Assembly (NCBI GenBank): GCA_015233655.1
Contig: JADFXI010000003.1
Coordinates: 1-62,144, forward strand
Source: Nitrospirota bacterium
GTDB taxonomy: Bacteria; Nitrospirota; Thermodesulfovibrionia; Thermodesulfovibrionales; Dissulfurispiraceae
Direction: 5' to 3'
DNA length: 62,144 bases
Shown: piece after piece, positions 1 to 62,144 of the stretch
How positions within the stretch are numbered: the stretch's first letter is position 1
Layout of the letters: each line of letters starts with the position of its first letter
Program-made: the position numbers and the translations under genes
The notes under the pieces: model-generated
The model's input: the letters and a program-made list of their open reading frames with translations, nothing else
Databases searched by the model: none
Told to the model about the DNA's origin: nothing

Positions 1-28
1 GTATGACATTAAGAGACTTGTCTTGCAA

Positions 29-53
29 CTCTGCGTCTCTGTGTCTCTGTGGT
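29..53. repeat. Short low-complexity repeat-like element CTCTGCGTCTCTGTGTCTCTGTGGT
   Basis: Direct reading of bases 29-53. Resembles the 'CTCTGYGTCTCTGTGKCTCTGTGGT' intergenic motif seen in many environmental bacterial genomes (from memory). Confidence 0.4.
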
Positions 54-94
54 TAATTTATTTAAAGTGGGGAGCTGAAGTGAGTAGAGAGAAG

Positions 95-322
95 ATGAAG
101 ATATTGGGTTTCTATTTGCTGGCGGTGCTGATAATCGGCAGGGTCGTAATAACGCCGCTCCAGCAGTCGCTGCGGGAGAAGAAAAGCATACTTAAAGAAT
201 ATGAAGACACCTATAAGATGCGAATGATCTCTTTCGAAAAATATAAGGCGGCGCAGGAAACGGTATATATCCAGTCCGCCCTTATGCCAATATCCTGCAA
301 ACATTATCCCTTTCCCCAGTAA
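95..322 (+). pseudogene. N-terminal fragment of a GspM/PilO-like protein (TM helix + coiled coil), truncated where it meets gspK head-on
   Basis: MKILGFYLLAVLIIGRVVITPLQQSLREKKSILKEYEDTYKMRMISFEKYKAAQETV... has a GspM-like layout (single N-terminal TM, 'PLQQ', charged coiled coil) but stops within the gspK 3' end on the opposite strand. Confidence 0.4.
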
Positions 323-1230
323 ATGACAGCGTATGGATAAGTGGCGTTCCATCTTGTATCGACTCCTGCCTTTATCGAATAGACAGGTACGGGTTTGCCC
401 ACATCTATTGTTATCTCCAGAAACGGGGAAGGGGCAAAATCTATTCCTTCTCCCTCTCCTCCGATTGTCCTTTGCACAATTTTCATAAGGGCAGGATTGG
501 AGGATACCGGCGTTTCAGACATGGCCATTTTCAGTCTTTGGGCCGAGTCCCTGCTGATGTCAAGATGTGCCATCAGCACTTCCTCAGAAGCCGTATTGGG
601 ATTAAATCCCGAATTGGGAAGCAAGGTCACGTAGGGCGCTATTTTCTTATAAAGCTCTCCATCCATTCCCCTCACAAAAGCAAATTCATATTTGTACTGC
701 ATAGGGTAATTCCGCGAAGTATATGGTTTTCCTTCCGCCTTGTAAAATGCGTCCTTCGCCCCATTAAGACGCGAGAGGTTGCCCCTGCTTGTCCAGTCAA
801 GGTAGCTGTCAATGATTATCGCGCCTTTATTCTCTTCCGGAGTGACATTGTGCAATAACCTTTGCAGGGCCGTAAGATTGGAGCCGACAAGCGAAATCAT
901 GCCATTGCTGTCCTGTACCTTTATCTCAATATCTTCCCCTATAGAAACTCCATTATTATCCAGTGGAATGCTTTTCACCCCCAGCAGGTCTTCCGATGTA
1001 TTAAAAACAATCTCACCCGGTGCAACCCTGCCTGCAAGGATACTGTACATAAGGGTATTAAACGTGGAGGCTGCCTTTATCATAGCCTCGGATTTCCGTT
1101 TCATGCCGTCAGCAGCTCTCAGGTGTTCTTTGACGAGCCAGTTGAACCCGATGCCCACAGTAATAATAACCCCTGTCATCAACAATGCCAGTATTGTGGC
1201 CGAGCCTCCTGACCCCCTACTGTGTGTCAT
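304..1230 (-). CDS. gspK: Type II secretion minor pseudopilin GspK
   Basis: N-terminal hydrophobic helix, 'GFNPNTASEEVLMAHL' SAM-like GspK motif; position after gspJ. Confidence 0.85.
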   Translation of the reverse strand: MTHSRGSGGSATILALLMTGVIITVGIGFNWLVKEHLRAADGMKRKSEAMIKAASTFNTLMYSILAGRVAPGEIVFNTSEDLLGVKSIPLDNNGVSIGEDIEIKVQDSNGMISLVGSNLTALQRLLHNVTPEENKGAIIIDSYLDWTSRGNLSRLNGAKDAFYKAEGKPYTSRNYPMQYKYEFAFVRGMDGELYKKIAPYVTLLPNSGFNPNTASEEVLMAHLDISRDSAQRLKMAMSETPVSSNPALMKIVQRTIGGEGEGIDFAPSPFLEITIDVGKPVPVYSIKAGVDTRWNATYPYAVIYWGKG

Positions 1231-1891
1231 TATAATCCGCTTTCCTCATAGTATTTGTGTTTATGCAGAACAACAGCGTCTGCTTTTTATTGCCCGAAAC
1301 ATAGGTCATTTTGACTGTCGATGGAAGCGACCTTCTCTTGCTCCCGTCAAAATTCTGCGACCACTCGGCGTTCCGTCCTAATACGTCAAAACCATAGAAT
1401 TCGATATCAATAGATTGCACGCCGTCCAGCAGCGTAAGTGAGTTGCCTTTTTTATAATCGCCGCCGACGTAATCCCAGTCCAATTCCCTGCAAGTCTTCG
1501 TATAGACAGGGAGTTCATAATATACCACAGCAAACAACCCGTTATCTCTATTCTCTTTTACGATCCAGGCAATAACCGGGAGGTCTCCTGCCAGGGGGGA
1601 AAGGGAAATATAGGAAATTTTTTCGCTGTCGCCGTAAAAATACGGGAACCACCCCGCTTTTTCCTTATAGACATAATAATCGACCACAGCGCCGAAGCTG
1701 CTGTCGATCCACAAGTATTTTGCCTTGTCCCAGAAATTGACTCCCTTTTCCATCAGGCCCTTATATTGCCTGAGTCCCTGGTTGAGGGCCATAGTGGCAA
1801 GCATAACCATAGAGCTGAAAATGGCCATGGCCACCAGGACCTCAATAAACGTGTATCCCTTAAAATTCGAGCGGCGAAATATTCTTGTCAA
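1217..1891 (-). CDS. gspJ: Type II secretion minor pseudopilin GspJ
   Basis: Prepilin motif FKGYTFIEVLVAMAIF. ORF-track start 1912; a TTG at 1891 preceded by AGGAGCGCCAAGG is an alternative start. Confidence 0.75.
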   Translation of the reverse strand: MTRIFRRSNFKGYTFIEVLVAMAIFSSMVMLATMALNQGLRQYKGLMEKGVNFWDKAKYLWIDSSFGAVVDYYVYKEKAGWFPYFYGDSEKISYISLSPLAGDLPVIAWIVKENRDNGLFAVVYYELPVYTKTCRELDWDYVGGDYKKGNSLTLLDGVQSIDIEFYGFDVLGRNAEWSQNFDGSKRRSLPSTVKMTYVSGNKKQTLLFCINTNTMRKADYNDTQ

Positions 1892-2300
1892 CCTTGGCGC
1901 TCCTGAAAACATTCATCTCATACTCCCGGCTCAGTTTTCTGGAATCGAGCCGTATTGTCACTTTATAAAGATTCAGATTAAAATAATGCATCAGCTTGCC
2001 GTCAGGAGTGTCACGTGAAGGTCGCACAGTGTCGACAAGTCTGGCGTCCCAATGCATTATAACATCATCCCCCATATCTTCCGTTCCCTGCTTCGCTTCC
2101 ATATCAAGGACCTTCATGTAATTGACAACCTGGGGCAATTTGGAAGAGAAAAGATTGTTATCATTCGCACGTTCAAGATGCTGAAACCCGAGTCTGAAAA
2201 GATACATGGTGGCCGCAACACCGGCTGTCAGTATCAGGCTGGCGACCATTACCTCAAGGATCAGGAAACCCTTCTCGTTTCTTGACCTATGACGCATCAC
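1860..2300 (-). CDS. gspI: Type II secretion minor pseudopilin GspI
   Basis: Prepilin motif EKGFLILEVMVASLIL; gene order. Confidence 0.75.
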   Translation of the reverse strand: MMRHRSRNEKGFLILEVMVASLILTAGVAATMYLFRLGFQHLERANDNNLFSSKLPQVVNYMKVLDMEAKQGTEDMGDDVIMHWDARLVDTVRPSRDTPDGKLMHYFNLNLYKVTIRLDSRKLSREYEMNVFRSAKVDKNISPLEF

Positions 2301-2314
2301 ATATTACCCATCCT

Positions 2315-2734
2315 CTATGCCGACTTCATGACGATTACGCCGAAAGGGGCCTGTATCTCGATCAGAAATGTGTTGTTCTCCGAGTATACTTTGATCTCTC
2401 CACCGGAAGTCGTGCCGGTCTTGTAAAACCTGATGGGCTGATCTATCTGAATGAAGACGTCTTTCAATCCGCCTGAATCCGCCCCGTCAACAAGCATCCT
2501 TCCGTCCTTTGCTTCGATGAGCTTGTCACGGCTATATAAAAAGGCCTCCATCCTCATGGACGAAACAAGCGTCAAGACCTTTTCCGCTCTGAGTGACGCC
2601 TGATAGCGCTGATACATGGAGTACGAGATCGGAACGCTCACTGAGAACATCATCCCTATGATAGTGATGACGATGAGCAATTCTATGAGCGTAAAGCCTT
2701 GTGCCCCCTGTCTTTTGCAGCCTGCCTTTTTCAC
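2315..2734 (-). CDS. gspH: Type II secretion minor pseudopilin GspH
   Basis: Prepilin motif AQGFTLIELLIVITIIG; gene order. Confidence 0.75.
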   Translation of the reverse strand: MKKAGCKRQGAQGFTLIELLIVITIIGMMFSVSVPISYSMYQRYQASLRAEKVLTLVSSMRMEAFLYSRDKLIEAKDGRMLVDGADSGGLKDVFIQIDQPIRFYKTGTTSGGEIKVYSENNTFLIEIQAPFGVIVMKSA

Positions 2735-3930
2735 AGCTTTATATCGCTGGCGCTCATCACTGTCAGGATCAGGGAGATAACTATAAAGCCCACTATGATG
2801 CCTGTGATGGTAATGACCACCGGCTCCACGAGGGCAAGCACCCTTTTGGTCGTGTTTCTGAAGCGCTCGTCAAAGATGCGGTGGACCTCAAGAAAGATGT
2901 CCCTGAGGTTGCCGCTCTCTTCACCCACCCGGATCATGTTCGCCACGATCTCCGGCAGGATATGTATATGGGAAAAGACATCAGCGATACCTTTCCCCTC
3001 TTTTATCTGGTCAATGGCAGGCTCAATTGATTCGCGCACCTTTTTGTCCATAATGACCCCCGTGGACAAACGCAGGGCGTCTATAAACGCGATCCCGCTG
3101 TTGAGCATGGAGTACATGGAATAGGAAAACCGGGACAATTCGAGAGAGAGGATCAGGCTGCCGAACAGGGGCAGGTAAATAAGGTATGAATAAGCCTTTG
3201 AGAGAACATTTCGCGTATTCGTCACCTTAAGCATGACGAAAACCAGCGCAACCGCCAGGAGGATAAAATAAACGTTCGTGATGCTGAGGAAATTGCCGAT
3301 GGAATAGAGTATCTTCGCGGTTACGGGAAGGGTAGCGTCGTTTTTCCCGAATATACTAAAAAACCGGGGGATAATAAACTTGAAGATAACAAAAATAACA
3401 AGCATGCTCGCGCCGATCAGAAAGGAGGGATAAGCGAGCGCGTTCTTTATTTCTCCCTTGAACTGTATTTGGAACCGCTGGTATTCCGCAATGTTCTCGA
3501 AGGCCGACCGGACATCACCGACGCTCTCTCCAGCGTGGATCATGGTAACAGTAAGCAGGTTGAACTGTCCGGTGTCGGAAAAGGCCCTCGCTATGGTCTT
3601 TCCGGCCTTTATGTCCTTCAGTATCGTGGAGAGGGTGTCCCTCATTTGCATTGACGAGCTGGAGTTGACAACGATTTCGAGCGCCCGGTCTATTTTTATT
3701 CCGGATTTCAGAAGTATGCTCATTTCACGGAACACGTTATAAAGGTCTTCATCCTTGACCTTTTTTCTTAAGCCGCGCTTTTTTACCGCCCTTGCAACAA
3801 CCTCATTTATTTCCACTACGGTCAGGTCCCGCTGTTTCAGGAGAGAAAGCGCCTCTGACGACCCTACGGCTGTTATGTTTCCGGCAATAACTCTGCCTGC
3901 AGGGTCAAGGCACCTGTACTTGAAATCCAT
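2731..3930 (-). CDS. gspF: Type II secretion inner-membrane platform protein GspF
   Basis: GspF/PilC family protein, duplicated domain, 'FREMSILLKSGIKIDRALEIV', 'IRVGEESGNLRDIF'. Confidence 0.9.
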   Translation of the reverse strand: MDFKYRCLDPAGRVIAGNITAVGSSEALSLLKQRDLTVVEINEVVARAVKKRGLRKKVKDEDLYNVFREMSILLKSGIKIDRALEIVVNSSSSMQMRDTLSTILKDIKAGKTIARAFSDTGQFNLLTVTMIHAGESVGDVRSAFENIAEYQRFQIQFKGEIKNALAYPSFLIGASMLVIFVIFKFIIPRFFSIFGKNDATLPVTAKILYSIGNFLSITNVYFILLAVALVFVMLKVTNTRNVLSKAYSYLIYLPLFGSLILSLELSRFSYSMYSMLNSGIAFIDALRLSTGVIMDKKVRESIEPAIDQIKEGKGIADVFSHIHILPEIVANMIRVGEESGNLRDIFLEVHRIFDERFRNTTKRVLALVEPVVITITGIIVGFIVISLILTVMSASDIKL

Positions 3931-5612
3931 CAGCTCACCCTCAATATCTCTTCTATGGTGGTAAGCCCTTTCATCACCTTCAGCATGCCGTCCTCACGGA
4001 GCGACCTGAAGGAGTGTCGTTCCCGTAGGGCGGACCGCAGCGTTTCGAGGGACCGTCCCCTGAGGAATGTCTCTTTGAGATCATCCGTATACTCAAAGCA
4101 TTCGAATATGGACATCCTCCCTTTGTACCCCGTTCCGGCACAGGCAGGGCACCCCTTGCCCTTTTTGAAAACCATTTCACCGCCCAGCAGGTGCTTGAAA
4201 TTTTCGAAGATGGCATAAAGGTCAAACTCCTTCAGCACCTCCTCCGGCACAGGGTAGATATCATTGCATCGCTGGCAATTCTTTCTTATGATGCGCTGGG
4301 CTATAACCCCGATAACAGAGGCATTAAGGAGATAATCTTCCAGCCCCATTTCCATCAGCCTGAAAAGACTGCTGGGAGAATCGTTGGTATGGAGAGTGGA
4401 AAGGACGAGATGTCCCGTAAGGGCGGAGTGAATGGAAATTTCAGCCGTGTCCCTATCTCTGATTTCACCCACCATTATGACATCGGGGTCGTGCCTGAGG
4501 ATAGAGCGGAGGGCGGATGCAAAGGTCAACCCGATATCGGTTTTGACCTGGATCTGGTTTATGCCGTCGATCTGATACTCAACAGGGTCTTCCACCGTTA
4601 TAATTTTTCTGTCCGAGTTGTTCAGGCGCGTAAGCATTGAGTACAGCGATGTAGTCTTTCCCGAACCGGTAGGGCCGGTCACCAGGAGAATTCCGTACGG
4701 CTTTGCTATAAGATCAATAATGGTCTTCGCATGGTCCGCTTCCATGCCAAGCTGCATGATATCAAAGGTAAGCCGCTCCCTGTATAGCAGCCTCATCACG
4801 ACACTTTCGCTTTTAACCATGGGAATGGTGGACACCCTGATGTCGAGAAAAATAGATGCGATCTTGGTGCTGAACTTCCCGTCCTGGGGCAATCTCTTTT
4901 CTGCTATGTCCAGGTTGGAAAGGAGCTTTATCCTCGATACTGTCGCAAGATAAAAGGCCTCTTCGAGTGATTCGATGTCATGGAGTATGCCGTCGATCCT
5001 GAACCGCACACGGTACCTGTCACCCACCGGCTCTATGTGGATATCGGTAGCCATAAGTTCCACAGCCCTGCTCAAGAGGTTATTAAGGTATTTAATAACA
5101 GGGGCTTCGAATGCAAGTTCTTTCAGCCGCTCAGGCGAGTCATCCACATGCAGGGAGACAAAATTATCGTCCTTGTCCCCTAAATATGTCTTGGACAATT
5201 CCTTTACGGCACGTTCACCGGCAAGGAGGGTAACGACCGAATAGTGTGTGCTTTTGGTTACATACTCTTCAACTGAATTATTGAGCGGGTCGTCGGTAAC
5301 AAATGTTATGACGCCTTTCTTCCTGTCAAACTCCACAGGGACAAAATGGTTCCTAACGATAAAATCGAGGTCCACTTCCTGGGAGAGGGGAATAATGACG
5401 CCTTCACGGTCCGCCTCGTAATTCTCCACTTCGAAGACAGGGATCGCTAATTGTTCCGACAACGCCTGTACAAGATGCGTCTCAGTGATAATGCCCTGTT
5501 GGATAAGAATCTGTCCGAGGTAGCCACCGACCTGTTTCTGGACTGTCAGTGCCCTCTCTACATCTTCCTGCTTGACGCCAAACCGTGAATTAAGAATCTC
5601 GCCGAGAAGCAT
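3930..5612 (-). CDS. gspE: Type II secretion ATPase GspE
   Basis: Walker A GPTGSGKTTSLYSML, Asp box, CQRC...CPAC zinc motif, T2SSE N-domain. Confidence 0.92.
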   Translation of the reverse strand: MLLGEILNSRFGVKQEDVERALTVQKQVGGYLGQILIQQGIITETHLVQALSEQLAIPVFEVENYEADREGVIIPLSQEVDLDFIVRNHFVPVEFDRKKGVITFVTDDPLNNSVEEYVTKSTHYSVVTLLAGERAVKELSKTYLGDKDDNFVSLHVDDSPERLKELAFEAPVIKYLNNLLSRAVELMATDIHIEPVGDRYRVRFRIDGILHDIESLEEAFYLATVSRIKLLSNLDIAEKRLPQDGKFSTKIASIFLDIRVSTIPMVKSESVVMRLLYRERLTFDIMQLGMEADHAKTIIDLIAKPYGILLVTGPTGSGKTTSLYSMLTRLNNSDRKIITVEDPVEYQIDGINQIQVKTDIGLTFASALRSILRHDPDVIMVGEIRDRDTAEISIHSALTGHLVLSTLHTNDSPSSLFRLMEMGLEDYLLNASVIGVIAQRIIRKNCQRCNDIYPVPEEVLKEFDLYAIFENFKHLLGGEMVFKKGKGCPACAGTGYKGRMSIFECFEYTDDLKETFLRGRSLETLRSALRERHSFRSLREDGMLKVMKGLTTIEEILRVS

Positions 5613-5613
5613 G

Positions 5614-6018
5614 CTACCAGTTCTTCAAGATCTTCTCATCGATCTGCCCGTTGGGGCCTAAGGAATAAAGGTCAAATGGTCCGTGCTCACCAGGACATTT
5701 ATACTGGTAGTCCCTGCCCCATGCGTCTTTGGGGAGTTCCTGCTTTGAAAGGTAGGGGCCCCTCCATTTTGAATCGGTTGCGTCGCCCTGTTTGACCAGT
5801 TCCGACAAGTCTTTCGGGCACTTGCCCACATCGAGCATAAACGACTGGACCCCGGAGGAAAGCATCTCGACCTGGGCTTTCGAGATTTCCTCCTTGGACC
5901 TCTCGAACTTGCCCATAAGGTTCGGCGCCACAAGTGATGCTATAAGGCCGATAATCATAACCACGATCAGTATTTCTATAAGAGTAAACCCTGTCTCCTC
6001 ACGCAACCTCTTCTTCAT
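5614..6018 (-). CDS. gspG: Type II secretion major pseudopilin GspG
   Basis: ETGFTLIEILIVVMIIGLIASLVAPNLMG and C-terminal WGRDYQYKCPG...SLGPNGQ typical of GspG. Confidence 0.93.
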   Translation of the reverse strand: MKKRLREETGFTLIEILIVVMIIGLIASLVAPNLMGKFERSKEEISKAQVEMLSSGVQSFMLDVGKCPKDLSELVKQGDATDSKWRGPYLSKQELPKDAWGRDYQYKCPGEHGPFDLYSLGPNGQIDEKILKNW

Positions 6019-6033
6019 AGTCTCACCTCAGCA

Positions 6034-6513
6034 TCATTGCAACTGTATATTTAGAAACTGCCATGTTATATCCATACCTGTCGCTTTCTCTACTATGTTG
6101 ATCTTTCTGACAGTATCATCCAGTCTCTCAAAAATCAGAATAAATTCCACCACGCTCCCCTCCTGAAGAAATACGTGGTCAGGCAATGTCGGAATTCCTT
6201 CGACCCTAAGCAAGAGGTATTTTCTCCCGCTGCCATCCGCCACAATGGTAAGGGCGTCAGCGTTACCCGGAGGGGCCAGAGTCAGGGCTTCCTTTGTGCC
6301 GGGCTGTAAAGAGGCCGACCTGGATTTATACTCATACTTAAAGTTTACCCGTGTGTCTTTATCTGTAACTGTTATCTTAGTTATTCTCACCCGCGGCTCG
6401 GTATCGCATACCTTATCCACAGCGTACTCTCTAAAGCTTGCCTTCCTGGAACAGGCGCCCATAAAACAAGCCAGTATCGCTATTGCCAATATAACAGCTG
6501 CTCTATTTTTCAT
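6034..6513 (-). CDS. Putative lipoprotein of unknown function
   Basis: N-terminal MKNRAAVILAIAILACFMGACS signal/lipobox-like; ORF-track start 6582 but Met at 6513 precedes the signal peptide. Confidence 0.55.
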   Translation of the reverse strand: MKNRAAVILAIAILACFMGACSRKASFREYAVDKVCDTEPRVRITKITVTDKDTRVNFKYEYKSRSASLQPGTKEALTLAPPGNADALTIVADGSGRKYLLLRVEGIPTLPDHVFLQEGSVVEFILIFERLDDTVRKINIVEKATGMDITWQFLNIQLQ

Positions 6514-6578
6514 AAGTAGTATATTATCGCACCGATGCCCTGAAGAAATCAAAGCCGGGCTTTTCCCCCTGCTCACCC

Positions 6579-7739
6579 TCAACTCCTTACAAGTTCCCCA
6601 TACGCTGATTCTATCCTGCTCATTACCGCTTCGAGGCTGTATCGATTCCGGACGAATTCGAGGCCATTGGCTGAAAGAGTTTCCGCAAGTCCCTTTTCCC
6701 TGAAAATCCTGAGAACAGCGGCGGCAAAACTTTCGGGGTCATCTGCTACCAATATATCTCTTCCGGGAAGAGCCCCGATGCCTTCATTGCCATACGAGGT
6801 CGTAACCACCGGTGTCCCTGCAGCCAGGGCATCAAGAATCTTCGCAATAATGCCTCCGCCTATCAGGATTGGAGCAACAAAGACGGACGCTTTTTTGTAA
6901 CATTCATCTATGTCCTCAACAAAACCCGTGACAAGGACCCCGGAGTCCTTCTCCTGAAGAGATGACAGCTCATCAGGAGGCCCATAGCCCGCGATTATGA
7001 ATTTGGCATCGGGAGCGGTTTTTCGTATCAAAGGAAAGATGTCTCGATAAAAATACAGTGCGGCATCGACATTTATTTGCCGGTATTTATAGGAGGCGAG
7101 GAAAAGAATGCTGTCTCTTTCCTTAGCGAATCCCCTGTCGGTAAAATCCAGTCCGGCAGGATGAGGGACCACATCAACATTCAGTGCCGGGTCCATAGCT
7201 ATTATATATTCTTTATCATTTTCCGACCGTGTAAACACCCTGTCGAACCTGGCGGCTATCCTGACTTCCAGCGCTCTGATAAAACGGTACTTAATATAAC
7301 CGATTACCTTGCCGAACCCCCCGGACTTTTTCATGTTCCGTTCAGCCGGCTTTGTCATCACATCATGGACATCCAGCACCATTGGAGTTTTACCCTTCTT
7401 CATCATCAAAGCAGGCCCAATCCATTCAACCTGTATAAGGTCAAAACGACCGTTATCAGCTATCCTTTTTGAAAACAGGCTGAAGCCTGCATAGTTTATT
7501 ATAAGGCGCGCGCTATCGAAGAAGGTCCTTTTCGCTTTTGTCTTATACTTATAAGCATATATAGCTTTACAGAAAGGCTTAAGATCTTCCAGCGTGGCGG
7601 ATTCATCTTCTTCCAGCCTTGTGGCGAGATATATTTCGTGTTTCTTCGATAGGCTCCTGATTACCTCAAAGACATACCTGCCGCCTGCATGGTAGGCCTT
7701 CTGCTGCGGAAGGAATAGGCTGACGAATAAGATTTTCAC
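6579..7739 (-). CDS. Glycosyltransferase family 4-like
   Basis: GT-B fold, 'PILIGGGIIAKILDALAAGTPVVTTSYGNEGI'. Confidence 0.85.
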   Translation of the reverse strand: MKILFVSLFLPQQKAYHAGGRYVFEVIRSLSKKHEIYLATRLEEDESATLEDLKPFCKAIYAYKYKTKAKRTFFDSARLIINYAGFSLFSKRIADNGRFDLIQVEWIGPALMMKKGKTPMVLDVHDVMTKPAERNMKKSGGFGKVIGYIKYRFIRALEVRIAARFDRVFTRSENDKEYIIAMDPALNVDVVPHPAGLDFTDRGFAKERDSILFLASYKYRQINVDAALYFYRDIFPLIRKTAPDAKFIIAGYGPPDELSSLQEKDSGVLVTGFVEDIDECYKKASVFVAPILIGGGIIAKILDALAAGTPVVTTSYGNEGIGALPGRDILVADDPESFAAAVLRIFREKGLAETLSANGLEFVRNRYSLEAVMSRIESAYGELVRS

Positions 7740-8749
7740 TATTGCGTGTTTTTCAGGTGCTTCAAAAAAGCATCCAGGATCCTGTCAGCAGTAATTGATG
7801 AATTACCAGCATCCCTCCTGTAGCTGCAGTAGTCATCAGACAGGGAAATCACCTTGCTGCCGGTCCCGAAAGTACCGATCTCGGCAGCTGAGGTCGGCGA
7901 GAAGAAGCTTAAGTTTTTCACCTTTTGCGAGATCGCAAGATGGAGGGCAAGACTGTCGCTTGTTATTACATAATCACAGCCTTTGATTATGGCCGCAAAT
8001 TCAAGAATACTGTTGTCATTGCCTGTGTCAAAAAGCCTGTCGGACTTTATGGCGTCCCTTATGACAGCGTTCCTTTCGGTCTCTTCCAAGCCTCCGAGCA
8101 GATATACGGCGGTCTTCCGGCCCCCGACTTCAAGAAGCAGCAATCTCTCGATCAGCTTCACAGTCTCATAAAGGAGCAACTCTTTCGACAACCATCTTGA
8201 GCCCGCGCCGCTGTTTACACCCACATTGAAAAATTCGCCGCTGAAAAGGGAAGTCTTATTTTGTTCTGTAAGAGACGAATTATAAAAAATCGGTCCGGCA
8301 ATTTCTATATCCAGCATCGAGGCAAATATCTGATTGTGTTCCCTGACATTTATCTTCTTCAGTTCATCAGCCTTAGCTTTGCCGAAACGCGAGATCAGTC
8401 CCATGTCGAACCATTCCGCGGCATTTTCGCTATATGCAGGTTTCCCATGGCTCAGGAAGGCCCCTGTCACTTCCTTGCCATTCAGCGTATCCACAATGTT
8501 CAAAACTTCTGTCTCGTCATCCAGAGAGATTACGAGATCAAAAGTCATGTCCCTTAATGTGTCAATATTCAGCTCGGGAGTGGCTATTGAATAAACATAA
8601 GGATTAAATCGCAAAAGATCAAAGGAATGCGACGAAGTCAGCCAGTAAATCCGTGGCGAACCATATTTAGTATAAAGTCCGGGCAGCACGTAGGAAGTCC
8701 TGACGACATCACCCAGGGCGCCGAATTTCACTATCAGGATGTTAAACAT
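7739..8749 (-). CDS. Glycosyltransferase family 9 (heptosyltransferase-like)
   Basis: 'ILIVKFGALGDVVRTSYVLPGL', 'GVNSGAGSRWLSKE', 'CDYVITSDSLALHLAISQKV'. Confidence 0.85.
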   Translation of the reverse strand: MFNILIVKFGALGDVVRTSYVLPGLYTKYGSPRIYWLTSSHSFDLLRFNPYVYSIATPELNIDTLRDMTFDLVISLDDETEVLNIVDTLNGKEVTGAFLSHGKPAYSENAAEWFDMGLISRFGKAKADELKKINVREHNQIFASMLDIEIAGPIFYNSSLTEQNKTSLFSGEFFNVGVNSGAGSRWLSKELLLYETVKLIERLLLLEVGGRKTAVYLLGGLEETERNAVIRDAIKSDRLFDTGNDNSILEFAAIIKGCDYVITSDSLALHLAISQKVKNLSFFSPTSAAEIGTFGTGSKVISLSDDYCSYRRDAGNSSITADRILDAFLKHLKNTQ

Positions 8750-8776
8750 TGAAAACCTTCAGGCCAAGAAATATTT

Positions 8777-9559
8777 TCATCGGTTCCGGCATATAATATT
8801 CAGCTGATCTGTCCTGGTCCTGGACTTCATGATACATTTTGGCAGAAAAGAAAAGACAGGCGCGGCAACCGGACTGGCGAACATATTGAACATAAGGGAA
8901 TTGATTTTCTTATCACTGAATAAATGTATCCATCCCCTGGAATAACAGTGCAGTCCCAGCTTTTCAGCGATTACACGGAGCGTCCTCATCTGATAGAAGG
9001 AAATATGCTGACCTGTTTCAAAGGCATAGTACGACCAGTCCTCCGGTTTGGGTGGAGCGTGCTCAAACAGTTGAGTAGAAATTATGATATTTCGTGTTCG
9101 AGCTTGCGCCAGAATCTCTTGGAGAAAGCCTATAGGGTCTGTTTGATGCTCCAGGACCTCAAACGCTGTTGCGGCAACGAAAGATGCGTCAGGAGGGGCC
9201 TCGAATCCGCCGGCCAATAAGTTGCTGCAGTATTTGTCCGACCAATAAAAATCAAAACCTATATCTCTCATAATTCGCGTCAGCAAACCGCACCCGCCGC
9301 CTATGTCGAGATATTTACCATGGCGATCAAAGATGAAAAACAGCATGGCCGAAAGGACCCCTGAGACAATAACATTCCTTTGCACCAAGCCTGTATCTGA
9401 AGCACTTAAAACGCTGCCATATGCTTCATCCAGCCAGTATGGGTCTTCGGTCCTGAGGAAACCGCATGCATCGCAATAAAAATATGAACTGGTATACTTG
9501 CAGAGTATCTTATGAGCAAAGACAACTCTGGTATCCATGCCGCAGACCTTACACTTCAT
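8777..9559 (-). CDS. Class I SAM-dependent methyltransferase with N-terminal CxxC zinc-binding segment
   Basis: MKCKVCG...YCDACGF, 'YLDIGGGCGLLTRIMRDIGF', 'ATAFEVLEH'. Confidence 0.8.
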   Translation of the reverse strand: MKCKVCGMDTRVVFAHKILCKYTSSYFYCDACGFLRTEDPYWLDEAYGSVLSASDTGLVQRNVIVSGVLSAMLFFIFDRHGKYLDIGGGCGLLTRIMRDIGFDFYWSDKYCSNLLAGGFEAPPDASFVAATAFEVLEHQTDPIGFLQEILAQARTRNIIISTQLFEHAPPKPEDWSYYAFETGQHISFYQMRTLRVIAEKLGLHCYSRGWIHLFSDKKINSLMFNMFASPVAAPVFSFLPKCIMKSRTRTDQLNIICRNR

Positions 9560-9599
9560 TCAGCAATCCCTCCGAGGAGAAGTTCATAATATAATGCAG

Positions 9600-10769
9600 T
9601 CAACTCTTGCTCTTCGCAAGCTTTTCCATATCGGTCACGATTTTCTCCCACGAGTATTTTGTCTCGACAAGCCTGCGGGCATTTTGAATAATTGAGCTTC
9701 GCAGCCCAGGATCACCCAGGATCTTCCGTATGGCTCCAGCAAAGTCGGCAGGCGTGTCAGCCACCATCAGATGCTCTCTGTCCCTGGCCTCGATGCCCTC
9801 GCAACCCTTTGAAGTAGTTACAACCGGCAAGCCTGCCGCCATGGCCTCAAGTATTTTTATCCTCGTCCCTGCCCCGCTCCTTAGCGGCACGAGCAGGAGG
9901 TCAGCATCCCTGAAATAAGGAAGGATGTCCGGGACATTTTCGTGAAAACCAATATTCTCTGTTGCATGACTCATCCTCAACTTACTAATATTCCGTCCAA
10001 CTATTTCGAGCCGGGCATCCGGCTGTCCAGCCCGCACCAGCGGCCATATCTGTTCGATAAGGTATAAGGCAGAATCTGCGTTCGGAAGGTAATCCATGCC
10101 CCCTATAAATAGAAGTTGTTTCCCGGCCCTGCTCTTAGGCGCATATTCGAAACGCGTGCAGTCCACGCCGTTCGGGGCGGTATAGACCTTGCCGGGATCG
10201 GCATGAGATACAATAACTGTACGCTCGCTTTCAGATACGGCAAAACATATATCACATCCCCTCCAAGCAGCTGCTTCTCCACGAATGAGTTTCCGCTTTT
10301 CGAGGACATAAAGAAGTTTCATAACGGGATTTTTTTGCGTATTCCCGATCTGCTTTACTATTTCGGACTCGATATTATGTGCATCAAGTACAGCTGGGAC
10401 CCCTTTAAAAATGTCTGCATACTGCCACATCATCGAGAACTCTATCTGGATAAGGTCAAAAGATTTTCTCTTCAGAAGTTCCTTCAGTGCGTTGCTGAAT
10501 ACGACCGAAGAAAAGCGCACAAAATTAAAGGGCTTACTGCCAAAGAGAAAAGGTGGAAGGTCTCGGAATATATTGCGCCTCCTCTCAATGCATATAACTT
10601 CTTCACAGAAGTCGGCCAGCGGCCCATAATCGGATATCCTTTCTTCAGAGAGGCAGGCCAGGGTTATTTTGTGGTTAACCGAAAGATATTTGATTATATT
10701 GAAGGCCCTTATCTTCCCGCCCTGGGAAATGGGCCAGGGGAGAAATGGAGAGAGAATCAGGATATTCAT
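9600..10769 (-). CDS. Glycosyltransferase family 4
   Basis: 'LLVPLRSGAGTRIKILEAMAAGLPVVTTSKGCEGI'. Confidence 0.85.
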   Translation of the reverse strand: MNILILSPFLPWPISQGGKIRAFNIIKYLSVNHKITLACLSEERISDYGPLADFCEEVICIERRRNIFRDLPPFLFGSKPFNFVRFSSVVFSNALKELLKRKSFDLIQIEFSMMWQYADIFKGVPAVLDAHNIESEIVKQIGNTQKNPVMKLLYVLEKRKLIRGEAAAWRGCDICFAVSESERTVIVSHADPGKVYTAPNGVDCTRFEYAPKSRAGKQLLFIGGMDYLPNADSALYLIEQIWPLVRAGQPDARLEIVGRNISKLRMSHATENIGFHENVPDILPYFRDADLLLVPLRSGAGTRIKILEAMAAGLPVVTTSKGCEGIEARDREHLMVADTPADFAGAIRKILGDPGLRSSIIQNARRLVETKYSWEKIVTDMEKLAKSKS

Positions 10770-10820
10770 TGTATCATAACCGCATTCGATAGCTGCCGCT
10801 CTGCAAAGACATAAAACCCA

Positions 10821-12848
10821 TCAGCGAGTGCTTATTCCTCCGGGCAGAAATCTTATTTCGCCAACCCCAATCCCGAAGGGCCTTTTGTCTTCATAGAGCC
10901 TGAACTTGTATGGGACCCATGTCCTCGATACGGCGAAATCCATTTCATGCCTGTTATCTGTTGTGGCTGGGATTACAGTCTGCATCGTGACCCGCCCTTT
11001 TTCAGCAAATGTTTGCGTATATATGCTCCTCCCGTCCAGCTTCACCGACACCACAACCGGTTCTGCCTCAGTGTCGGGATGCATACAGTAAAGGTCAAGT
11101 TCCGCCGGGCCGCTTCCTGAAAATTGCATAACAGCCCTTTTGCCTGTAAACCTGAAATTTCCAAAAGGCCACTTATCCACTCCATAAAATCCTGCGTACA
11201 TTCGGTCCTCCGGCTTCAGTATATAGTCCTGAATGCCGTACTTTGTTTTTAAGAAATCGTACGATGATTTTTTATAATACATAAAGCCGCTTATGAGCAC
11301 ACAAATTATGCCTGCCGTTATAACGCCATCCCAAATCTTGTTCATTCCAGGAGAAAAGGTGTCCTCACTTATTGTCATGACATAGCCAAGCTCCAGAAAA
11401 ATAAAGGACCAAATCATGGGTACATACTGCATATCCTGAAACATTCCGTATATATGACCAATAATTAAGGAGATAATTATGGGAAGATTAAAATAATTCT
11501 TGTTCTTCACAAAATCTGCGGCAAGCAAATAAACCGCATAACAGGCTATGAACAGCCATAATAAAAGACCTGCCAGACCTCCGCTTACAAAGAGCTGCAT
11601 GAAGGAATTATGCGGAGTATCATAAGCGCCAAAAAACTCGTCTCTGGAATATTTAACTTTTGGAATTTCCTTTAATAATACGGATTGCCAGCGAAACGAA
11701 TCATATCCCATTCCCAAAAGGGGATTTTCCATCCCGACATCGCAGCCGTCTTTAAACACGTGGAAGCGAGGATCGGAATAAGAAATATGTAGTGGCGCAT
11801 ACTTCTGGGCCGCATAGATGCTTATCGCAACAAATACTAACGCACAGAAGCCCACCTTCATTAACTTGCTGAACTTCAATGTTTTAACAAGTTCAGTTCG
11901 ACTTATTAAACAGGCACAAAAAAAGCTGGACATTAGCGCAATAGGATACATAAGCTTTCCGGCTCTGGCCCCTGCGAACACTATTGCAACCCCGAATATC
12001 AGAAATGCAATAATCAAGAAAACTTTCCAGCGAGATTCGTTTTCTATTTTTTTGATATTTAATAGTAACAGCAACCCTAAAGGCATCACCTTGACAATAA
12101 ATTCTGCAAACCAGCCTCTATTCATAAAAAACGAGACAACAGCGCCAAATTTATTGTTGGGATACCATATATCCGGGACCCTATACCATGACAGGGAGAT
12201 TACGTCAAAATAATCCGCCAATCCGGCAACTGCTGAAAAAACGGCACTGAAGAATATGCCAGTAAATAAAGACCTGTAGATGCTTCGGGCATTCGGCAAA
12301 CTCGAAAGCTGAACTGCCATCACAAGCAAAAGGACCAAACGGTTAACTCCTGCCACAGAGTACAGGTACTGATCCGGAAGCGCATTAAATACCTGCAGCG
12401 AATAATCTTTCGGCCCGAAGAGCACCGCATCTTTCATAATGTGACCAATGGGGAGCAGAGACAAGGAAAAAATCGAAACAGTCACATAGCAAAGAGACAA
12501 AATAATAATGTGCCTGTTCTTTACGACCGGAGAAGTCCTCAGGTTCAAAAAAAACAGGGTCGCTGCAAAAGCGGAAACAATAAATTCGAAAGTCTGGCTA
12601 TTGATGCTGAATGGCTTGGACCCGAAAAAGGAGAAAGAGAAACCAACGAGAAGAACGAAAATGTTGAGGTATTTAGGATAGACAAGAATGATTCCGCAAA
12701 GGAATACGGCGACAAGGCAAATAATCTTTGTGAAAACAGTGTACTCCCATAAACACATTGACCGGAGCAGCACATTGAGGCCAAGGAAGATCAGCATTAC
12801 AACGTTGAACAACCAGGCAATCCCTCTACTCTTTACCACTGCCGTCAA
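10821..12848 (-). CDS. O-antigen ligase/polymerase-like multi-TM protein with C-terminal periplasmic beta-rich domain
   Basis: Many TM helices, 'ENPLLGMGYDSFRW....YDTPHNSFMQLFVSGGLAGLLLW' Wzy_C-like signature; ~120 aa hydrophilic C-terminus. Confidence 0.75.
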   Translation of the reverse strand: MTAVVKSRGIAWLFNVVMLIFLGLNVLLRSMCLWEYTVFTKIICLVAVFLCGIILVYPKYLNIFVLLVGFSFSFFGSKPFSINSQTFEFIVSAFAATLFFLNLRTSPVVKNRHIIILSLCYVTVSIFSLSLLPIGHIMKDAVLFGPKDYSLQVFNALPDQYLYSVAGVNRLVLLLVMAVQLSSLPNARSIYRSLFTGIFFSAVFSAVAGLADYFDVISLSWYRVPDIWYPNNKFGAVVSFFMNRGWFAEFIVKVMPLGLLLLLNIKKIENESRWKVFLIIAFLIFGVAIVFAGARAGKLMYPIALMSSFFCACLISRTELVKTLKFSKLMKVGFCALVFVAISIYAAQKYAPLHISYSDPRFHVFKDGCDVGMENPLLGMGYDSFRWQSVLLKEIPKVKYSRDEFFGAYDTPHNSFMQLFVSGGLAGLLLWLFIACYAVYLLAADFVKNKNYFNLPIIISLIIGHIYGMFQDMQYVPMIWSFIFLELGYVMTISEDTFSPGMNKIWDGVITAGIICVLISGFMYYKKSSYDFLKTKYGIQDYILKPEDRMYAGFYGVDKWPFGNFRFTGKRAVMQFSGSGPAELDLYCMHPDTEAEPVVVSVKLDGRSIYTQTFAEKGRVTMQTVIPATTDNRHEMDFAVSRTWVPYKFRLYEDKRPFGIGVGEIRFLPGGISTR

Positions 12849-14758
12849 TTTACTTCAAAATGCCGCACATACTGTTTCAGCAAATCCCTCACCATACTGT
12901 TTTCGCCAGTCGGGGTCTGCGCCAGATTTGAAGCAAACTCTCCCATTATGCGTTGCATCTCTTCCATAGTGTACTTCTCGGAGTTCTTCGATATAAAGAC
13001 CTTCTCATGTTTGGTCGCGGCAGTCCCTTCTTCAGCAGTAAGAATCTCCTCGAAGAGTTTTTCACCGGGCCTTGGTCCGATAAACTCAATATTTATGTCC
13101 TTATAAGGCTCAAGTCCGTGAATTCTTATCAACTCTTCGGCAAGCTCAAGTACTTTGACAGGTTCTCCCATATCAAGGGCAAGGACTTCGCCTCCCCCTC
13201 CTATTACTGAAGCCTGTAACACAAGAGATACGGCCTCAGGTATGGTCATAAAATACCGCAGCATGTCCCGGTGCGTAACTGTAAGCGGCCCTCCATATTT
13301 CAGCTGTGCAAGAAAAAGGGGCAGGACGCTCCCCCTGCTGCCGAGAACATTCCCAAATCTCACCGACACAAACTCGGTGCCGATTCCCCCATTGCTGTTC
13401 ATAGCCTTGCAGATATGTTCGGCCATCCTCTTCGTTGCCCCCATTATGCTTGTGGGCCTTACCGCCTTGTCGGTCGAAATCATGACAAATTTCTTTACCC
13501 CCGCACTTTTCGCGGCCCTTGCAACAGTATAGGTGCCGAACATATTTACCTTTACCGCCTCTTTCGGATTGTGTTCCATCATGGGCACATGCTTGTACGC
13601 GGCTGCATGAAAAACAATATCAGGAGAAAATAAATCCATTACTTCGCTGACCCTGTATTCATCCCTTATATCTCCGGCAATGAACTGTACTATCTCGGTC
13701 AAATCAGGAAATTCTTTCTTCACTAAAAGCTGCATATTATGCAATGCCGTCTCGTCCATATCGAAAAGGACAAGCCTTCGGGGATGGAAAACGCATACTT
13801 GTCTGGCAATTTCAGAACCTATCGAGCCCCCCCCTCCGGTTATAAGAATGACTTTGTCCCGCAAAAACTGCTCCACTTCCCGATAATTAATCGAAATGGC
13901 CTGACGCCCGATCAAATCCGTGATACTAATTTCTTCAAGGGCCTTAAGATTTATAGCGGGCCTATGAACATCGTAAATACGCGGCACAATTTTTATTGAG
14001 TCCACCCTGGACTCCCTTGCGGCATTATAAATGCTGCGAAGGGCCTTGTGGTCCAATGAGGGGATAGCGATAATCACGGCCTCCGCCCTGCACGCAGCGA
14101 TGGCCTTGCTCAACTCGTTTGTAGTGCCCAACACTTTAACACCATGGACATAAGCACCAATCTTATTCTCATCATCGTCTAGAAGTGCCACGGGACAGAA
14201 TTCAGAAGACTTGTATTTCATCATGTCCCGCAGGACCATTTCGCCTGTGTTTCCTGCGCCGACAATAACGGTTTTCTTTTTGCCCTTGGTATCCAGCGTT
14301 TTATTTATGACCTCGAGAAAAAGTCTTTTCGAGATCCTTACCAGTGAGATCAGGAATAGCGACATAATGCCGTCAATGATGAATATGCTTCTGGGGAAGC
14401 CGCTGAGTTGCGGCAGCAGCCCTCCCGAAAGAAAATTAAGCGGCAATACGATGATTGCCATAAGCGTGGAATTAGCGACCAATAATGCATTAAAGATATT
14501 GAAAAAATCATTGATACTTACATATCTCCATGTTATTCTGTACAGCCTGAATACCGCAAAGAACAATAATTTAACAATGATAAAGAGAGGCAGTGCCCTT
14601 ACCATCAGGGCTTGGTATTCACCGCCTATGCGGAATTCAAGACGCAGGAGAAAAGAAAGATAAAGAGAGAATGCAATCATTAAAACATCGGAAAAGAAGA
14701 ACAGCTGAAATCTTTTCAGCGGTGTAGGAGCAAATAATTTATTAGCAGGCTTTATCAT
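12845..14758 (-). CDS. Membrane-anchored nucleotide-sugar 4,6-dehydratase (WbpM/PglF/CapD family)
   Basis: N-terminal TM helices, VGAGNTGEM and ITGGGGSIGSEIARQV Rossmann motifs, 'STDKAVRPTSIMGATKRMAE' (SMK-type catalytic triad). Confidence 0.9.
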   Translation of the reverse strand: MIKPANKLFAPTPLKRFQLFFFSDVLMIAFSLYLSFLLRLEFRIGGEYQALMVRALPLFIIVKLLFFAVFRLYRITWRYVSINDFFNIFNALLVANSTLMAIIVLPLNFLSGGLLPQLSGFPRSIFIIDGIMSLFLISLVRISKRLFLEVINKTLDTKGKKKTVIVGAGNTGEMVLRDMMKYKSSEFCPVALLDDDENKIGAYVHGVKVLGTTNELSKAIAACRAEAVIIAIPSLDHKALRSIYNAARESRVDSIKIVPRIYDVHRPAINLKALEEISITDLIGRQAISINYREVEQFLRDKVILITGGGGSIGSEIARQVCVFHPRRLVLFDMDETALHNMQLLVKKEFPDLTEIVQFIAGDIRDEYRVSEVMDLFSPDIVFHAAAYKHVPMMEHNPKEAVKVNMFGTYTVARAAKSAGVKKFVMISTDKAVRPTSIMGATKRMAEHICKAMNSNGGIGTEFVSVRFGNVLGSRGSVLPLFLAQLKYGGPLTVTHRDMLRYFMTIPEAVSLVLQASVIGGGGEVLALDMGEPVKVLELAEELIRIHGLEPYKDINIEFIGPRPGEKLFEEILTAEEGTAATKHEKVFISKNSEKYTMEEMQRIMGEFASNLAQTPTGENSMVRDLLKQYVRHFEVN

Positions 14759-15765
14759 ATGATAAAATTTCTATTCAACGATCCGGGCCGGATATTTTTT
14801 ATACGCCGATAGCTTATCAGAAACAAGACGCTGAATGTGAAAAAAACTGCAAGCTGCCACTTGAATCCTTCGTGGTAAGCAAGCACCGCAAGCAGCCCAA
14901 AGACAAGCTGCACAAAAGCATACATCAATGCGACCCCCCAGTGGGGTAATCCCAACTCATTGCTCATATACTGATAAAGGTGGCTGCGGTGCGCGGTCAT
15001 CAGGTGTTCGCCCCTGCGATACCTGTGAAATATTGTGACCGTTGCATCCGCATAGAAAGTACAGAGAAACATAATCAGACAGAGAAATATATTTATATTG
15101 GAAGATAAGCGTGCGACACAGGAAGCAAATGTGAAGCCTAAAAACAGACTGCCGACATCACCCATAAAAACTTTCGCCCGGGGGAAGTTCAGCGGCAAAA
15201 AACCGAGGCAGGCGCTAGATAAGGTCAAACTAATTGTAGCCGTCTCAGACTCATGCAGAACCGAACCTGAAAAGACCATCAGCAGAGCAAACCCTATAAG
15301 ACCTGTCAGCCCCGCGATCCCATTAATGCCATCCATAAAATTGTAGTAATTTGCGGTTCCTGAGATAAAAATCATCCAGCACATAAAAACTAATATTGCT
15401 GGGGGCGAGAGCGGAACTCCCCTGATCAGATATACCATTGACGCTGCAGCCGTCATCTGAATAAACAAACGTGTCTTATAGGAAAGAGTCCAGCGGTCTT
15501 CAAAAAAACCGAGAAGCCCTATGACAGCTGCGATGGAAGTAAAAGAAACCTCCCTAACAATAAAAAGACCGATGATCATGAAGGCCATCCATATGCCTAT
15601 GCCCGCACCGCGCGGAGTAGGCACAACGTGAGAGCTGCGCTCGGTAGGAGTGTCGACCAGAGAAAACTTATGGCCAAACCACAAGACGGCCCCGGAGCAA
15701 AGGAAGCTTACAGGAAAAGACCATAAAACCGCCGCTGCAAGGTCATTCATTGTGACATATACCAT
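14755..15765 (-). CDS. Polyprenyl-phosphate sugar-1-phosphate transferase (WecA/WbpL family)
   Basis: 'DTPTERSSHVVPTPRGAGIGI', 'NYYNFMDGINGIAG', 'KVFMGDVGSLFLGF', 'AHRSHLYQ'. Confidence 0.9.
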   Translation of the reverse strand: MVYVTMNDLAAAVLWSFPVSFLCSGAVLWFGHKFSLVDTPTERSSHVVPTPRGAGIGIWMAFMIIGLFIVREVSFTSIAAVIGLLGFFEDRWTLSYKTRLFIQMTAAASMVYLIRGVPLSPPAILVFMCWMIFISGTANYYNFMDGINGIAGLTGLIGFALLMVFSGSVLHESETATISLTLSSACLGFLPLNFPRAKVFMGDVGSLFLGFTFASCVARLSSNINIFLCLIMFLCTFYADATVTIFHRYRRGEHLMTAHRSHLYQYMSNELGLPHWGVALMYAFVQLVFGLLAVLAYHEGFKWQLAVFFTFSVLFLISYRRIKNIRPGSLNRNFII

Positions 15766-16697
15766 TTAACCGTCTCATGAACTCCCTCCTCCATTGTAAA
15801 AGGGGGGCCCCAATTTAGCGTTTTCCTTATCTTGCTGCTGTCAATGCGGAGTGATCCTGTCAGGCGTTCCACTTCAGCCCGTTTGCCCGTAAGCCTCCCG
15901 AGGATGCTTAACAATGCGGCAGGAACAGGCACAAGCCTCGCCCTTTTTCCCATTGCCGCGGCAATCATCCTGATTAGTTGAGGGGTAGAGACATCCCGGC
16001 CATCGCTCACCAAAAAGATATTTCCTGCAGCAGAAGGATGCTCAACACAGATAACAATAGCATCTACCAAATTGCCCAAATAAATAAAGCTCCGGCTATT
16101 ATCCACAAGCGCAAAGGGCAACGGAAAACCATGTGAAATTATGTCAAGGAGCCTAAGGAAATTGGCCTTTACCCCCGGACCATAAACAAGTGGGGGCCGT
16201 ACAATAACGATTTCAGTCCCCTCCTTGCCGCCGATATGCCGCAGCGCTTCCTCCGCCTTCATTTTAAAAAAACCATAAGTGTCCGCGGGTCGCGGCAGAT
16301 CTATTTCAGTAAACGGCCTGTCTTCCGTCCTATCTCCGCAAACTTTTACTGTGCTAAGATAGACAATCCTGCTGATTCCCGCTTTCGCGGCTGCGTGCCC
16401 CAATCGTTCAGCCCCTATACTGTCAATTTCCTGCAGCAGCTTGTCGCCGTCAATTTCAGCTTTATTCGTGATATGGGCCCTTCCGGCAAGGTGAACAACT
16501 ATATCAATTCCTTCCATCGCTCCGCGCCATTCTGTGTCAGGGCCTATGTCGCCAACCGAACAGAAATCAATTCCGCCGGCATGGAAAACTTTTTCCTTCG
16601 ACCGGACAGCGCCCCGAACATAATGACCGTTTTTCAGTAAGGCATCGCATAAAGCCCGCCCCACAAAGCCATTTGCGCCGGTAACAAGGACTCTCAC
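15747..16697 (-). CDS. NAD-dependent epimerase/reductase (WbpV/WbpK-like)
   Basis: 'VTGANGFVGRALCDALL', 'HLAGRAHI', 'DTYGFFKMKAEEAL', 'SRSFIYLGNLVDAI'. Confidence 0.8.
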   Translation of the reverse strand: MRVLVTGANGFVGRALCDALLKNGHYVRGAVRSKEKVFHAGGIDFCSVGDIGPDTEWRGAMEGIDIVVHLAGRAHITNKAEIDGDKLLQEIDSIGAERLGHAAAKAGISRIVYLSTVKVCGDRTEDRPFTEIDLPRPADTYGFFKMKAEEALRHIGGKEGTEIVIVRPPLVYGPGVKANFLRLLDIISHGFPLPFALVDNSRSFIYLGNLVDAIVICVEHPSAAGNIFLVSDGRDVSTPQLIRMIAAAMGKRARLVPVPAALLSILGRLTGKRAEVERLTGSLRIDSSKIRKTLNWGPPFTMEEGVHETVKWYMSQ

Positions 16698-17863
16698 TGA
16701 GTTGCAATTCCCAAAAAATCTCTCGCCATCTCTTTCATAATTTCGGCCCGCGTGAATCTGGCAATAAATAATTGCCGCTTCTCCTGATCAACTGCCCGCT
16801 TGAACCGGTCATACTTCCGGCAAAAGTCCTCAATGTCGCACGGCCTGAATACCAGGCTGTCCGGGAGGTTTTCTTCAAGAAATTCCTTTGCATATCCCTC
16901 GACTCCTGCTATGATGGGTTTGCGGGTGGCGGCATACTCAAATATTTTTGACGGCAAAACTTTCTTGAAGGCTTCGTAATTATTCAGGTGCAAAAAGACC
17001 ATATCGCTTTGCCGGTAAAATGAAACTAATTCTTTTCTGCTTACCGGATTCAGTATTCTCACATTACTCAAGTGAGACGCCCTCTCCTTCAAAGCCGCTT
17101 TTCTGCCGCCGTCTCCGATAATATGGAATTCGAGGTCCGGATATCTTTCGGCTATTTGGGGAACAATCTTTTCGAGTCCCTGCCCGTCGCCTATATTGCC
17201 GGTATACGTAATGACAGTCTTATCAGTTTGTTCGGTCTTGGTAAGATCGAATGAAACATCCAAAAACTCGTCATCTATTCCATTTGGGAAAAAAGAATAA
17301 GCTTTTTTATATTTCTTCTGAAAATATGGAGCAAAACCTTTAGAAACCAAATTCACTTTTTGCGCCCTCATAAGAGCAAACCGTTCTACAAGGCCCATCA
17401 ATGGAATAACGGCTTTAAGCCCGGATTTATAAAGGACCGATCTTAACGTATCGACAAAGATGTCCCTTATGTCCAGATATAAGGGAATGTTCTTTTGCCT
17501 GGAAATGATTGCTCCCAGAAAAGCGCTGAAAAGCCTGCTGGAGGTAGCGAATACACAGTCATACTGTCTCTTTCGAGTATACTTGAGCGTCTCCATGAAG
17601 TAAGTCAGAAAAGACCTCGCCTGGTCCGAGAATCCGCTTTTGTGAAAAGGGACCCTGATACGCCGTATCGTGACATTGTCGAGTATTTGCATCTCTCCGG
17701 TGGCGACCTTGTACGTACTGTATCTGTTAGGCAGTGTTGTTACGACCTCTATGGTATCACGTTCGCCCAGCTGCTCTTTCAACGCCTGCACAAAGGCGGT
17801 TGTCCTGAATGAGCCGGCAGACAGGTCCGGCTCATAATAGAAGGAGATGACGAGGATTCTCAT
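16694..17863 (-). CDS. Glycosyltransferase family 4 (WbuB-like)
   Basis: 'RILVISFYYEPDLSAGSFRTTAF', 'VITYTGNIGDGQGLE', 'LPSKIFEYAATRKPII'. Confidence 0.8.
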   Translation of the reverse strand: MRILVISFYYEPDLSAGSFRTTAFVQALKEQLGERDTIEVVTTLPNRYSTYKVATGEMQILDNVTIRRIRVPFHKSGFSDQARSFLTYFMETLKYTRKRQYDCVFATSSRLFSAFLGAIISRQKNIPLYLDIRDIFVDTLRSVLYKSGLKAVIPLMGLVERFALMRAQKVNLVSKGFAPYFQKKYKKAYSFFPNGIDDEFLDVSFDLTKTEQTDKTVITYTGNIGDGQGLEKIVPQIAERYPDLEFHIIGDGGRKAALKERASHLSNVRILNPVSRKELVSFYRQSDMVFLHLNNYEAFKKVLPSKIFEYAATRKPIIAGVEGYAKEFLEENLPDSLVFRPCDIEDFCRKYDRFKRAVDQEKRQLFIARFTRAEIMKEMARDFLGIATQ

Positions 17864-18960
17864 AACGCAAGCAGTTTGCCGATAATGCGCCCTGCCGTCT
17901 TTCCGTCCCAGAGTTCAGGGACCTTGGAGGATTTGCGTCCGCCTTTTTTGAAGCTCATAAAGGCATCCAGCATCTTTTCACCCGTAGTCCCCACCAGAAT
18001 GTTTGTGCCCTCCTCAATGGTAATCGGTCTTTCCGTGTTATCGCGCACCGTGAAGCATGGTATCCCAAGAGCGGTAGTCTCTTCCTGTATGCCTCCGCTG
18101 TCCGTTATTACCAGCGCGGCATCTTTCCATAATGAAAGGAATTCAAGGTAAGACAGGGGCTGTAAAATTATTATGCCGGAATCTTTTATAAGATAGTCCA
18201 AACCGAACATTTCAATTTTCTTTCTGGTCCTCGGATGCATGGGGAAATACATCTCAGTCTCTTTTGCTATATCTCTAAGGCCTGAAAGTATGTCCCTTAG
18301 TTTTGCCTCATCATCGACATTGGAAGGCCTGTGCAGGGTAACAACGACGCGGGGCGCACCCTTTCCAGCCTGCCACCGGTGTCCCTCACCGGTTACTGCG
18401 CAGGCCTTCAGCTTTTCCAGGCCGTAATAAAGCGCATCTATCATAATGTTTCCAACAAAGAATATCCGGTCTTCCCTTTTCCCCTCACTCCTTAAATTGC
18501 CGACCCCGCTCCTTTCAGTTACAAACAGATAATCCGAAATGGAGTCGGTCACTATCCTGTTAATCTCTTCAGGCATAGACATGTCCCCGCTCCTGAGCCC
18601 AGCCTCTATATGTGCAACTTTGACATTCAACTTCTTTGCCGTAATCGAGCATGCAAGCGTGGAATTGACATCTCCGACAACCAGAACGATATCGGGTTTT
18701 TCTTTAAGACATACCTTCTCAAACTCCACAATCACGCCTGCCGTTTGCACTGCATGACTCCCTGATCCCACATTCAAAAAATAATCCGGCTCGCTTATAT
18801 CAAAATCGTCAAAAAAAGCCTTCGACATCTCGTAGTCATAATGCTGTCCGGTATGGACCAGTTTAAAGTCAGCTTTTGATATGTAATGCTTAGCTTCATG
18901 AAGGAGCGGCGCTATCTTCATGAAGTTAGGCCTTGCGCCTGCCGCCAGAAGAACTTTCAT
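17860..18960 (-). CDS. wecB: UDP-N-acetylglucosamine 2-epimerase (non-hydrolysing type)
   Basis: 'GARPNFMKIAPL', 'VHTGQHYDYEMSKAFFDD', 'HIEAGLRSGDMSMPEEINR', 'TDSGGIQEE'. Met at 18960 preceded by GGAAGG; ORF track starts at 18981. Confidence 0.88.
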   Translation of the reverse strand: MKVLLAAGARPNFMKIAPLLHEAKHYISKADFKLVHTGQHYDYEMSKAFFDDFDISEPDYFLNVGSGSHAVQTAGVIVEFEKVCLKEKPDIVLVVGDVNSTLACSITAKKLNVKVAHIEAGLRSGDMSMPEEINRIVTDSISDYLFVTERSGVGNLRSEGKREDRIFFVGNIMIDALYYGLEKLKACAVTGEGHRWQAGKGAPRVVVTLHRPSNVDDEAKLRDILSGLRDIAKETEMYFPMHPRTRKKIEMFGLDYLIKDSGIIILQPLSYLEFLSLWKDAALVITDSGGIQEETTALGIPCFTVRDNTERPITIEEGTNILVGTTGEKMLDAFMSFKKGGRKSSKVPELWDGKTAGRIIGKLLAL

Positions 18961-18980
18961 GATACTTCCTTCCCTCTCCA

Positions 18981-20429
18981 TCAGCCGAGAAACCCTTTAA
19001 TGCGCGCATTAACTAGATTTAAAGCCATGCGAAACCTGTTCTTCAGGCCATCGGACTTGAAAACCCATTCCTTATAAAAAACGGGACTCAACAGAAAAAA
19101 CTTGCCGAATCTTCTCTGAAACTTTCTCCTCGCAAAAAATGAGTGGATATAATAGAATGAGTCCAGTATTTCTTCTTCTGTTAGAAATTCGGTCTTCATA
19201 ACAGGGCGGTAATCGGTCGAATACGTTGGTGATGTAACGTAGCGTGACCAATCCTCTGAATTGATCAGCCCCTTATCCTTTGCTATATGGTATAGTTCGG
19301 TCCCCGGGAATGGACAGGCGATGGAAACCATGACGTCATCGCCAATTTCTTTGAGGAGTTTTACTGTCATCTTTGCAGACTCTTTCGTCTCACCCAAATT
19401 GCCCACCATAGTAAAAGTTCCTGTTGAGAGTCCTATGTCCCGTGCTGTAATGTGAGCATCCCTGATCTGTTGGTCCGTTATATTTTTTCTCATTCGCTTT
19501 CTGACGTTTAAATCGCCGGACTCTACACCAAAGTCAACGCGCACACAGCCGGCATCCTTTATGGCCTGCAGCATTTCTCTGTCCACAGTATTTACACGGG
19601 CATTAGCCATCCACCTGAATGGTATACCGCTTTCTTTAATAAGATTGCAAAACTCAAGGACCCGCACTTTCTGAACAGTAAAAAGATCGTCGACAAAGTC
19701 AAAGCTGAGCATGCCATAATTCTTGTGCAAATAAATAATCTCGTCAAAAATGTTCCTGGCGCTGCGGGCCCTGAACTTTCTTGCAAAGATGGTGTGAGAA
19801 TCGCAAAAGGTGCAAAAATTAGGGCATCCACGGCTCGAAAGCAACGCGAACACAGGCGCGTCGCTATTCGCCGTTATATGAAACACCTTATATGCAGACA
19901 TATTAAAATATTCCCACGCAGGAAAAGGAAGGCTGTCCAGGTCTTTTATAAACTCGCGGTCCGGAGTCTGAATAATTTCAGCCCCTCTTTTAAAACAGAG
20001 CCCCCTGACCTCGCCTATGTCGGTTCCACTGGAAAAAGCGCCCGCAAGTTCTCTCAAAGTTGTTTCCCCCTCCCCTCTTACAATAATGTCCAGGGCCGGG
20101 ATTTCGAGCAATGTCCTCTCCGGGATCGATGAAGGATGAGGGCCGCCGGCAATCAAAGGGGTATCCGGCAGAACATTCTTGATCAGCACTGAAAGCCTCT
20201 GCGCATCGGCAAACTGATTCGTCATGAATGATAGGCCGACCATAAGCCATTTTCTCGAAACAAGGAAATCTTTGAAATCATCGTCTGCAACAGGCTTAAC
20301 ATTGAAGTCCTGAATGCAGGGTTCAAACCCGGCTTGCCTCACATAAGCCGCGAGATAGGCGAGTCCCAGCGGGGGGCTTTTCCGCGGGTACGAATAGTTG
20401 GGATATATCAATAAAATATCTTTGCTCAT
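18981..20429 (-). CDS. B12-binding-domain radical SAM protein
   Basis: N-terminal B12-binding-like domain 'LLIYPNYSYPRKSPPLGLAYLAAYVRQAG', radical SAM GCPNFCTFC. ATGA overlap with upstream gene places start at 20429. Confidence 0.85.
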   Translation of the reverse strand: MSKDILLIYPNYSYPRKSPPLGLAYLAAYVRQAGFEPCIQDFNVKPVADDDFKDFLVSRKWLMVGLSFMTNQFADAQRLSVLIKNVLPDTPLIAGGPHPSSIPERTLLEIPALDIIVRGEGETTLRELAGAFSSGTDIGEVRGLCFKRGAEIIQTPDREFIKDLDSLPFPAWEYFNMSAYKVFHITANSDAPVFALLSSRGCPNFCTFCDSHTIFARKFRARSARNIFDEIIYLHKNYGMLSFDFVDDLFTVQKVRVLEFCNLIKESGIPFRWMANARVNTVDREMLQAIKDAGCVRVDFGVESGDLNVRKRMRKNITDQQIRDAHITARDIGLSTGTFTMVGNLGETKESAKMTVKLLKEIGDDVMVSIACPFPGTELYHIAKDKGLINSEDWSRYVTSPTYSTDYRPVMKTEFLTEEEILDSFYYIHSFFARRKFQRRFGKFFLLSPVFYKEWVFKSDGLKNRFRMALNLVNARIKGFLG

Positions 20430-21421
20430 CAAAACCACTTCAACTTGAAATATATTTTCCATGCCTGTGAAAGAACACGGTATATCGGATTGTGCAGTTG
20501 ACCGTTCCACCTTTCGGCAAACCGCCGAAAAACATCTTCACCTGTGAGAGCATACATGGCCTGCATCTGCACAACATGAAGTTTCTGATAATAAATGCTG
20601 CTGGGCATGGTGGGCTGTCCGCTGCCGTTGAATTTGACCAGATCGTAGCTTGTCCAGAATCCGAGGTCATAATACCTAAGATTATCAATTAGTGTCCTTA
20701 CGCAGCTGTCCCACAATTCCCGGGCGTAGGGATCATTGAAAAAAAGAGCATAATCCCTTATTCCCCATAAGGCCCAGACCAACCCGTTAAGAACATGGTT
20801 GGGTGGTTCTACTATGTATTCCTCCAGCCACACGTACCCCCGGAAATCGTTCAGCACGCCGCCGGGATGTCGATGCGCTAGATATTTAAACGAATTAAAT
20901 GCCTTGTGAGCGGCGTGCAAGTAACGATCATCATTGCTGAACTGATAAGCTCGAAGGCATACGGATATTCCCTGTCCCTGGGCAAGAGCGGACCGCCAGG
21001 GAGAGGTAAGGTAGTTGCGCATTTCAAATGGGAATGTATATTCCCATAATAGCACATCATCCTCGACCAATCTGCCGTGATCCAGAAAAAAAGCGGCTTG
21101 AGTCAGGAAATCGGCCTTACAATCTTCTCCGGACAGCACCTTGTCGTAATATCCCAGGGCGAGCTGGGCTATGGCATTGGGATTGTACTGCAGGCCCAGA
21201 TCGCCTTTGTAATCCAGCATGATTACCCCCTGTTCATCGAGGGTCGTAATCAAGCCAACTTTATCTTCATAGTTTTGAGGGTAGGCGTGCAAAGATTTTC
21301 GGTGCTCTTCACTAATAACATTTACCCTAAGCGTTGTATGCCAGAATTTCAGGTTTGAACTATTGTAATGCAAAAAATACGAGGAGATTATTCTCTTCAG
21401 ATATGCATACTTCGCTCTCAT
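20429..21421 (-). CDS. D-glucuronyl C5-epimerase-like protein
   Basis: 'PWRSALAQGQGISVCLRAYQFSND', 'YIVEPPNHVLNGLVWALWGIRDYALF', 'GFWTSYDL', 'YYQKLHVVQMQAMYALTGE' match the C5-epimerase C-terminal family (PF06662-type). Confidence 0.8.
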   Translation of the reverse strand: MRAKYAYLKRIISSYFLHYNSSNLKFWHTTLRVNVISEEHRKSLHAYPQNYEDKVGLITTLDEQGVIMLDYKGDLGLQYNPNAIAQLALGYYDKVLSGEDCKADFLTQAAFFLDHGRLVEDDVLLWEYTFPFEMRNYLTSPWRSALAQGQGISVCLRAYQFSNDDRYLHAAHKAFNSFKYLAHRHPGGVLNDFRGYVWLEEYIVEPPNHVLNGLVWALWGIRDYALFFNDPYARELWDSCVRTLIDNLRYYDLGFWTSYDLVKFNGSGQPTMPSSIYYQKLHVVQMQAMYALTGEDVFRRFAERWNGQLHNPIYRVLSQAWKIYFKLKWF

Positions 21422-21431
21422 TTATTATTGC

Positions 21432-23333
21432 TCAGAACCTTTCGCCGTCGATAAACATTCTTGCCCATTCCTCAATTAAATAAACAGACAGCAAGAGATA
21501 GTGGACATCGTTTCGGTTGCTTTCCACATCCTGAAAAAGTTTCTGCACCGACTTCGGAGAAAACCATCCCCGGCGGCGCAACGCCTCGTCACTGAGGACC
21601 GAACGGATTTGTTCGTGCAGCGGACCGAGCATCCACTCGCGCACCGGGGCCACAAATCCGGTTTTCGGCCTGTAAATCACCTCGGCAGGAAGAAACGGCT
21701 CCATAGAGCGTTTGAATATATATTTTCCGGTCATTCCTTTTTGTTTAAAATTGCCCGGAATCGCAAATGCCAACCTCACCAGATTAACGTCTATAAGAGG
21801 CACTCGTATTTCAACGCCTCGCGCCATCCCCATTTTATCGGTGTAATTCAGGTTATGGTCCGCGAGAAAAAAACGGGTATCGAGAAACAACATTTTGTCG
21901 ATGGGGTCTGTTCCCGGAAAAGTTTGCAGAGCATCCCGCATTACGCGTAACGGATCATGGCCCCGAAGTCTCCTGCGCATGTCATCGTGAAGGAGATTCA
22001 TGGCGTACTGCTCCGGCGCCCATGTAAAATATCGGAACAGACGCTGCTCTTCAGTTTCGTCGGCATATCTGAACATCCTTTTAAATCTTCGACCCAATGC
22101 GCCGGACGAGGGCGAGAGTTCACTGAGAAGCTGCAATCCGGAACGTACGGTAGAAGGCATCCATCCCCACCATTTTTCGAGGTGTAAGGCAGCGTGTCTT
22201 CTATACCCCGAAAAGATATCATCTCCGCCGGCACCGGAAAGCAGTACATAATCGCCGTTGGCGCGGGCAGCTTCGGCAATGAGCAGTACATTCAGCGGGG
22301 CCAAATCAGCCTGCGGTTCATCCAAATGCCAGACCATCTCGCGAACACGACCCAGTACCGAATCTTCCAGCACAACTTCCTGGAGTTCCACTCCAATATG
22401 GCGGGCCGCTTTACGCGCATAATCAAGGTCGTTAACCATGCCCTCCCATTTTCGTCCGTCAGCATAATTTATGGTATAGCATCGGGATATGCGGCGCCCG
22501 TCCTTCTCTGCCATACTAACTACGGCACTGGAATCGAGACCGCCTGACAGAAATGCCCCTACAGGGACATCACTGACAAGCTGGGACTGAACAGAGCGGT
22601 GCAATTGCTCCCTTAAAAGTTCCAGAACAGCGGCCTCGCCCTTGCCGGTCAGGCCGTCTGCAGGTCTCACTTCAACCGTGTGCTCGACAACAGGAGTACA
22701 ACCTATCTGAACGCTTATGGTCTGTCCGGGGGGAAGTTTGCGCACTTCTGAAAACAAGGTCCCTGGGCCGGGGGTCCATAAATAGAGCAGGGTCTCAAAA
22801 ACCGCTTTTTCGTCTATCTCCCTGGAAAAGTCCTTCCAGCACAAAAAACTCTTTATTTCTGATGCAAAAAGAAATGCATCCTTTCGAGCCATAAAATATA
22901 GAGGTTTTACGCCCAATGGGTCACGGGACAAGAACAATTTCCGCTCTCTGTTGTCCCATATGGCAAATGCCCAAATCCCATCAAGAGCTTTCGCGCAAGC
23001 AGGCCCCTGTTCATGGAATAGATTCAAAAGCACCTCTGTATCCGTAGTTGAACGGAATTGATATCCCTTAGATTCAAGCCCGCATCTCAACTCGCGGTAG
23101 TTATATATCTCGCCGTTATAGGTGATACAAAATCTCCCTTCAGCATCCCACATAGGCTGCTTGCCTCTGTCGCTCAGGTCGAGAATGGAGAGGCGATTGT
23201 GTCCAAGAGACAGAGGGAGTGCAGGATCGGACCAGCACTCGGATGCATCAGGACCCCTATGCCGCATAATACCCATCATCTCTTTGATAAGACTCTCATC
23301 TTTTAGTCCAAGGTAGCCGGCTATTCCGCACAT
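21432..23333 (-). CDS. asnB: Asparagine synthase (glutamine-hydrolysing) family amidotransferase
   Basis: MCGIAGYLG N-terminal Cys nucleophile, 'SGGLDSSAVVS' PP-loop, 'LSGAGGDDIFSGY'. Confidence 0.9.
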   Translation of the reverse strand: MCGIAGYLGLKDESLIKEMMGIMRHRGPDASECWSDPALPLSLGHNRLSILDLSDRGKQPMWDAEGRFCITYNGEIYNYRELRCGLESKGYQFRSTTDTEVLLNLFHEQGPACAKALDGIWAFAIWDNRERKLFLSRDPLGVKPLYFMARKDAFLFASEIKSFLCWKDFSREIDEKAVFETLLYLWTPGPGTLFSEVRKLPPGQTISVQIGCTPVVEHTVEVRPADGLTGKGEAAVLELLREQLHRSVQSQLVSDVPVGAFLSGGLDSSAVVSMAEKDGRRISRCYTINYADGRKWEGMVNDLDYARKAARHIGVELQEVVLEDSVLGRVREMVWHLDEPQADLAPLNVLLIAEAARANGDYVLLSGAGGDDIFSGYRRHAALHLEKWWGWMPSTVRSGLQLLSELSPSSGALGRRFKRMFRYADETEEQRLFRYFTWAPEQYAMNLLHDDMRRRLRGHDPLRVMRDALQTFPGTDPIDKMLFLDTRFFLADHNLNYTDKMGMARGVEIRVPLIDVNLVRLAFAIPGNFKQKGMTGKYIFKRSMEPFLPAEVIYRPKTGFVAPVREWMLGPLHEQIRSVLSDEALRRRGWFSPKSVQKLFQDVESNRNDVHYLLLSVYLIEEWARMFIDGERF

Positions 23334-24418
23334 AGTCTGTTATAAATATTTGCTAATCTCGGAATAACAGCAGAACAGGAATATAGAGTTTTGCTCTTGT
23401 CTTTATTATAGTTGCCCATCTGTATCCTTAAATCAGGGCTTGCAATAAGGTTGCGTATCCCCTTCACAAAGCCGTCGACATCTCCAATCTCGAATAAATA
23501 CCCACCTTTACCGTCGTCTATCATCTCGGGGATAGCGCCTACGCGTGTTGAGATAACCGGCAGGCCCACAGCCATAGCCTCAAGGACTGAGTAAGGGAAT
23601 CCCTCCGTATGAGAGGGAAGAAAAAAAAGATCGGAATTGCACATCTCCTCAATCACTGTCGGATTATTCATAAGGCCCATTATTTTGATGTTGCCGGGCA
23701 GCTGACCAGTGATCGCTTTCACATCGGCTGTCTCAGCCCCTATCAAATCAAAATGAATATAAGGGAGTCTCCTTGCAGTTTCCACAATTTCGGCAAGCCC
23801 CTTTGCAAATGCAAGCCCTGCGACAAATAGGACCCTTGCGTGCTCACGCGAAGTCCCATAATAATGCACCCGATTTGTGAAAACGTCATCCGGGAGAAAG
23901 TTGGGTATCTGTTCACATCTGACAGACGCAACTATTTTTTTAATGTATTCATAGGACTTCAAGTTTTCAGCAATATTCACATTGGACAGACGAATCAAAA
24001 GATCCAATGCATTATGAAAGCTCTTGCCCGATGGCTCCGGAATGTTACCTCTAAAATGACTTACCATAGGAATTCCACACAACCTCACGATAAGTGCACA
24101 GAACGTGTCGCGAAAAACGCCTACTTTTGAAAGGCTGCAGCTTAAATGTACGACATCAGGGCGATTCTTTGCGAGGTGATATACAAGCGATCCCATTATG
24201 TTCAGCAGCCTTAATTGTTCACTTGCAGAAAAAGTTACATTATCAAAGAAACCGCGCCCGCCGCGTATTCTTGTGTCAACAATGTAAAGGTCATACTGAG
24301 AGGCCAGTTCACTCTCAAGCACCAGCTTTGTCCATGAAGCTATCCCTCCCTGAGGCGGCGGCAGTGGAGATATAAACAACACTCGCTTACTTTTTTTATT
24401 TTTCTCCGGTTCTTTCAT
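23321..24418 (-). CDS. Glycosyltransferase family 4
   Basis: 'FISPLPPPQGGIASWTKLV', 'LFFLPSHTEGFPYSVLEAMAVGLPVISTRVGAIPEMI'. Confidence 0.87.
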   Translation of the reverse strand: MKEPEKNKKSKRVLFISPLPPPQGGIASWTKLVLESELASQYDLYIVDTRIRGGRGFFDNVTFSASEQLRLLNIMGSLVYHLAKNRPDVVHLSCSLSKVGVFRDTFCALIVRLCGIPMVSHFRGNIPEPSGKSFHNALDLLIRLSNVNIAENLKSYEYIKKIVASVRCEQIPNFLPDDVFTNRVHYYGTSREHARVLFVAGLAFAKGLAEIVETARRLPYIHFDLIGAETADVKAITGQLPGNIKIMGLMNNPTVIEEMCNSDLFFLPSHTEGFPYSVLEAMAVGLPVISTRVGAIPEMIDDGKGGYLFEIGDVDGFVKGIRNLIASPDLRIQMGNYNKDKSKTLYSCSAVIPRLANIYNRLCAE

Positions 24419-24524
24419 TCAGAGTTTTTGTAGAATTCAGCGGCCGGCATATCTGAAACCCCGCAATTTTTCTTCAGTTCGGAAGGCTATCGCATCAATT
24501 GAGCGCAGATATGTTTGTTGTGCT

Positions 24525-25463
24525 TCAGCCACACTTAAACTTAACACGTTCCGGGAAATCCTTTGCGTAAGAAGATATAGTAAGCTTCAATCCTTCTTTT
24601 AAGGGGATGCAAGGCTCAAAACCAAGTATCCCCTTCGCTTTTTGAATGTCCAGTATGCTGGCCGCAATGTCATTTTTACGATTTCTCACGTAGGTTACAT
24701 CCATTGCTATATCGGTTAATTGCCGCAGCTCACCAAGGACATCATTAATGGATATGCCCTTACCGCTTCCAATATTAAAGACATCTTCGTCAGAATTCGA
24801 TTCTGCCAACAGATGACATGCTTTAATAACATCATCAATATGTATAAAGTCACGAATGGCACTTCCATCTCCATGTACGATGACGGAGGCCCCTGTAAGC
24901 AGTTTGCCTATGGCAATAGCAATAAAACCCTGCCTCCCAAAAATATTTTGGCCCCCGCCATATGGGTTCGCCAGCCTCATTATCTTGCAATCAAGGCCGT
25001 ACTGGTATTTATAAAGCTTCAAATACTTCTCGATAGTCAGCTTGTGAATCCCGTGTGAACTGATCGGGTCAGTTGATGCGGATTCGTGGACCGGCAAGTT
25101 GCGCTTGATGCCGTAAACCGATGCCGAAGAGATAAATACGACCCTCCCGACGTGTTCACGTAAGCATAGTTTTAATAAACTGATGGTCTGTACAACATTA
25201 TTCATGATTTCTTCGTTTTCATCGACTGCATCACCCGGAACGGTGCTGGATATAAGATGGAAAACCACGTCTGCTCCTGTGATTGCATGACGCACAGCGT
25301 CTGGTTCTCCGAATGATCCTTCTATCCATTCGATTCCATCAGGAAGTTTGTCATAGGGAGAATTGCGATCGAGCACATGCAGCAGATGCCCCGAACCGGC
25401 ATATGAATTCAAAAGGTTCTTTCCAATAAAACCTGCGCCCAGGATTGCGATCTTTTTTACCAT
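24525..25463 (-). CDS. NAD-dependent epimerase/dehydratase (UDP-glucose 4-epimerase-like)
   Basis: 'ILGAGFIGKNLLNSYAG', 'SSASVYG', 'HGIHKLTIEKYL', 'GDGSAIRDFIHIDDVI'. Confidence 0.85.
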   Translation of the reverse strand: MVKKIAILGAGFIGKNLLNSYAGSGHLLHVLDRNSPYDKLPDGIEWIEGSFGEPDAVRHAITGADVVFHLISSTVPGDAVDENEEIMNNVVQTISLLKLCLREHVGRVVFISSASVYGIKRNLPVHESASTDPISSHGIHKLTIEKYLKLYKYQYGLDCKIMRLANPYGGGQNIFGRQGFIAIAIGKLLTGASVIVHGDGSAIRDFIHIDDVIKACHLLAESNSDEDVFNIGSGKGISINDVLGELRQLTDIAMDVTYVRNRKNDIAASILDIQKAKGILGFEPCIPLKEGLKLTISSYAKDFPERVKFKCG

Positions 25464-26720
25464 CTAAGCCTGCTTACCGTAAGAACGTGCCGTAAGAAGT
25501 GCGCCAAACCAATAAAACCAGTATATGATCGCGGGATTTACGGATCTTAATGGGGTATCCACATTAAAATCAACTATGGCCTGAATTGAAACTATGCCGA
25601 GCCACCAAATGATGAATCTTTGCTCGGGATTTTTGTTGACGTCATCTATACCTCTCATCATGTATTTATAATAGGCTATGAAAAACAGGGCATACGCCGA
25701 AAGGAGAATTATTCCGCCATACTGAAAATAGTCTACATACTGATTATGAACGCTGCCTCCTATAGGACCTAAAATGCTGCGGCCGGAATCGGTAATCTCG
25801 GTTCCTCCGAATAGGTTGCCGTAGATAAAATGGGCCGGTTCCTTAACTATATTTTCCGACACCGCTGCATAATGGGCCCACCTCGTAGCATCACTGAACA
25901 TGTGTGATGAAATACGACCATGGCCGGAAAAAAACCACATCAGTAGAGAAATTATCAGAACTGAAGCCGCTTTTATCACTCTTTTATCCTTATTTACAAC
26001 GGCAAAATAGAATACCATTGCCGAAACAAAAGATATGGTTGCAGCTTTTACTTCGCAGAGATAGACATACGAGAAAACAAACAAATAAACAGGCACAAAC
26101 ACCTTCTTCCCGTATTTTAGCCAATAAGGCAGAGCAAACATGAAAACAGCGGATATTATTAAGGGGTAGTATACGAAAATTTGATTTATCCCCCATAGCG
26201 GGGTTTCAGGGACCATACCTCTTACAGTTGAAACCAGCCCCACCATATAATACGAATAAGCCATATGTAACAACATATTGACTATATATATCTTTGAAAT
26301 AAAGCCGCAGGCAGTTATAAAATCCATCTGCCTGTATTTAAAAAACCATAAGGCAAGAACAATACCCAGATATCCGGATGAAAATTGAGCAGATAAAATA
26401 AAAGGGACCGGGGTCCCGGAAATTATCCAGCCGATGAGTCCCATGGCTGTAGAAACTAAAAACAGAATTAAAACAGGCCGTACTATAGCAGGGACATACG
26501 CCTTCCCGTTTCTTAGGAAATTCAAAATAATGAAAAGAGCAATTAATACCCCGATAAAAAAAGTCAGCGGCAAAACTAATCCTCCTTGTTGCAGCGAATA
26601 AATATCTCCGATATTAGTCCTCTGACCACGGTATATGCCTGAGGTTGTAAAAAATACCGGGACAAAGACAAGAAGCCATAGTTTGTCGCGGAATGTCAAT
26701 TTGCAGATTTCATTGCTCAT
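25464..26720 (-). CDS. O-antigen polymerase-like multi-TM protein
   Basis: Multiple TM helices, 'GPIGGSVHNQYVDYFQYGGIILLSAYALFF'. Met at 26720 forms ATGA with upstream GT2. Confidence 0.65.
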   Translation of the reverse strand: MSNEICKLTFRDKLWLLVFVPVFFTTSGIYRGQRTNIGDIYSLQQGGLVLPLTFFIGVLIALFIILNFLRNGKAYVPAIVRPVLILFLVSTAMGLIGWIISGTPVPFILSAQFSSGYLGIVLALWFFKYRQMDFITACGFISKIYIVNMLLHMAYSYYMVGLVSTVRGMVPETPLWGINQIFVYYPLIISAVFMFALPYWLKYGKKVFVPVYLFVFSYVYLCEVKAATISFVSAMVFYFAVVNKDKRVIKAASVLIISLLMWFFSGHGRISSHMFSDATRWAHYAAVSENIVKEPAHFIYGNLFGGTEITDSGRSILGPIGGSVHNQYVDYFQYGGIILLSAYALFFIAYYKYMMRGIDDVNKNPEQRFIIWWLGIVSIQAIVDFNVDTPLRSVNPAIIYWFYWFGALLTARSYGKQA

Positions 26721-27619
26721 TGGGTTTGCTTGCCTATCATCGAAAAAACAAGTTGCGTAATGCAAAATAGTGCCTTGCATCTTATTTCCGGCACAGATGA
26801 TCGCACCGCCTTTTTGAACTGAGCAAGGGCAGCTTCACGATTATCAAGCTTTTGTTGGATCCTCCCAATGCCGTAGCTCACAACGGCTTCCGCCTGCACA
26901 CAATCCTTTTTATTATTCAAATATGCGATATGCCTGTCATAGACAGCTTTGAGACGCATGGCATGCTTCTCGGTCGCTGCTGTAGCATTTCCATCCGCCA
27001 ACCAGTAGCCCCCCAGTTTTTTTGGAATAAATATGAACCGTTCAGTTATCCGGGAAATACGTAACCAAAGATCGAAGTCTTCAACAGCGATAAGAGATTT
27101 CTCCTCGGAGAAGCATCCAATTTTCTCAGCTATGTCCTTTCGCACGGTTACGCTGGAAGTGCTCAAGGCGTTGCCGCGTATCATTAAATCAACGAATACC
27201 GGGGACTTGACCTGCCTCCCATTCAAACTCCTCAGAAAGGATTTGCCCTTTGGAGTATGTATATTCAGGCCGTGGTAGACAACGTCCGCTTGCTCCAAAT
27301 AATTACAGACTGTCTCCAGCTTTGCAGGATGCCACCAGTCGTCCGAATCCAAAAAAGATATCCATTCCCCTGCTGCTTTCCTGATGCCTAAATTTCTCGA
27401 TGCAGCGATAATCCCGTTATTCCTGATTGCATGCCAGCTTACCCTGTCATCCTTGTATGAAGCCAGTATTTCGGCGGTATGGTCACTGGAATGGTTGTCG
27501 ATAACAATCACTTCAAAGTTGCCGAACGTCTGCGCCAGCACCGAATCCACTGCCCTTCGGAGCAGGTCTGCTCGGTTGAAAGTAGGAATAATTACACTAA
27601 ACAGAGGCATTTGCTTCAA
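26717..27619 (-). CDS. Glycosyltransferase family 2
   Basis: 'SVIIPTFNRADLLRRAVDSVLAQTFGNFEVIVIDNHSSD', 'ISFLDSDDWWHPAKLE'. Confidence 0.92.
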   Translation of the reverse strand: MKQMPLFSVIIPTFNRADLLRRAVDSVLAQTFGNFEVIVIDNHSSDHTAEILASYKDDRVSWHAIRNNGIIAASRNLGIRKAAGEWISFLDSDDWWHPAKLETVCNYLEQADVVYHGLNIHTPKGKSFLRSLNGRQVKSPVFVDLMIRGNALSTSSVTVRKDIAEKIGCFSEEKSLIAVEDFDLWLRISRITERFIFIPKKLGGYWLADGNATAATEKHAMRLKAVYDRHIAYLNNKKDCVQAEAVVSYGIGRIQQKLDNREAALAQFKKAVRSSVPEIRCKALFCITQLVFSMIGKQTQ

Positions 27620-28560
27620 CAGTTCCCGGCATAGAGCCGTAATGTTTCATCTATTTCGTGATTAACTCTGTTCAACCACGTAAAGCCCATCTTAGCAAGC
27701 CGGTCCACGCTGAAGCGAAATGAATTCTGGCTGGACTGCATGCTTTGTTCAGGAACCACAATCCGCGGCTTAAATCCGAACAGATTCAGAGTACGATCTG
27801 CTATCATCTCAGCCACCTCCAATGCGCTGAAATGAAGTTCGCTCCCAAGATGAATCACGCCGTCAGCCGGCCATCCCTCCTGAAAGAGTGAAAGATACTC
27901 CACTGCCCTCACAGCATCTTCCATAGTGATAAAATTTCGCTTTGCCGTCCCCGACGAGCGCAGATGCAGTTCCCGGATAGTGACGGCCTGTCTGCAAAGG
28001 TCGTTGAATACCAGAGATGTGCAGGGCACGTCAGCTCCCATTGCAGCCCCGAAAGAATTGGACAATCTCACACAAAGAGCATTGATCTTTTTCTGGTGTT
28101 TAAAAAGCCGGAGTACCTCTTCTCCCAGGTGTTTTCCAAGTGCATAGGGGTGGACCGGCATCGGGACTGTGTCTTCCCGGATCTCGCCCTTTGCGTTGCA
28201 ACCATAAACATGAAACGTTGAAACATACAGGAGGGCAGGGCGGGCAATGCTGCCGCAAAGGGCTTCCATAGTGTTCCAGACAAACTCTCCTCCGGCCCTC
28301 AATGCATCTAGAGGAGAACGCTCTGCCGCTTCCGCATCAGGAGCCGACAGATACACAACCACATCTTTGTCAGACAGATGCTTAAGAATATCGGCGGGAT
28401 TCGACAACTCGAGATGGACAATCTCATGGGCAACTGCCCAGCCGGGGACTTCTCCCATATTACGTCTTGTGGAAACAGTTACCCGATGACCTCTGGAACT
28501 AAGATAGGCGGCAAGTCTGCCCCCCAGATACCCAATCCCGCCCACAAGCAGGAAATTCAT
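27616..28560 (-). CDS. NAD-dependent epimerase/dehydratase
   Basis: 'LLVGGIGYLGGRLAAYL', 'YVSTFHVYG', 'HPYALGKHLGEE'; ATGA start at 28560. Confidence 0.8.
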   Translation of the reverse strand: MNFLLVGGIGYLGGRLAAYLSSRGHRVTVSTRRNMGEVPGWAVAHEIVHLELSNPADILKHLSDKDVVVYLSAPDAEAAERSPLDALRAGGEFVWNTMEALCGSIARPALLYVSTFHVYGCNAKGEIREDTVPMPVHPYALGKHLGEEVLRLFKHQKKINALCVRLSNSFGAAMGADVPCTSLVFNDLCRQAVTIRELHLRSSGTAKRNFITMEDAVRAVEYLSLFQEGWPADGVIHLGSELHFSALEVAEMIADRTLNLFGFKPRIVVPEQSMQSSQNSFRFSVDRLAKMGFTWLNRVNHEIDETLRLYAGNC

Positions 28561-29006
28561 CTGTGCTTCAGTTCCCAACTATACGGTATCCCGCCATCAA
28601 AGGGATCGCGCCTAATGACCTCCGCAGAATCATGAGGCAGCGACGAGCAATCCGCAACTATAGCCATCTCCATGCCGATTCCCTTATACCCATTCCAAAC
28701 AAGCGGAGGAATAGTAACGAGGCAATAGTTATCAGCGCCCAGGAAAAATTCCTGGATCTCACCCTTTGTCGGGCTATTGTCACGATCATCATACAGTACA
28801 AGTTTTATCCTTCCATGGGGGACCGCCAGATTCAACACCATACTCTTGTGCAGATGCCAGCCTTTAATGGCCCCAGGATATACGCAGGAGAAATATATCT
28901 CGCCGAATCCCGAAAACCCTTCTGCGTCACACCTAAGCATATGCATAATTTTCCCGCGCTCGTCAGGAATCTGACGAAGTTGGCGCACCCTCACTCCCTC
29001 GATCAT
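28557..29006 (-). CDS. RmlC/WxcM-like cupin (dTDP-4-dehydrorhamnose 3,5-epimerase related)
   Basis: 'RQIPDERGKIMHMLRCD', 'AIKGWHLHKSMVLNLAVPHGRIKLVLYDDRDNSPTKG'. Confidence 0.75.
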   Translation of the reverse strand: MIEGVRVRQLRQIPDERGKIMHMLRCDAEGFSGFGEIYFSCVYPGAIKGWHLHKSMVLNLAVPHGRIKLVLYDDRDNSPTKGEIQEFFLGADNYCLVTIPPLVWNGYKGIGMEMAIVADCSSLPHDSAEVIRRDPFDGGIPYSWELKHR

Positions 29007-29728
29007 CTCATACCCCTCCTTTCATTAATCGCGCTTTGCCGGATCTCGTCAAGAAGAGTCTCCAAGGTCATGAGATCAGGCATTTTCCACCGGCAGTTCT
29101 GCATCTGCTCCAGATTCGCCGGGGTAATCCTTGCGATAAAATCAACACCCGCCTCCTCAGAGGCTATCAGGTCACTTTCGGCGTCTCCCACAAACACGAC
29201 TTCCTCCTTGTGCAGCGCATGCCTCTGCAGTACATCGAGTATGATGTCCCTCTTTTTTTTAGGCGAACCGTGCGCCTCGCAAAACAGGTGACCAATGCTC
29301 CGCAGTCTCAGGATGCTGTGAAGCTCTTCTTCGGGCGTGCCGGAAGCGATAAAAAACTGGAAATCGTTACCTCTTCCCTCTAATAACTCCAGAGCACCGG
29401 CCACGAAAGGAGTCTTAAGGATTTCGTCCAATACCATATCGGAGAAATTCTTTCCGAGTTCTTCTTTCTCTCTTGCCTCAAGCGGTTTTTTCAGGATGTG
29501 CGCGTATATATAATCGAATTTGACATACCTCGATATGCCGGCATTGTGAATATGGTACGCCCGGATTTCTTCCACCTTGTCCGGATACTGCGCAAAAAGT
29601 CTTTCGAAGGCCTTAGTTTTGATATCGGCGGATTCGAGAATCACGCCGTCAAAGTCAAAAATTACGGCCCGCTTCATTGCAGTATTGTTATGCTGTACGC
29701 TTTGCCGGGTCTCTTCGGGAACGGTCAC
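29003..29728 (-). CDS. HAD-family phosphatase (phosphoglycolate phosphatase-like)
   Basis: 'VIFDFDGVILESADIKTKAF', 'VVFVGDAESDLIASEEAG'. Start could also be Met at 29677. Confidence 0.85.
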   Translation of the reverse strand: MTVPEETRQSVQHNNTAMKRAVIFDFDGVILESADIKTKAFERLFAQYPDKVEEIRAYHIHNAGISRYVKFDYIYAHILKKPLEAREKEELGKNFSDMVLDEILKTPFVAGALELLEGRGNDFQFFIASGTPEEELHSILRLRSIGHLFCEAHGSPKKKRDIILDVLQRHALHKEEVVFVGDAESDLIASEEAGVDFIARITPANLEQMQNCRWKMPDLMTLETLLDEIRQSAINERRGMR

Positions 29729-30642
29729 GACTCTCTTATTCCTGCAAGCAGGTTCTCCACTGCCTTAATTTCCATCTCAATCCTGCCCTCCATCGCGTAT
29801 GACCCTACATGGGGGGTCAAAATAACATTGTCGAGTTCTGCGAGAGGGCCGTTGTATGGTTCTTTTTCGAAAACATCAAGGGCCGCCCCTGCCAGATGTC
29901 CTTCCTTCAGAGCATTATACAAAGCCTGCTCGTCCACCAGGCCGCCCCTGGAGGCATTCACCAGCCACGACCCTTTTTTCATTTTCGACAACTGCTCAAT
30001 ACCAATCAAGTGTGACCCGGGCTGAGAAGCTGAACAGTGAAGCGTCACGATGTCCGCCCATGCAAGCAACCCATCCAAAGCCATCGATGAGGCCGGCAGC
30101 GAGCAATCACAGGCGCATATATCGCAATACGCCAGTTCAACTCCGAAGGGGGCAAGCATTTCCGCAACTTTTTGCCCTATCCTCCCGAAGCCGACTATCC
30201 CGATTCGCTTGCCCCTCAGCAAATTGCCCATACGCTTCTTCCACACACACTTCCTCACATCACGATCCATGGCTGTTATTCTACGCAAGAGGTCGAGCAT
30301 CAGCCCCACGGTAAGTTCAGCCACCGATTGCGTCGGGCCATATGGAGTATTAAAGACCTTTATGCCCAATTGAGAAGCGGCTTTCAGATCAACGTTATCC
30401 ATACCAACGCCGCAGCGCGAGATTATCTTAAGTTTCCCGGCAGATTCAAGCACATTTCTTGTAAGAGGCTCTGTGCCGGCTATGAGATAATCCATATCAA
30501 ACAGAAGCCCTAATGCTTCAGCCTCGGTCAATTTTCTCCCATACTGGTTCACATGTATGTCCAGCCCGGCATCCCTCAGCATTTCAAAAGGTCTGCCGTC
30601 TTCCTTGGCGAAGGACGTAGTTGATATCAAAACTTTTCTCAT
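29725..30642 (-). CDS. D-2-hydroxyacid dehydrogenase (phosphoglycerate dehydrogenase-like)
   Basis: 'KRIGIVGFGRIGQKVAEML', 'LVNASRGGLVDEQALYNAL', 'LTPHVGSYAME'. Confidence 0.88.
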   Translation of the reverse strand: MRKVLISTTSFAKEDGRPFEMLRDAGLDIHVNQYGRKLTEAEALGLLFDMDYLIAGTEPLTRNVLESAGKLKIISRCGVGMDNVDLKAASQLGIKVFNTPYGPTQSVAELTVGLMLDLLRRITAMDRDVRKCVWKKRMGNLLRGKRIGIVGFGRIGQKVAEMLAPFGVELAYCDICACDCSLPASSMALDGLLAWADIVTLHCSASQPGSHLIGIEQLSKMKKGSWLVNASRGGLVDEQALYNALKEGHLAGAALDVFEKEPYNGPLAELDNVILTPHVGSYAMEGRIEMEIKAVENLLAGIRES

Positions 30643-30655
30643 TTCACTCAGTCTC

Positions 30656-32659
30656 TCAGTCCCCAGTCTTTATGTATGCAGCACTTTGTTTGAAAAGCTC
30701 TGTCCATTTCGGAATGGCGCTGTCCGTATCCCAATATTTTCTAAAAAAAGCCCTGTATTCTTCAAGGCTGCGCAGCCTGTGACCATCGAGGATTCTTTGT
30801 ATCGTAGCTGCCAGGTCATCGGCAGATGTTACTTTATGATAGTAATCCTTAAAATCAGCCATGGGATTCATGAACATTGCATTTGGAAAAACAGGAATGA
30901 TGACCTCGCGTCCATACGCTAACGCTTCAATCCCCACCCCGCTTGTCCCTACAAGTACGGCCATGGCATCCTTGAAGCATTTCTCGATACTGCCATGCTT
31001 GATTACGTACCCCGCCTTGTCGATATCAATACCGCATTCTTTAAACACCTTTTCGAATGGCATGGAAGGGTGGCCTTTAAACCAAATTTGAAATGCCTTG
31101 GCTGCCGGAAACGCACAATTCACCAGCGAAGCAAGGGCCATGGTTTCATTCTTATTAATTGATCCGGCTACCAATAAGACTGGGGTCTCCTTTGGCTTCA
31201 TTGCCGGCAGCGATAAAACCTTATTCAAATACAAATACCGTACAGCTTCCACTCTCGTGAGTCCTGGATAGCCTGATTCCGAAAGCGAAGCACACGTAAG
31301 TTCGCCATTACAGGCTAGTATATCAGGTAAAGGCAATGCTGCAGGACCATTGTTGTTGCGAATCTCGCCTGGGTCGTAAAAATAGTTAAACCAATTCTTT
31401 AAAACAGATGAGTGCTGAAAGCCTATGGTCCTTATCTCTTTTTGCTCAGTTCTTTTTGCGGCATTCAAAGCTTTTTCCCATGCATGCATTTCGTTATAAT
31501 AAAGACAATCTGTTATATGAGGAATGCACCCGAATACCCGCCTGAAGATAGATGAATACATTATGCCTTCCATTCCAACAGAACCGCAAAAAGATTCATT
31601 CCAAAGCGACTTCATAATCGGCGCGCACTCATTTCCAACAGGGCCGGAAAGAAGACAGTTCTTCTCTGCCATCGGATACAAATACAGGCTTATTACTAAT
31701 TGTCGCAGCCACAAAAGAAATCCCGTTATAGCATCTGTCAGCGTTAAGAATTCTTCAACAAAAAAAACTTTTTCTCCGTTTTCTGCAAACGTCTTTGCTA
31801 AACGCACAGCATCCCTGAAACTATGCCCATCGAGGTATACATACATAAAGAGCCATGTAACCGATATCTGCATCTCCTTAAGTTTGTCCTGAAGCGCTGA
31901 GGCATATTTGTTAATAAAGACCTTCCGATTCAGGGCAGCCTTTTCGACTGCGGGGAAATAACTCACAAAAAGAAGCGAGGGTGCATTTGGCAGGCGCTGA
32001 GATCGGACCCCCAAGCCACGGCGCTCAATGCAGCCTCGTATTATAAAGCTGACCCAGCATAGAATACCCCAAAACATATGGCCGAAAAAGCCGCAACTAT
32101 TGAGGATGTGCTTGATTTTAGGTTTCAGCCTTCCCGGCGGCGGCGTGCCAAGAGACTTAAAACGAACTTTTCCGGCAGCAGCAATGTTACGGAGCGTTTT
32201 TATTAAATCGGCATCGGCAGCAGCCACTACAATGTCTGTGTATTGTCCCTTCTTAACAACCTCTTTAACTGCATTGGCTTGGGCTATTTTTAAAAAGGCA
32301 TCCGTTTTTAAAGTGTTTTTTTCAGAAAGGAGACTAAACCACCAAGTGCTTACATTGTGTCCCGGCAAAAGAAACCATTCCTTGATACTCCTCCCCCTCA
32401 GTCTGTATTCCCCAATATTTGCAGACCACGCACAAATATGCTCCCCTAAAGCATCAACTTGATTATTAATTATTTCCGCTGCATTCAGGGAGCTGACCGA
32501 TTTCGCTCCCATCAACTTAAGCCGATCCTGAATTCTCCTGATTAATAGGAAGTTTCCCGTCAAAGGGAATAGGTCAACGGGATTGGAAACGCTGCCCCTC
32601 ATCGAATCAGCAATAGAAAAAGAATCAATACTATTATCGAAGATCAGCAGGAGCTTCAC
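30656..32659 (-). CDS. Large surface-carbohydrate biosynthesis protein, probable GT-B-like transferase (possibly TIGR04326-type)
   Basis: 667 aa; C-terminal 'AMAVLVGTSGVGIEALAYGREVIIPVFPN' GT-B-like acceptor/donor motif; 'IRTIGFQHSSVLKNWFNYF'. Confidence 0.55.
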   Translation of the reverse strand: MKLLLIFDNSIDSFSIADSMRGSVSNPVDLFPLTGNFLLIRRIQDRLKLMGAKSVSSLNAAEIINNQVDALGEHICAWSANIGEYRLRGRSIKEWFLLPGHNVSTWWFSLLSEKNTLKTDAFLKIAQANAVKEVVKKGQYTDIVVAAADADLIKTLRNIAAAGKVRFKSLGTPPPGRLKPKIKHILNSCGFFGHMFWGILCWVSFIIRGCIERRGLGVRSQRLPNAPSLLFVSYFPAVEKAALNRKVFINKYASALQDKLKEMQISVTWLFMYVYLDGHSFRDAVRLAKTFAENGEKVFFVEEFLTLTDAITGFLLWLRQLVISLYLYPMAEKNCLLSGPVGNECAPIMKSLWNESFCGSVGMEGIMYSSIFRRVFGCIPHITDCLYYNEMHAWEKALNAAKRTEQKEIRTIGFQHSSVLKNWFNYFYDPGEIRNNNGPAALPLPDILACNGELTCASLSESGYPGLTRVEAVRYLYLNKVLSLPAMKPKETPVLLVAGSINKNETMALASLVNCAFPAAKAFQIWFKGHPSMPFEKVFKECGIDIDKAGYVIKHGSIEKCFKDAMAVLVGTSGVGIEALAYGREVIIPVFPNAMFMNPMADFKDYYHKVTSADDLAATIQRILDGHRLRSLEEYRAFFRKYWDTDSAIPKWTELFKQSAAYIKTGD

Positions 32660-32726
32660 AGCAATATTTGAGATATCAGTTTGGGCATGCCTGTTTGACT
32701 GCCGGGCGCGGCCTCAGAGATATTGT

Positions 32727-33641
32727 TCAATGCTGATCTTTCTCGACCATAAGGCCGTTATACACTTGGGATGGATGTATAACCTGGTGAGCACTTTTCA
32801 GGCATTCGATAATCCCCTGTCCCAAATCAAGATACGTTCTGCTCACAACTCTTTTCGCCATTTTAGGGGCAAAAGTATACGGGGTAATTTCATAATGATA
32901 ATTGTTTAAGGCCGCCGTATATTCTATCTGTATCTTGTTATCCAGCATTTCTTTTACCATGTTGAGAAGATCTTTCACTTTCATCTGTTGATTACCGGTA
33001 ATAATGACATACTGATTCATAAATTCATCCGAAAGGACCTCAACGCTGATTTTCGCAGCATCATATACATGGATATATTCTCTTATCTCCTCTCCATCAC
33101 CTTCACGCACAATCTTTTTTTCCTGAAGGGCCTGCTTTATTATTTTGTAAATAAAATTCCTCTCGTCAGCTCTGGGGCCATAAAGTGAGCCATACCGCAG
33201 AATAGTATAGGGCAATCCATAAACTTCATAATAATTTTCGAGCAGAAGCTCGCAGGCCTGTTTTGTACTTCTGTAAAATGACCCTGTCTTGCCATATACA
33301 TAAAGTGAACTTGCAAAAATGATTCGGTTGACCCTTGCGTTTCGACAGGCTTCCATGATAATCGTATTGCCCAGAATATTTAATTTTATTGCGTCAAAGG
33401 GCCTTTGGCTTGCCAACCCAATATCCGCAATGCCGGCCAAATTATATACAATTTCGTTGTCCTTTACGACACTATTGACCAGATGTTCATCCATAATGTC
33501 ACCCACTATCATCTTTTGAGATGCTTGCAGGTGAGGTGACGGAGTTATATCGTAAACAGTCACACCATGCCCGGCTTCGGTAAGGGCATCAGCGACATGG
33601 CTGCCAAGAAATCCAGAACCCCCAAATACGACTACCTTCAT
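32727..33641 (-). CDS. NAD-dependent epimerase/dehydratase
   Basis: 'VVFGGSGFLGSHVADALTEAGH', 'FASSLYVYGKTGSFYRSTKQACE', 'GSLYGPRADERN'. Confidence 0.87.
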   Translation of the reverse strand: MKVVVFGGSGFLGSHVADALTEAGHGVTVYDITPSPHLQASQKMIVGDIMDEHLVNSVVKDNEIVYNLAGIADIGLASQRPFDAIKLNILGNTIIMEACRNARVNRIIFASSLYVYGKTGSFYRSTKQACELLLENYYEVYGLPYTILRYGSLYGPRADERNFIYKIIKQALQEKKIVREGDGEEIREYIHVYDAAKISVEVLSDEFMNQYVIITGNQQMKVKDLLNMVKEMLDNKIQIEYTAALNNYHYEITPYTFAPKMAKRVVSRTYLDLGQGIIECLKSAHQVIHPSQVYNGLMVEKDQH

Positions 33642-33683
33642 AACTTGCCCTCCTAGTACCCCTAAAAAATTGATATAAAAATT

Positions 33684-34529
33684 TTACCAATCCTCATATT
33701 TCGATGACCACGCATTGTCCCTTTTAAGAATCAATCCATAAAAACCTTCAAAATCGGAGTACTTCCAAAGGGGCTGTGTGACCCTCAAAAGACCCATTCT
33801 GGGATATTGCAAAAATATCCCTTCTTCGACTATATCCCAGCCGGAATGTTTTGAAATCAACTTCCAGTCTTCAGGGTTGAGTTCAAAAATATGCGTGTTC
33901 TCTGCATAAACATTCTCCTTTTGCCCTGACCGGATATGACTCAAACCAACGCGACTTTCCTTGCGATAGGGGACGGTGAATACGAGATATTTTGCATTTG
34001 TCTTTTCTGATAATTCATGCAAAAAAAAACATGGATTCATTAAATGCTCCAAAATCTCAAAACATAAAAAAATGTCTGCGTTAATATCATATCTGGGCAG
34101 ATCCTCTGCTTTTGCATGCACAGCCTTAAGACCTTTTTCTTTTATCCTTTCAACTGCTTTCAAATCCAGGTTCACGCTCAGACACTCGAGTTTCTTTTTA
34201 TTATAAAGTCCCATTATATATTGCAAATGCGTTCCGGCAGAATCTCCGACATCTACTATGACAGGGCGTTCAAATTCATTTATGACCTTTTGCACAAGAG
34301 ATATCTGAAACGAGTGCTGGCATCGTACTTTAGTTCTAAGAAATGTATTATTTATTTTAAATCTGGAATATTGGTCAGTGATGTCAGGAACTATCTCTTC
34401 AAGCCGGGACGCTAATTTATCCAATCCCTGCTCTCTGGCCGCCATCTTGAGCGACCGATTAAGTATTCTCTGCACGGTTTCCCTCAGATAAGCCTTTACA
34501 TTTTCCGGTATGAGTTGTTTGATTGCCAT
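33684..34529 (-). CDS. SAM-dependent methyltransferase
   Basis: 'PVIVDVGDSAGTHLQYIMGLY', 'ADIFLCFEILEHLMNPCFFLHEL'. Confidence 0.75.
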   Translation of the reverse strand: MAIKQLIPENVKAYLRETVQRILNRSLKMAAREQGLDKLASRLEEIVPDITDQYSRFKINNTFLRTKVRCQHSFQISLVQKVINEFERPVIVDVGDSAGTHLQYIMGLYNKKKLECLSVNLDLKAVERIKEKGLKAVHAKAEDLPRYDINADIFLCFEILEHLMNPCFFLHELSEKTNAKYLVFTVPYRKESRVGLSHIRSGQKENVYAENTHIFELNPEDWKLISKHSGWDIVEEGIFLQYPRMGLLRVTQPLWKYSDFEGFYGLILKRDNAWSSKYEDW

Positions 34530-34564
34530 TTTATCTCGGCTTTTATCTCCGGTCCTTGTGAAAC

Positions 34565-35320
34565 TTACTCCCCTCCGGATATTGCTATAGTCTCATTGGT
34601 GATAAAGCTGTTTTTATCACTGCCCAGGTAGTAAGCAATATCGGCGATATCTCCGGGAACTCCCATTTTTCTGAGCGGAATCATCGCAATACGCTTCGTT
34701 AAGTCTTTTGGGAATTTTCTATGGAAGGCCGTGTCTATTACACCCGGCCTTATAGTATTTACAAGAACATTGCATTCAGCCCCTTCTCTTGCAAGGGTCC
34801 TTGTTAACCCCTCCAGCGCCCGCTTTGAACAACCATAATGCATGGAAAAGCTTGATCCTCCGTATTTTGCAGCGATAGAGCTGATATTGACGATCCTTCC
34901 GAACCTCCTCTCCTTCATGAGCATGAAAATCCGCGAGGTCAACAGCATGGGTGCAAAAGAATTGACCATAAATGTATCGTTCATGTCCTTGAGGGTCAGT
35001 TCGCTGAAATGCTTGCTTACCATACAGGTACCCGCGTTGTTGACCACGCTGTCGATCCGAAGAGTATCGAGTTTGGCAGAAAGAGTCCGGAGCTGACTTC
35101 GGGATGAAAAATCAGCTTTCAGAAATTGGAATTGCGTATTGAGCCCGCTCAGTTTTCTTTTCAGTTCCCCGAACTGCGGACCGGAAGAATTGAAATGCAA
35201 GATGATGTTCCAGCCTTCAGCGGCAAATTTCAGGGCAACGGCACTTCCTATGCCGCTCGTTGCCCCGGTTATAAAAACCGTCCTTTTTAGACCTGGATCA
35301 TTCATTGTGTCCCAGACCAT
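34565..35320 (-). CDS. SDR-family oxidoreductase (PtmA-like)
   Basis: 'VFITGATSGIGSAVALKFAAEGW', 'VVNNAGTC', 'MHYGCSKRALEGLTRTLAREGA'. Confidence 0.87.
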   Translation of the reverse strand: MVWDTMNDPGLKRTVFITGATSGIGSAVALKFAAEGWNIILHFNSSGPQFGELKRKLSGLNTQFQFLKADFSSRSQLRTLSAKLDTLRIDSVVNNAGTCMVSKHFSELTLKDMNDTFMVNSFAPMLLTSRIFMLMKERRFGRIVNISSIAAKYGGSSFSMHYGCSKRALEGLTRTLAREGAECNVLVNTIRPGVIDTAFHRKFPKDLTKRIAMIPLRKMGVPGDIADIAYYLGSDKNSFITNETIAISGGE

Positions 35321-36038
35321 GTTTCTTTAACCAAAATTCGACCTGCGGGAACTGCCATTCGTAATCCACATCCAGTCCACCCCATTGCTTTAACGGATAT
35401 ATCTTCTGTCCCATCCATTTTTGGGGAAGAAGTCCCTCATCGAGCCGTTCGAGGCACCAGGGCCTGATGATCGAAACACCCATGTCGGCAAACCAGACAT
35501 CCCCCTGGGAATCGCGGTCGCAATTAAGGTCCCGAGGGTCTCCAAACGTTTCAAAAGGGACAAAAGGCCTCAAAAGTCCATCAGCATCTATCCTCCGGGC
35601 ACGAAGCGGACTCCACATGTTATAACAGGAAACCGAGACCGCGGAATCATATTCGGGATGCTCCCTGAGCACCCTTATGCCCTCTGATACGATATCGGCC
35701 GTAACAGTTGCGGCATTACACATCAACAGGACGACCAGTTCGATCTGTTTGTCCCCGCTTGCCTCCTTCGCCGTGCTGTAAGCATGCACGTATACATGTT
35801 CTCCCAGGGCCTGATTAGTGCATAGTTCAGGAGGCCTCCTGATTATTTCGATGCCGTTTTCCGATGCGAGTTCCATCAGATATTCATCATCCGTGGAGAG
35901 ATAAGTCATGTCGATTTCAGGGCATTCCTTTGCGACCCTCATCGGATAATAGGCGAGAGGCCTCCCGAGTATCCTATGCGTATTCTTTCCGGGGAAACCC
36001 TGGCTCCCCTTGCGGCCCATAATCAAAGCGACTATCAT
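35298..36038 (-). CDS. Acylneuraminate cytidylyltransferase family (NeuA/PtmB-like)
   Basis: 'ALIMGRKGSQGFPGKNTHRILGRPLAYYPMRVAKE', 'YLSTDDEYLMELASENGIEIIRRP'. Confidence 0.85.
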   Translation of the reverse strand: MIVALIMGRKGSQGFPGKNTHRILGRPLAYYPMRVAKECPEIDMTYLSTDDEYLMELASENGIEIIRRPPELCTNQALGEHVYVHAYSTAKEASGDKQIELVVLLMCNAATVTADIVSEGIRVLREHPEYDSAVSVSCYNMWSPLRARRIDADGLLRPFVPFETFGDPRDLNCDRDSQGDVWFADMGVSIIRPWCLERLDEGLLPQKWMGQKIYPLKQWGGLDVDYEWQFPQVEFWLKKHGLGHNE

Positions 36039-37036
36039 GACGGCACCTCTTTTTGCATAAGCTTCAGAATTTCACTGTCTCTGAGATAGCAGCCATCACA
36101 GGCTGGTATCTCGTTAGCCATGCCTCGTTTATGCTTCTCACGAATACGGCTTATTTTTTCAGAGTGCCATGCCTCACTAATCGAAATATCTTTCATGTTT
36201 CCAAGCATTAACAGCCCATCATCATCATGGTTGCACGGTAAAATGGTCCCGTCCCACCATATCGCCATCCGCTGCCATATCTGCGGGCATGCCCAGGCGA
36301 ATTTCACCCCTTTCTTTTTCACCTTCATCTCTTTATAGTCCAGGAAGCCGACCTCATCGGCCCTCTGACTCCAGAATTTCTTGTATTCCTCAAAAGTCTG
36401 TTCCAGTTCTGGAAGCATGACTGTCTGGACCCTTATCTTAGGATGGCCCACTCCGAGCTTACCCTTCAGTAACTGCATGCTTTCGATATTGGAAAGGACC
36501 GTCTCGTAACTTGAGCCGGAACGTGACCTTTCGTAAATCTCCTTTGTGTAGCCCTCAAACGAGATGGAAATCCTGTCGAGGCCGGCATCAATCAATTTAG
36601 CTGAAGACTCCTCGGACAGGAGCATTGCATTCGTATTGAAATAAACATCAACAAGTCCCTTGCTTTTAGCATATCGAACAAAGTCGTATATCTGCGGATG
36701 CAGCAGAGGCTCTCCGCGAATATTGAATTTCACCCCGTAAAGATTCTTGTCAGCGCCTTCATCAATTATTTTTTTAACAGTATCGGGCGAAATAAATCCT
36801 TTCTTTACTTTCCGCCCTCTGAAGGTAGTAGCACAAAAGTGGCATTTCAGGTTGCATGCGCTCGTAACTTCGACATCAATAAAAAGAGGGAATTCTCCGA
36901 CATGGAATTTTTCAGGCCATTCTTTCCATTTCTTGCGGTATTCACTGAAACGGCAGCCGTGACTCTCAAAGAGATTTTCGCCGGCAACATGGTGAAAATT
37001 TGAGTTTACAGCAATCATCACCTCGTTCTCCCGCAT
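36035..37036 (-). CDS. Radical SAM/SPASM-type protein
   Basis: CNLKCHFC cluster motif, 'NIRGEPLLHPQI', C-terminal Cys set '...PCNHDDDG...CDGCYL'. Confidence 0.88.
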   Translation of the reverse strand: MRENEVMIAVNSNFHHVAGENLFESHGCRFSEYRKKWKEWPEKFHVGEFPLFIDVEVTSACNLKCHFCATTFRGRKVKKGFISPDTVKKIIDEGADKNLYGVKFNIRGEPLLHPQIYDFVRYAKSKGLVDVYFNTNAMLLSEESSAKLIDAGLDRISISFEGYTKEIYERSRSGSSYETVLSNIESMQLLKGKLGVGHPKIRVQTVMLPELEQTFEEYKKFWSQRADEVGFLDYKEMKVKKKGVKFAWACPQIWQRMAIWWDGTILPCNHDDDGLLMLGNMKDISISEAWHSEKISRIREKHKRGMANEIPACDGCYLRDSEILKLMQKEVPS

Positions 37037-37067
37037 CTAAAATTTCCTCTCTTCGCGATAATAAATT

Positions 37068-37095
37068 TCTATATTGTACATAACTGCTGTCTCAA
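37068..37095 (-). promoter_or_regulatory. Possible sigma70-type promoter upstream of the 36035-37036 radical SAM gene
   Basis: Minus strand TTGAGA-N16-TATAGA, ending 31 nt before the ATG; weak -10. Confidence 0.25.
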
Positions 37096-37167
37096 ATAAC
37101 AGATTTTCGATTATTCTCTTTTTGCAATCCATACTGTTCTTGACTGTCTTTTATTCCCCTCACCGTT

Positions 37168-39015
37168 TTATATGGCTACTTCCATTATACGACTCGCCAT
37201 ACGATCTAACGATTTGCCGTCATTCAGGTAGACACCGTATTTTTCAAGAAACGACATATCGTCGACGTTTGAAATGACTTTGCCTCCGTCAAGAACGGTG
37301 CTGATTTTGCTTGCAAAGTCGTCTTCGTCTAATCCCATGACAGCTCGTGGTGCAAGCAATGAACGAGCTTCCGACGTCATTACATAGTAAGGGTTGCCGA
37401 TGTATACAAGGATTTCGGCCCCTGATGCAGCAGCTTGCACTAACGCCGTTGATGGGAAGTCGATAATAAAGAGATCAAAGTCATGAATAACAGAAATTAA
37501 CGGATCTGCAGCGATCCGCACACCCGGCAAATTGTCCTGTACCCACGATATTATTGGATTATCGCCGGATACCGGCGACCTGATTCCACCCGGAGCTATC
37601 TTGTAGGTTATCTCATAAGACCCCGTATAAGGCTTCAAAGCCGACAAAAAGTGCATTTCATCAAGAATCATTCTCGAGTCCAGACACGGCTGGCCTCCAT
37701 TGTAATAAGCAGCATAGCCCATAAGAGTGACGAACGGGACGTAACATATCTTTTTTATCTTTCTTCGAATCGATCTCTTTCGTGCTACGGTTTCTATAAC
37801 ATGAGATCCCGTCGGAACAATATGGAGGTCATCGTCCTTGAGGTCATTGTACATCTCCCCTGTGCCCTCTCCCCACGACATGAAAACGCCCTTGAATCGG
37901 AAATCAGAGTAAACGGCCATAGTGTTCAATGCGAACCCGTAAGAACCGTGCTGAATATTAAACACCGGCTTATTAGCTCGTTTGAAGTGAGATTGCACCA
38001 TACCATTAAAAGCTTGTCCTCCTCCCCCCCCACATATAAATACTTTAAAGTCTTTCTGAGCATCAACTGCTTCCACGTAGTTCAATCGGTCCCATAAAGT
38101 TGCAATGTATCTGTCGGCATACGCTTTCAGCCTCAATCCGAGGATTCCGTCTGTAATCCGTTCCCCCGTTGGGTCAAGGTCCAAAAAACGGTCATCGACA
38201 GCAATCGAAGGGATTTCGGGACCCGCCATTTCCATCCGCAATACAGCAAGAGTATGCAGAGACCGGATATTGAGAGGGCTTTGGAGATAGAAATTAAAAG
38301 TATCGGACAATGCATATCTAAGCGGCTTGATGTCATAACCCAAACAGTCAATCAAGACGTTGCTTTTAGATGACCGATATCTGCCGGCAACGACAAGATA
38401 TTCGTATAGACCCTTTGCCTTTATTCTCTTGAGTGAATTTCTCCAGAAGGCAAACTTGTCAGGCTGCAGGCCGTAATCCGCACCGCAAGCCGCTGCCTGC
38501 AAAATAATCCAATTAATAACGGTAATCCCTTTCGCCCGGCCAAGTTCCTCTACCAACGCCCCATACAGGGAGTCCTGTTTATGAAAAAAAAGTTTGAGAT
38601 CGTGAATCGCCTCGGGTCTGCACCCTTCAGGGGCCCCTATAAGGGACGGCTTTTCTTTTTCTATGAGCCGTTCGAGCACGGCCAGCCTAATCCTCACAGC
38701 GTCGACGAGTATTTTCAGCCAGTATATATTCCACAGGAACGGGGTAAAATCGCGCTCCCTAAAACAAGGGGCTTGCGCCTGAAGTTCAGCCTCGGCTTTA
38801 CACGCCCAACGTTCCGTAATAGCGCAATTCTCGTCACCAAGCGCTCTGAGTTCGGCCGGGGACAGGACTTCTTCATCGGTAATGAAGCGTATGCCTTTCT
38901 GTAAGAGATGGTAGGAGGCCTCGGCACTTACAGAAAGGTACAGACATTCCTTCGGCGGGAAAAGGCCTTCCGCTTCTTTGATGTCTGAGGCGTATTCGAT
39001 AATCGCAATATTCAT
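37168..39015 (-). CDS. Large putative surface-polysaccharide transferase (GT-B-like C-terminus; possibly LIC12162-type)
   Basis: 615 aa; 'NIQHGSYGFALNTMAVYSDFRFKGVFMSWG', 'FIIDFPSTALVQAAASGAEILVYIGNPY'. Confidence 0.55.
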   Translation of the reverse strand: MNIAIIEYASDIKEAEGLFPPKECLYLSVSAEASYHLLQKGIRFITDEEVLSPAELRALGDENCAITERWACKAEAELQAQAPCFRERDFTPFLWNIYWLKILVDAVRIRLAVLERLIEKEKPSLIGAPEGCRPEAIHDLKLFFHKQDSLYGALVEELGRAKGITVINWIILQAAACGADYGLQPDKFAFWRNSLKRIKAKGLYEYLVVAGRYRSSKSNVLIDCLGYDIKPLRYALSDTFNFYLQSPLNIRSLHTLAVLRMEMAGPEIPSIAVDDRFLDLDPTGERITDGILGLRLKAYADRYIATLWDRLNYVEAVDAQKDFKVFICGGGGGQAFNGMVQSHFKRANKPVFNIQHGSYGFALNTMAVYSDFRFKGVFMSWGEGTGEMYNDLKDDDLHIVPTGSHVIETVARKRSIRRKIKKICYVPFVTLMGYAAYYNGGQPCLDSRMILDEMHFLSALKPYTGSYEITYKIAPGGIRSPVSGDNPIISWVQDNLPGVRIAADPLISVIHDFDLFIIDFPSTALVQAAASGAEILVYIGNPYYVMTSEARSLLAPRAVMGLDEDDFASKISTVLDGGKVISNVDDMSFLEKYGVYLNDGKSLDRMASRIMEVAI

Positions 39016-39067
39016 TCAGTATCGCTTCGGTAACTATTACAGCGAAGGTAGGCGGAGACTTTGATCC

Positions 39068-40621
39068 TCAGACCAAAATATTCTTGTCTTCGGGCAAAAA
39101 TGTATTATAAAGATTTTCTTCTTTATAAATCCTTGCAAATTTTCCGTACACCCTGTTGCCTTCTTCAGTCAAGTCTTCGGCCTTTTTTATCTCATTCCAG
39201 TATCTCTCCGGAAATTTCACATAAAGCATAAAACTCCGCAGCATACCCCTGTACTCTTGAGGTGAAATATTCGGATTATTTATTGCAGGCCATCCTCTGC
39301 TATAACCAACTTGATTGCTTTGTTCTGCAGCCTCATCAAATAAACCAAGTTTGACAGATAATTTTCTCAGGCTGCTCCCCTTAAAAGGATAGACAAATCC
39401 GAGGGCCGGCGACTGCACCCTGGCTTCTTTAACAAGCCTGACGGTGTCCCAATACATTTCCCTGGTTTCATTTGGAAAGCCCATCAGGAGAAACGAAACT
39501 GTACGAAGGCCGTGTGCATTCAGGATTTCAAATGCCTTTAAAATAGTGCTGTTTCTGACCGGCTTGTTGCACATTTCAAATCTCATCTTTTCATTGCCTG
39601 TCTCAACTCCAACACTCACCGAAACACATCCCATGTCGGCTAATGCCCTAGCTTTCTCGTGCGTGACCGATTGAGGACTCACATCCACAACAAAAGGGAG
39701 AGCAACCTCCTTTGCATAACGGACCGACAACTCCTTAAGATATTGGGAACTTAAAGAAAGAAAGGTAGCGTCTTGAAACCTGAAGAAATTCAAGCTATAT
39801 CTTTTCTTGAGATGCACGAGTTCATCAATTAAACGGTCTACGTCGTATCGTCTTAATTTTGAATTGTCCTTGTTAAATAAACTCATTGTCTGATACAAAC
39901 AGTAAGAACATTTCCCGGGACAGCCTCTCGTTACTACACCGTCACCGGAACGATATACCTTGCCGTCATAGATCCTGTACATTAGCCTGTCATCGTAAAA
40001 ATCATAATCCAGAAAAGGCAACGCGTTAAGGTCGAATACAACCTGGCCCGTAATGTTTTTATGCAGAACACCGTTTTTCTTGACCCAAAAACCGTCGGTT
40101 TTTTCAAAGTCTTTATTGTTGTCAATCCTATTCAACAATTCGACGAAAGCGAGTTCCCCTTCCCCAATACATATTATGTCCACAGACTTTTCTCCGACAG
40201 TGCCCTCAGGATCGGCAAACGTATGGATGCCTCCGACAACCGTTAAAATTTCGGGGTTGAACTCTTTCACAATGTCCAGCAGGGCCACGGACAGTCTCCA
40301 CTCAACGCTCAGGACCGAAATGCCGACCACGTCAGGCCTAAACTTTTGCAAAACTGATATCAGTTCTTGTTTGATATTTTTATCCTCTTTTATCAGCCCA
40401 TAATCTTTAGTATCGACATGCCTGTAATTCAGGATTTCTTCTCCCGCATCTGACGTTCCCATATATCTGTCATTGCCATGAATATCTTTTGTGTCAAAAA
40501 ACGAAGTGTCGAAAAGCTGAACATCATGACCGGATGCGCGGCAACTATTCATAACTGCCGTGAGACCTACAGGCTTATACCCCCCGCAATCAATATTCGG
40601 AAAAATAAATAAAACCCTCAT
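39068..40621 (-). CDS. B12-binding-domain radical SAM protein
   Basis: 'FIFPNIDCGGYKPVGLTAVMNSCRASGHDV', 'ILTVVGGIHTFADPEGT', radical SAM 'TRGCPGKCSYC'. Confidence 0.87.
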   Translation of the reverse strand: MRVLFIFPNIDCGGYKPVGLTAVMNSCRASGHDVQLFDTSFFDTKDIHGNDRYMGTSDAGEEILNYRHVDTKDYGLIKEDKNIKQELISVLQKFRPDVVGISVLSVEWRLSVALLDIVKEFNPEILTVVGGIHTFADPEGTVGEKSVDIICIGEGELAFVELLNRIDNNKDFEKTDGFWVKKNGVLHKNITGQVVFDLNALPFLDYDFYDDRLMYRIYDGKVYRSGDGVVTRGCPGKCSYCLYQTMSLFNKDNSKLRRYDVDRLIDELVHLKKRYSLNFFRFQDATFLSLSSQYLKELSVRYAKEVALPFVVDVSPQSVTHEKARALADMGCVSVSVGVETGNEKMRFEMCNKPVRNSTILKAFEILNAHGLRTVSFLLMGFPNETREMYWDTVRLVKEARVQSPALGFVYPFKGSSLRKLSVKLGLFDEAAEQSNQVGYSRGWPAINNPNISPQEYRGMLRSFMLYVKFPERYWNEIKKAEDLTEEGNRVYGKFARIYKEENLYNTFLPEDKNILV

Positions 40622-40778
40622 TAACCCTCCCCATTCTTAAAGCATGTCGGTTACAGTTCTCATGCTCTTCGCTCATTTGCAATTCTTTTGACAATTCTAT
40701 TAATTCCCGTCCACACCGCATATTATCTTATCATTTCTTGAAAGGTGAATAGATGCTTGCGTGACTGCTGATCAATAT

Positions 40779-42047
40779 CTACGACAGCAAGGATAAATTG
40801 TTCCAGACCTTGTCGAAGGCCTGAATAATTTCGTCCATATCTTCAAACACAAGTGGGGGACGAATAATCTCAGTCGATAGCGACCAGTTCATGGCGTGCG
40901 CGACGTTCGGCAGCAAGTCCAGAGAATAATCCGGCGACCCGCCGTACCAGGGGCATTTGAAAGGACATCCTTTCTCGCCGAATCCTACCTGCTGCTGGTA
41001 AATAGGGAACTCGTTCAACGGCAGATAGCCGGCGTAGAAGTCCATCCCTTCGGCATTGAGGGCTTCCACAATGCGCGGTGCAGAGACTTTAATCTTCATT
41101 GGGTCCAGGCGCAGAGGATAACGGTAAAAGCTATGCTCACATCCTTCTTTGATCGCAGGAGTTATTAATCCGTCAAAACGTTTCAGTCCCTGGGTCACAT
41201 AGTCTGCAAGTTCTCGCCGTTGCCTCAGCAGGTCGCTTAATTTCTTCAGCTGCTCTCTTCCTATGGCGGCCTCTATTTCATTCAGCCGGTAATTCCAGCC
41301 AATCATATTGATCAGGTTTTTCACAGGCATGCCGGTAGCGATGACAGCCTCCGCATGGTTTCTGATCAGCTGGAGCTTAAGGGCAAGTTCATCATCGTTA
41401 GTCGTGATTACACCCCCCTCTCCGGTCTGAATAATCTTGTGGCAGTTGAGGCTGAACACGCCCATATGGCCTATTGTTCCTGTCAGTCTTCCTTTGTAGC
41501 GCATGCCCGGCGACTGCGAAGCATCTTCTATTACAATAAGAGAATGTCTTTCGGCAATCTGCATTATTGCGTCCATCTCAGCCGGATGGCCGTATATATG
41601 AACAGGGATAACAGCCTTTGTCCTGGATGTGATCCTGCTCTCCAGGGAAGCCGGCGACATGCAGAAGGTATCCGGTTCTATATCGCAGAAAATCGGCACG
41701 GCATTATTGACAAGAATCGCGGCCGCCGTGGCCGTCATGGTCCAGGGCACTGTAATTACCTCGTCTCCAGGACCGACACCTGCGGCGCCTACGGCAGCCA
41801 TGAGACCCGAGGTCGCAGAATTAACGCTGACTCCGTACTTGACTCCGAAGAAGGAGGACCATTCTTTCTCGAAGGCCTTGACTTCAGCGCCTCCGAGAAA
41901 CCACTGGTTGTTGGAACCTTCGAAATCAGACAGGATGCCGCTTTCAATGACCCTCAAGGCCGCGGCTTTTTCCTCTTGTCCTGTAGTGATATGCACCGGA
42001 TAGGGTTTTGTGCGGACCGGTGTTCCGCCTAAGAGGGCTGGTTTCAA
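40779..42047 (-). CDS. DegT/DnrJ/EryC1 PLP-dependent sugar aminotransferase
   Basis: 'VNSATSGLMAAVGAAGVGPGDEVITVPWTMTATAAAI', 'VIEDASQSPGMRYKGR', 'SLNCHKIIQTGEGGVITTND'. Confidence 0.92.
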   Translation of the reverse strand: MKPALLGGTPVRTKPYPVHITTGQEEKAAALRVIESGILSDFEGSNNQWFLGGAEVKAFEKEWSSFFGVKYGVSVNSATSGLMAAVGAAGVGPGDEVITVPWTMTATAAAILVNNAVPIFCDIEPDTFCMSPASLESRITSRTKAVIPVHIYGHPAEMDAIMQIAERHSLIVIEDASQSPGMRYKGRLTGTIGHMGVFSLNCHKIIQTGEGGVITTNDDELALKLQLIRNHAEAVIATGMPVKNLINMIGWNYRLNEIEAAIGREQLKKLSDLLRQRRELADYVTQGLKRFDGLITPAIKEGCEHSFYRYPLRLDPMKIKVSAPRIVEALNAEGMDFYAGYLPLNEFPIYQQQVGFGEKGCPFKCPWYGGSPDYSLDLLPNVAHAMNWSLSTEIIRPPLVFEDMDEIIQAFDKVWNNLSLLS

Positions 42048-42778
42048 GGCTGTCCTTTTCCACTCCTCAGCTTAAAAAGAGCGCCGAAGGTCCAGAGGTC
42101 ATCATCATCAGATATTTCCATATCAACAAGCCATGGGGCATCTTTAATAAGATAAGAATCACTCTTTTCTTCCCCATTCATAAACAATCTTAAATCTATG
42201 AAGTTAAATTCTTTGAAAAAATTGAGCCAAAAAGCGATATTTCTCTTAAAAATCTTGATTTTGTTGTTTCTCGAATCAGTTTTTATTTTGTTTTCTCTGA
42301 CCAGAAAATCTTCAATAAAAACATATCCGCCTTCAACCATACAATTCAAAAGGTTCTCTTTAAAGACAGAAAGTTCCTCGTCTGAAGCATAATAAGCAAA
42401 AAAACCCACTATAGCCAGATCATATTTTATGGGTGTCGTAAATTTTTCACAGAGGTTTACCTGTTTGGCAAAACATTTTTTCTCATGAATATTGCCGGAA
42501 AAGGATGCTTTGAAATGTTCTACAGCCTTTTGAGAACCATCATATCCATGAATGCTTCCGGCATAATTCATTAGAAGCATAAGATTGCTTCCCGACCCTA
42601 TCCCAAATTCGGCGATATCAAACTTTGATAAAACCTGTTTAGGGAATAATGTCATAAGGTAATCAACTATGAAACTTCTTCTCAGGCAGTGTCTTTCATA
42701 AAACTTGTCTGCTTCTTCATTAACATATATTTCTGTCTGCATATTTATATTAAATACAATCTTTTTTCTTCGGGCCAA
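42044..42778 (-). CDS. SAM-dependent methyltransferase-like protein
   Basis: 'FDIAEFGIGSGSNLMLLMNYAGSIHGYDGSQKAVEHFK'. Confidence 0.75.
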   Translation of the reverse strand: MARRKKIVFNINMQTEIYVNEEADKFYERHCLRRSFIVDYLMTLFPKQVLSKFDIAEFGIGSGSNLMLLMNYAGSIHGYDGSQKAVEHFKASFSGNIHEKKCFAKQVNLCEKFTTPIKYDLAIVGFFAYYASDEELSVFKENLLNCMVEGGYVFIEDFLVRENKIKTDSRNNKIKIFKRNIAFWLNFFKEFNFIDLRLFMNGEEKSDSYLIKDAPWLVDMEISDDDDLWTFGALFKLRSGKGQP

Positions 42779-42822
42779 ACATTATTGCAAAGGTCATCCG
42801 CCGTGTAGATTTCAGCAAATTG

Positions 42823-42851
42823 AGAATATATTCTTTATCCATCTTTGTCAA
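42823..42851 (-). promoter_or_regulatory. Putative sigma70-type promoter for the methyltransferase/aminotransferase operon
   Basis: Minus strand TTGACA-N17-TATTCT; perfect -35, 17-nt spacer, in a 120-nt intergenic gap; -10 lies 44 nt from the ATG at 42778. Confidence 0.5.
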
Positions 42852-42898
42852 GCGTCCTCTGCCCTGTCCTGAGAACTCCCTGCCCCTCCGTTATGCAC

Positions 42899-43858
42899 TC
42901 AGGGCTTGCAGTGTTCCTTCACAAAATTCTCCACCTCCAGTATTAGGGCCGGCCCCATCCGCTCTATAGTATTGAGCCTGAGTATGTCCTCAAATTGCCG
43001 GAGCTTGCTGACGCCGGGGATGATGGTGGATATCCTGTCGTTGGACAGCAGATAGTTCAGTGAGAAGTGAAGGATTGCGTAGTTGCGGTCCAATCCGAAA
43101 CGAGTGATAATTGCATTTACCATGTCCACCCGGTCGGCGAGCGTTGCACCGTGCAAGAACTGCCGTCTGTCGTCCTCAGCGGAAAAGGTTGTTTTGTAGT
43201 CGTACTTTCCGGTCAGCACGCCGCTGGAAAGAGGCGACCGGATTATCAGGCCTATGCCGGCATCAGAAGCCCTCCCTATAAAGACTTCGTTCGGCCTGAT
43301 ATGCAACAGGTTGTAAAAGACCTGTAAGGTATCGACCCTATTGTCATCTATAAGCTGGAGCGTTTCCTCTTCGGTACCGGTGGACACACCGAAAAATCTG
43401 ATTTTCCCCTCTTGTTTGAGTTCGTCGAGAATATCATAAATCTCGCCGGAACGGATAAGGTGGATGCCCGGTTTAGTCAGCTGAAAGATATCGGCATAAT
43501 CAGTCTTAAGGTTTTCCAGGGATTGATGCAGACAGCCTCTGACGTATTCCCGGTCAAAACGTCTCTCACCGGAGGAAGTGATCCCACACTTGGTAGCGAT
43601 GATCACCCGGTCTCTACGACTGCCGAAGGATTCGCCCAGGAGCCGTTCCGCTTCACCATCGCCATACTTGTCGGAGGAGTCAAAAAAATTGACGCCGGCC
43701 TCAAAGGCCCTTTCCAGGATCGCGAGGGCCTCGGCACGCTCTATCCTCGGCGAGCCAACGTAGGCGCCGCCAATCAGCGAGGGGCCGCCAATCTGGGCCG
43801 TACCAAGGCCTATCTCGGACACACTCAGCTTCGTCTTGCCTAATGTTCTGTACTTCAT
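42899..43858 (-). CDS. Aldo/keto reductase
   Basis: 'KYRTLGKTKLSVSEIGLGTAQIGGP', 'FFDSSDKYGDGEAERLLGES', 'VIIATKCG'. ATGA start at 43858 overlaps upstream radical SAM stop. Confidence 0.9.
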   Translation of the reverse strand: MKYRTLGKTKLSVSEIGLGTAQIGGPSLIGGAYVGSPRIERAEALAILERAFEAGVNFFDSSDKYGDGEAERLLGESFGSRRDRVIIATKCGITSSGERRFDREYVRGCLHQSLENLKTDYADIFQLTKPGIHLIRSGEIYDILDELKQEGKIRFFGVSTGTEEETLQLIDDNRVDTLQVFYNLLHIRPNEVFIGRASDAGIGLIIRSPLSSGVLTGKYDYKTTFSAEDDRRQFLHGATLADRVDMVNAIITRFGLDRNYAILHFSLNYLLSNDRISTIIPGVSKLRQFEDILRLNTIERMGPALILEVENFVKEHCKP

Positions 43859-44832
43859 CCCGGTTGTACGCTGTTGACGCAGTTGCGGCAGAGGGGGATA
43901 TCGTGCCACCTGCCTGATGCATGGAGGTCCCGGAACCGTTTCATAGTGTCCGAGTGCCAGCATTCATGGATACTGTGGGTCCTAAGGTTTCCCAGCACGT
44001 ATTCGTGGTTGTAGTCGTGCTCGCAGACGAGCATATCGCCCTCATAGGTAATAGTCAGGAGTTGCCAGAGCTGTGAACACTTATATGACTTCTTAGTCTC
44101 GTGTCCAGCCAAGGTTTCTTTGGCTGTGACGGTAAAGTCGTAGCACTTCTGGAAAGAAATGACATTCACCAAGTCCTTCCATTGGTTATAGAAATCCTCC
44201 CGCTCATGCTTGTTCAACTCGCTCACGATAAAGCTGACTCTCACTCGGGGATAACTCTTCCCCGCCTGCTTCCTCGCCTCCAGGAAGTCGTTGATATTTT
44301 GCAATACCCGGTCGTAATCGCCGCTTGAGCGGACTTTGGCGTAGACGCCTGCAGAGGCCGCGTCCAGGGAAAAGTTTATCTTGGTAAGACCGGCATCGAT
44401 CAGTCTTACCGAAAGTTCTTTGGAGAGCAATGACCCGTTAGTGTGAAACATGCGATCGAGGACACCTGCATTTCGCGCCTTTATGATCAACTCCGGGATG
44501 TCCTTCCGCATAAGGGGCTCGCCTCCGTGGCTGAATGTGATGGAAGGCAGCCGGTAGCGCTTCACCTCATCAAAAAGCTTGTCAAGGAGATCGTTGCTCA
44601 AGAAGCCGTTTTTCTTCGTATGGTTAATTGCCTGGCGAGGACATTGAGGGCACCTGTAATTGCAGGCATAGGATGTCTCAACCTCCAAAAACAGGGGGAA
44701 GTCAAACAGGTGAAGATGCGAGGCCATGTCCCACTTCTTACGATATTCCCGATAATCGTCCCCGAGGTCCCGAATCCATGAGGGGTCTACTTCGATTTCC
44801 TCTATATGGTATGAATCATCGGCAATGTTCAT
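43855..44832 (-). CDS. Radical SAM/SPASM-type protein
   Basis: CNYRCPQC motif, 'SHGGEPLMRKDI', C-terminal 'CSQLWQ..VCEHDYNHE..PLCRNC'. Internal Met at 44832 reduces overlap with the upstream ORF. Confidence 0.87.
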   Translation of the reverse strand: MNIADDSYHIEEIEVDPSWIRDLGDDYREYRKKWDMASHLHLFDFPLFLEVETSYACNYRCPQCPRQAINHTKKNGFLSNDLLDKLFDEVKRYRLPSITFSHGGEPLMRKDIPELIIKARNAGVLDRMFHTNGSLLSKELSVRLIDAGLTKINFSLDAASAGVYAKVRSSGDYDRVLQNINDFLEARKQAGKSYPRVRVSFIVSELNKHEREDFYNQWKDLVNVISFQKCYDFTVTAKETLAGHETKKSYKCSQLWQLLTITYEGDMLVCEHDYNHEYVLGNLRTHSIHECWHSDTMKRFRDLHASGRWHDIPLCRNCVNSVQPG

Positions 44833-45967
44833 CAGCCACCTCTTTATGTTGTAGTATTTTGCATATGGTTTCCATTGTCTTACTGACCGCGTCTCCGGCA
44901 ATGTGAATGCCGCTTTGCCGTTGCAGATATTCAGCTCTATAACCGGGATCCACGAGAAGGCCTTTTATAAGGTCGGCCCCTGCCTCCTTTGTGCTGTTAA
45001 AGGGGATTATGTTCCTTTCGGTGAGCATAAATTGCGAATTGTCAGTTGCGTCCAACTGCAGGGAAATAACAGGGATGCCGCACAGAGCGGCTTCTACAAG
45101 CATGGTCGAGATCATTCCAACCACTATATCGGAGATTGCAAGAATCTCGAGTGAGTTTGCCTCCGGCCCCAACAATCGTTTTTTTAACGACGGCCACTTT
45201 GACAGAGTCCATCTGAACTCTTCAGGCATGTTTTCAGGATGAGGCTTTATCAGGAGGTATGGCTGCACTCCTTCGTTTTCAGATGAGATCTTTTTCAGAA
45301 CAGCACCGAGAAATGCTACTGTGGTTTGTTCATCGTAGCCGAGGCATGGTCCGAAATCTTTTTGCAGAGATTCCGCAACGAATGTTACGACGGTGCAGGT
45401 TTCGGGGATATCCAACAACCTGCGTTTCTCCACTTTCCGGGACGCAAGTTCTGAGAATCGTTCAGCAAGGTTATCAAAAGCAGGCTGTCCGGTGATTGAG
45501 ATGCGTTCTTTAAGAATACCTATCCGTGTCATAGCTTCTTGCGCATAATCGTCCATAACAAAAATATGGTCAGGCAGGTAAGCAAGCCGTTCCTCCGGAG
45601 ACGGTCCGCTGAACCTGAGTGCGTAATTTTGCCATTGATCCAGTACCCCCACGGTGGGGACACCGGCTGCCTTGCCCCATTGCCATAGGTATCTCTCCGT
45701 CATATCAAGGGTCGGCAGACTCGTGGCAGAAGTAAAAACAAGGTCGGGGACATCTCCAAATCGGCCTTGTACCAGTGCATCGAGGACCGTCGTGTCGAAA
45801 AGCGGGAAAGGCACACACTCGATACCTCGGTCCATGAATGCCGTAAGTCCGTGGTCTTTGGAGAGGAGGAGAAGATTCCAGCCCTCACTTAGCATTGCAC
45901 GGCAAACAGGGGCTATAGCAGCCACTCCGCCTGCCTCTCGAGCAAAGGCGAGCACATTTTTCCTCAT
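44816..45967 (-). CDS. GT-B-like transferase/epimerase-like protein
   Basis: 'PYLLIKPHPENMPEEFRW', 'ISDIVVGMISTMLVEAALCGIPVISLQL'. Confidence 0.6.
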   Translation of the reverse strand: MRKNVLAFAREAGGVAAIAPVCRAMLSEGWNLLLLSKDHGLTAFMDRGIECVPFPLFDTTVLDALVQGRFGDVPDLVFTSATSLPTLDMTERYLWQWGKAAGVPTVGVLDQWQNYALRFSGPSPEERLAYLPDHIFVMDDYAQEAMTRIGILKERISITGQPAFDNLAERFSELASRKVEKRRLLDIPETCTVVTFVAESLQKDFGPCLGYDEQTTVAFLGAVLKKISSENEGVQPYLLIKPHPENMPEEFRWTLSKWPSLKKRLLGPEANSLEILAISDIVVGMISTMLVEAALCGIPVISLQLDATDNSQFMLTERNIIPFNSTKEAGADLIKGLLVDPGYRAEYLQRQSGIHIAGDAVSKTMETICKILQHKEVADEHCR

Positions 45968-46707
45968 GGCGACATCACCGGCTTGCTGAATTCAAAAAAA
46001 GTATACCGCGGATGGTTATCCGTGTCCCGGAGCGGGGTCATGGAAACAAGCTTCATCTTATCTCCAACTAATTTTTCATATTGATGCATATATCCATAAT
46101 CCCAGTTTAGTATGGCCATTTTACGATGCCAAGACATCGGGCGATTGTCGACCTCGACGAGAAGCAGATTGTGTTTGCATACCCTCGTCAATTCATCAAT
46201 CGCTTTGCCGATAGAAGAATAGTCCGCATGAGTCAGACATACTACCGTGAATACCACGCCTATGCTGTTGTCCCTGAAGGGGAGGAAGCAGGCATCAGCA
46301 TTGACTACCACGGCGTTCGGCGCCGTGATAAATTCCTTTTTACCGAAAAGCAGGTTTTCCAGTCCAAGGTCTATTCCGATAAAGCAGGCATGAGGCAGTT
46401 CCCGAGCAAACTTATTCAGCCGGTATCCGTAGTAGCAGCCGACCTCTAAATACAGCGAATCGTCGAACCCCCTCAAACGGTCGGCCACAGCTTTATCTAA
46501 ATTAATATAGTAGGGGTCGCCCTCAACGTTATCAACCTGCAAAAAATCGTCAGAGCGCCGGTCCTTCCAGAGATTACGCTGTATGGGATCACCTAAAAAT
46601 TTCCTGTGAAGCAGGTAGTACCAGATGATATTCAGGGGTGTTATACAGGCAAGATATATGAATCGCGTAACTGGATTCGTCCACAAGGCCAGATATATAG
46701 ATCTCAT
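45964..46707 (-). CDS. SAM-dependent methyltransferase
   Basis: 'YLEVGCYYGYRLNKFARELPHACFIGIDLGLENL', 'VVVNADACFLPFRDNSIGVVFTVVCLTH'. Start 46707 proposed; ORF track start 46794 overlaps the next gene. Confidence 0.75.
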   Translation of the reverse strand: MRSIYLALWTNPVTRFIYLACITPLNIIWYYLLHRKFLGDPIQRNLWKDRRSDDFLQVDNVEGDPYYINLDKAVADRLRGFDDSLYLEVGCYYGYRLNKFARELPHACFIGIDLGLENLLFGKKEFITAPNAVVVNADACFLPFRDNSIGVVFTVVCLTHADYSSIGKAIDELTRVCKHNLLLVEVDNRPMSWHRKMAILNWDYGYMHQYEKLVGDKMKLVSMTPLRDTDNHPRYTFFEFSKPVMSP

Positions 46708-46738
46708 AACAGGCTTCGCCCATAAAGGTATGAGTTGT

Positions 46739-47743
46739 CTAAGCCCCAACTCTGGTCCCGCCGCTTGCAGCAGAATGCTTGAGGGCCTCCACAATCAGCA
46801 TGTCGGCAAGCCCTTCCTCAGCAAAAAAAGCAGAGCGTTTCCCCTCTGACATGTCTTTCATCAGCATGCCCAATCCATATTTCATCGACCACTTCATCTC
46901 CGTCTCGATCTTCTGAATGAGCTTCAATTCCTTGAAACCCTGATAGTTGTCATATTCCCGGGCTTCATATACATAAATAACGTCGCCGTTTTCTTCTATC
47001 CTGATCCTTCCGTTGGTACCCATAATGTCCAGCTCGAATATGCTGTATACATATTCATCGGCATCACAGCCCGTAATGCTCGCGGTTGCGCCGCTCTTAA
47101 AGCCCATAATCCCACGCATCGAAGGGTCGGCACCGTAACTGCCTGCATCAAAAGGCGGGAACGCCATGGCCCAATCTATGTCCCCGCACAGAAATCGCAT
47201 AGTATTTATTAAAGTGCAGCCGATATGTGTTATACCCTTTACGTAATATCCGTTGACATGAATTATATTTCCTATCATGCCCTCGCTAAGCTTTTGTCTT
47301 ATTTGTAAATGGCAAGGCTCCCATCTCCTCTGGCTGGAAAGCCACAAACCCACATTTTTTTCACGCGCCATACTAATGACCTTTTTTGCTCTTGCTGCCG
47401 TATTTGCCAGCGGTTTTTCAGCCCATATATAACCGGCGCTCCCGGCTTCCAGAATTTTTTCCATTACTTCGTGATGGGAATCATCACCCGTGCAGACGCT
47501 TATAATGTCATATCTATCGCGGAGCAGTTCTTCCAGCGAGGAAACACCTTTGGCAACTTTCCAGTAATCGCAGAACTCATCGAGTCTCGCCCTGTTCACA
47601 TCAAAGGCTGCGGCAATTTCGATTTCAGGGAAGGCCCTGTAAGCCCCTGCATGCGTAAAAATGCCATTCGTTTTTTTCTGTTCATCGTTGCGGCCTGCTA
47701 TGTCACCGCAGCCGATAATCGCTGTCCTTATCGTTTGTCTCAT
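46739..47743 (-). CDS. Gfo/Idh/MocA-family oxidoreductase
   Basis: 'TAIIGCGDIAGRND', 'DIISVCTGDDSHHEVMEKILEAGSAGYIWAEKPLANT'. Confidence 0.9.
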   Translation of the reverse strand: MRQTIRTAIIGCGDIAGRNDEQKKTNGIFTHAGAYRAFPEIEIAAAFDVNRARLDEFCDYWKVAKGVSSLEELLRDRYDIISVCTGDDSHHEVMEKILEAGSAGYIWAEKPLANTAARAKKVISMAREKNVGLWLSSQRRWEPCHLQIRQKLSEGMIGNIIHVNGYYVKGITHIGCTLINTMRFLCGDIDWAMAFPPFDAGSYGADPSMRGIMGFKSGATASITGCDADEYVYSIFELDIMGTNGRIRIEENGDVIYVYEAREYDNYQGFKELKLIQKIETEMKWSMKYGLGMLMKDMSEGKRSAFFAEEGLADMLIVEALKHSAASGGTRVGA

Positions 47744-47749
47744 ACCGAT

Positions 47750-48496
47750 TTATATATATGCGGCTGATCTCTGTTCGCAGTGGCTGTTTTTTCTTATCCA
47801 GTCCGGATGCCCGTCCAGAAAATCAATCAGTTCGTGTGCGGTAAAGCCGGGCGAGACAGGATATAATTTTTCGTATATGAACTTTGCGAGTTCCATGTCT
47901 TCCTTGTAATCCACTGTAAGCCTTATTTCAGGCCTGTTAAGTTTGCTGCCCGGCAATGCTTCAAGGTTGAATATGGGAAATCGGCCGGGGTGATTCCAGA
48001 TAAAGCGAGGCGTGTCTTCCCTTTCCTGCACATCCTTTGCTTCTTTTGCAGACGCCTCCAGAGCATCGAATCGCACAACATGCGCGTCTATACCTTCAGG
48101 AAATGTGAGCTTCATATCATTGGCTGCATACGAGTAGCCTCCCCATTTTAAAATAGCCGCGAGAAGGTCTATCAGCTCCGGATCATAAAAGGGGCAGTCT
48201 GCCCCGCATTGCAAAATAATGTCGGCCCCGTGTTTCCTGGCAGCTTCATATACACGCCCCAGGACATCATCTTCGCTGCCCCTGAAGCACTGAATTCCCT
48301 TTTTATAACAGAGTTCATAAATAGCGTCATCCCCCGGATTTACGGATGTCGCCACAACAGTCTCGTTCACTGTCCTCGCAAGCCCTATTCTCTCAACCAC
48401 CCGCTCAAGCAGAGTGGCCCCTGCCACGTCCATCAGCGTCTTCTTTGGCAACCGGGTAGAGCCCATTCTTGCCTCTATGATTGCGACCGTTTTCAT
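47750..48496 (-). CDS. spsF: SpsF-like cytidylyltransferase
   Basis: 'IIEARMGSTRLPKKTLMDVAGATLLERVVERI', 'CFRGSEDDVLGRVYEAA', 'CGADCPFYDPELID'. Confidence 0.88.
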   Translation of the reverse strand: MKTVAIIEARMGSTRLPKKTLMDVAGATLLERVVERIGLARTVNETVVATSVNPGDDAIYELCYKKGIQCFRGSEDDVLGRVYEAARKHGADIILQCGADCPFYDPELIDLLAAILKWGGYSYAANDMKLTFPEGIDAHVVRFDALEASAKEAKDVQEREDTPRFIWNHPGRFPIFNLEALPGSKLNRPEIRLTVDYKEDMELAKFIYEKLYPVSPGFTAHELIDFLDGHPDWIRKNSHCEQRSAAYI

Positions 48497-49503
48497 CCGA
48501 CGCGGGCCCCATCAGTCTGATTAATAAGACCCAGCGCCTTATCAACAATCCGCATTATACCCATCCCGTCAATCAGTCTCTTCCCTGTCTGTGAATGCCT
48601 CTCGCGAACAGCGCTATCGGAAAACTCATTTATAAATGCCTGCAACCTCGATATGTCCAATCTTGTGTTAAATGGGACCACCTTGCCAAATCCCATTTTC
48701 TCGAGTCTGTAAGCGGTCTCTTCCTCAAACGGCTCGCCGCATACCACCACAGCAGGCGTGCCGCAGCATGCCATCTCAAACAACGTATTGCCGGCAGCGC
48801 ATATTGCCAGGTCGGCCCATTGTATCCATTTGCACATAGTTTCTATATCTACGGAGCGAAGAAGCGCATCGAATTTCCTGCCGGTGACCGATAGGACAGC
48901 GTCCAGTTCCCTGTCATGCTTAAATGCAGGTCCTATTATCGCTGCTATTTCAATCTCAGGCGGACATCCCGACAGGGCATCCAGTATCTGGGGGGTCAAA
49001 CCATACGTATCACTTCCGCCTAGCGTAACAAGGACATGGCCTATACCGGCTCTTATCTTCCCTGACCCTGCATGCGCTCTTTGAAATACGGGATGAAGCG
49101 GTATATATTCCACATCATTATATGCACCCTCGTCATAATACAGCGGGTTTATCCTAAGGTCCGCAAACCTTCTTGAGGCCTCTCCTGTGTCATCTATTGT
49201 AACAAGGTGACTGCAGTGTTTCTTGATTACAGAAAGCTGTTCCGACGGCGTATTAAGCTGGTTCACTATAACAATATCGAAATACCCGGCGTCCCATGCG
49301 CTTGCCTCGAAGTTATGTGAAACAGCCTTTGCATAAAAACCGGCCCTTTGCACCGCGCTTAGCGCTTCCGCATCATTGTCGACAATAAAGCTCGACAAGA
49401 GCCCTCTTGTCCTGAATTCCTCCGCAATGGCTATGGAGCCCATAACATCTCCCATACCCTGTTTATGGTTCCCCTTTGTTTTTATGCAAATGTTATGGGC
49501 CAT
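48493..49503 (-). CDS. PseG/SpsG-like GT-B protein
   Basis: 'VLVTLGGSDTYGLTPQILDALSG', 'WADLAICAAGNTLFEMACCGTPAVVV'. N-terminal GMGDVMGSIAIAEEF is in the PseG 'GxGHVMR' position. Confidence 0.75.
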   Translation of the reverse strand: MAHNICIKTKGNHKQGMGDVMGSIAIAEEFRTRGLLSSFIVDNDAEALSAVQRAGFYAKAVSHNFEASAWDAGYFDIVIVNQLNTPSEQLSVIKKHCSHLVTIDDTGEASRRFADLRINPLYYDEGAYNDVEYIPLHPVFQRAHAGSGKIRAGIGHVLVTLGGSDTYGLTPQILDALSGCPPEIEIAAIIGPAFKHDRELDAVLSVTGRKFDALLRSVDIETMCKWIQWADLAICAAGNTLFEMACCGTPAVVVCGEPFEEETAYRLEKMGFGKVVPFNTRLDISRLQAFINEFSDSAVRERHSQTGKRLIDGMGIMRIVDKALGLINQTDGARVG

Positions 49504-49506
49504 GCG

Positions 49507-50385
49507 CTATGAACTGCCGAAGCGTCCTCTAAGAAATTCTCTCAGGATGAGTTCACCTTCCGTCCGTTCCCATTTCCATTCACCCAACATCGACTCGACT
49601 TCCCTTATCTGTCTCACCATTTCTTTTAATTCGGGAGGCTCAAGTGAAAGCACATGGTCCGTGCCCATATATTCCTTGCCCAGTTTGAAATGTTCAATAG
49701 GAGTTTTTCTGTCGAGCGTCATATGTTTTTCTATTACTCTTGCACCGGCGGCAACTGCGGCTACCGGAGCCAGTATTCCGTCAGTGTGGTCCGAATATCC
49801 GACCTTCAGGTGCGGGTATTTGAGCATGAGAATTTTCATCATATTCAGGCGTACGTCGCATGGCGCCAAGGCCTTCAGTCCCCGTTGTTCGAGGAGCGGT
49901 CCTGTCGGGTATTCCGAAACACAGTGCATCAGGCAAAGGTCACCGACTCCTGAGAGGACATCCACCGCCTCACTCACTTCATCCAGAGAAGCCATGCCGG
50001 TTGACATAAATACCGTATCAAAACTATCTTTGATAAACTGCACGAGTTCTTTATCTGCCATTGTGCTGCTGGCTATCTTAATTGACTTTAGCCCCGCATT
50101 AGAAAGCCATTTTGCGGTTTTTACATTTTCAGGCGTAAAGAGAATATGTATGCCTGTCTCTCCGGCATATTTTACAAGCAAGTCTATCTTGTCGGGATTG
50201 AGGGCTATCTTTTTAAACCAATCCCTCTCAGGGTCATCGTCGGATATGTTCTCATAGTCCAGAGTCTGAAATTTCACTACATCGCAGCCCGCATCTTTGG
50301 CCGCGAGTATGAGCCTCTTGGCTGCAGCAATATCGCCGTTGAAACACTCACCTATTTCCGCAATAACGATAGTTCTTTCGCTCAT
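49507..50385 (-). CDS. NeuB/SpsE-type nonulosonate synthase catalytic domain (no SAF domain)
   Basis: 'IVIAEIGECFNGDIAAAKRLILAAKDAGCDVVKFQT', 'MHCVSEYPTG', 'VGYSDHTDGI', 'VIEKHMTLDRKTPIEHF'; ends at 292 aa. Confidence 0.87.
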   Translation of the reverse strand: MSERTIVIAEIGECFNGDIAAAKRLILAAKDAGCDVVKFQTLDYENISDDDPERDWFKKIALNPDKIDLLVKYAGETGIHILFTPENVKTAKWLSNAGLKSIKIASSTMADKELVQFIKDSFDTVFMSTGMASLDEVSEAVDVLSGVGDLCLMHCVSEYPTGPLLEQRGLKALAPCDVRLNMMKILMLKYPHLKVGYSDHTDGILAPVAAVAAGARVIEKHMTLDRKTPIEHFKLGKEYMGTDHVLSLEPPELKEMVRQIREVESMLGEWKWERTEGELILREFLRGRFGSS

Positions 50386-50387
50386 AG

Positions 50388-51095
50388 CTAATGAAAGACT
50401 TCTTCCATCACCTGCACGCCTATGCCCTTTATTATATCAAGGCTTTTATCGCCGCAGTTAAACAAGAGGTCTATGACAGACATGCAGGGGATAAAAGGCC
50501 CGTAGAGCTGCTTATAGACAGGGTGGTGGAATTCCTGAAATTCAACATCTATTCCCGCTGTTTCAAACTCGTCAAGCTTGAGATAATTCCTTCCGGATAT
50601 TCCGGACACATAAGAGCTTGAGCCGACTTCTTTGCATATCGACAAAATCAAATCGCTGCCGCTGCCCTTTGAATTCAACTCTGACGCCATAATTAAATCG
50701 GTCGTGATATTAAGAGAACCGGCCAGACACTTTATCAGCGCAACATTGAAATCACACAGGTTGTTCGAGCTATTGCTCATAACATTATCGATGCTCTCAA
50801 AATACTTGTCAAAGTATGGGGCCTTCTTGTATGCGTAACATATGGTGTCCTTCCATTTCCTTTTCCAGCGGAAGTCATCCGAAATAGTTACGTCCTTTAT
50901 AAGTGTGTCAATAGTGCGGGATACTGGTACTGTCAGCCATGTCCATCCGTCCGCAGTCCTGGCCTTATTTCTATTTTGAAAATAATTCTTGGAAAACTGA
51001 ACATTATCCAGAAGGACAAATCTGTCTGCCCCGGACATTTTGTGGAAAAAACCGAGCCACGGCAAGTGCTCCGGCTGGTGAATAGTAATGCGCAA
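50388..51095 (-). CDS. WbqC-like family protein
   Basis: 'ITIHQPEHLPWLGFFHKMSGADRFVLLDNVQFSKNYFQNRNKART'. Confidence 0.88.
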   Translation of the reverse strand: MRITIHQPEHLPWLGFFHKMSGADRFVLLDNVQFSKNYFQNRNKARTADGWTWLTVPVSRTIDTLIKDVTISDDFRWKRKWKDTICYAYKKAPYFDKYFESIDNVMSNSSNNLCDFNVALIKCLAGSLNITTDLIMASELNSKGSGSDLILSICKEVGSSSYVSGISGRNYLKLDEFETAGIDVEFQEFHHPVYKQLYGPFIPCMSVIDLLFNCGDKSLDIIKGIGVQVMEEVFH

Positions 51096-51098
51096 GCC

Positions 51099-52154
51099 TC
51101 AGGCCCCCACTTTGTCCGGTCTGTTGATATACTTGTCCACCACGATCTTCCTGTCGCCAATGTGCTCCACAACCGGCTGTGTCTTCCTCGGAAGATAACA
51201 ATGACCGCACGGCCCAAGAAGTTCAACTCCCTTGTGTCTGAGATGAATATCTCTGGCCCCGGTCATCCCTTCTCCATGCCATATCGAATGAAGCGGTTCT
51301 ATATTTGCGTCTCCCACAGGGTGCATGCAAAACTCGTCATTTGAACATAGCAGGGCCATGCCGTCCGAGCCTATAACCAGCCTCTGATACAGAACGGGAC
51401 AAGTGAAGTTTGAGAGATACTGGATATCTTCGTCCACATGAAGGTAATCCACTAGAGGGTTGAAGGCAATGTCGTCCGCATACGGCCTGAAGGCGTCCAG
51501 GTATTCCTGCGCATTGTCCTTCACTGCAGGCCAAACGCTCTGCACTTTGATGACGGGTTTCAGGGAATGCGCCTTCACCTTGATGCATTTATATTCCTTT
51601 ATTTTCCCATACGAATCTGCAAACTTTGCAGGTTTTCTTATCGACTCATATGTATCTCCAAGTCCGTCGAAAGAGATGGTCAGCCAATCCAGCCCGGCCT
51701 TCATAGCCTCTTCAAAAAGAGCTGGATTAAGGGCCAGGTTGTTTGTGAGGGTGGAGACTTCCCTGATGCCCTTTTCCTTCGCGTAACGTATCATCCTGAT
51801 AGCGTCCTTATGGATAAAAGTCTCTCCGCGCAGGCTCAGCCTGATAGAGTATGTTCCATATGAAACACACTCATCAATTATTTTCTTGAACAGATCGAAC
51901 TCCATGAATTGACGTTTTATCTTTTGCTTAAACTCGTCGGTTATTGTGTAACACATAGGGCATTTCATATTGCAGGCTGACGATATCTCGACGTCCACAT
52001 GGTCCGGGAATCGTGAAACATAATGAAGGCGGGGATAGTAGTGCCACCTGAACCTGTTACGCATAAAAGCAAGGAGATGACCTGATCCCCTTTTATAGTC
52101 AAATGTCAGTTTTTGCCAGCGCGAAGGGATGACCTGGTCCTTATTTATTTTCAC
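51099..52154 (-). CDS. Radical SAM/SPASM-type protein
   Basis: CNMKCPMC, 'SLRGETFIHKDA', C-terminal 'LLCSNDEFC..GPCGHCYLP'. Confidence 0.88.
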   Translation of the reverse strand: MKINKDQVIPSRWQKLTFDYKRGSGHLLAFMRNRFRWHYYPRLHYVSRFPDHVDVEISSACNMKCPMCYTITDEFKQKIKRQFMEFDLFKKIIDECVSYGTYSIRLSLRGETFIHKDAIRMIRYAKEKGIREVSTLTNNLALNPALFEEAMKAGLDWLTISFDGLGDTYESIRKPAKFADSYGKIKEYKCIKVKAHSLKPVIKVQSVWPAVKDNAQEYLDAFRPYADDIAFNPLVDYLHVDEDIQYLSNFTCPVLYQRLVIGSDGMALLCSNDEFCMHPVGDANIEPLHSIWHGEGMTGARDIHLRHKGVELLGPCGHCYLPRKTQPVVEHIGDRKIVVDKYINRPDKVGA

Positions 52155-52770
52155 TTAAACCCCTTTCCAACAGGACCTTCTCCGCCAGCCAGAAATCAAA
52201 GTCATCATCTATTTCGACATTCTCAGGTCTGCCGACAAATTTTCTTGCGATCCTTGATCCATAGCGGTCCCCTTTCCGAATCAGATCGGCCTTTATCACA
52301 TATATGTTACCGTCGTCGTAGAAGAAGCCCTCAAGATCCTGCCGTCTCAGATCGTTTTTTCCGTATTCCATGTATTTGCAAATAAACCCTGTTGCCAACG
52401 AGTCGCAGCCGCTATCGAGAAACTCCCTGACGCATTCATCAATAAGGCCGGCCCTCCTGACTGGCGAAGTCGCCTGTAAGAGGACCACCACATCGCATGG
52501 TATCTTCTCCACTGCATGCCTGAGCACGTCCAGAGTGTCTGCTTCATCAGTAGCGTACTCGGCAGGACGTTCCAGGACTTCGGCGCCGCATCCTCTGGAT
52601 ACCATGGCTATTTCAGGGTCCTCTGTCGAAACCACGAATCGGTCTATAAGAATGGATTGCTTTGCAGCCCCTATGGTCCAGGCGATAAGAGGCTTGCCTG
52701 CAATAACTTTGATGTTCTTGCGGGGAATCCCCTTACTGCCCCCCCGCGCAGGAGTAATGCCGAGTATCAT
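52141..52770 (-). CDS. Acylneuraminate cytidylyltransferase (NeuA-like)
   Basis: 'GITPARGGSKGIPRKNIKVIAGKPLIAWTIGAAKQS', 'VVLLQATSPVR'. Confidence 0.9.
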   Translation of the reverse strand: MILGITPARGGSKGIPRKNIKVIAGKPLIAWTIGAAKQSILIDRFVVSTEDPEIAMVSRGCGAEVLERPAEYATDEADTLDVLRHAVEKIPCDVVVLLQATSPVRRAGLIDECVREFLDSGCDSLATGFICKYMEYGKNDLRRQDLEGFFYDDGNIYVIKADLIRKGDRYGSRIARKFVGRPENVEIDDDFDFWLAEKVLLERGLSENK

Positions 52771-52771
52771 T

Positions 52772-53440
52772 TTATGACCACTTCCCTCTTAACATCACGA
52801 ATGCCTCGGCATATTCAAAACCGGCTTCTATTCCTCTTTTCTGCGCGGCTATCTTTACGGCCTCCGCAGAACGTGGATGCGGGTATTTCCGGCCTTCAGT
52901 TTCGTAACATCCAAGGGCCTTTATCTTTTTACCGATAGTATTTTTTATGTTTACATAATAGTTGGGAAGAAATGCGTTTTCGGGAAGGGGTGGCGATTGT
53001 TCTGTCGAAGACGGCGTCTCATACATATAGATCTCTTTGACAAAAGGCGTTGCCGCCGGACGCAGCACCACTCTGGCTGCATCGAAGACAGCCCTGTGGT
53101 CCTGGTTGTTGTCACCACTGAACGGCACATAGACAACATCCGGCTTGAGATCGAAAAAACCTTTTTCAAGAGGAATAATAATGTCCTGGATGCAGGCATC
53201 AAGCCTCTCGTCCGGCAGATTCAGAAATAGTGTGTCACTATATCCGAGCGCATTCTTTGCTTTTAAGGCATGGGCCTTTTCAATATTGTTTCTTCGCTCA
53301 TCAAAAACATGGTTATAGACCCTGTGCGCAATAAAAAAAACGCATACCTTATCGCCGGCTTTGACTCGTCTGCATATGGTGCCGCCGCATCCAAGAGTTT
53401 CGTCATCCATGTGAGGCGCGATAATCAGAACTTTTTTCAT
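52772..53440 (-). CDS. PIG-L family deacetylase
   Basis: 'LIIAPHMDDETLGCGGTICRRVKAGDKV', 'QDHRAVFDAARVVLRP'. Confidence 0.92.
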   Translation of the reverse strand: MKKVLIIAPHMDDETLGCGGTICRRVKAGDKVCVFFIAHRVYNHVFDERRNNIEKAHALKAKNALGYSDTLFLNLPDERLDACIQDIIIPLEKGFFDLKPDVVYVPFSGDNNQDHRAVFDAARVVLRPAATPFVKEIYMYETPSSTEQSPPLPENAFLPNYYVNIKNTIGKKIKALGCYETEGRKYPHPRSAEAVKIAAQKRGIEAGFEYAEAFVMLRGKWS

Positions 53441-54468
53441 CTCAGCAATATCCCCTTTAATTCTTCGATATTCTTCCCAGCGCCTTCCCAGCCATAAAAA
53501 ATGGGCGGGCAGCTATGGTGTTCTGCCACCCATCTTGAATTAGGAAGGTCATACCCTATATTCTCTATTTCAGGCCCGAAATCACTTTGAGCAAAGACCT
53601 TACCTGTTTCAACCTTCAAAGCATAGTCAAAGACTATATATTTGTAATACCCTGAACTCATGCCTGACGGAAATTTGACCCGGTTTTCAAAGATACCGTC
53701 ATATTTTGCTGCAAGGTCCCTTTTCCATTCAAGAATCATCGGAAGCCGTTCAAGTTGGACCAGCCCGAATGCCGCAGTAATTTCATTCATCCTGAAATTG
53801 AAGCCATCTTTTATTTTATAAGCGACTTTGCCTTTTTCAACACTTTTGCCATAATTCCTGTAGTATCCGAGCCATTCGAGGAACTTTTCATCTTTGGAAC
53901 ATACTATGCCGCCCTCTCCTGTCGGCATAGTTTTAGTTGCGTAAAAAGAATAGGAACCGGCAAGTCCCCATGCTCCGCCTGTCTTTCCGTTCCATTCCCC
54001 TCCGTGTACGTGGGCACAGTCCTCAACAAGCGCGATGCCCCTTTCCTTGCAAAAAGCGGCTATGCCCTCAACCTCAAATGCAATGTGCCCCCCTATATGC
54101 ACGACGGCAACGGCCTTTGTATCTTTTGTGACCTTCTTTTTCAAATCTTCCAGACTCAAGCAGAGGTCGTCCCGATTGCAGTCCGCGTATATTACATTTG
54201 CTCCAGCCCTCTTCGCAGCAACGGCGGTCGCCCAAAACGTATTGGCCGGGACAACGACTTCTTTTCCCTGAACTCCTATATACTCAAAAATGCTCAGGAG
54301 TCCAGCTCCTCCATTGGTTACGGCCAGACACGGCATGCCTATATATCTTCCAAAAGCCTCCTCGAATCTCTCTACCATGGCGCCTTCAGATAAAAAATTG
54401 CTTTCAAAAATATCTTCAAGCAATTTATGATATTTTTCTCTGTATCCGGGTTCAAAAGGTATTTTCAT
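53437..54468 (-). CDS. DegT/DnrJ/EryC1 PLP-dependent aminotransferase
   Basis: 'VTNGGAGLLSIFEYIGVQGKEVVVPANTFWATAVAA', 'LVEDCAHVHGG', 'SFYATKTMPTGEGGIVCS'. Confidence 0.9.
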   Translation of the reverse strand: MKIPFEPGYREKYHKLLEDIFESNFLSEGAMVERFEEAFGRYIGMPCLAVTNGGAGLLSIFEYIGVQGKEVVVPANTFWATAVAAKRAGANVIYADCNRDDLCLSLEDLKKKVTKDTKAVAVVHIGGHIAFEVEGIAAFCKERGIALVEDCAHVHGGEWNGKTGGAWGLAGSYSFYATKTMPTGEGGIVCSKDEKFLEWLGYYRNYGKSVEKGKVAYKIKDGFNFRMNEITAAFGLVQLERLPMILEWKRDLAAKYDGIFENRVKFPSGMSSGYYKYIVFDYALKVETGKVFAQSDFGPEIENIGYDLPNSRWVAEHHSCPPIFYGWEGAGKNIEELKGILLR

Positions 54469-54481
54469 AAATTTCCTGACA

Positions 54482-56203
54482 TTATATAAAGTTCCTGGTC
54501 TTCGTCTTTTCCAGGCGATGAAACAATAGATTGAATTTTGTAAGCCTGCATCTCGGACAATGCTTCATACAAAAAGCTGCATCCATAACCATTTGAGCTT
54601 GCCTGATTCTCTCTTTGCCGAGCCATATATCAGCAAAGGATTGGTCCGTAATATTTCCTATAGGTTTGATCCACGGATAGATATTCAGCCTGCCGCACAA
54701 ATAAACGCCGCCATCTGCTGCTATAACGGTCGTCAAACTATGCGCCTTGCAAGGGAGGCCTGCGTTTCCTTCAACTACATTCTCGCGCATTCCGTCCGCA
54801 ATAATAGAAAAACTGCCGGTCTCATATTTCTTCAGATATGAGATATCCACGTTTGATTCAAGCTCGGGATGGTCTATAACAGGCCTGAACTGGATATAAC
54901 TTGCTCCAAAATTTGACAGCCTTATAATAAGTGCTTCGAGGCTTCCAAGGTTCTTTGATGTTACAACATAGCCAATGCCGACAGTGGCTTTTGAGGAGCA
55001 GAGGGTCTTGATATTGCTCATAATCCTCTCAAAACCGTCATTGCCTTTCAATGCTCTCTGCTCTTCCGCATTGGAGGCGTCGAGACTAACCCTTATCCAT
55101 TTAAACTTGTCGGCAAGGCCCCTCTTTATCGGTATGCTGCCGTTAGTAATCAGCCCGACTCCGAAACCCAAATCATATGACAGGTTGACCACATCAGAGA
55201 AACCTTTGTGGATAGTGGGTTCGCCGCCTCCTTCAATTACTATGCCTTCCGTGCCCCCTGCCTTCAAATCAACCAGGAGCCTTTTGATAACTTCAAGTTC
55301 GATATCACCGTTTATCCTCGCCCTTAAATCTTTATCTGAACACCATACACAATCGAAATTACATCTGTTCGTAAGGGACAGCTCCACACTCACAGGATAA
55401 GTATAATCCGGCCCGGGTGTTTTTCCCCCGACCAGGGCACGTATTTTCTCAGGGAAAAAATAGAGTTTTTCAAGGCCTACTTCCTGTATGGATTCATACT
55501 TATTGCTCTCTGCGAGAATAGGGTTATTGTCAAGCAGGTTTATGATCTCAGGCGTAAAAGGATGCTGCAGATTGCCGAGGATAAAGCTTATGAGCTTCAG
55601 ATCCTTCTCTGTGTCGAAGCATACTTTGTAATGGGGCCTGGGACATTGATATGCAGGTTTGTATATTTTAAATTTTGTTTCATTTTGATGAAAATAGAGG
55701 GTCCCTGCCTCCCTCTGCTCCGGAGTCAGCTTTTTCGCGTTGAGATTAAATAACAGTTTCCTGCTGACTACCTCACACCCGGTCCCATATATCGTACCGT
55801 CCAAATGCTCGTTGTAACTGAAGTCATAATTTCCTGTTAGGTGCTCTTTGATAAGGTCACTTGCCAGATGGGGGTCAAACAGAGGATAATTTCCGTTTAC
55901 CTTAAGTATTGTCTCTCCTTCATAGACTTCCACGGCATTGCACAACCTGGAAACCACATCTGTCTCGCTTCCGCGAAATACTTTTATATTAAGGCGTTGC
56001 GCCTCTGCCGCCAGCGCATCGTCCTCAGGCAAATCACTTGTGGCAAGAATTATATCAGTTACATTATTCACTTTATTGATCCTTTCAACAATGTGTTGAA
56101 GGACCGTCTTGCCGCAGAGCTTTACCATACTCTTGCCTGGAAAGATCTCTGAGATATACGTTGCCTGAACCAAGGCACATAACCTTTTATTATTTATTTT
56201 CAA
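54482..56203 (-). CDS. Fusion: N-terminal SpsF-like nucleotidyltransferase domain + C-terminal radical SAM/SPASM domain
   Basis: N-term 'VFRGSETDVVSRLCNAVEVYEGETILKVNGNYPLFDP' (SpsF-like); C-term 'LTNRCNFDCVWC', 'IEGGGEPTIHKG', 'CMKHCPRC'; one continuous 573-aa ORF. Confidence 0.87.
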   Translation of the reverse strand: MKINNKRLCALVQATYISEIFPGKSMVKLCGKTVLQHIVERINKVNNVTDIILATSDLPEDDALAAEAQRLNIKVFRGSETDVVSRLCNAVEVYEGETILKVNGNYPLFDPHLASDLIKEHLTGNYDFSYNEHLDGTIYGTGCEVVSRKLLFNLNAKKLTPEQREAGTLYFHQNETKFKIYKPAYQCPRPHYKVCFDTEKDLKLISFILGNLQHPFTPEIINLLDNNPILAESNKYESIQEVGLEKLYFFPEKIRALVGGKTPGPDYTYPVSVELSLTNRCNFDCVWCSDKDLRARINGDIELEVIKRLLVDLKAGGTEGIVIEGGGEPTIHKGFSDVVNLSYDLGFGVGLITNGSIPIKRGLADKFKWIRVSLDASNAEEQRALKGNDGFERIMSNIKTLCSSKATVGIGYVVTSKNLGSLEALIIRLSNFGASYIQFRPVIDHPELESNVDISYLKKYETGSFSIIADGMRENVVEGNAGLPCKAHSLTTVIAADGGVYLCGRLNIYPWIKPIGNITDQSFADIWLGKERIRQAQMVMDAAFCMKHCPRCRLTKFNLLFHRLEKTKTRNFI

Positions 56204-56243
56204 AATTTCTCCATGAGCAATATTGGGCTGTCTGCAATTAATC

Positions 56244-57563
56244 TCATGTCAACCGCTTAAACCCTGCATGAGCAATCGGCCCGCTGTAGACTTCTTTTAG
56301 CGTTCCCGCTTTTATGGCAGGCATCAGTTCACCCAAGACCTCATCAAGCGCTTTCAGATAATTATTCACATGTTCGTTCGTATGGGCAAAAGTTGCATAG
56401 AACGTCTTTGACGTCAGATAGCCTTTTTCAAGCATTTTTAGGACGATTATAGTATGAAGCAATTGCGCCTCATCGATGTTTATCCTCCAATTGGTAAGAG
56501 GTTCGATTCCCGCTACTATTATTTCGAGCCCATGCTTTTGTCCGAGCCTTAGCCAGCCGTCCTGCATCATCCCGCCGATACGTACCAGATGAGTACCGAC
56601 ATCGTTTTTCAAATGTTTTCGAACAGTGGCGACTGCGGCCGCAGGTCCTATTTTGTCCGTCCAGTACGTGCTGCTGATGAAAGTCCTCTGAGCTGCGTTC
56701 ATTACTTCCTTTCTGCCGATGACGGCAGCCATCGGATACCCGTTGCCGAGGGCTTTTGCGAATACGGCTATGTCCGGCTCGGTCCCCAATTTGAGATGGA
56801 TTCCTCCGGATACCATCCTGAAGCCGGATGATACTTCATCAAATATAAGAGGGATGCCAAGGTCCCTGGTTACCTGGCGTATGCCCGAAAGGAAGCCTTC
56901 TTCAGGCAGGTAATTGCGGGCAGGCTCCATAACGACTGCTGCCAGTTCGTCCCTGCTTTTGAATATCTGCTCTTCAAATCCTTTCAGGTCATTATACGCA
57001 AAGGGGACACATGTTCCGAGAAGGCCCCTTGGCACTCCTCCGGGATCAAGGCCCGGCAGAAGATGTCCATTCAATATTGTATCGCTCGCGAGATTGGCGG
57101 AAAGATACCAGTCGTGCCATCCATGGTAGCCGCAAAACAGCACTTTGTCTTTCTGTCTCGAAGCCCGGGCGATCCTTACAGCCACCGCCATAGCTTCCCC
57201 TCCCGTTCTCGCATACCGTACCATGTCGGCCCATGGATGCATCTCAATCATAAGTTCAGCCAGTTCGACCTCTTCGGGCGCATTCAACGTACACATATTA
57301 CCGGCCCTTACAGCCGCCAATACGGCACTATCCACTTCGTCGTCGGCATATCCCAGGGAACAAGCGCCTATCCCCGAGATCGTCATATCGGTATAATGAT
57401 TCCCGTCGAGGTCCCATACGGAAACCCCCTTGCATTTTTCATAGTAGGATGGCCACTCTTCAGGCAGAAACATTTCGGGTCTCTTAGACAACAGCTGGGT
57501 CCCGCCAGGTATAAGCTGCTTCGCTCTTTTATACAAAGCAATGCCTTTATCTCTTTTCCCCAT
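56244..57563 (-). CDS. Class III aminotransferase (glutamate-1-semialdehyde aminomutase-like)
   Basis: 'LIPGGTQLLSKRPEMFLPEEWPSYYEKCKGVSVWDLDGNHYTDM', 'IFDEVSSGFR', 'FAKALGNGYPMAAVIGRKEVM'. Confidence 0.88.
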   Translation of the reverse strand: MGKRDKGIALYKRAKQLIPGGTQLLSKRPEMFLPEEWPSYYEKCKGVSVWDLDGNHYTDMTISGIGACSLGYADDEVDSAVLAAVRAGNMCTLNAPEEVELAELMIEMHPWADMVRYARTGGEAMAVAVRIARASRQKDKVLFCGYHGWHDWYLSANLASDTILNGHLLPGLDPGGVPRGLLGTCVPFAYNDLKGFEEQIFKSRDELAAVVMEPARNYLPEEGFLSGIRQVTRDLGIPLIFDEVSSGFRMVSGGIHLKLGTEPDIAVFAKALGNGYPMAAVIGRKEVMNAAQRTFISSTYWTDKIGPAAAVATVRKHLKNDVGTHLVRIGGMMQDGWLRLGQKHGLEIIVAGIEPLTNWRINIDEAQLLHTIIVLKMLEKGYLTSKTFYATFAHTNEHVNNYLKALDEVLGELMPAIKAGTLKEVYSGPIAHAGFKRLT

Positions 57564-57608
57564 TTCTACCCCCCTAAAACCTTAATCGTTATACGCAAAA
57601 AATAATCT

Positions 57609-59537
57609 CTACCCTTTCAGTGCTGCAGGGCAAAAAAAGTCGTCGCCGACATTATTGGATTCGATGTATCTTCGTACTGCAATGCCAAGCGAATGCCCGC
57701 CGTCGCCAGTCTTTATTGCTTCATCCATAAAAGTCTGAACAAATCCGCCAACCCGCCTCGGCGCTTCGAAATCATTAAAATAATTGAACTTCTGCTGCCA
57801 TTTTGAAAAGTCTCCGATACTTTTATCTCCCCTGCTTGCCTTGACAATTGCCTTTTCAAAATCTTCAAGGCCAGGATAAATAAACTTTTGATCCGCGTCC
57901 TTGTAGAAAGGGTGGTTCACCCATCCGCTGCAGTCCCAGTGGACCGCTTTATGACCATATACACCTGCTACTATTCCAGCGGAATTTAAACCGTAACAGA
58001 CGGACAAATCCGCAAGCGATGCCGCAGTAACAGGAGAAATTTCCCTGACAAAATAATATACTTTTTGTTGCTGAACAAGTGCTTTGAGCCGAGCCGTAAT
58101 TTGTTCTCCATGCGGCAAGGCGCCCAGGGTATCAATGGTCCAGCACTTACTCTTAATGATAGCTCCCCATCCCGTATTCTCTTCCAATAAACTAATTATT
58201 TTCAGATAAAACTCTGATAAAGATTCCAGGGTCACTGCACCACGGTACTCGGCAGAGCTGTCAAATACAGCCAATTTAAATTCGATTGGTTTGGCGAAGC
58301 GGAACGTCCGGTCTGAACTATTTCCATCAGGACCGATAATAATGCCTGAAGGAATAATATGTGTGCCTGTCTTAGCACCCGGGCCGACAAAGTCGGATAT
58401 CATTTTGCCCCAGGCAAAAAATACGTGATGTGCCACCAGATGTGTCGTCGTGCTCAAAATATGAGGATAATTTGACCAGTGGACTCCCATCATTATGCCG
58501 TTCGACAACTCCATCGCTTCGGCCTGCACCCCGGTTACCCAGGATGCTTCCTGGTGCTGGATGAGAATTTTAACATTATATTTCCTGAACATTGCGCTAT
58601 AAAATGACAGGTAGAAATAATATTGAGATTCAAATGTTCTGTACCATGCCGGCATCGCGGCCTTGCGCAGCATAACATCTTTAATCAATCTGTCCGTAAG
58701 GCTGTAATCCATATCTAAAACTTTGAACATGCTGAAGAAATGTGCATCAATCCATTTTAATCCCATGCTTTCAATTGTCTTTGTTATCTCTTCTGAAGGC
58801 GGGGTGTCAGGACGATCAAGATAATAAACTATATCAAAATTATCTGTATTGACAGCGTGTCGCCAGAAGACAAAATCGGCCACGTCTTTATGCGAATACT
58901 CAACCCAGACGGCAGGCTTATGAGTCATCGCGTTATCGTTTCTGAATGCGGCTGAGACCTTGTTATATAAAATAACAATCATATAATAAAGAGGGCGCAT
59001 ATAATATTTTATATATACCGACAAATCAAATGATTGTTTAACAACAAAACCCTTATGTGCATAATATGAAACTATAAGGCTATTTATTGGATGTTTTTTA
59101 AAATAAAGATAATTAATTATTTGTTCCCCGGACCCCTCACTAAGAATATATGGCTCCGATAATACGGAGGTAGCGAATGCTACTCTTCTATACAATAAAC
59201 CGGACGCATAACAAATAATCATTTTCTTAAAACTCTCGGGTTTGTGTGGCGCATATCGGTCTAAAAAGCGCGTGATGCAGGTATCAAGAGTTTGGCGCGT
59301 TTCATACGCCATGCTTGATCCATCAGACGCCATTTGCCCCAGATTCCGTTTGGCTTTAATAAAGATCCTGCTCAAATCGAGTCCCGGCAAAACCCGGAGC
59401 AGGACCTTTGATATATCAGAAACATTATGTTCATCGTAATAAACGCATATCCTGGAAAACAATCCAATCAGGACCGTTCTGACAACTATTCCAATTGTCA
59501 GTCTTTCCACCCATAAGTTTCTTCCCATCTTAGCCAA
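57609..59537 (-). CDS. Large uncharacterised surface-carbohydrate protein (possible GT-B-like transferase)
   Basis: 642 aa; 'SVCYGLNSAGIVAGVYGHKAVHWDCSGW' C-terminal motif similar to GT-B ends; located among NulO genes. Confidence 0.45.
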   Translation of the reverse strand: MAKMGRNLWVERLTIGIVVRTVLIGLFSRICVYYDEHNVSDISKVLLRVLPGLDLSRIFIKAKRNLGQMASDGSSMAYETRQTLDTCITRFLDRYAPHKPESFKKMIICYASGLLYRRVAFATSVLSEPYILSEGSGEQIINYLYFKKHPINSLIVSYYAHKGFVVKQSFDLSVYIKYYMRPLYYMIVILYNKVSAAFRNDNAMTHKPAVWVEYSHKDVADFVFWRHAVNTDNFDIVYYLDRPDTPPSEEITKTIESMGLKWIDAHFFSMFKVLDMDYSLTDRLIKDVMLRKAAMPAWYRTFESQYYFYLSFYSAMFRKYNVKILIQHQEASWVTGVQAEAMELSNGIMMGVHWSNYPHILSTTTHLVAHHVFFAWGKMISDFVGPGAKTGTHIIPSGIIIGPDGNSSDRTFRFAKPIEFKLAVFDSSAEYRGAVTLESLSEFYLKIISLLEENTGWGAIIKSKCWTIDTLGALPHGEQITARLKALVQQQKVYYFVREISPVTAASLADLSVCYGLNSAGIVAGVYGHKAVHWDCSGWVNHPFYKDADQKFIYPGLEDFEKAIVKASRGDKSIGDFSKWQQKFNYFNDFEAPRRVGGFVQTFMDEAIKTGDGGHSLGIAVRRYIESNNVGDDFFCPAALKG

Positions 59538-59563
59538 AATGTTTCAGGTGCGCAAAAAAAGAG

Positions 59564-60952
59564 CTATGTCTGCCGGAATCCCCGGAAGGAAGCATCTTTT
59601 TCCAAATAGAGTTTTTTTGTCTGCACTAATGCTTCATTAAGATTTTTTTCGTAATAATTCGTAAGGAGCCTCGTATTCGCCTCGCAGAGCGCCTCATGAA
59701 ATTCATCATCGCTGAGTTCTGTAAAGTTTACCGACAACAGGTCGGAATTTACATGTTTATGCTCGTAAAAATCCTCGCAGTCCTTGCAGAGACCTTTCTC
59801 TATGGCATGATAATACAGCGGTGAACCGGGATATGGGGTCACCGGTCTGATAGTACGCATTTGAGCACCATCGTCATATTTCAGCAGGAAATCCACTCCT
59901 TTGTTCAGAGTATCCCTATTTTCACCGATATTGCCAAAAATGATATTGTAGCCCGGACTGATGCCTGCTTCCAGAGTAGCCTCTACCCCTTTAATAATCT
60001 GGTTCGTAGTCAAAGCTTTGTTCATGTTCTTAAGTATTTGATCATCCATTGCTTCAATGCCGTAATTAATAAAGACGCAACCGGCTTCTTTCATAAGCTT
60101 CAAAACATCAGGCTTTGCATAGTTTAATCTGCCGTTGCAGGCCCACTTTATATTAAGTTTTGCCTTTATAAAATCCGTGCAGAGGCCCGCCGTCCTATTT
60201 AGAGATGACATGAGGAGTTCATCTGAGAATACGACATAAGTTATGCCGTAGTCCCTTTTTAATCGTTTAATTTCTTCGATAATATTTTCACTTGATCGTT
60301 GCCGAAACCCCTCATCCATCCGATAACAAAAGTTGCAGTTAAATGTGCATCCTCTTCCCGATAAAACCGGCATAGCAAAATCATTGTTCGACGCATGCGG
60401 CGTCCTGAGCAGCCGGTAATAGTCGATTGGAAACAGGTCATGCGCAGGGAATGGTATTTTGTCGACGTCACTTATAAGGGACCTTCTCTCGTTTACTGTG
60501 ATCTCGTCCCCATCGCGGAAGGCAATCCCCTTGATGCCTGCCGGCGGTTTCCTGTTCGACAACGCTTCCAGCAACTCAAGAACAGTCACCTCTCCTTCTC
60601 CCATGACTACTACATCCGCATTTGTTTTTTTAAGAAAAAAAACAGGCTCCGGAGTAGGGCCGTGACCGCCTATGATATAGAAAGGCCGTTGCTTTGATTT
60701 ATTGATGGCATCCGATAATTTCAACAGTTTCCGGTACTGATAATACCCGGCAATGACACTCACACCTACTGCATCAAAACTGTTTTTGTTCAGGAAATCT
60801 GTGAGGTGTTCGTCAGGGTAGTGGTGCTTGTCCTGATTATAGATCTCTACTTCATACCCTTCTTTTTTTAAGACTGCAGCTATGTACGCGAGTCCTTGCG
60901 GAAACCAGTGTATGTAAGAACCGTTATCATATACGACCAGTAAAATACGCAC
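59564..60952 (-). CDS. B12-binding-domain radical SAM protein
   Basis: 'ILLVVYDNGSYIHWFPQGLAYIAAVLKKEGYEVEIYNQD', 'YIIGGHGPTPEP', 'LSGRGCTFNCNFC'. Confidence 0.88.
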   Translation of the reverse strand: MRILLVVYDNGSYIHWFPQGLAYIAAVLKKEGYEVEIYNQDKHHYPDEHLTDFLNKNSFDAVGVSVIAGYYQYRKLLKLSDAINKSKQRPFYIIGGHGPTPEPVFFLKKTNADVVVMGEGEVTVLELLEALSNRKPPAGIKGIAFRDGDEITVNERRSLISDVDKIPFPAHDLFPIDYYRLLRTPHASNNDFAMPVLSGRGCTFNCNFCYRMDEGFRQRSSENIIEEIKRLKRDYGITYVVFSDELLMSSLNRTAGLCTDFIKAKLNIKWACNGRLNYAKPDVLKLMKEAGCVFINYGIEAMDDQILKNMNKALTTNQIIKGVEATLEAGISPGYNIIFGNIGENRDTLNKGVDFLLKYDDGAQMRTIRPVTPYPGSPLYYHAIEKGLCKDCEDFYEHKHVNSDLLSVNFTELSDDEFHEALCEANTRLLTNYYEKNLNEALVQTKKLYLEKDASFRGFRQT

Positions 60953-60965
60953 GTGAACTTTCCTC

Positions 60966-61670
60966 CTAGTGTTCTAGGTTGCCCCGGGTCTCTCTCAAGA
61001 GAAACTCACAGAAGCGCAAATCAAGCTCGGTATCGATGTCCTGAGAGCGTTCTCTCGGCATTATATATGCTATGGTCTCATCGGTAACAAAAGTTTTCGT
61101 CTTAAGCAACCAACTGCAATTGGCCACATAAACTGCGCCATTCGACGCGAAGACCTTCGGCAGGTCCTGCCTGCGATATGTTTCTTCACTCTTTAATAAG
61201 GGTTGCAGATTACCTGCGGGACCTATAGTATACATCCAAAAGGGGCTTATATCAGGTTCTGTTACCGAAACGCAGGCAGGCGCCTTTCGGTCAATGCACA
61301 GTTCGATGCTACGGTCTATATCTGCTGCAAGGCGGAGCGGCGAGGTCGGCTGCAGCAGCACAATCATATCATATTGTTCCGGAAGAGCTTCGATGGCGTG
61401 GAGAATGGGAGCGACCCCAGGTGTTTCATCACTGGCCAACTCCATCGGGCGAACAAACGGAACATCACACCCGAACTGCCGCGCAACCGAAATGATCTCT
61501 GCGTCCTCCGAAGATAAAACGACACGATCGAGATATTTTGATTTTTTTGCCTCTTCAATTGTCCAGGCAATTAAGGGTTTCCCTAAAAGAGGCAATATAT
61601 TTTTTCTAGGCAATCCTTTCGAGCCGCCCCTTGCGGGTATAATTGCGACTATCTTAACTCCGTTATCCAT
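60966..61670 (-). CDS. Acylneuraminate cytidylyltransferase (NeuA/PtmB-like)
   Basis: 'AIIPARGGSKGLPRKNILPLLGKPLIAWTIEEAKKSKYLDRVVLSSEDAEI', 'IVLLQPTSPLR'. Confidence 0.92.
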   Translation of the reverse strand: MDNGVKIVAIIPARGGSKGLPRKNILPLLGKPLIAWTIEEAKKSKYLDRVVLSSEDAEIISVARQFGCDVPFVRPMELASDETPGVAPILHAIEALPEQYDMIVLLQPTSPLRLAADIDRSIELCIDRKAPACVSVTEPDISPFWMYTIGPAGNLQPLLKSEETYRRQDLPKVFASNGAVYVANCSWLLKTKTFVTDETIAYIMPRERSQDIDTELDLRFCEFLLRETRGNLEH

Positions 61671-62144
61671 GTTTGCGTCCTTCCAATTCTTCCGAGTTCT
61701 TCTTAAATTCTTCCCACTGACCTATATCAAACCACCCGCCGTAGATCGGGTATACGCTTACCTTTTCTTTTTTCATGACGATATCTATCAGCTCATTCAT
61801 ATCAATTGAGGTCCCTTCCGGTATAAATGAGATAACATGGGGCTCCATAACATAAACGCCGGTATTTATAATCACATCATGCACCGGCTTTTCTAAAATC
61901 CTCCCCAGCCTGCCGTCGGACAATTCAAGCACACCGAAATGAATTTTAACTTCGTTGTGACATCCAACTATTGTCATGGCAGCTTCATGCTGTTTATGCC
62001 ATTTCAAGATTTCATGATAATCCGCATCTAAAATAGAATCGCAGTTTGTAATTAAGAAGGTGCCTGTAATTTTATCTTTGAGCAATGAAAGTCCGCCGGC
62101 TGTACCTAAAAAATCATCCTCCTCGACCCAGTCAATTGTATAAG
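61663..62144 (-). CDS. Sugar-1-phosphate nucleotidyltransferase (PtmE-like), 5' end beyond window
   Basis: Reading past the ORF-track start gives ...YTIDWVEEDDFLGTAGGLSLLKDKITGTFLITNCDSILD..., typical NTP-transferase; 'GGWFDIGQWEEF' C-term. Confidence 0.85.
   Translation of the reverse strand, partial: YTIDWVEEDDFLGTAGGLSLLKDKITGTFLITNCDSILDADYHEILKWHKQHEAAMTIVGCHNEVKIHFGVLELSDGRLGRILEKPVHDVIINTGVYVMEPHVISFIPEGTSIDMNELIDIVMKKEKVSVYPIYGGWFDIGQWEEFKKNSEELEGRKHG

Follow-up and report, generated by a model that had tools for sequence, protein, structure and literature searches.

The window, i.e. the whole stretch of 62,144 nucleotides analysed, is a 62 kb contig of a Nitrospirota metagenome genome and constitutes a surface-polysaccharide locus (Table 1; genes are denoted by w and their lower coordinate). 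A sequence-only reading had claimed that positions 34565–62144 form a glycan locus rich in radical SAM (rSAM) enzymes. Pfam searches bear this out, placing the families where they had been reported. Since the genome has a total of 62 radical SAM domains over 3.29 Mb, 0.52 would be expected in these 27.6 kb, whereas six rSAM genes were observed, far above background (Poisson P ~2e-5). B12-binding and radical SAM domains were confirmed in w39068 and w59564, and a third gene of this type lies outside that range (18981–20510). The cytidylyltransferases w35298, w47750, w52141 and w60966 (CTP_transf_3), NeuB (w49507), PIG-L (w52772) and both DegT proteins (w40779, w53437) were likewise matched by Pfam, the proposed reductases belong to the SDR, AKR and MocA families, and w54482 indeed unites CTP_transf_3, radical SAM and PF13186 within one ORF. 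Other assignments stood only in part. A class III aminotransferase is present, but as the single gene w56244 rather than several; w48493 resembles PseG/SpsG but scores below the curated cut-off (Table 1), and no window gene reached the NCBIfam equivalog cut-offs for NeuB, PseI, PseG, PseF or PseC. Radical SAM and PF13186 domains were found in w36035, w43855 and w51099, whereas the SPASM label given to them did not hold, their cysteines fitting the twitch type. The large proteins w37168 and w57609 matched no Pfam, NCBIfam or PDB profile, so that their GT-B nature can only be suspected. The listed start of the ORF at 42899 overlaps w43855; the aldo-keto reductase more probably starts at about 43861.

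Table 1. Genes of the window discussed in the text, with the evidence for each (G and L numbers are our handles for other genomes and loci).
Feature	Position	Strand	Evidence
HAD phosphatase, recurrent module A companion	29003..29728	-	Pfam; in module A loci a homologue adjoins genes for 2-hydroxyacid dehydrogenase, epimerase and PF04199 cyclase
2-hydroxyacid dehydrogenase, recurrent module A companion	29725..30642	-	50–64% identity elsewhere
TIGR04326 (LIC13510-like) surface carbohydrate protein	30656..32659	-	243.7 bits in NCBIfam (cut-off 250); module A loci carry homologues
NAD-dependent epimerase/dehydratase, recurrent module A companion	32727..33641	-	54–68% identity
Methyltransferase, recurrent module A companion	33684..34529	-	Homologues in module A loci
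Module A reductase (SDR), predicted to consume the ketone	34565..35320	-	Pfam adh_short; HisC-type aminotransferase instead in sister loci
Module A cytidylyltransferase (CTPa)	35298..36038	-	CTP_transf_3; 70–79% identical orthologues, 14 other genomes
Module A BtrN-like twitch rSAM	36035..37036	-	Pfam; PDB profile BtrN; AF2 and Foldseek; 14 genomes
Large protein, suspected glycosyltransferase	37168..39015	-	Homologues adjoin twitch rSAMs in L049, L063
B12-binding rSAM, recurrent module A companion	39068..40621	-	Pfam; module A loci
Module B/C DegT/PseC-like aminotransferase (DegT1)	40779..42047	-	64% orthologue in G154 with NeuB, MocA, rSAMc
Module B/C aldo-keto reductase	42899..43861	-	Pfam; start likely near 43861 (from sequence)
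Module B BtrN-like twitch rSAM	43855..44901	-	Pfam, Cys motif; own lineage
Epimerase_2 / surface glycosyltransferase-like	44816..45967	-	Weak PF02350 and NCBIfam; 36% homologue in G154
Module C Gfo/Idh/MocA oxidoreductase	46739..47743	-	Pfam; 45% in G154
Module C SpsF/KdsB-type cytidylyltransferase	47750..48496	-	Catalytic motifs intact
Module C PseG/SpsG-like	48493..49503	-	TIGR03590 87.9 bits, cut-off 153.6
Module C NeuB-type synthase lacking a SAF domain	49507..50385	-	PF03102 199 bits; best PDB match 6ncs, likewise short
WbqC family	50388..51095	-	43% homologue adjoins NeuB, DegT2 and fusion in Nitrospinota L066
Module C BtrN-like twitch rSAM	51099..52154	-	G154 orthologue with PseG, NeuB, MocA, DegT1, same order; clade support 99
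Module D NeuA-type cytidylyltransferase	52141..52770	-	Motifs intact; 68–75% orthologues adjoin fusion
Module D PIG-L deacetylase	52772..53440	-	Pfam
Module D DegT2 aminotransferase	53437..54468	-	Near fusion in 5/5 loci, 46–79% identity
Module D SpsF domain (degenerate) fused to twitch rSAM	54482..56203	-	Pfam, alignment
Class III (glutamate-semialdehyde aminomutase-like) aminotransferase	56244..57563	-	Profile matches
Large protein	57609..59537	-	32% homologue near fusion in Elusimicrobiota L065
B12-binding rSAM	59564..60952	-	Pfam; 72% orthologue on G301 contig carrying NeuB and NeuA genes
PseF/NeuA-type cytidylyltransferase	60966..61670	-	TIGR03584 175.6 bits, cut-off 205.7
Sugar-1-phosphate nucleotidyltransferase, cut by contig end	61663..62085	-	Profile match

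All four window rSAMs labelled SPASM, the fusion w54482 included, display the sequence CX17CX44–45CX2C, i.e. the twitch pattern of four cysteines and a single auxiliary cluster. The SPASM motif comprises seven cysteines (CX9–15GX4C, gap, CX2CX5CX3C, gap, C) and two auxiliary clusters (PMC6231123), whereas only the first four cysteines are found in the window proteins. Both the CX3CX2C radical SAM cluster motif and the auxiliary motif CX17–18CX41–46CX2C are intact in all 22 proteins aligned. BtrN is a dehydrogenase of the twitch group whose auxiliary cluster is fully ligated (PMC9012708); in the profile alignment its motif reads CX17CX44CX2C. This 2-deoxy-scyllo-inosamine dehydrogenase of butirosin synthesis (PDB 4M7T, 4M7S) shares the core and twitch and is the nearest solved structure of the w36035 family by both sequence profile and fold: the twitch alignment scored 106 bits against the BtrN profile, 64 against the next PDB profile and 49 against DesII, and a Foldseek search with the AlphaFold model of w36035 (pLDDT 89) returned BtrN at ranks 1–2, with DesII, SuiB and BlsE structurally close behind and the twitch dehydrogenase SpeY lower. 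BtrN differs, however, in its low Foldseek identity to w36035 (~18%), its free aminocyclitol substrate, its role in antibiotic synthesis and its lack of a cytidylyltransferase partner. The fusion's own profile did not reach BtrN in the PDB search, and its structure model (pLDDT 63) was too poor for fold comparison. No rSAM family with a known non-glycan role fits the window enzymes, all NCBIfam matches being far below cut-off. Judging from cysteine motifs and, for w36035, predicted fold, the enzymes are better named BtrN-like twitch proteins; sequence predicts the function of twitch/SPASM proteins poorly (PMC6231123).

The best conserved module of the locus, module A, consists of w36035 and w35298. 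Orthologues of the rSAM are present in 14 of the 177 genomes of the order, and every one of the 14 also encodes an orthologue of the cytidylyltransferase. Only one further genome (G301) contains a w35298 orthologue at ≥70% identity, and it was dismissed as an exception since its contig ends beside the gene; a genuine but distant exception is G340, with a cytidylyltransferase of 49–51% identity and no twitch rSAM seen. NeuB is absent from the contigs of most module A loci (e.g. the 59.6 kb contig of G132), so that the term 'nonulosonate' is unproven for this pair. The third partner varies: a HisC-type aminotransferase occurs in nine loci and an SDR in four, never both (13 informative loci, many closely related), and even the sister pair L050/L054 differs in this respect. 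In L045/L055 an rSAM is fused to a sugar epimerase.

The rSAMs of modules B and C, w43855 and w51099, sit with NeuB, PseG, SpsF and DegT genes. Within the order, 19 of 20 close w51099 homologues have a CTP_transf_3 gene within 5 kb, compared to 1 of 24 distant ones, the chance of such a neighbour being ~1.4% per locus. Six homologues are linked to NeuB, each within 4 kb of it; NeuB-type synthases of modules C/D are w49507 and those of L009 and L066. Thus, the co-occurrence on which the sequence-only reading depended is found in other genomes, with cytidylyltransferases and, in several lineages, NeuB as neighbours.

A profile search of the genome contigs with the alignment of the module D fusion retrieved four full-length orthologues. 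DegT2 neighbours the fusion in all five loci, which span four phyla, and within the order DegT2 proteins of >38% identity occur only in the two genomes holding the fusion. Every one of the five fusions has substitutions at the aspartate of GDxPL and at the two arginines of the nucleotide motif R-x(4)-R; KdsB and the five other SpsFs aligned, which stand alone or are fused to NeuB, all retain these residues. Therefore, the fused domain is probably catalytically dead and probably binds a CMP-sugar rather than making it.

The four twitch rSAMs represent four lineages with separate partners, which leads us to reject one single nonulosonate pathway; the locus holds at least three modules of separate history. 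Of the proposed CMP-sugar-acid locus with radical chemistry, the glycan link and the sugar-type relatives stand, and the single pathway does not. The genome's wealth of radical SAM proteins might suggest that common families have merely gathered, with no functional link, in a large O-antigen locus, but rSAM density, cytidylyltransferase linkage and the four-phylum pairing of fusion and DegT2 leave this reading next to no likelihood, and we consider it refuted as the sole explanation. It is also improbable that the substrate of the rSAMs is something other than sugar, such as an N-acyl substituent, lipid carrier or peptide. Glycan loci do gather varied genes, an rSAM-rich glycan region being annotated on a Brachyspira plasmid (PMC4267127), and the top NCBIfam matches, all far below cut-off, are metalloenzyme and peptide maturases; one-to-one pairing with particular cytidylyltransferases, fusions to a cytidylyltransferase-like domain and to a sugar epimerase, and the sugar-type structural relatives nevertheless argue against it. 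The sugar link of the rSAMs is well supported.

We propose, with a probability of roughly 0.55, that the locus encodes several distinct CMP-sugar pathways and that each of them has a BtrN-like twitch rSAM of its own, which oxidises a sugar hydroxyl to a ketone, upon which a partner enzyme then acts. The rSAM would generate a 5'-deoxyadenosyl radical, which would take hydrogen from the carbinol carbon of an unactivated hydroxyl in a sugar acid or CMP-sugar; the second electron would pass to the four-cysteine auxiliary [4Fe-4S] cluster, yielding the ketone without NAD(P). A PLP aminotransferase (DegT2 near the fusion, the HisC type in most module A loci) could consume the ketone by adding an amino group, or a reductase (the module A SDR of the window) could restore the alcohol, perhaps inverting its configuration. 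In module D the intact NeuA w52141 would make the CMP-sugar from a NeuB product, and the fusion's SpsF domain, itself probably inactive, may bind it and offer it to the radical domain.

The reverse order is conceivable as well. In the DesI/DesII system the aminotransferase acts first and radical SAM deamination follows; likewise, DegT might act on a keto-sugar, a deoxy-keto sugar then arising when the rSAM deaminates or dehydrates the amino product. DesII structures occupy Foldseek ranks 3, 5 and 9–12 for w36035, DegT2 gives a sub-cut-off match to the DesI model as well, and a DegT gene always accompanies the fusion. We regard this order as unlikely, albeit not negligible, given that BtrN outranks DesII in both sequence and fold and that a swap of HisC for SDR is unexpected for a deaminase needing an amino substrate. 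DesI/DesII and BlsE resemble the window in that their rSAMs act on sugars, DesII with a DegT partner, but similarity to them in sequence and fold is below that to BtrN, and they lack cytidylyltransferase linkage. Radical SAM sugar epimerases are also known, and the window enzymes could be of this NeoN-like kind, inverting a C–H centre without forming a ketone. The radical epimerase EpeE does appear among the Foldseek hits, its substrate being a peptide; an epimerase, however, needs a hydrogen donor, usually cysteine, and no invariant cysteine beyond those of the radical SAM and auxiliary clusters is present in our alignments (A2, A4). As it would also leave the linkage to PLP enzymes unexplained, epimerisation seems quite improbable.

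Several known systems resemble parts of the locus. NulO pathways (NeuB/NeuA, PseG/PseI/PseF, SpsE/F/G, legionaminic acid) share the NeuB, PseG-like, NeuA/SpsF and PseC/LegC-like DegT proteins, whereas the window has sub-cut-off equivalog scores, NeuB without SAF, added rSAMs and a module A devoid of NeuB. The predicted logic, oxidation of an ulosonic-acid alcohol followed by DegT transamination, is shared with the KdnB/KdnA route to 8-amino-Kdo, and KdnA is among the PDB matches of DegT2, albeit not the top one; KdnB, however, is an NAD-dependent alcohol dehydrogenase, whereas the window oxidase is predicted to be a radical SAM enzyme. The model of the spiro-SPASM proteins (TIGR04321), which are found in spirochaetes, matches the N-terminal cytidylyltransferase-like and radical SAM parts of the fusion, but at 61.7 bits, short of the cut-off of 250. 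In the plasmid glycan region of Brachyspira hyodysenteriae several rSAM genes lie among rfb and glycosyltransferase genes; the part of the source drawn on here describes no NeuB/NeuA pathway (PMC4267127).

The open-access full-text literature yielded no report joining radical SAM with nonulosonic acid, or radical SAM with cytidylyltransferase and SPASM, and no published description of the proposed sugar-building chemistry was found there. More tentatively, this may be a widespread and undescribed route to amino- or epi-sugar acids, with BtrN-type radical dehydrogenases acting on ulosonic acids or their CMP forms, CMP-sugar docking by a dead cytidylyltransferase domain and interchangeable aminotransferase or reductase partners. 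The conserved pairs w36035–w35298 and fusion–DegT2 are small enough for in vitro tests. If true, the proposal would provide a first testable function for cytidylyltransferase–rSAM fusions, would extend the known repertoire of CMP-sugar biosynthesis by radical C–H oxidation, and would predict surface-sugar families that have yet to be observed.

The window is one entire contig from a metagenome-assembled genome that measures 3.29 Mb and is 84% complete. The left end of the contig carries type II secretion genes, and a surface-polysaccharide locus extends from ~6.6 kb to the right end. Six radical SAM domains are found within 27.6 kb, as opposed to 0.52 expected from the 62 present in the whole genome. 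The protein families that the sequence-only reading had listed for positions 34565-62144 were recovered, apart from specific corrections. With the revised start of the aldo-keto reductase, most of its overlap with the radical SAM gene at 43855 would disappear. Radical SAM genes (B12-type and SPASM-like) are also present at two further NeuB loci in this genome (L011 and L013, on contigs C189 and C191).

A further correction concerns the 'SPASM-type' label. The CX3CX2C motif is intact in the three stand-alone enzymes and in the radical part of w54482, a fusion of an SpsF-like and a radical SAM domain, and only four further cysteines are conserved (CX17CX44-45CX2C). This pattern is that of the truncated, one-cluster twitch form and not the seven-cysteine SPASM form (both defined in PMC6231123). 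A profile of 17 relatives retrieved BtrN as the top PDB match (106 bits; the next scored 64), with identical cysteine spacing in the alignment. In Foldseek, an AlphaFold model of w36035 (pLDDT 89) matched BtrN best (ranks 1-2) and then DesII, SuiB and BlsE. DesII-type deamination following a DegT aminotransferase step is the main rival to the oxidation proposed below. BtrN itself oxidises an aminocyclitol alcohol to a ketone (PMC9012708). The fusion alone did not reach BtrN in the sequence profile search of the PDB and, therefore, its BtrN-like character is suggested by motif spacing and neighbours.

The observed gene linkage was surveyed with w51099 as bait in 177 genomes of the order. A CTP_transf_3 gene lies within 5 kb of 19 of 20 close homologues outside the bait's own genome, but of only 1 of 24 distant ones (chance expectation, about 1.4% per locus), bearing out the proposed association of radical SAM enzymes with cytidylyltransferases. 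Since the NeuB and CTP_transf_3 families were each matched somewhere in all 35 genomes searched, presence alone is uninformative and distance is decisive. The proposed link to NeuB-type synthases holds in part: six related enzymes from loci other than the window form another group, and NeuB lies within 4 kb of each (6/6), whereas it is absent from most contigs with module A (w36035 and the cytidylyltransferase w35298).

The family relationships observed among 48 proteins place the four twitch enzymes of the window in separate tree groups (support: A, 100; B, 95; C, 99; D, the fusions, 100). Lineage A (w36035) occurs in 14 genomes, all with a 70-79% identical w35298 cytidylyltransferase; one other genome has such an orthologue, at which its contig ends. 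Epimerase, 2-hydroxyacid dehydrogenase, PF04199 cyclase, HAD phosphatase and B12-type radical SAM genes recur nearby. Partner exchange was observed as well: nine of the 14 loci have a HisC-type aminotransferase, four (including the window) an SDR and none both, while the remaining one (L047) has neither, its contig stopping just beyond the radical SAM gene. This partner is not the same for the sister proteins of L050 and L054. For lineage C, genome G154 carries a w51099 relative with PseG, NeuB, MocA, a 44816-like protein and the aminotransferase DegT1 (64% identical to that of the window), in the window's gene order.

Full-length orthologues of the fusion are present in Planctomycetota (68% identity, best segment), Nitrospirota (62-63%), Elusimicrobiota (50%) and Nitrospinota (47%) genomes. 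The order of its domains resembles that of the NCBIfam spiro-SPASM model. An orthologue of the aminotransferase DegT2 (46-79%) adjoins or lies near the fusion at all five loci, the 52141 cytidylyltransferase at three and NeuB at three; in G134, a relative from this order, fusion, DegT2, NeuA, GT2 and NeuB form a compact five-gene run flanked by housekeeping genes. Within the order, DegT2 at >38% identity was found only in the two fusion-bearing genomes. In all five fusions, other residues stand in place of the two arginines in the R-x(4)-R nucleotide motif and of the GDxPL aspartate, whereas KdsB and 5/5 aligned SpsF proteins retain them. Given this motif loss, the fused domain is probably not a working transferase; activation would be performed by the neighbouring NeuA, the motifs of which are intact.

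Features in the window (all genes considered on the minus strand) and at loci elsewhere (L numbers)
Location	Feature	Remark
Window	Wzy_C ligase/polymerase, Glycos_transf_4, Polysacc_synt_2 dehydratase, numerous glycosyltransferases	Surface-polysaccharide genes
Window 42899-43963 as listed	Aldo-keto reductase	Listed start too early; likely start, Met near 43861
Window 18981-20510	Third B12-binding radical SAM gene	Beyond the claimed range; 31% identity to 59564
Window 49507-50385; L009:7381-8187	NeuB-type synthases, 268-292 aa	SAF domain absent; 6ncs, the closest protein of solved structure, is about as short
L057:10863-12635; L063:16697	NeuB-SpsF-type cytidylyltransferase fusion	Adjoins twitch radical SAM gene; NeuB part in L057 has SAF
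L061:8977-9819; L062:4723	DAHP synthase I family gene	Between NeuB and twitch radical SAM gene
L060:3974-7623	Dehydrogenase E1 alpha/beta-like genes, lipoyl/hexapeptide-repeat protein	Within NeuB/radical SAM/PseG cluster (read by eye); perhaps make an acyl group
L044:3654-5003; L057:12642-14027; L059:13107-14504	Family 2 glycosyltransferases joined to degenerate NeuA-like domains	Another pathway enzyme carrying a cytidylyltransferase domain that is apparently dead, the second such case after w54482
L065:14445-15840	HisF/HisH-like pair	Near Elusimicrobiota fusion (read by eye)
L045:2510; L055:881	NAD-epimerase joined to N-terminus of module A radical SAM enzyme	
L044:16310-19510	2-hydroxyacid dehydrogenase, epimerase, PF04199 cyclase, HAD phosphatase	Recurring set beside module A; equivalents in L046, L049, L054, L056

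Radical SAM-rich glycan regions have been annotated earlier without an assigned function (PMC4267127). In the open-access papers searched, we found no account of BtrN-type enzymes combined with CMP-sugar pathways, of the dead-domain fusion or of the partner swap. The sugars, the reaction and its timing, before or after CMP transfer, are what we infer. The radical SAM enzyme would convert an unactivated hydroxyl to a ketone, which would then be aminated (DegT, HisC) or reduced (SDR, perhaps the aldo-keto reductase), and the probably dead SpsF domain may hold the CMP-sugar. The parts of such a pathway are of known kinds. In butirosin biosynthesis BtrN is followed by a DegT aminotransferase, and the proposed oxidation and subsequent amination would be alike. 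The 8-amino-Kdo pathway, in which KdnB/KdnA act with an NAD enzyme for the oxidation, resembles the proposed scheme too, the difference being that a radical enzyme would take that role here.
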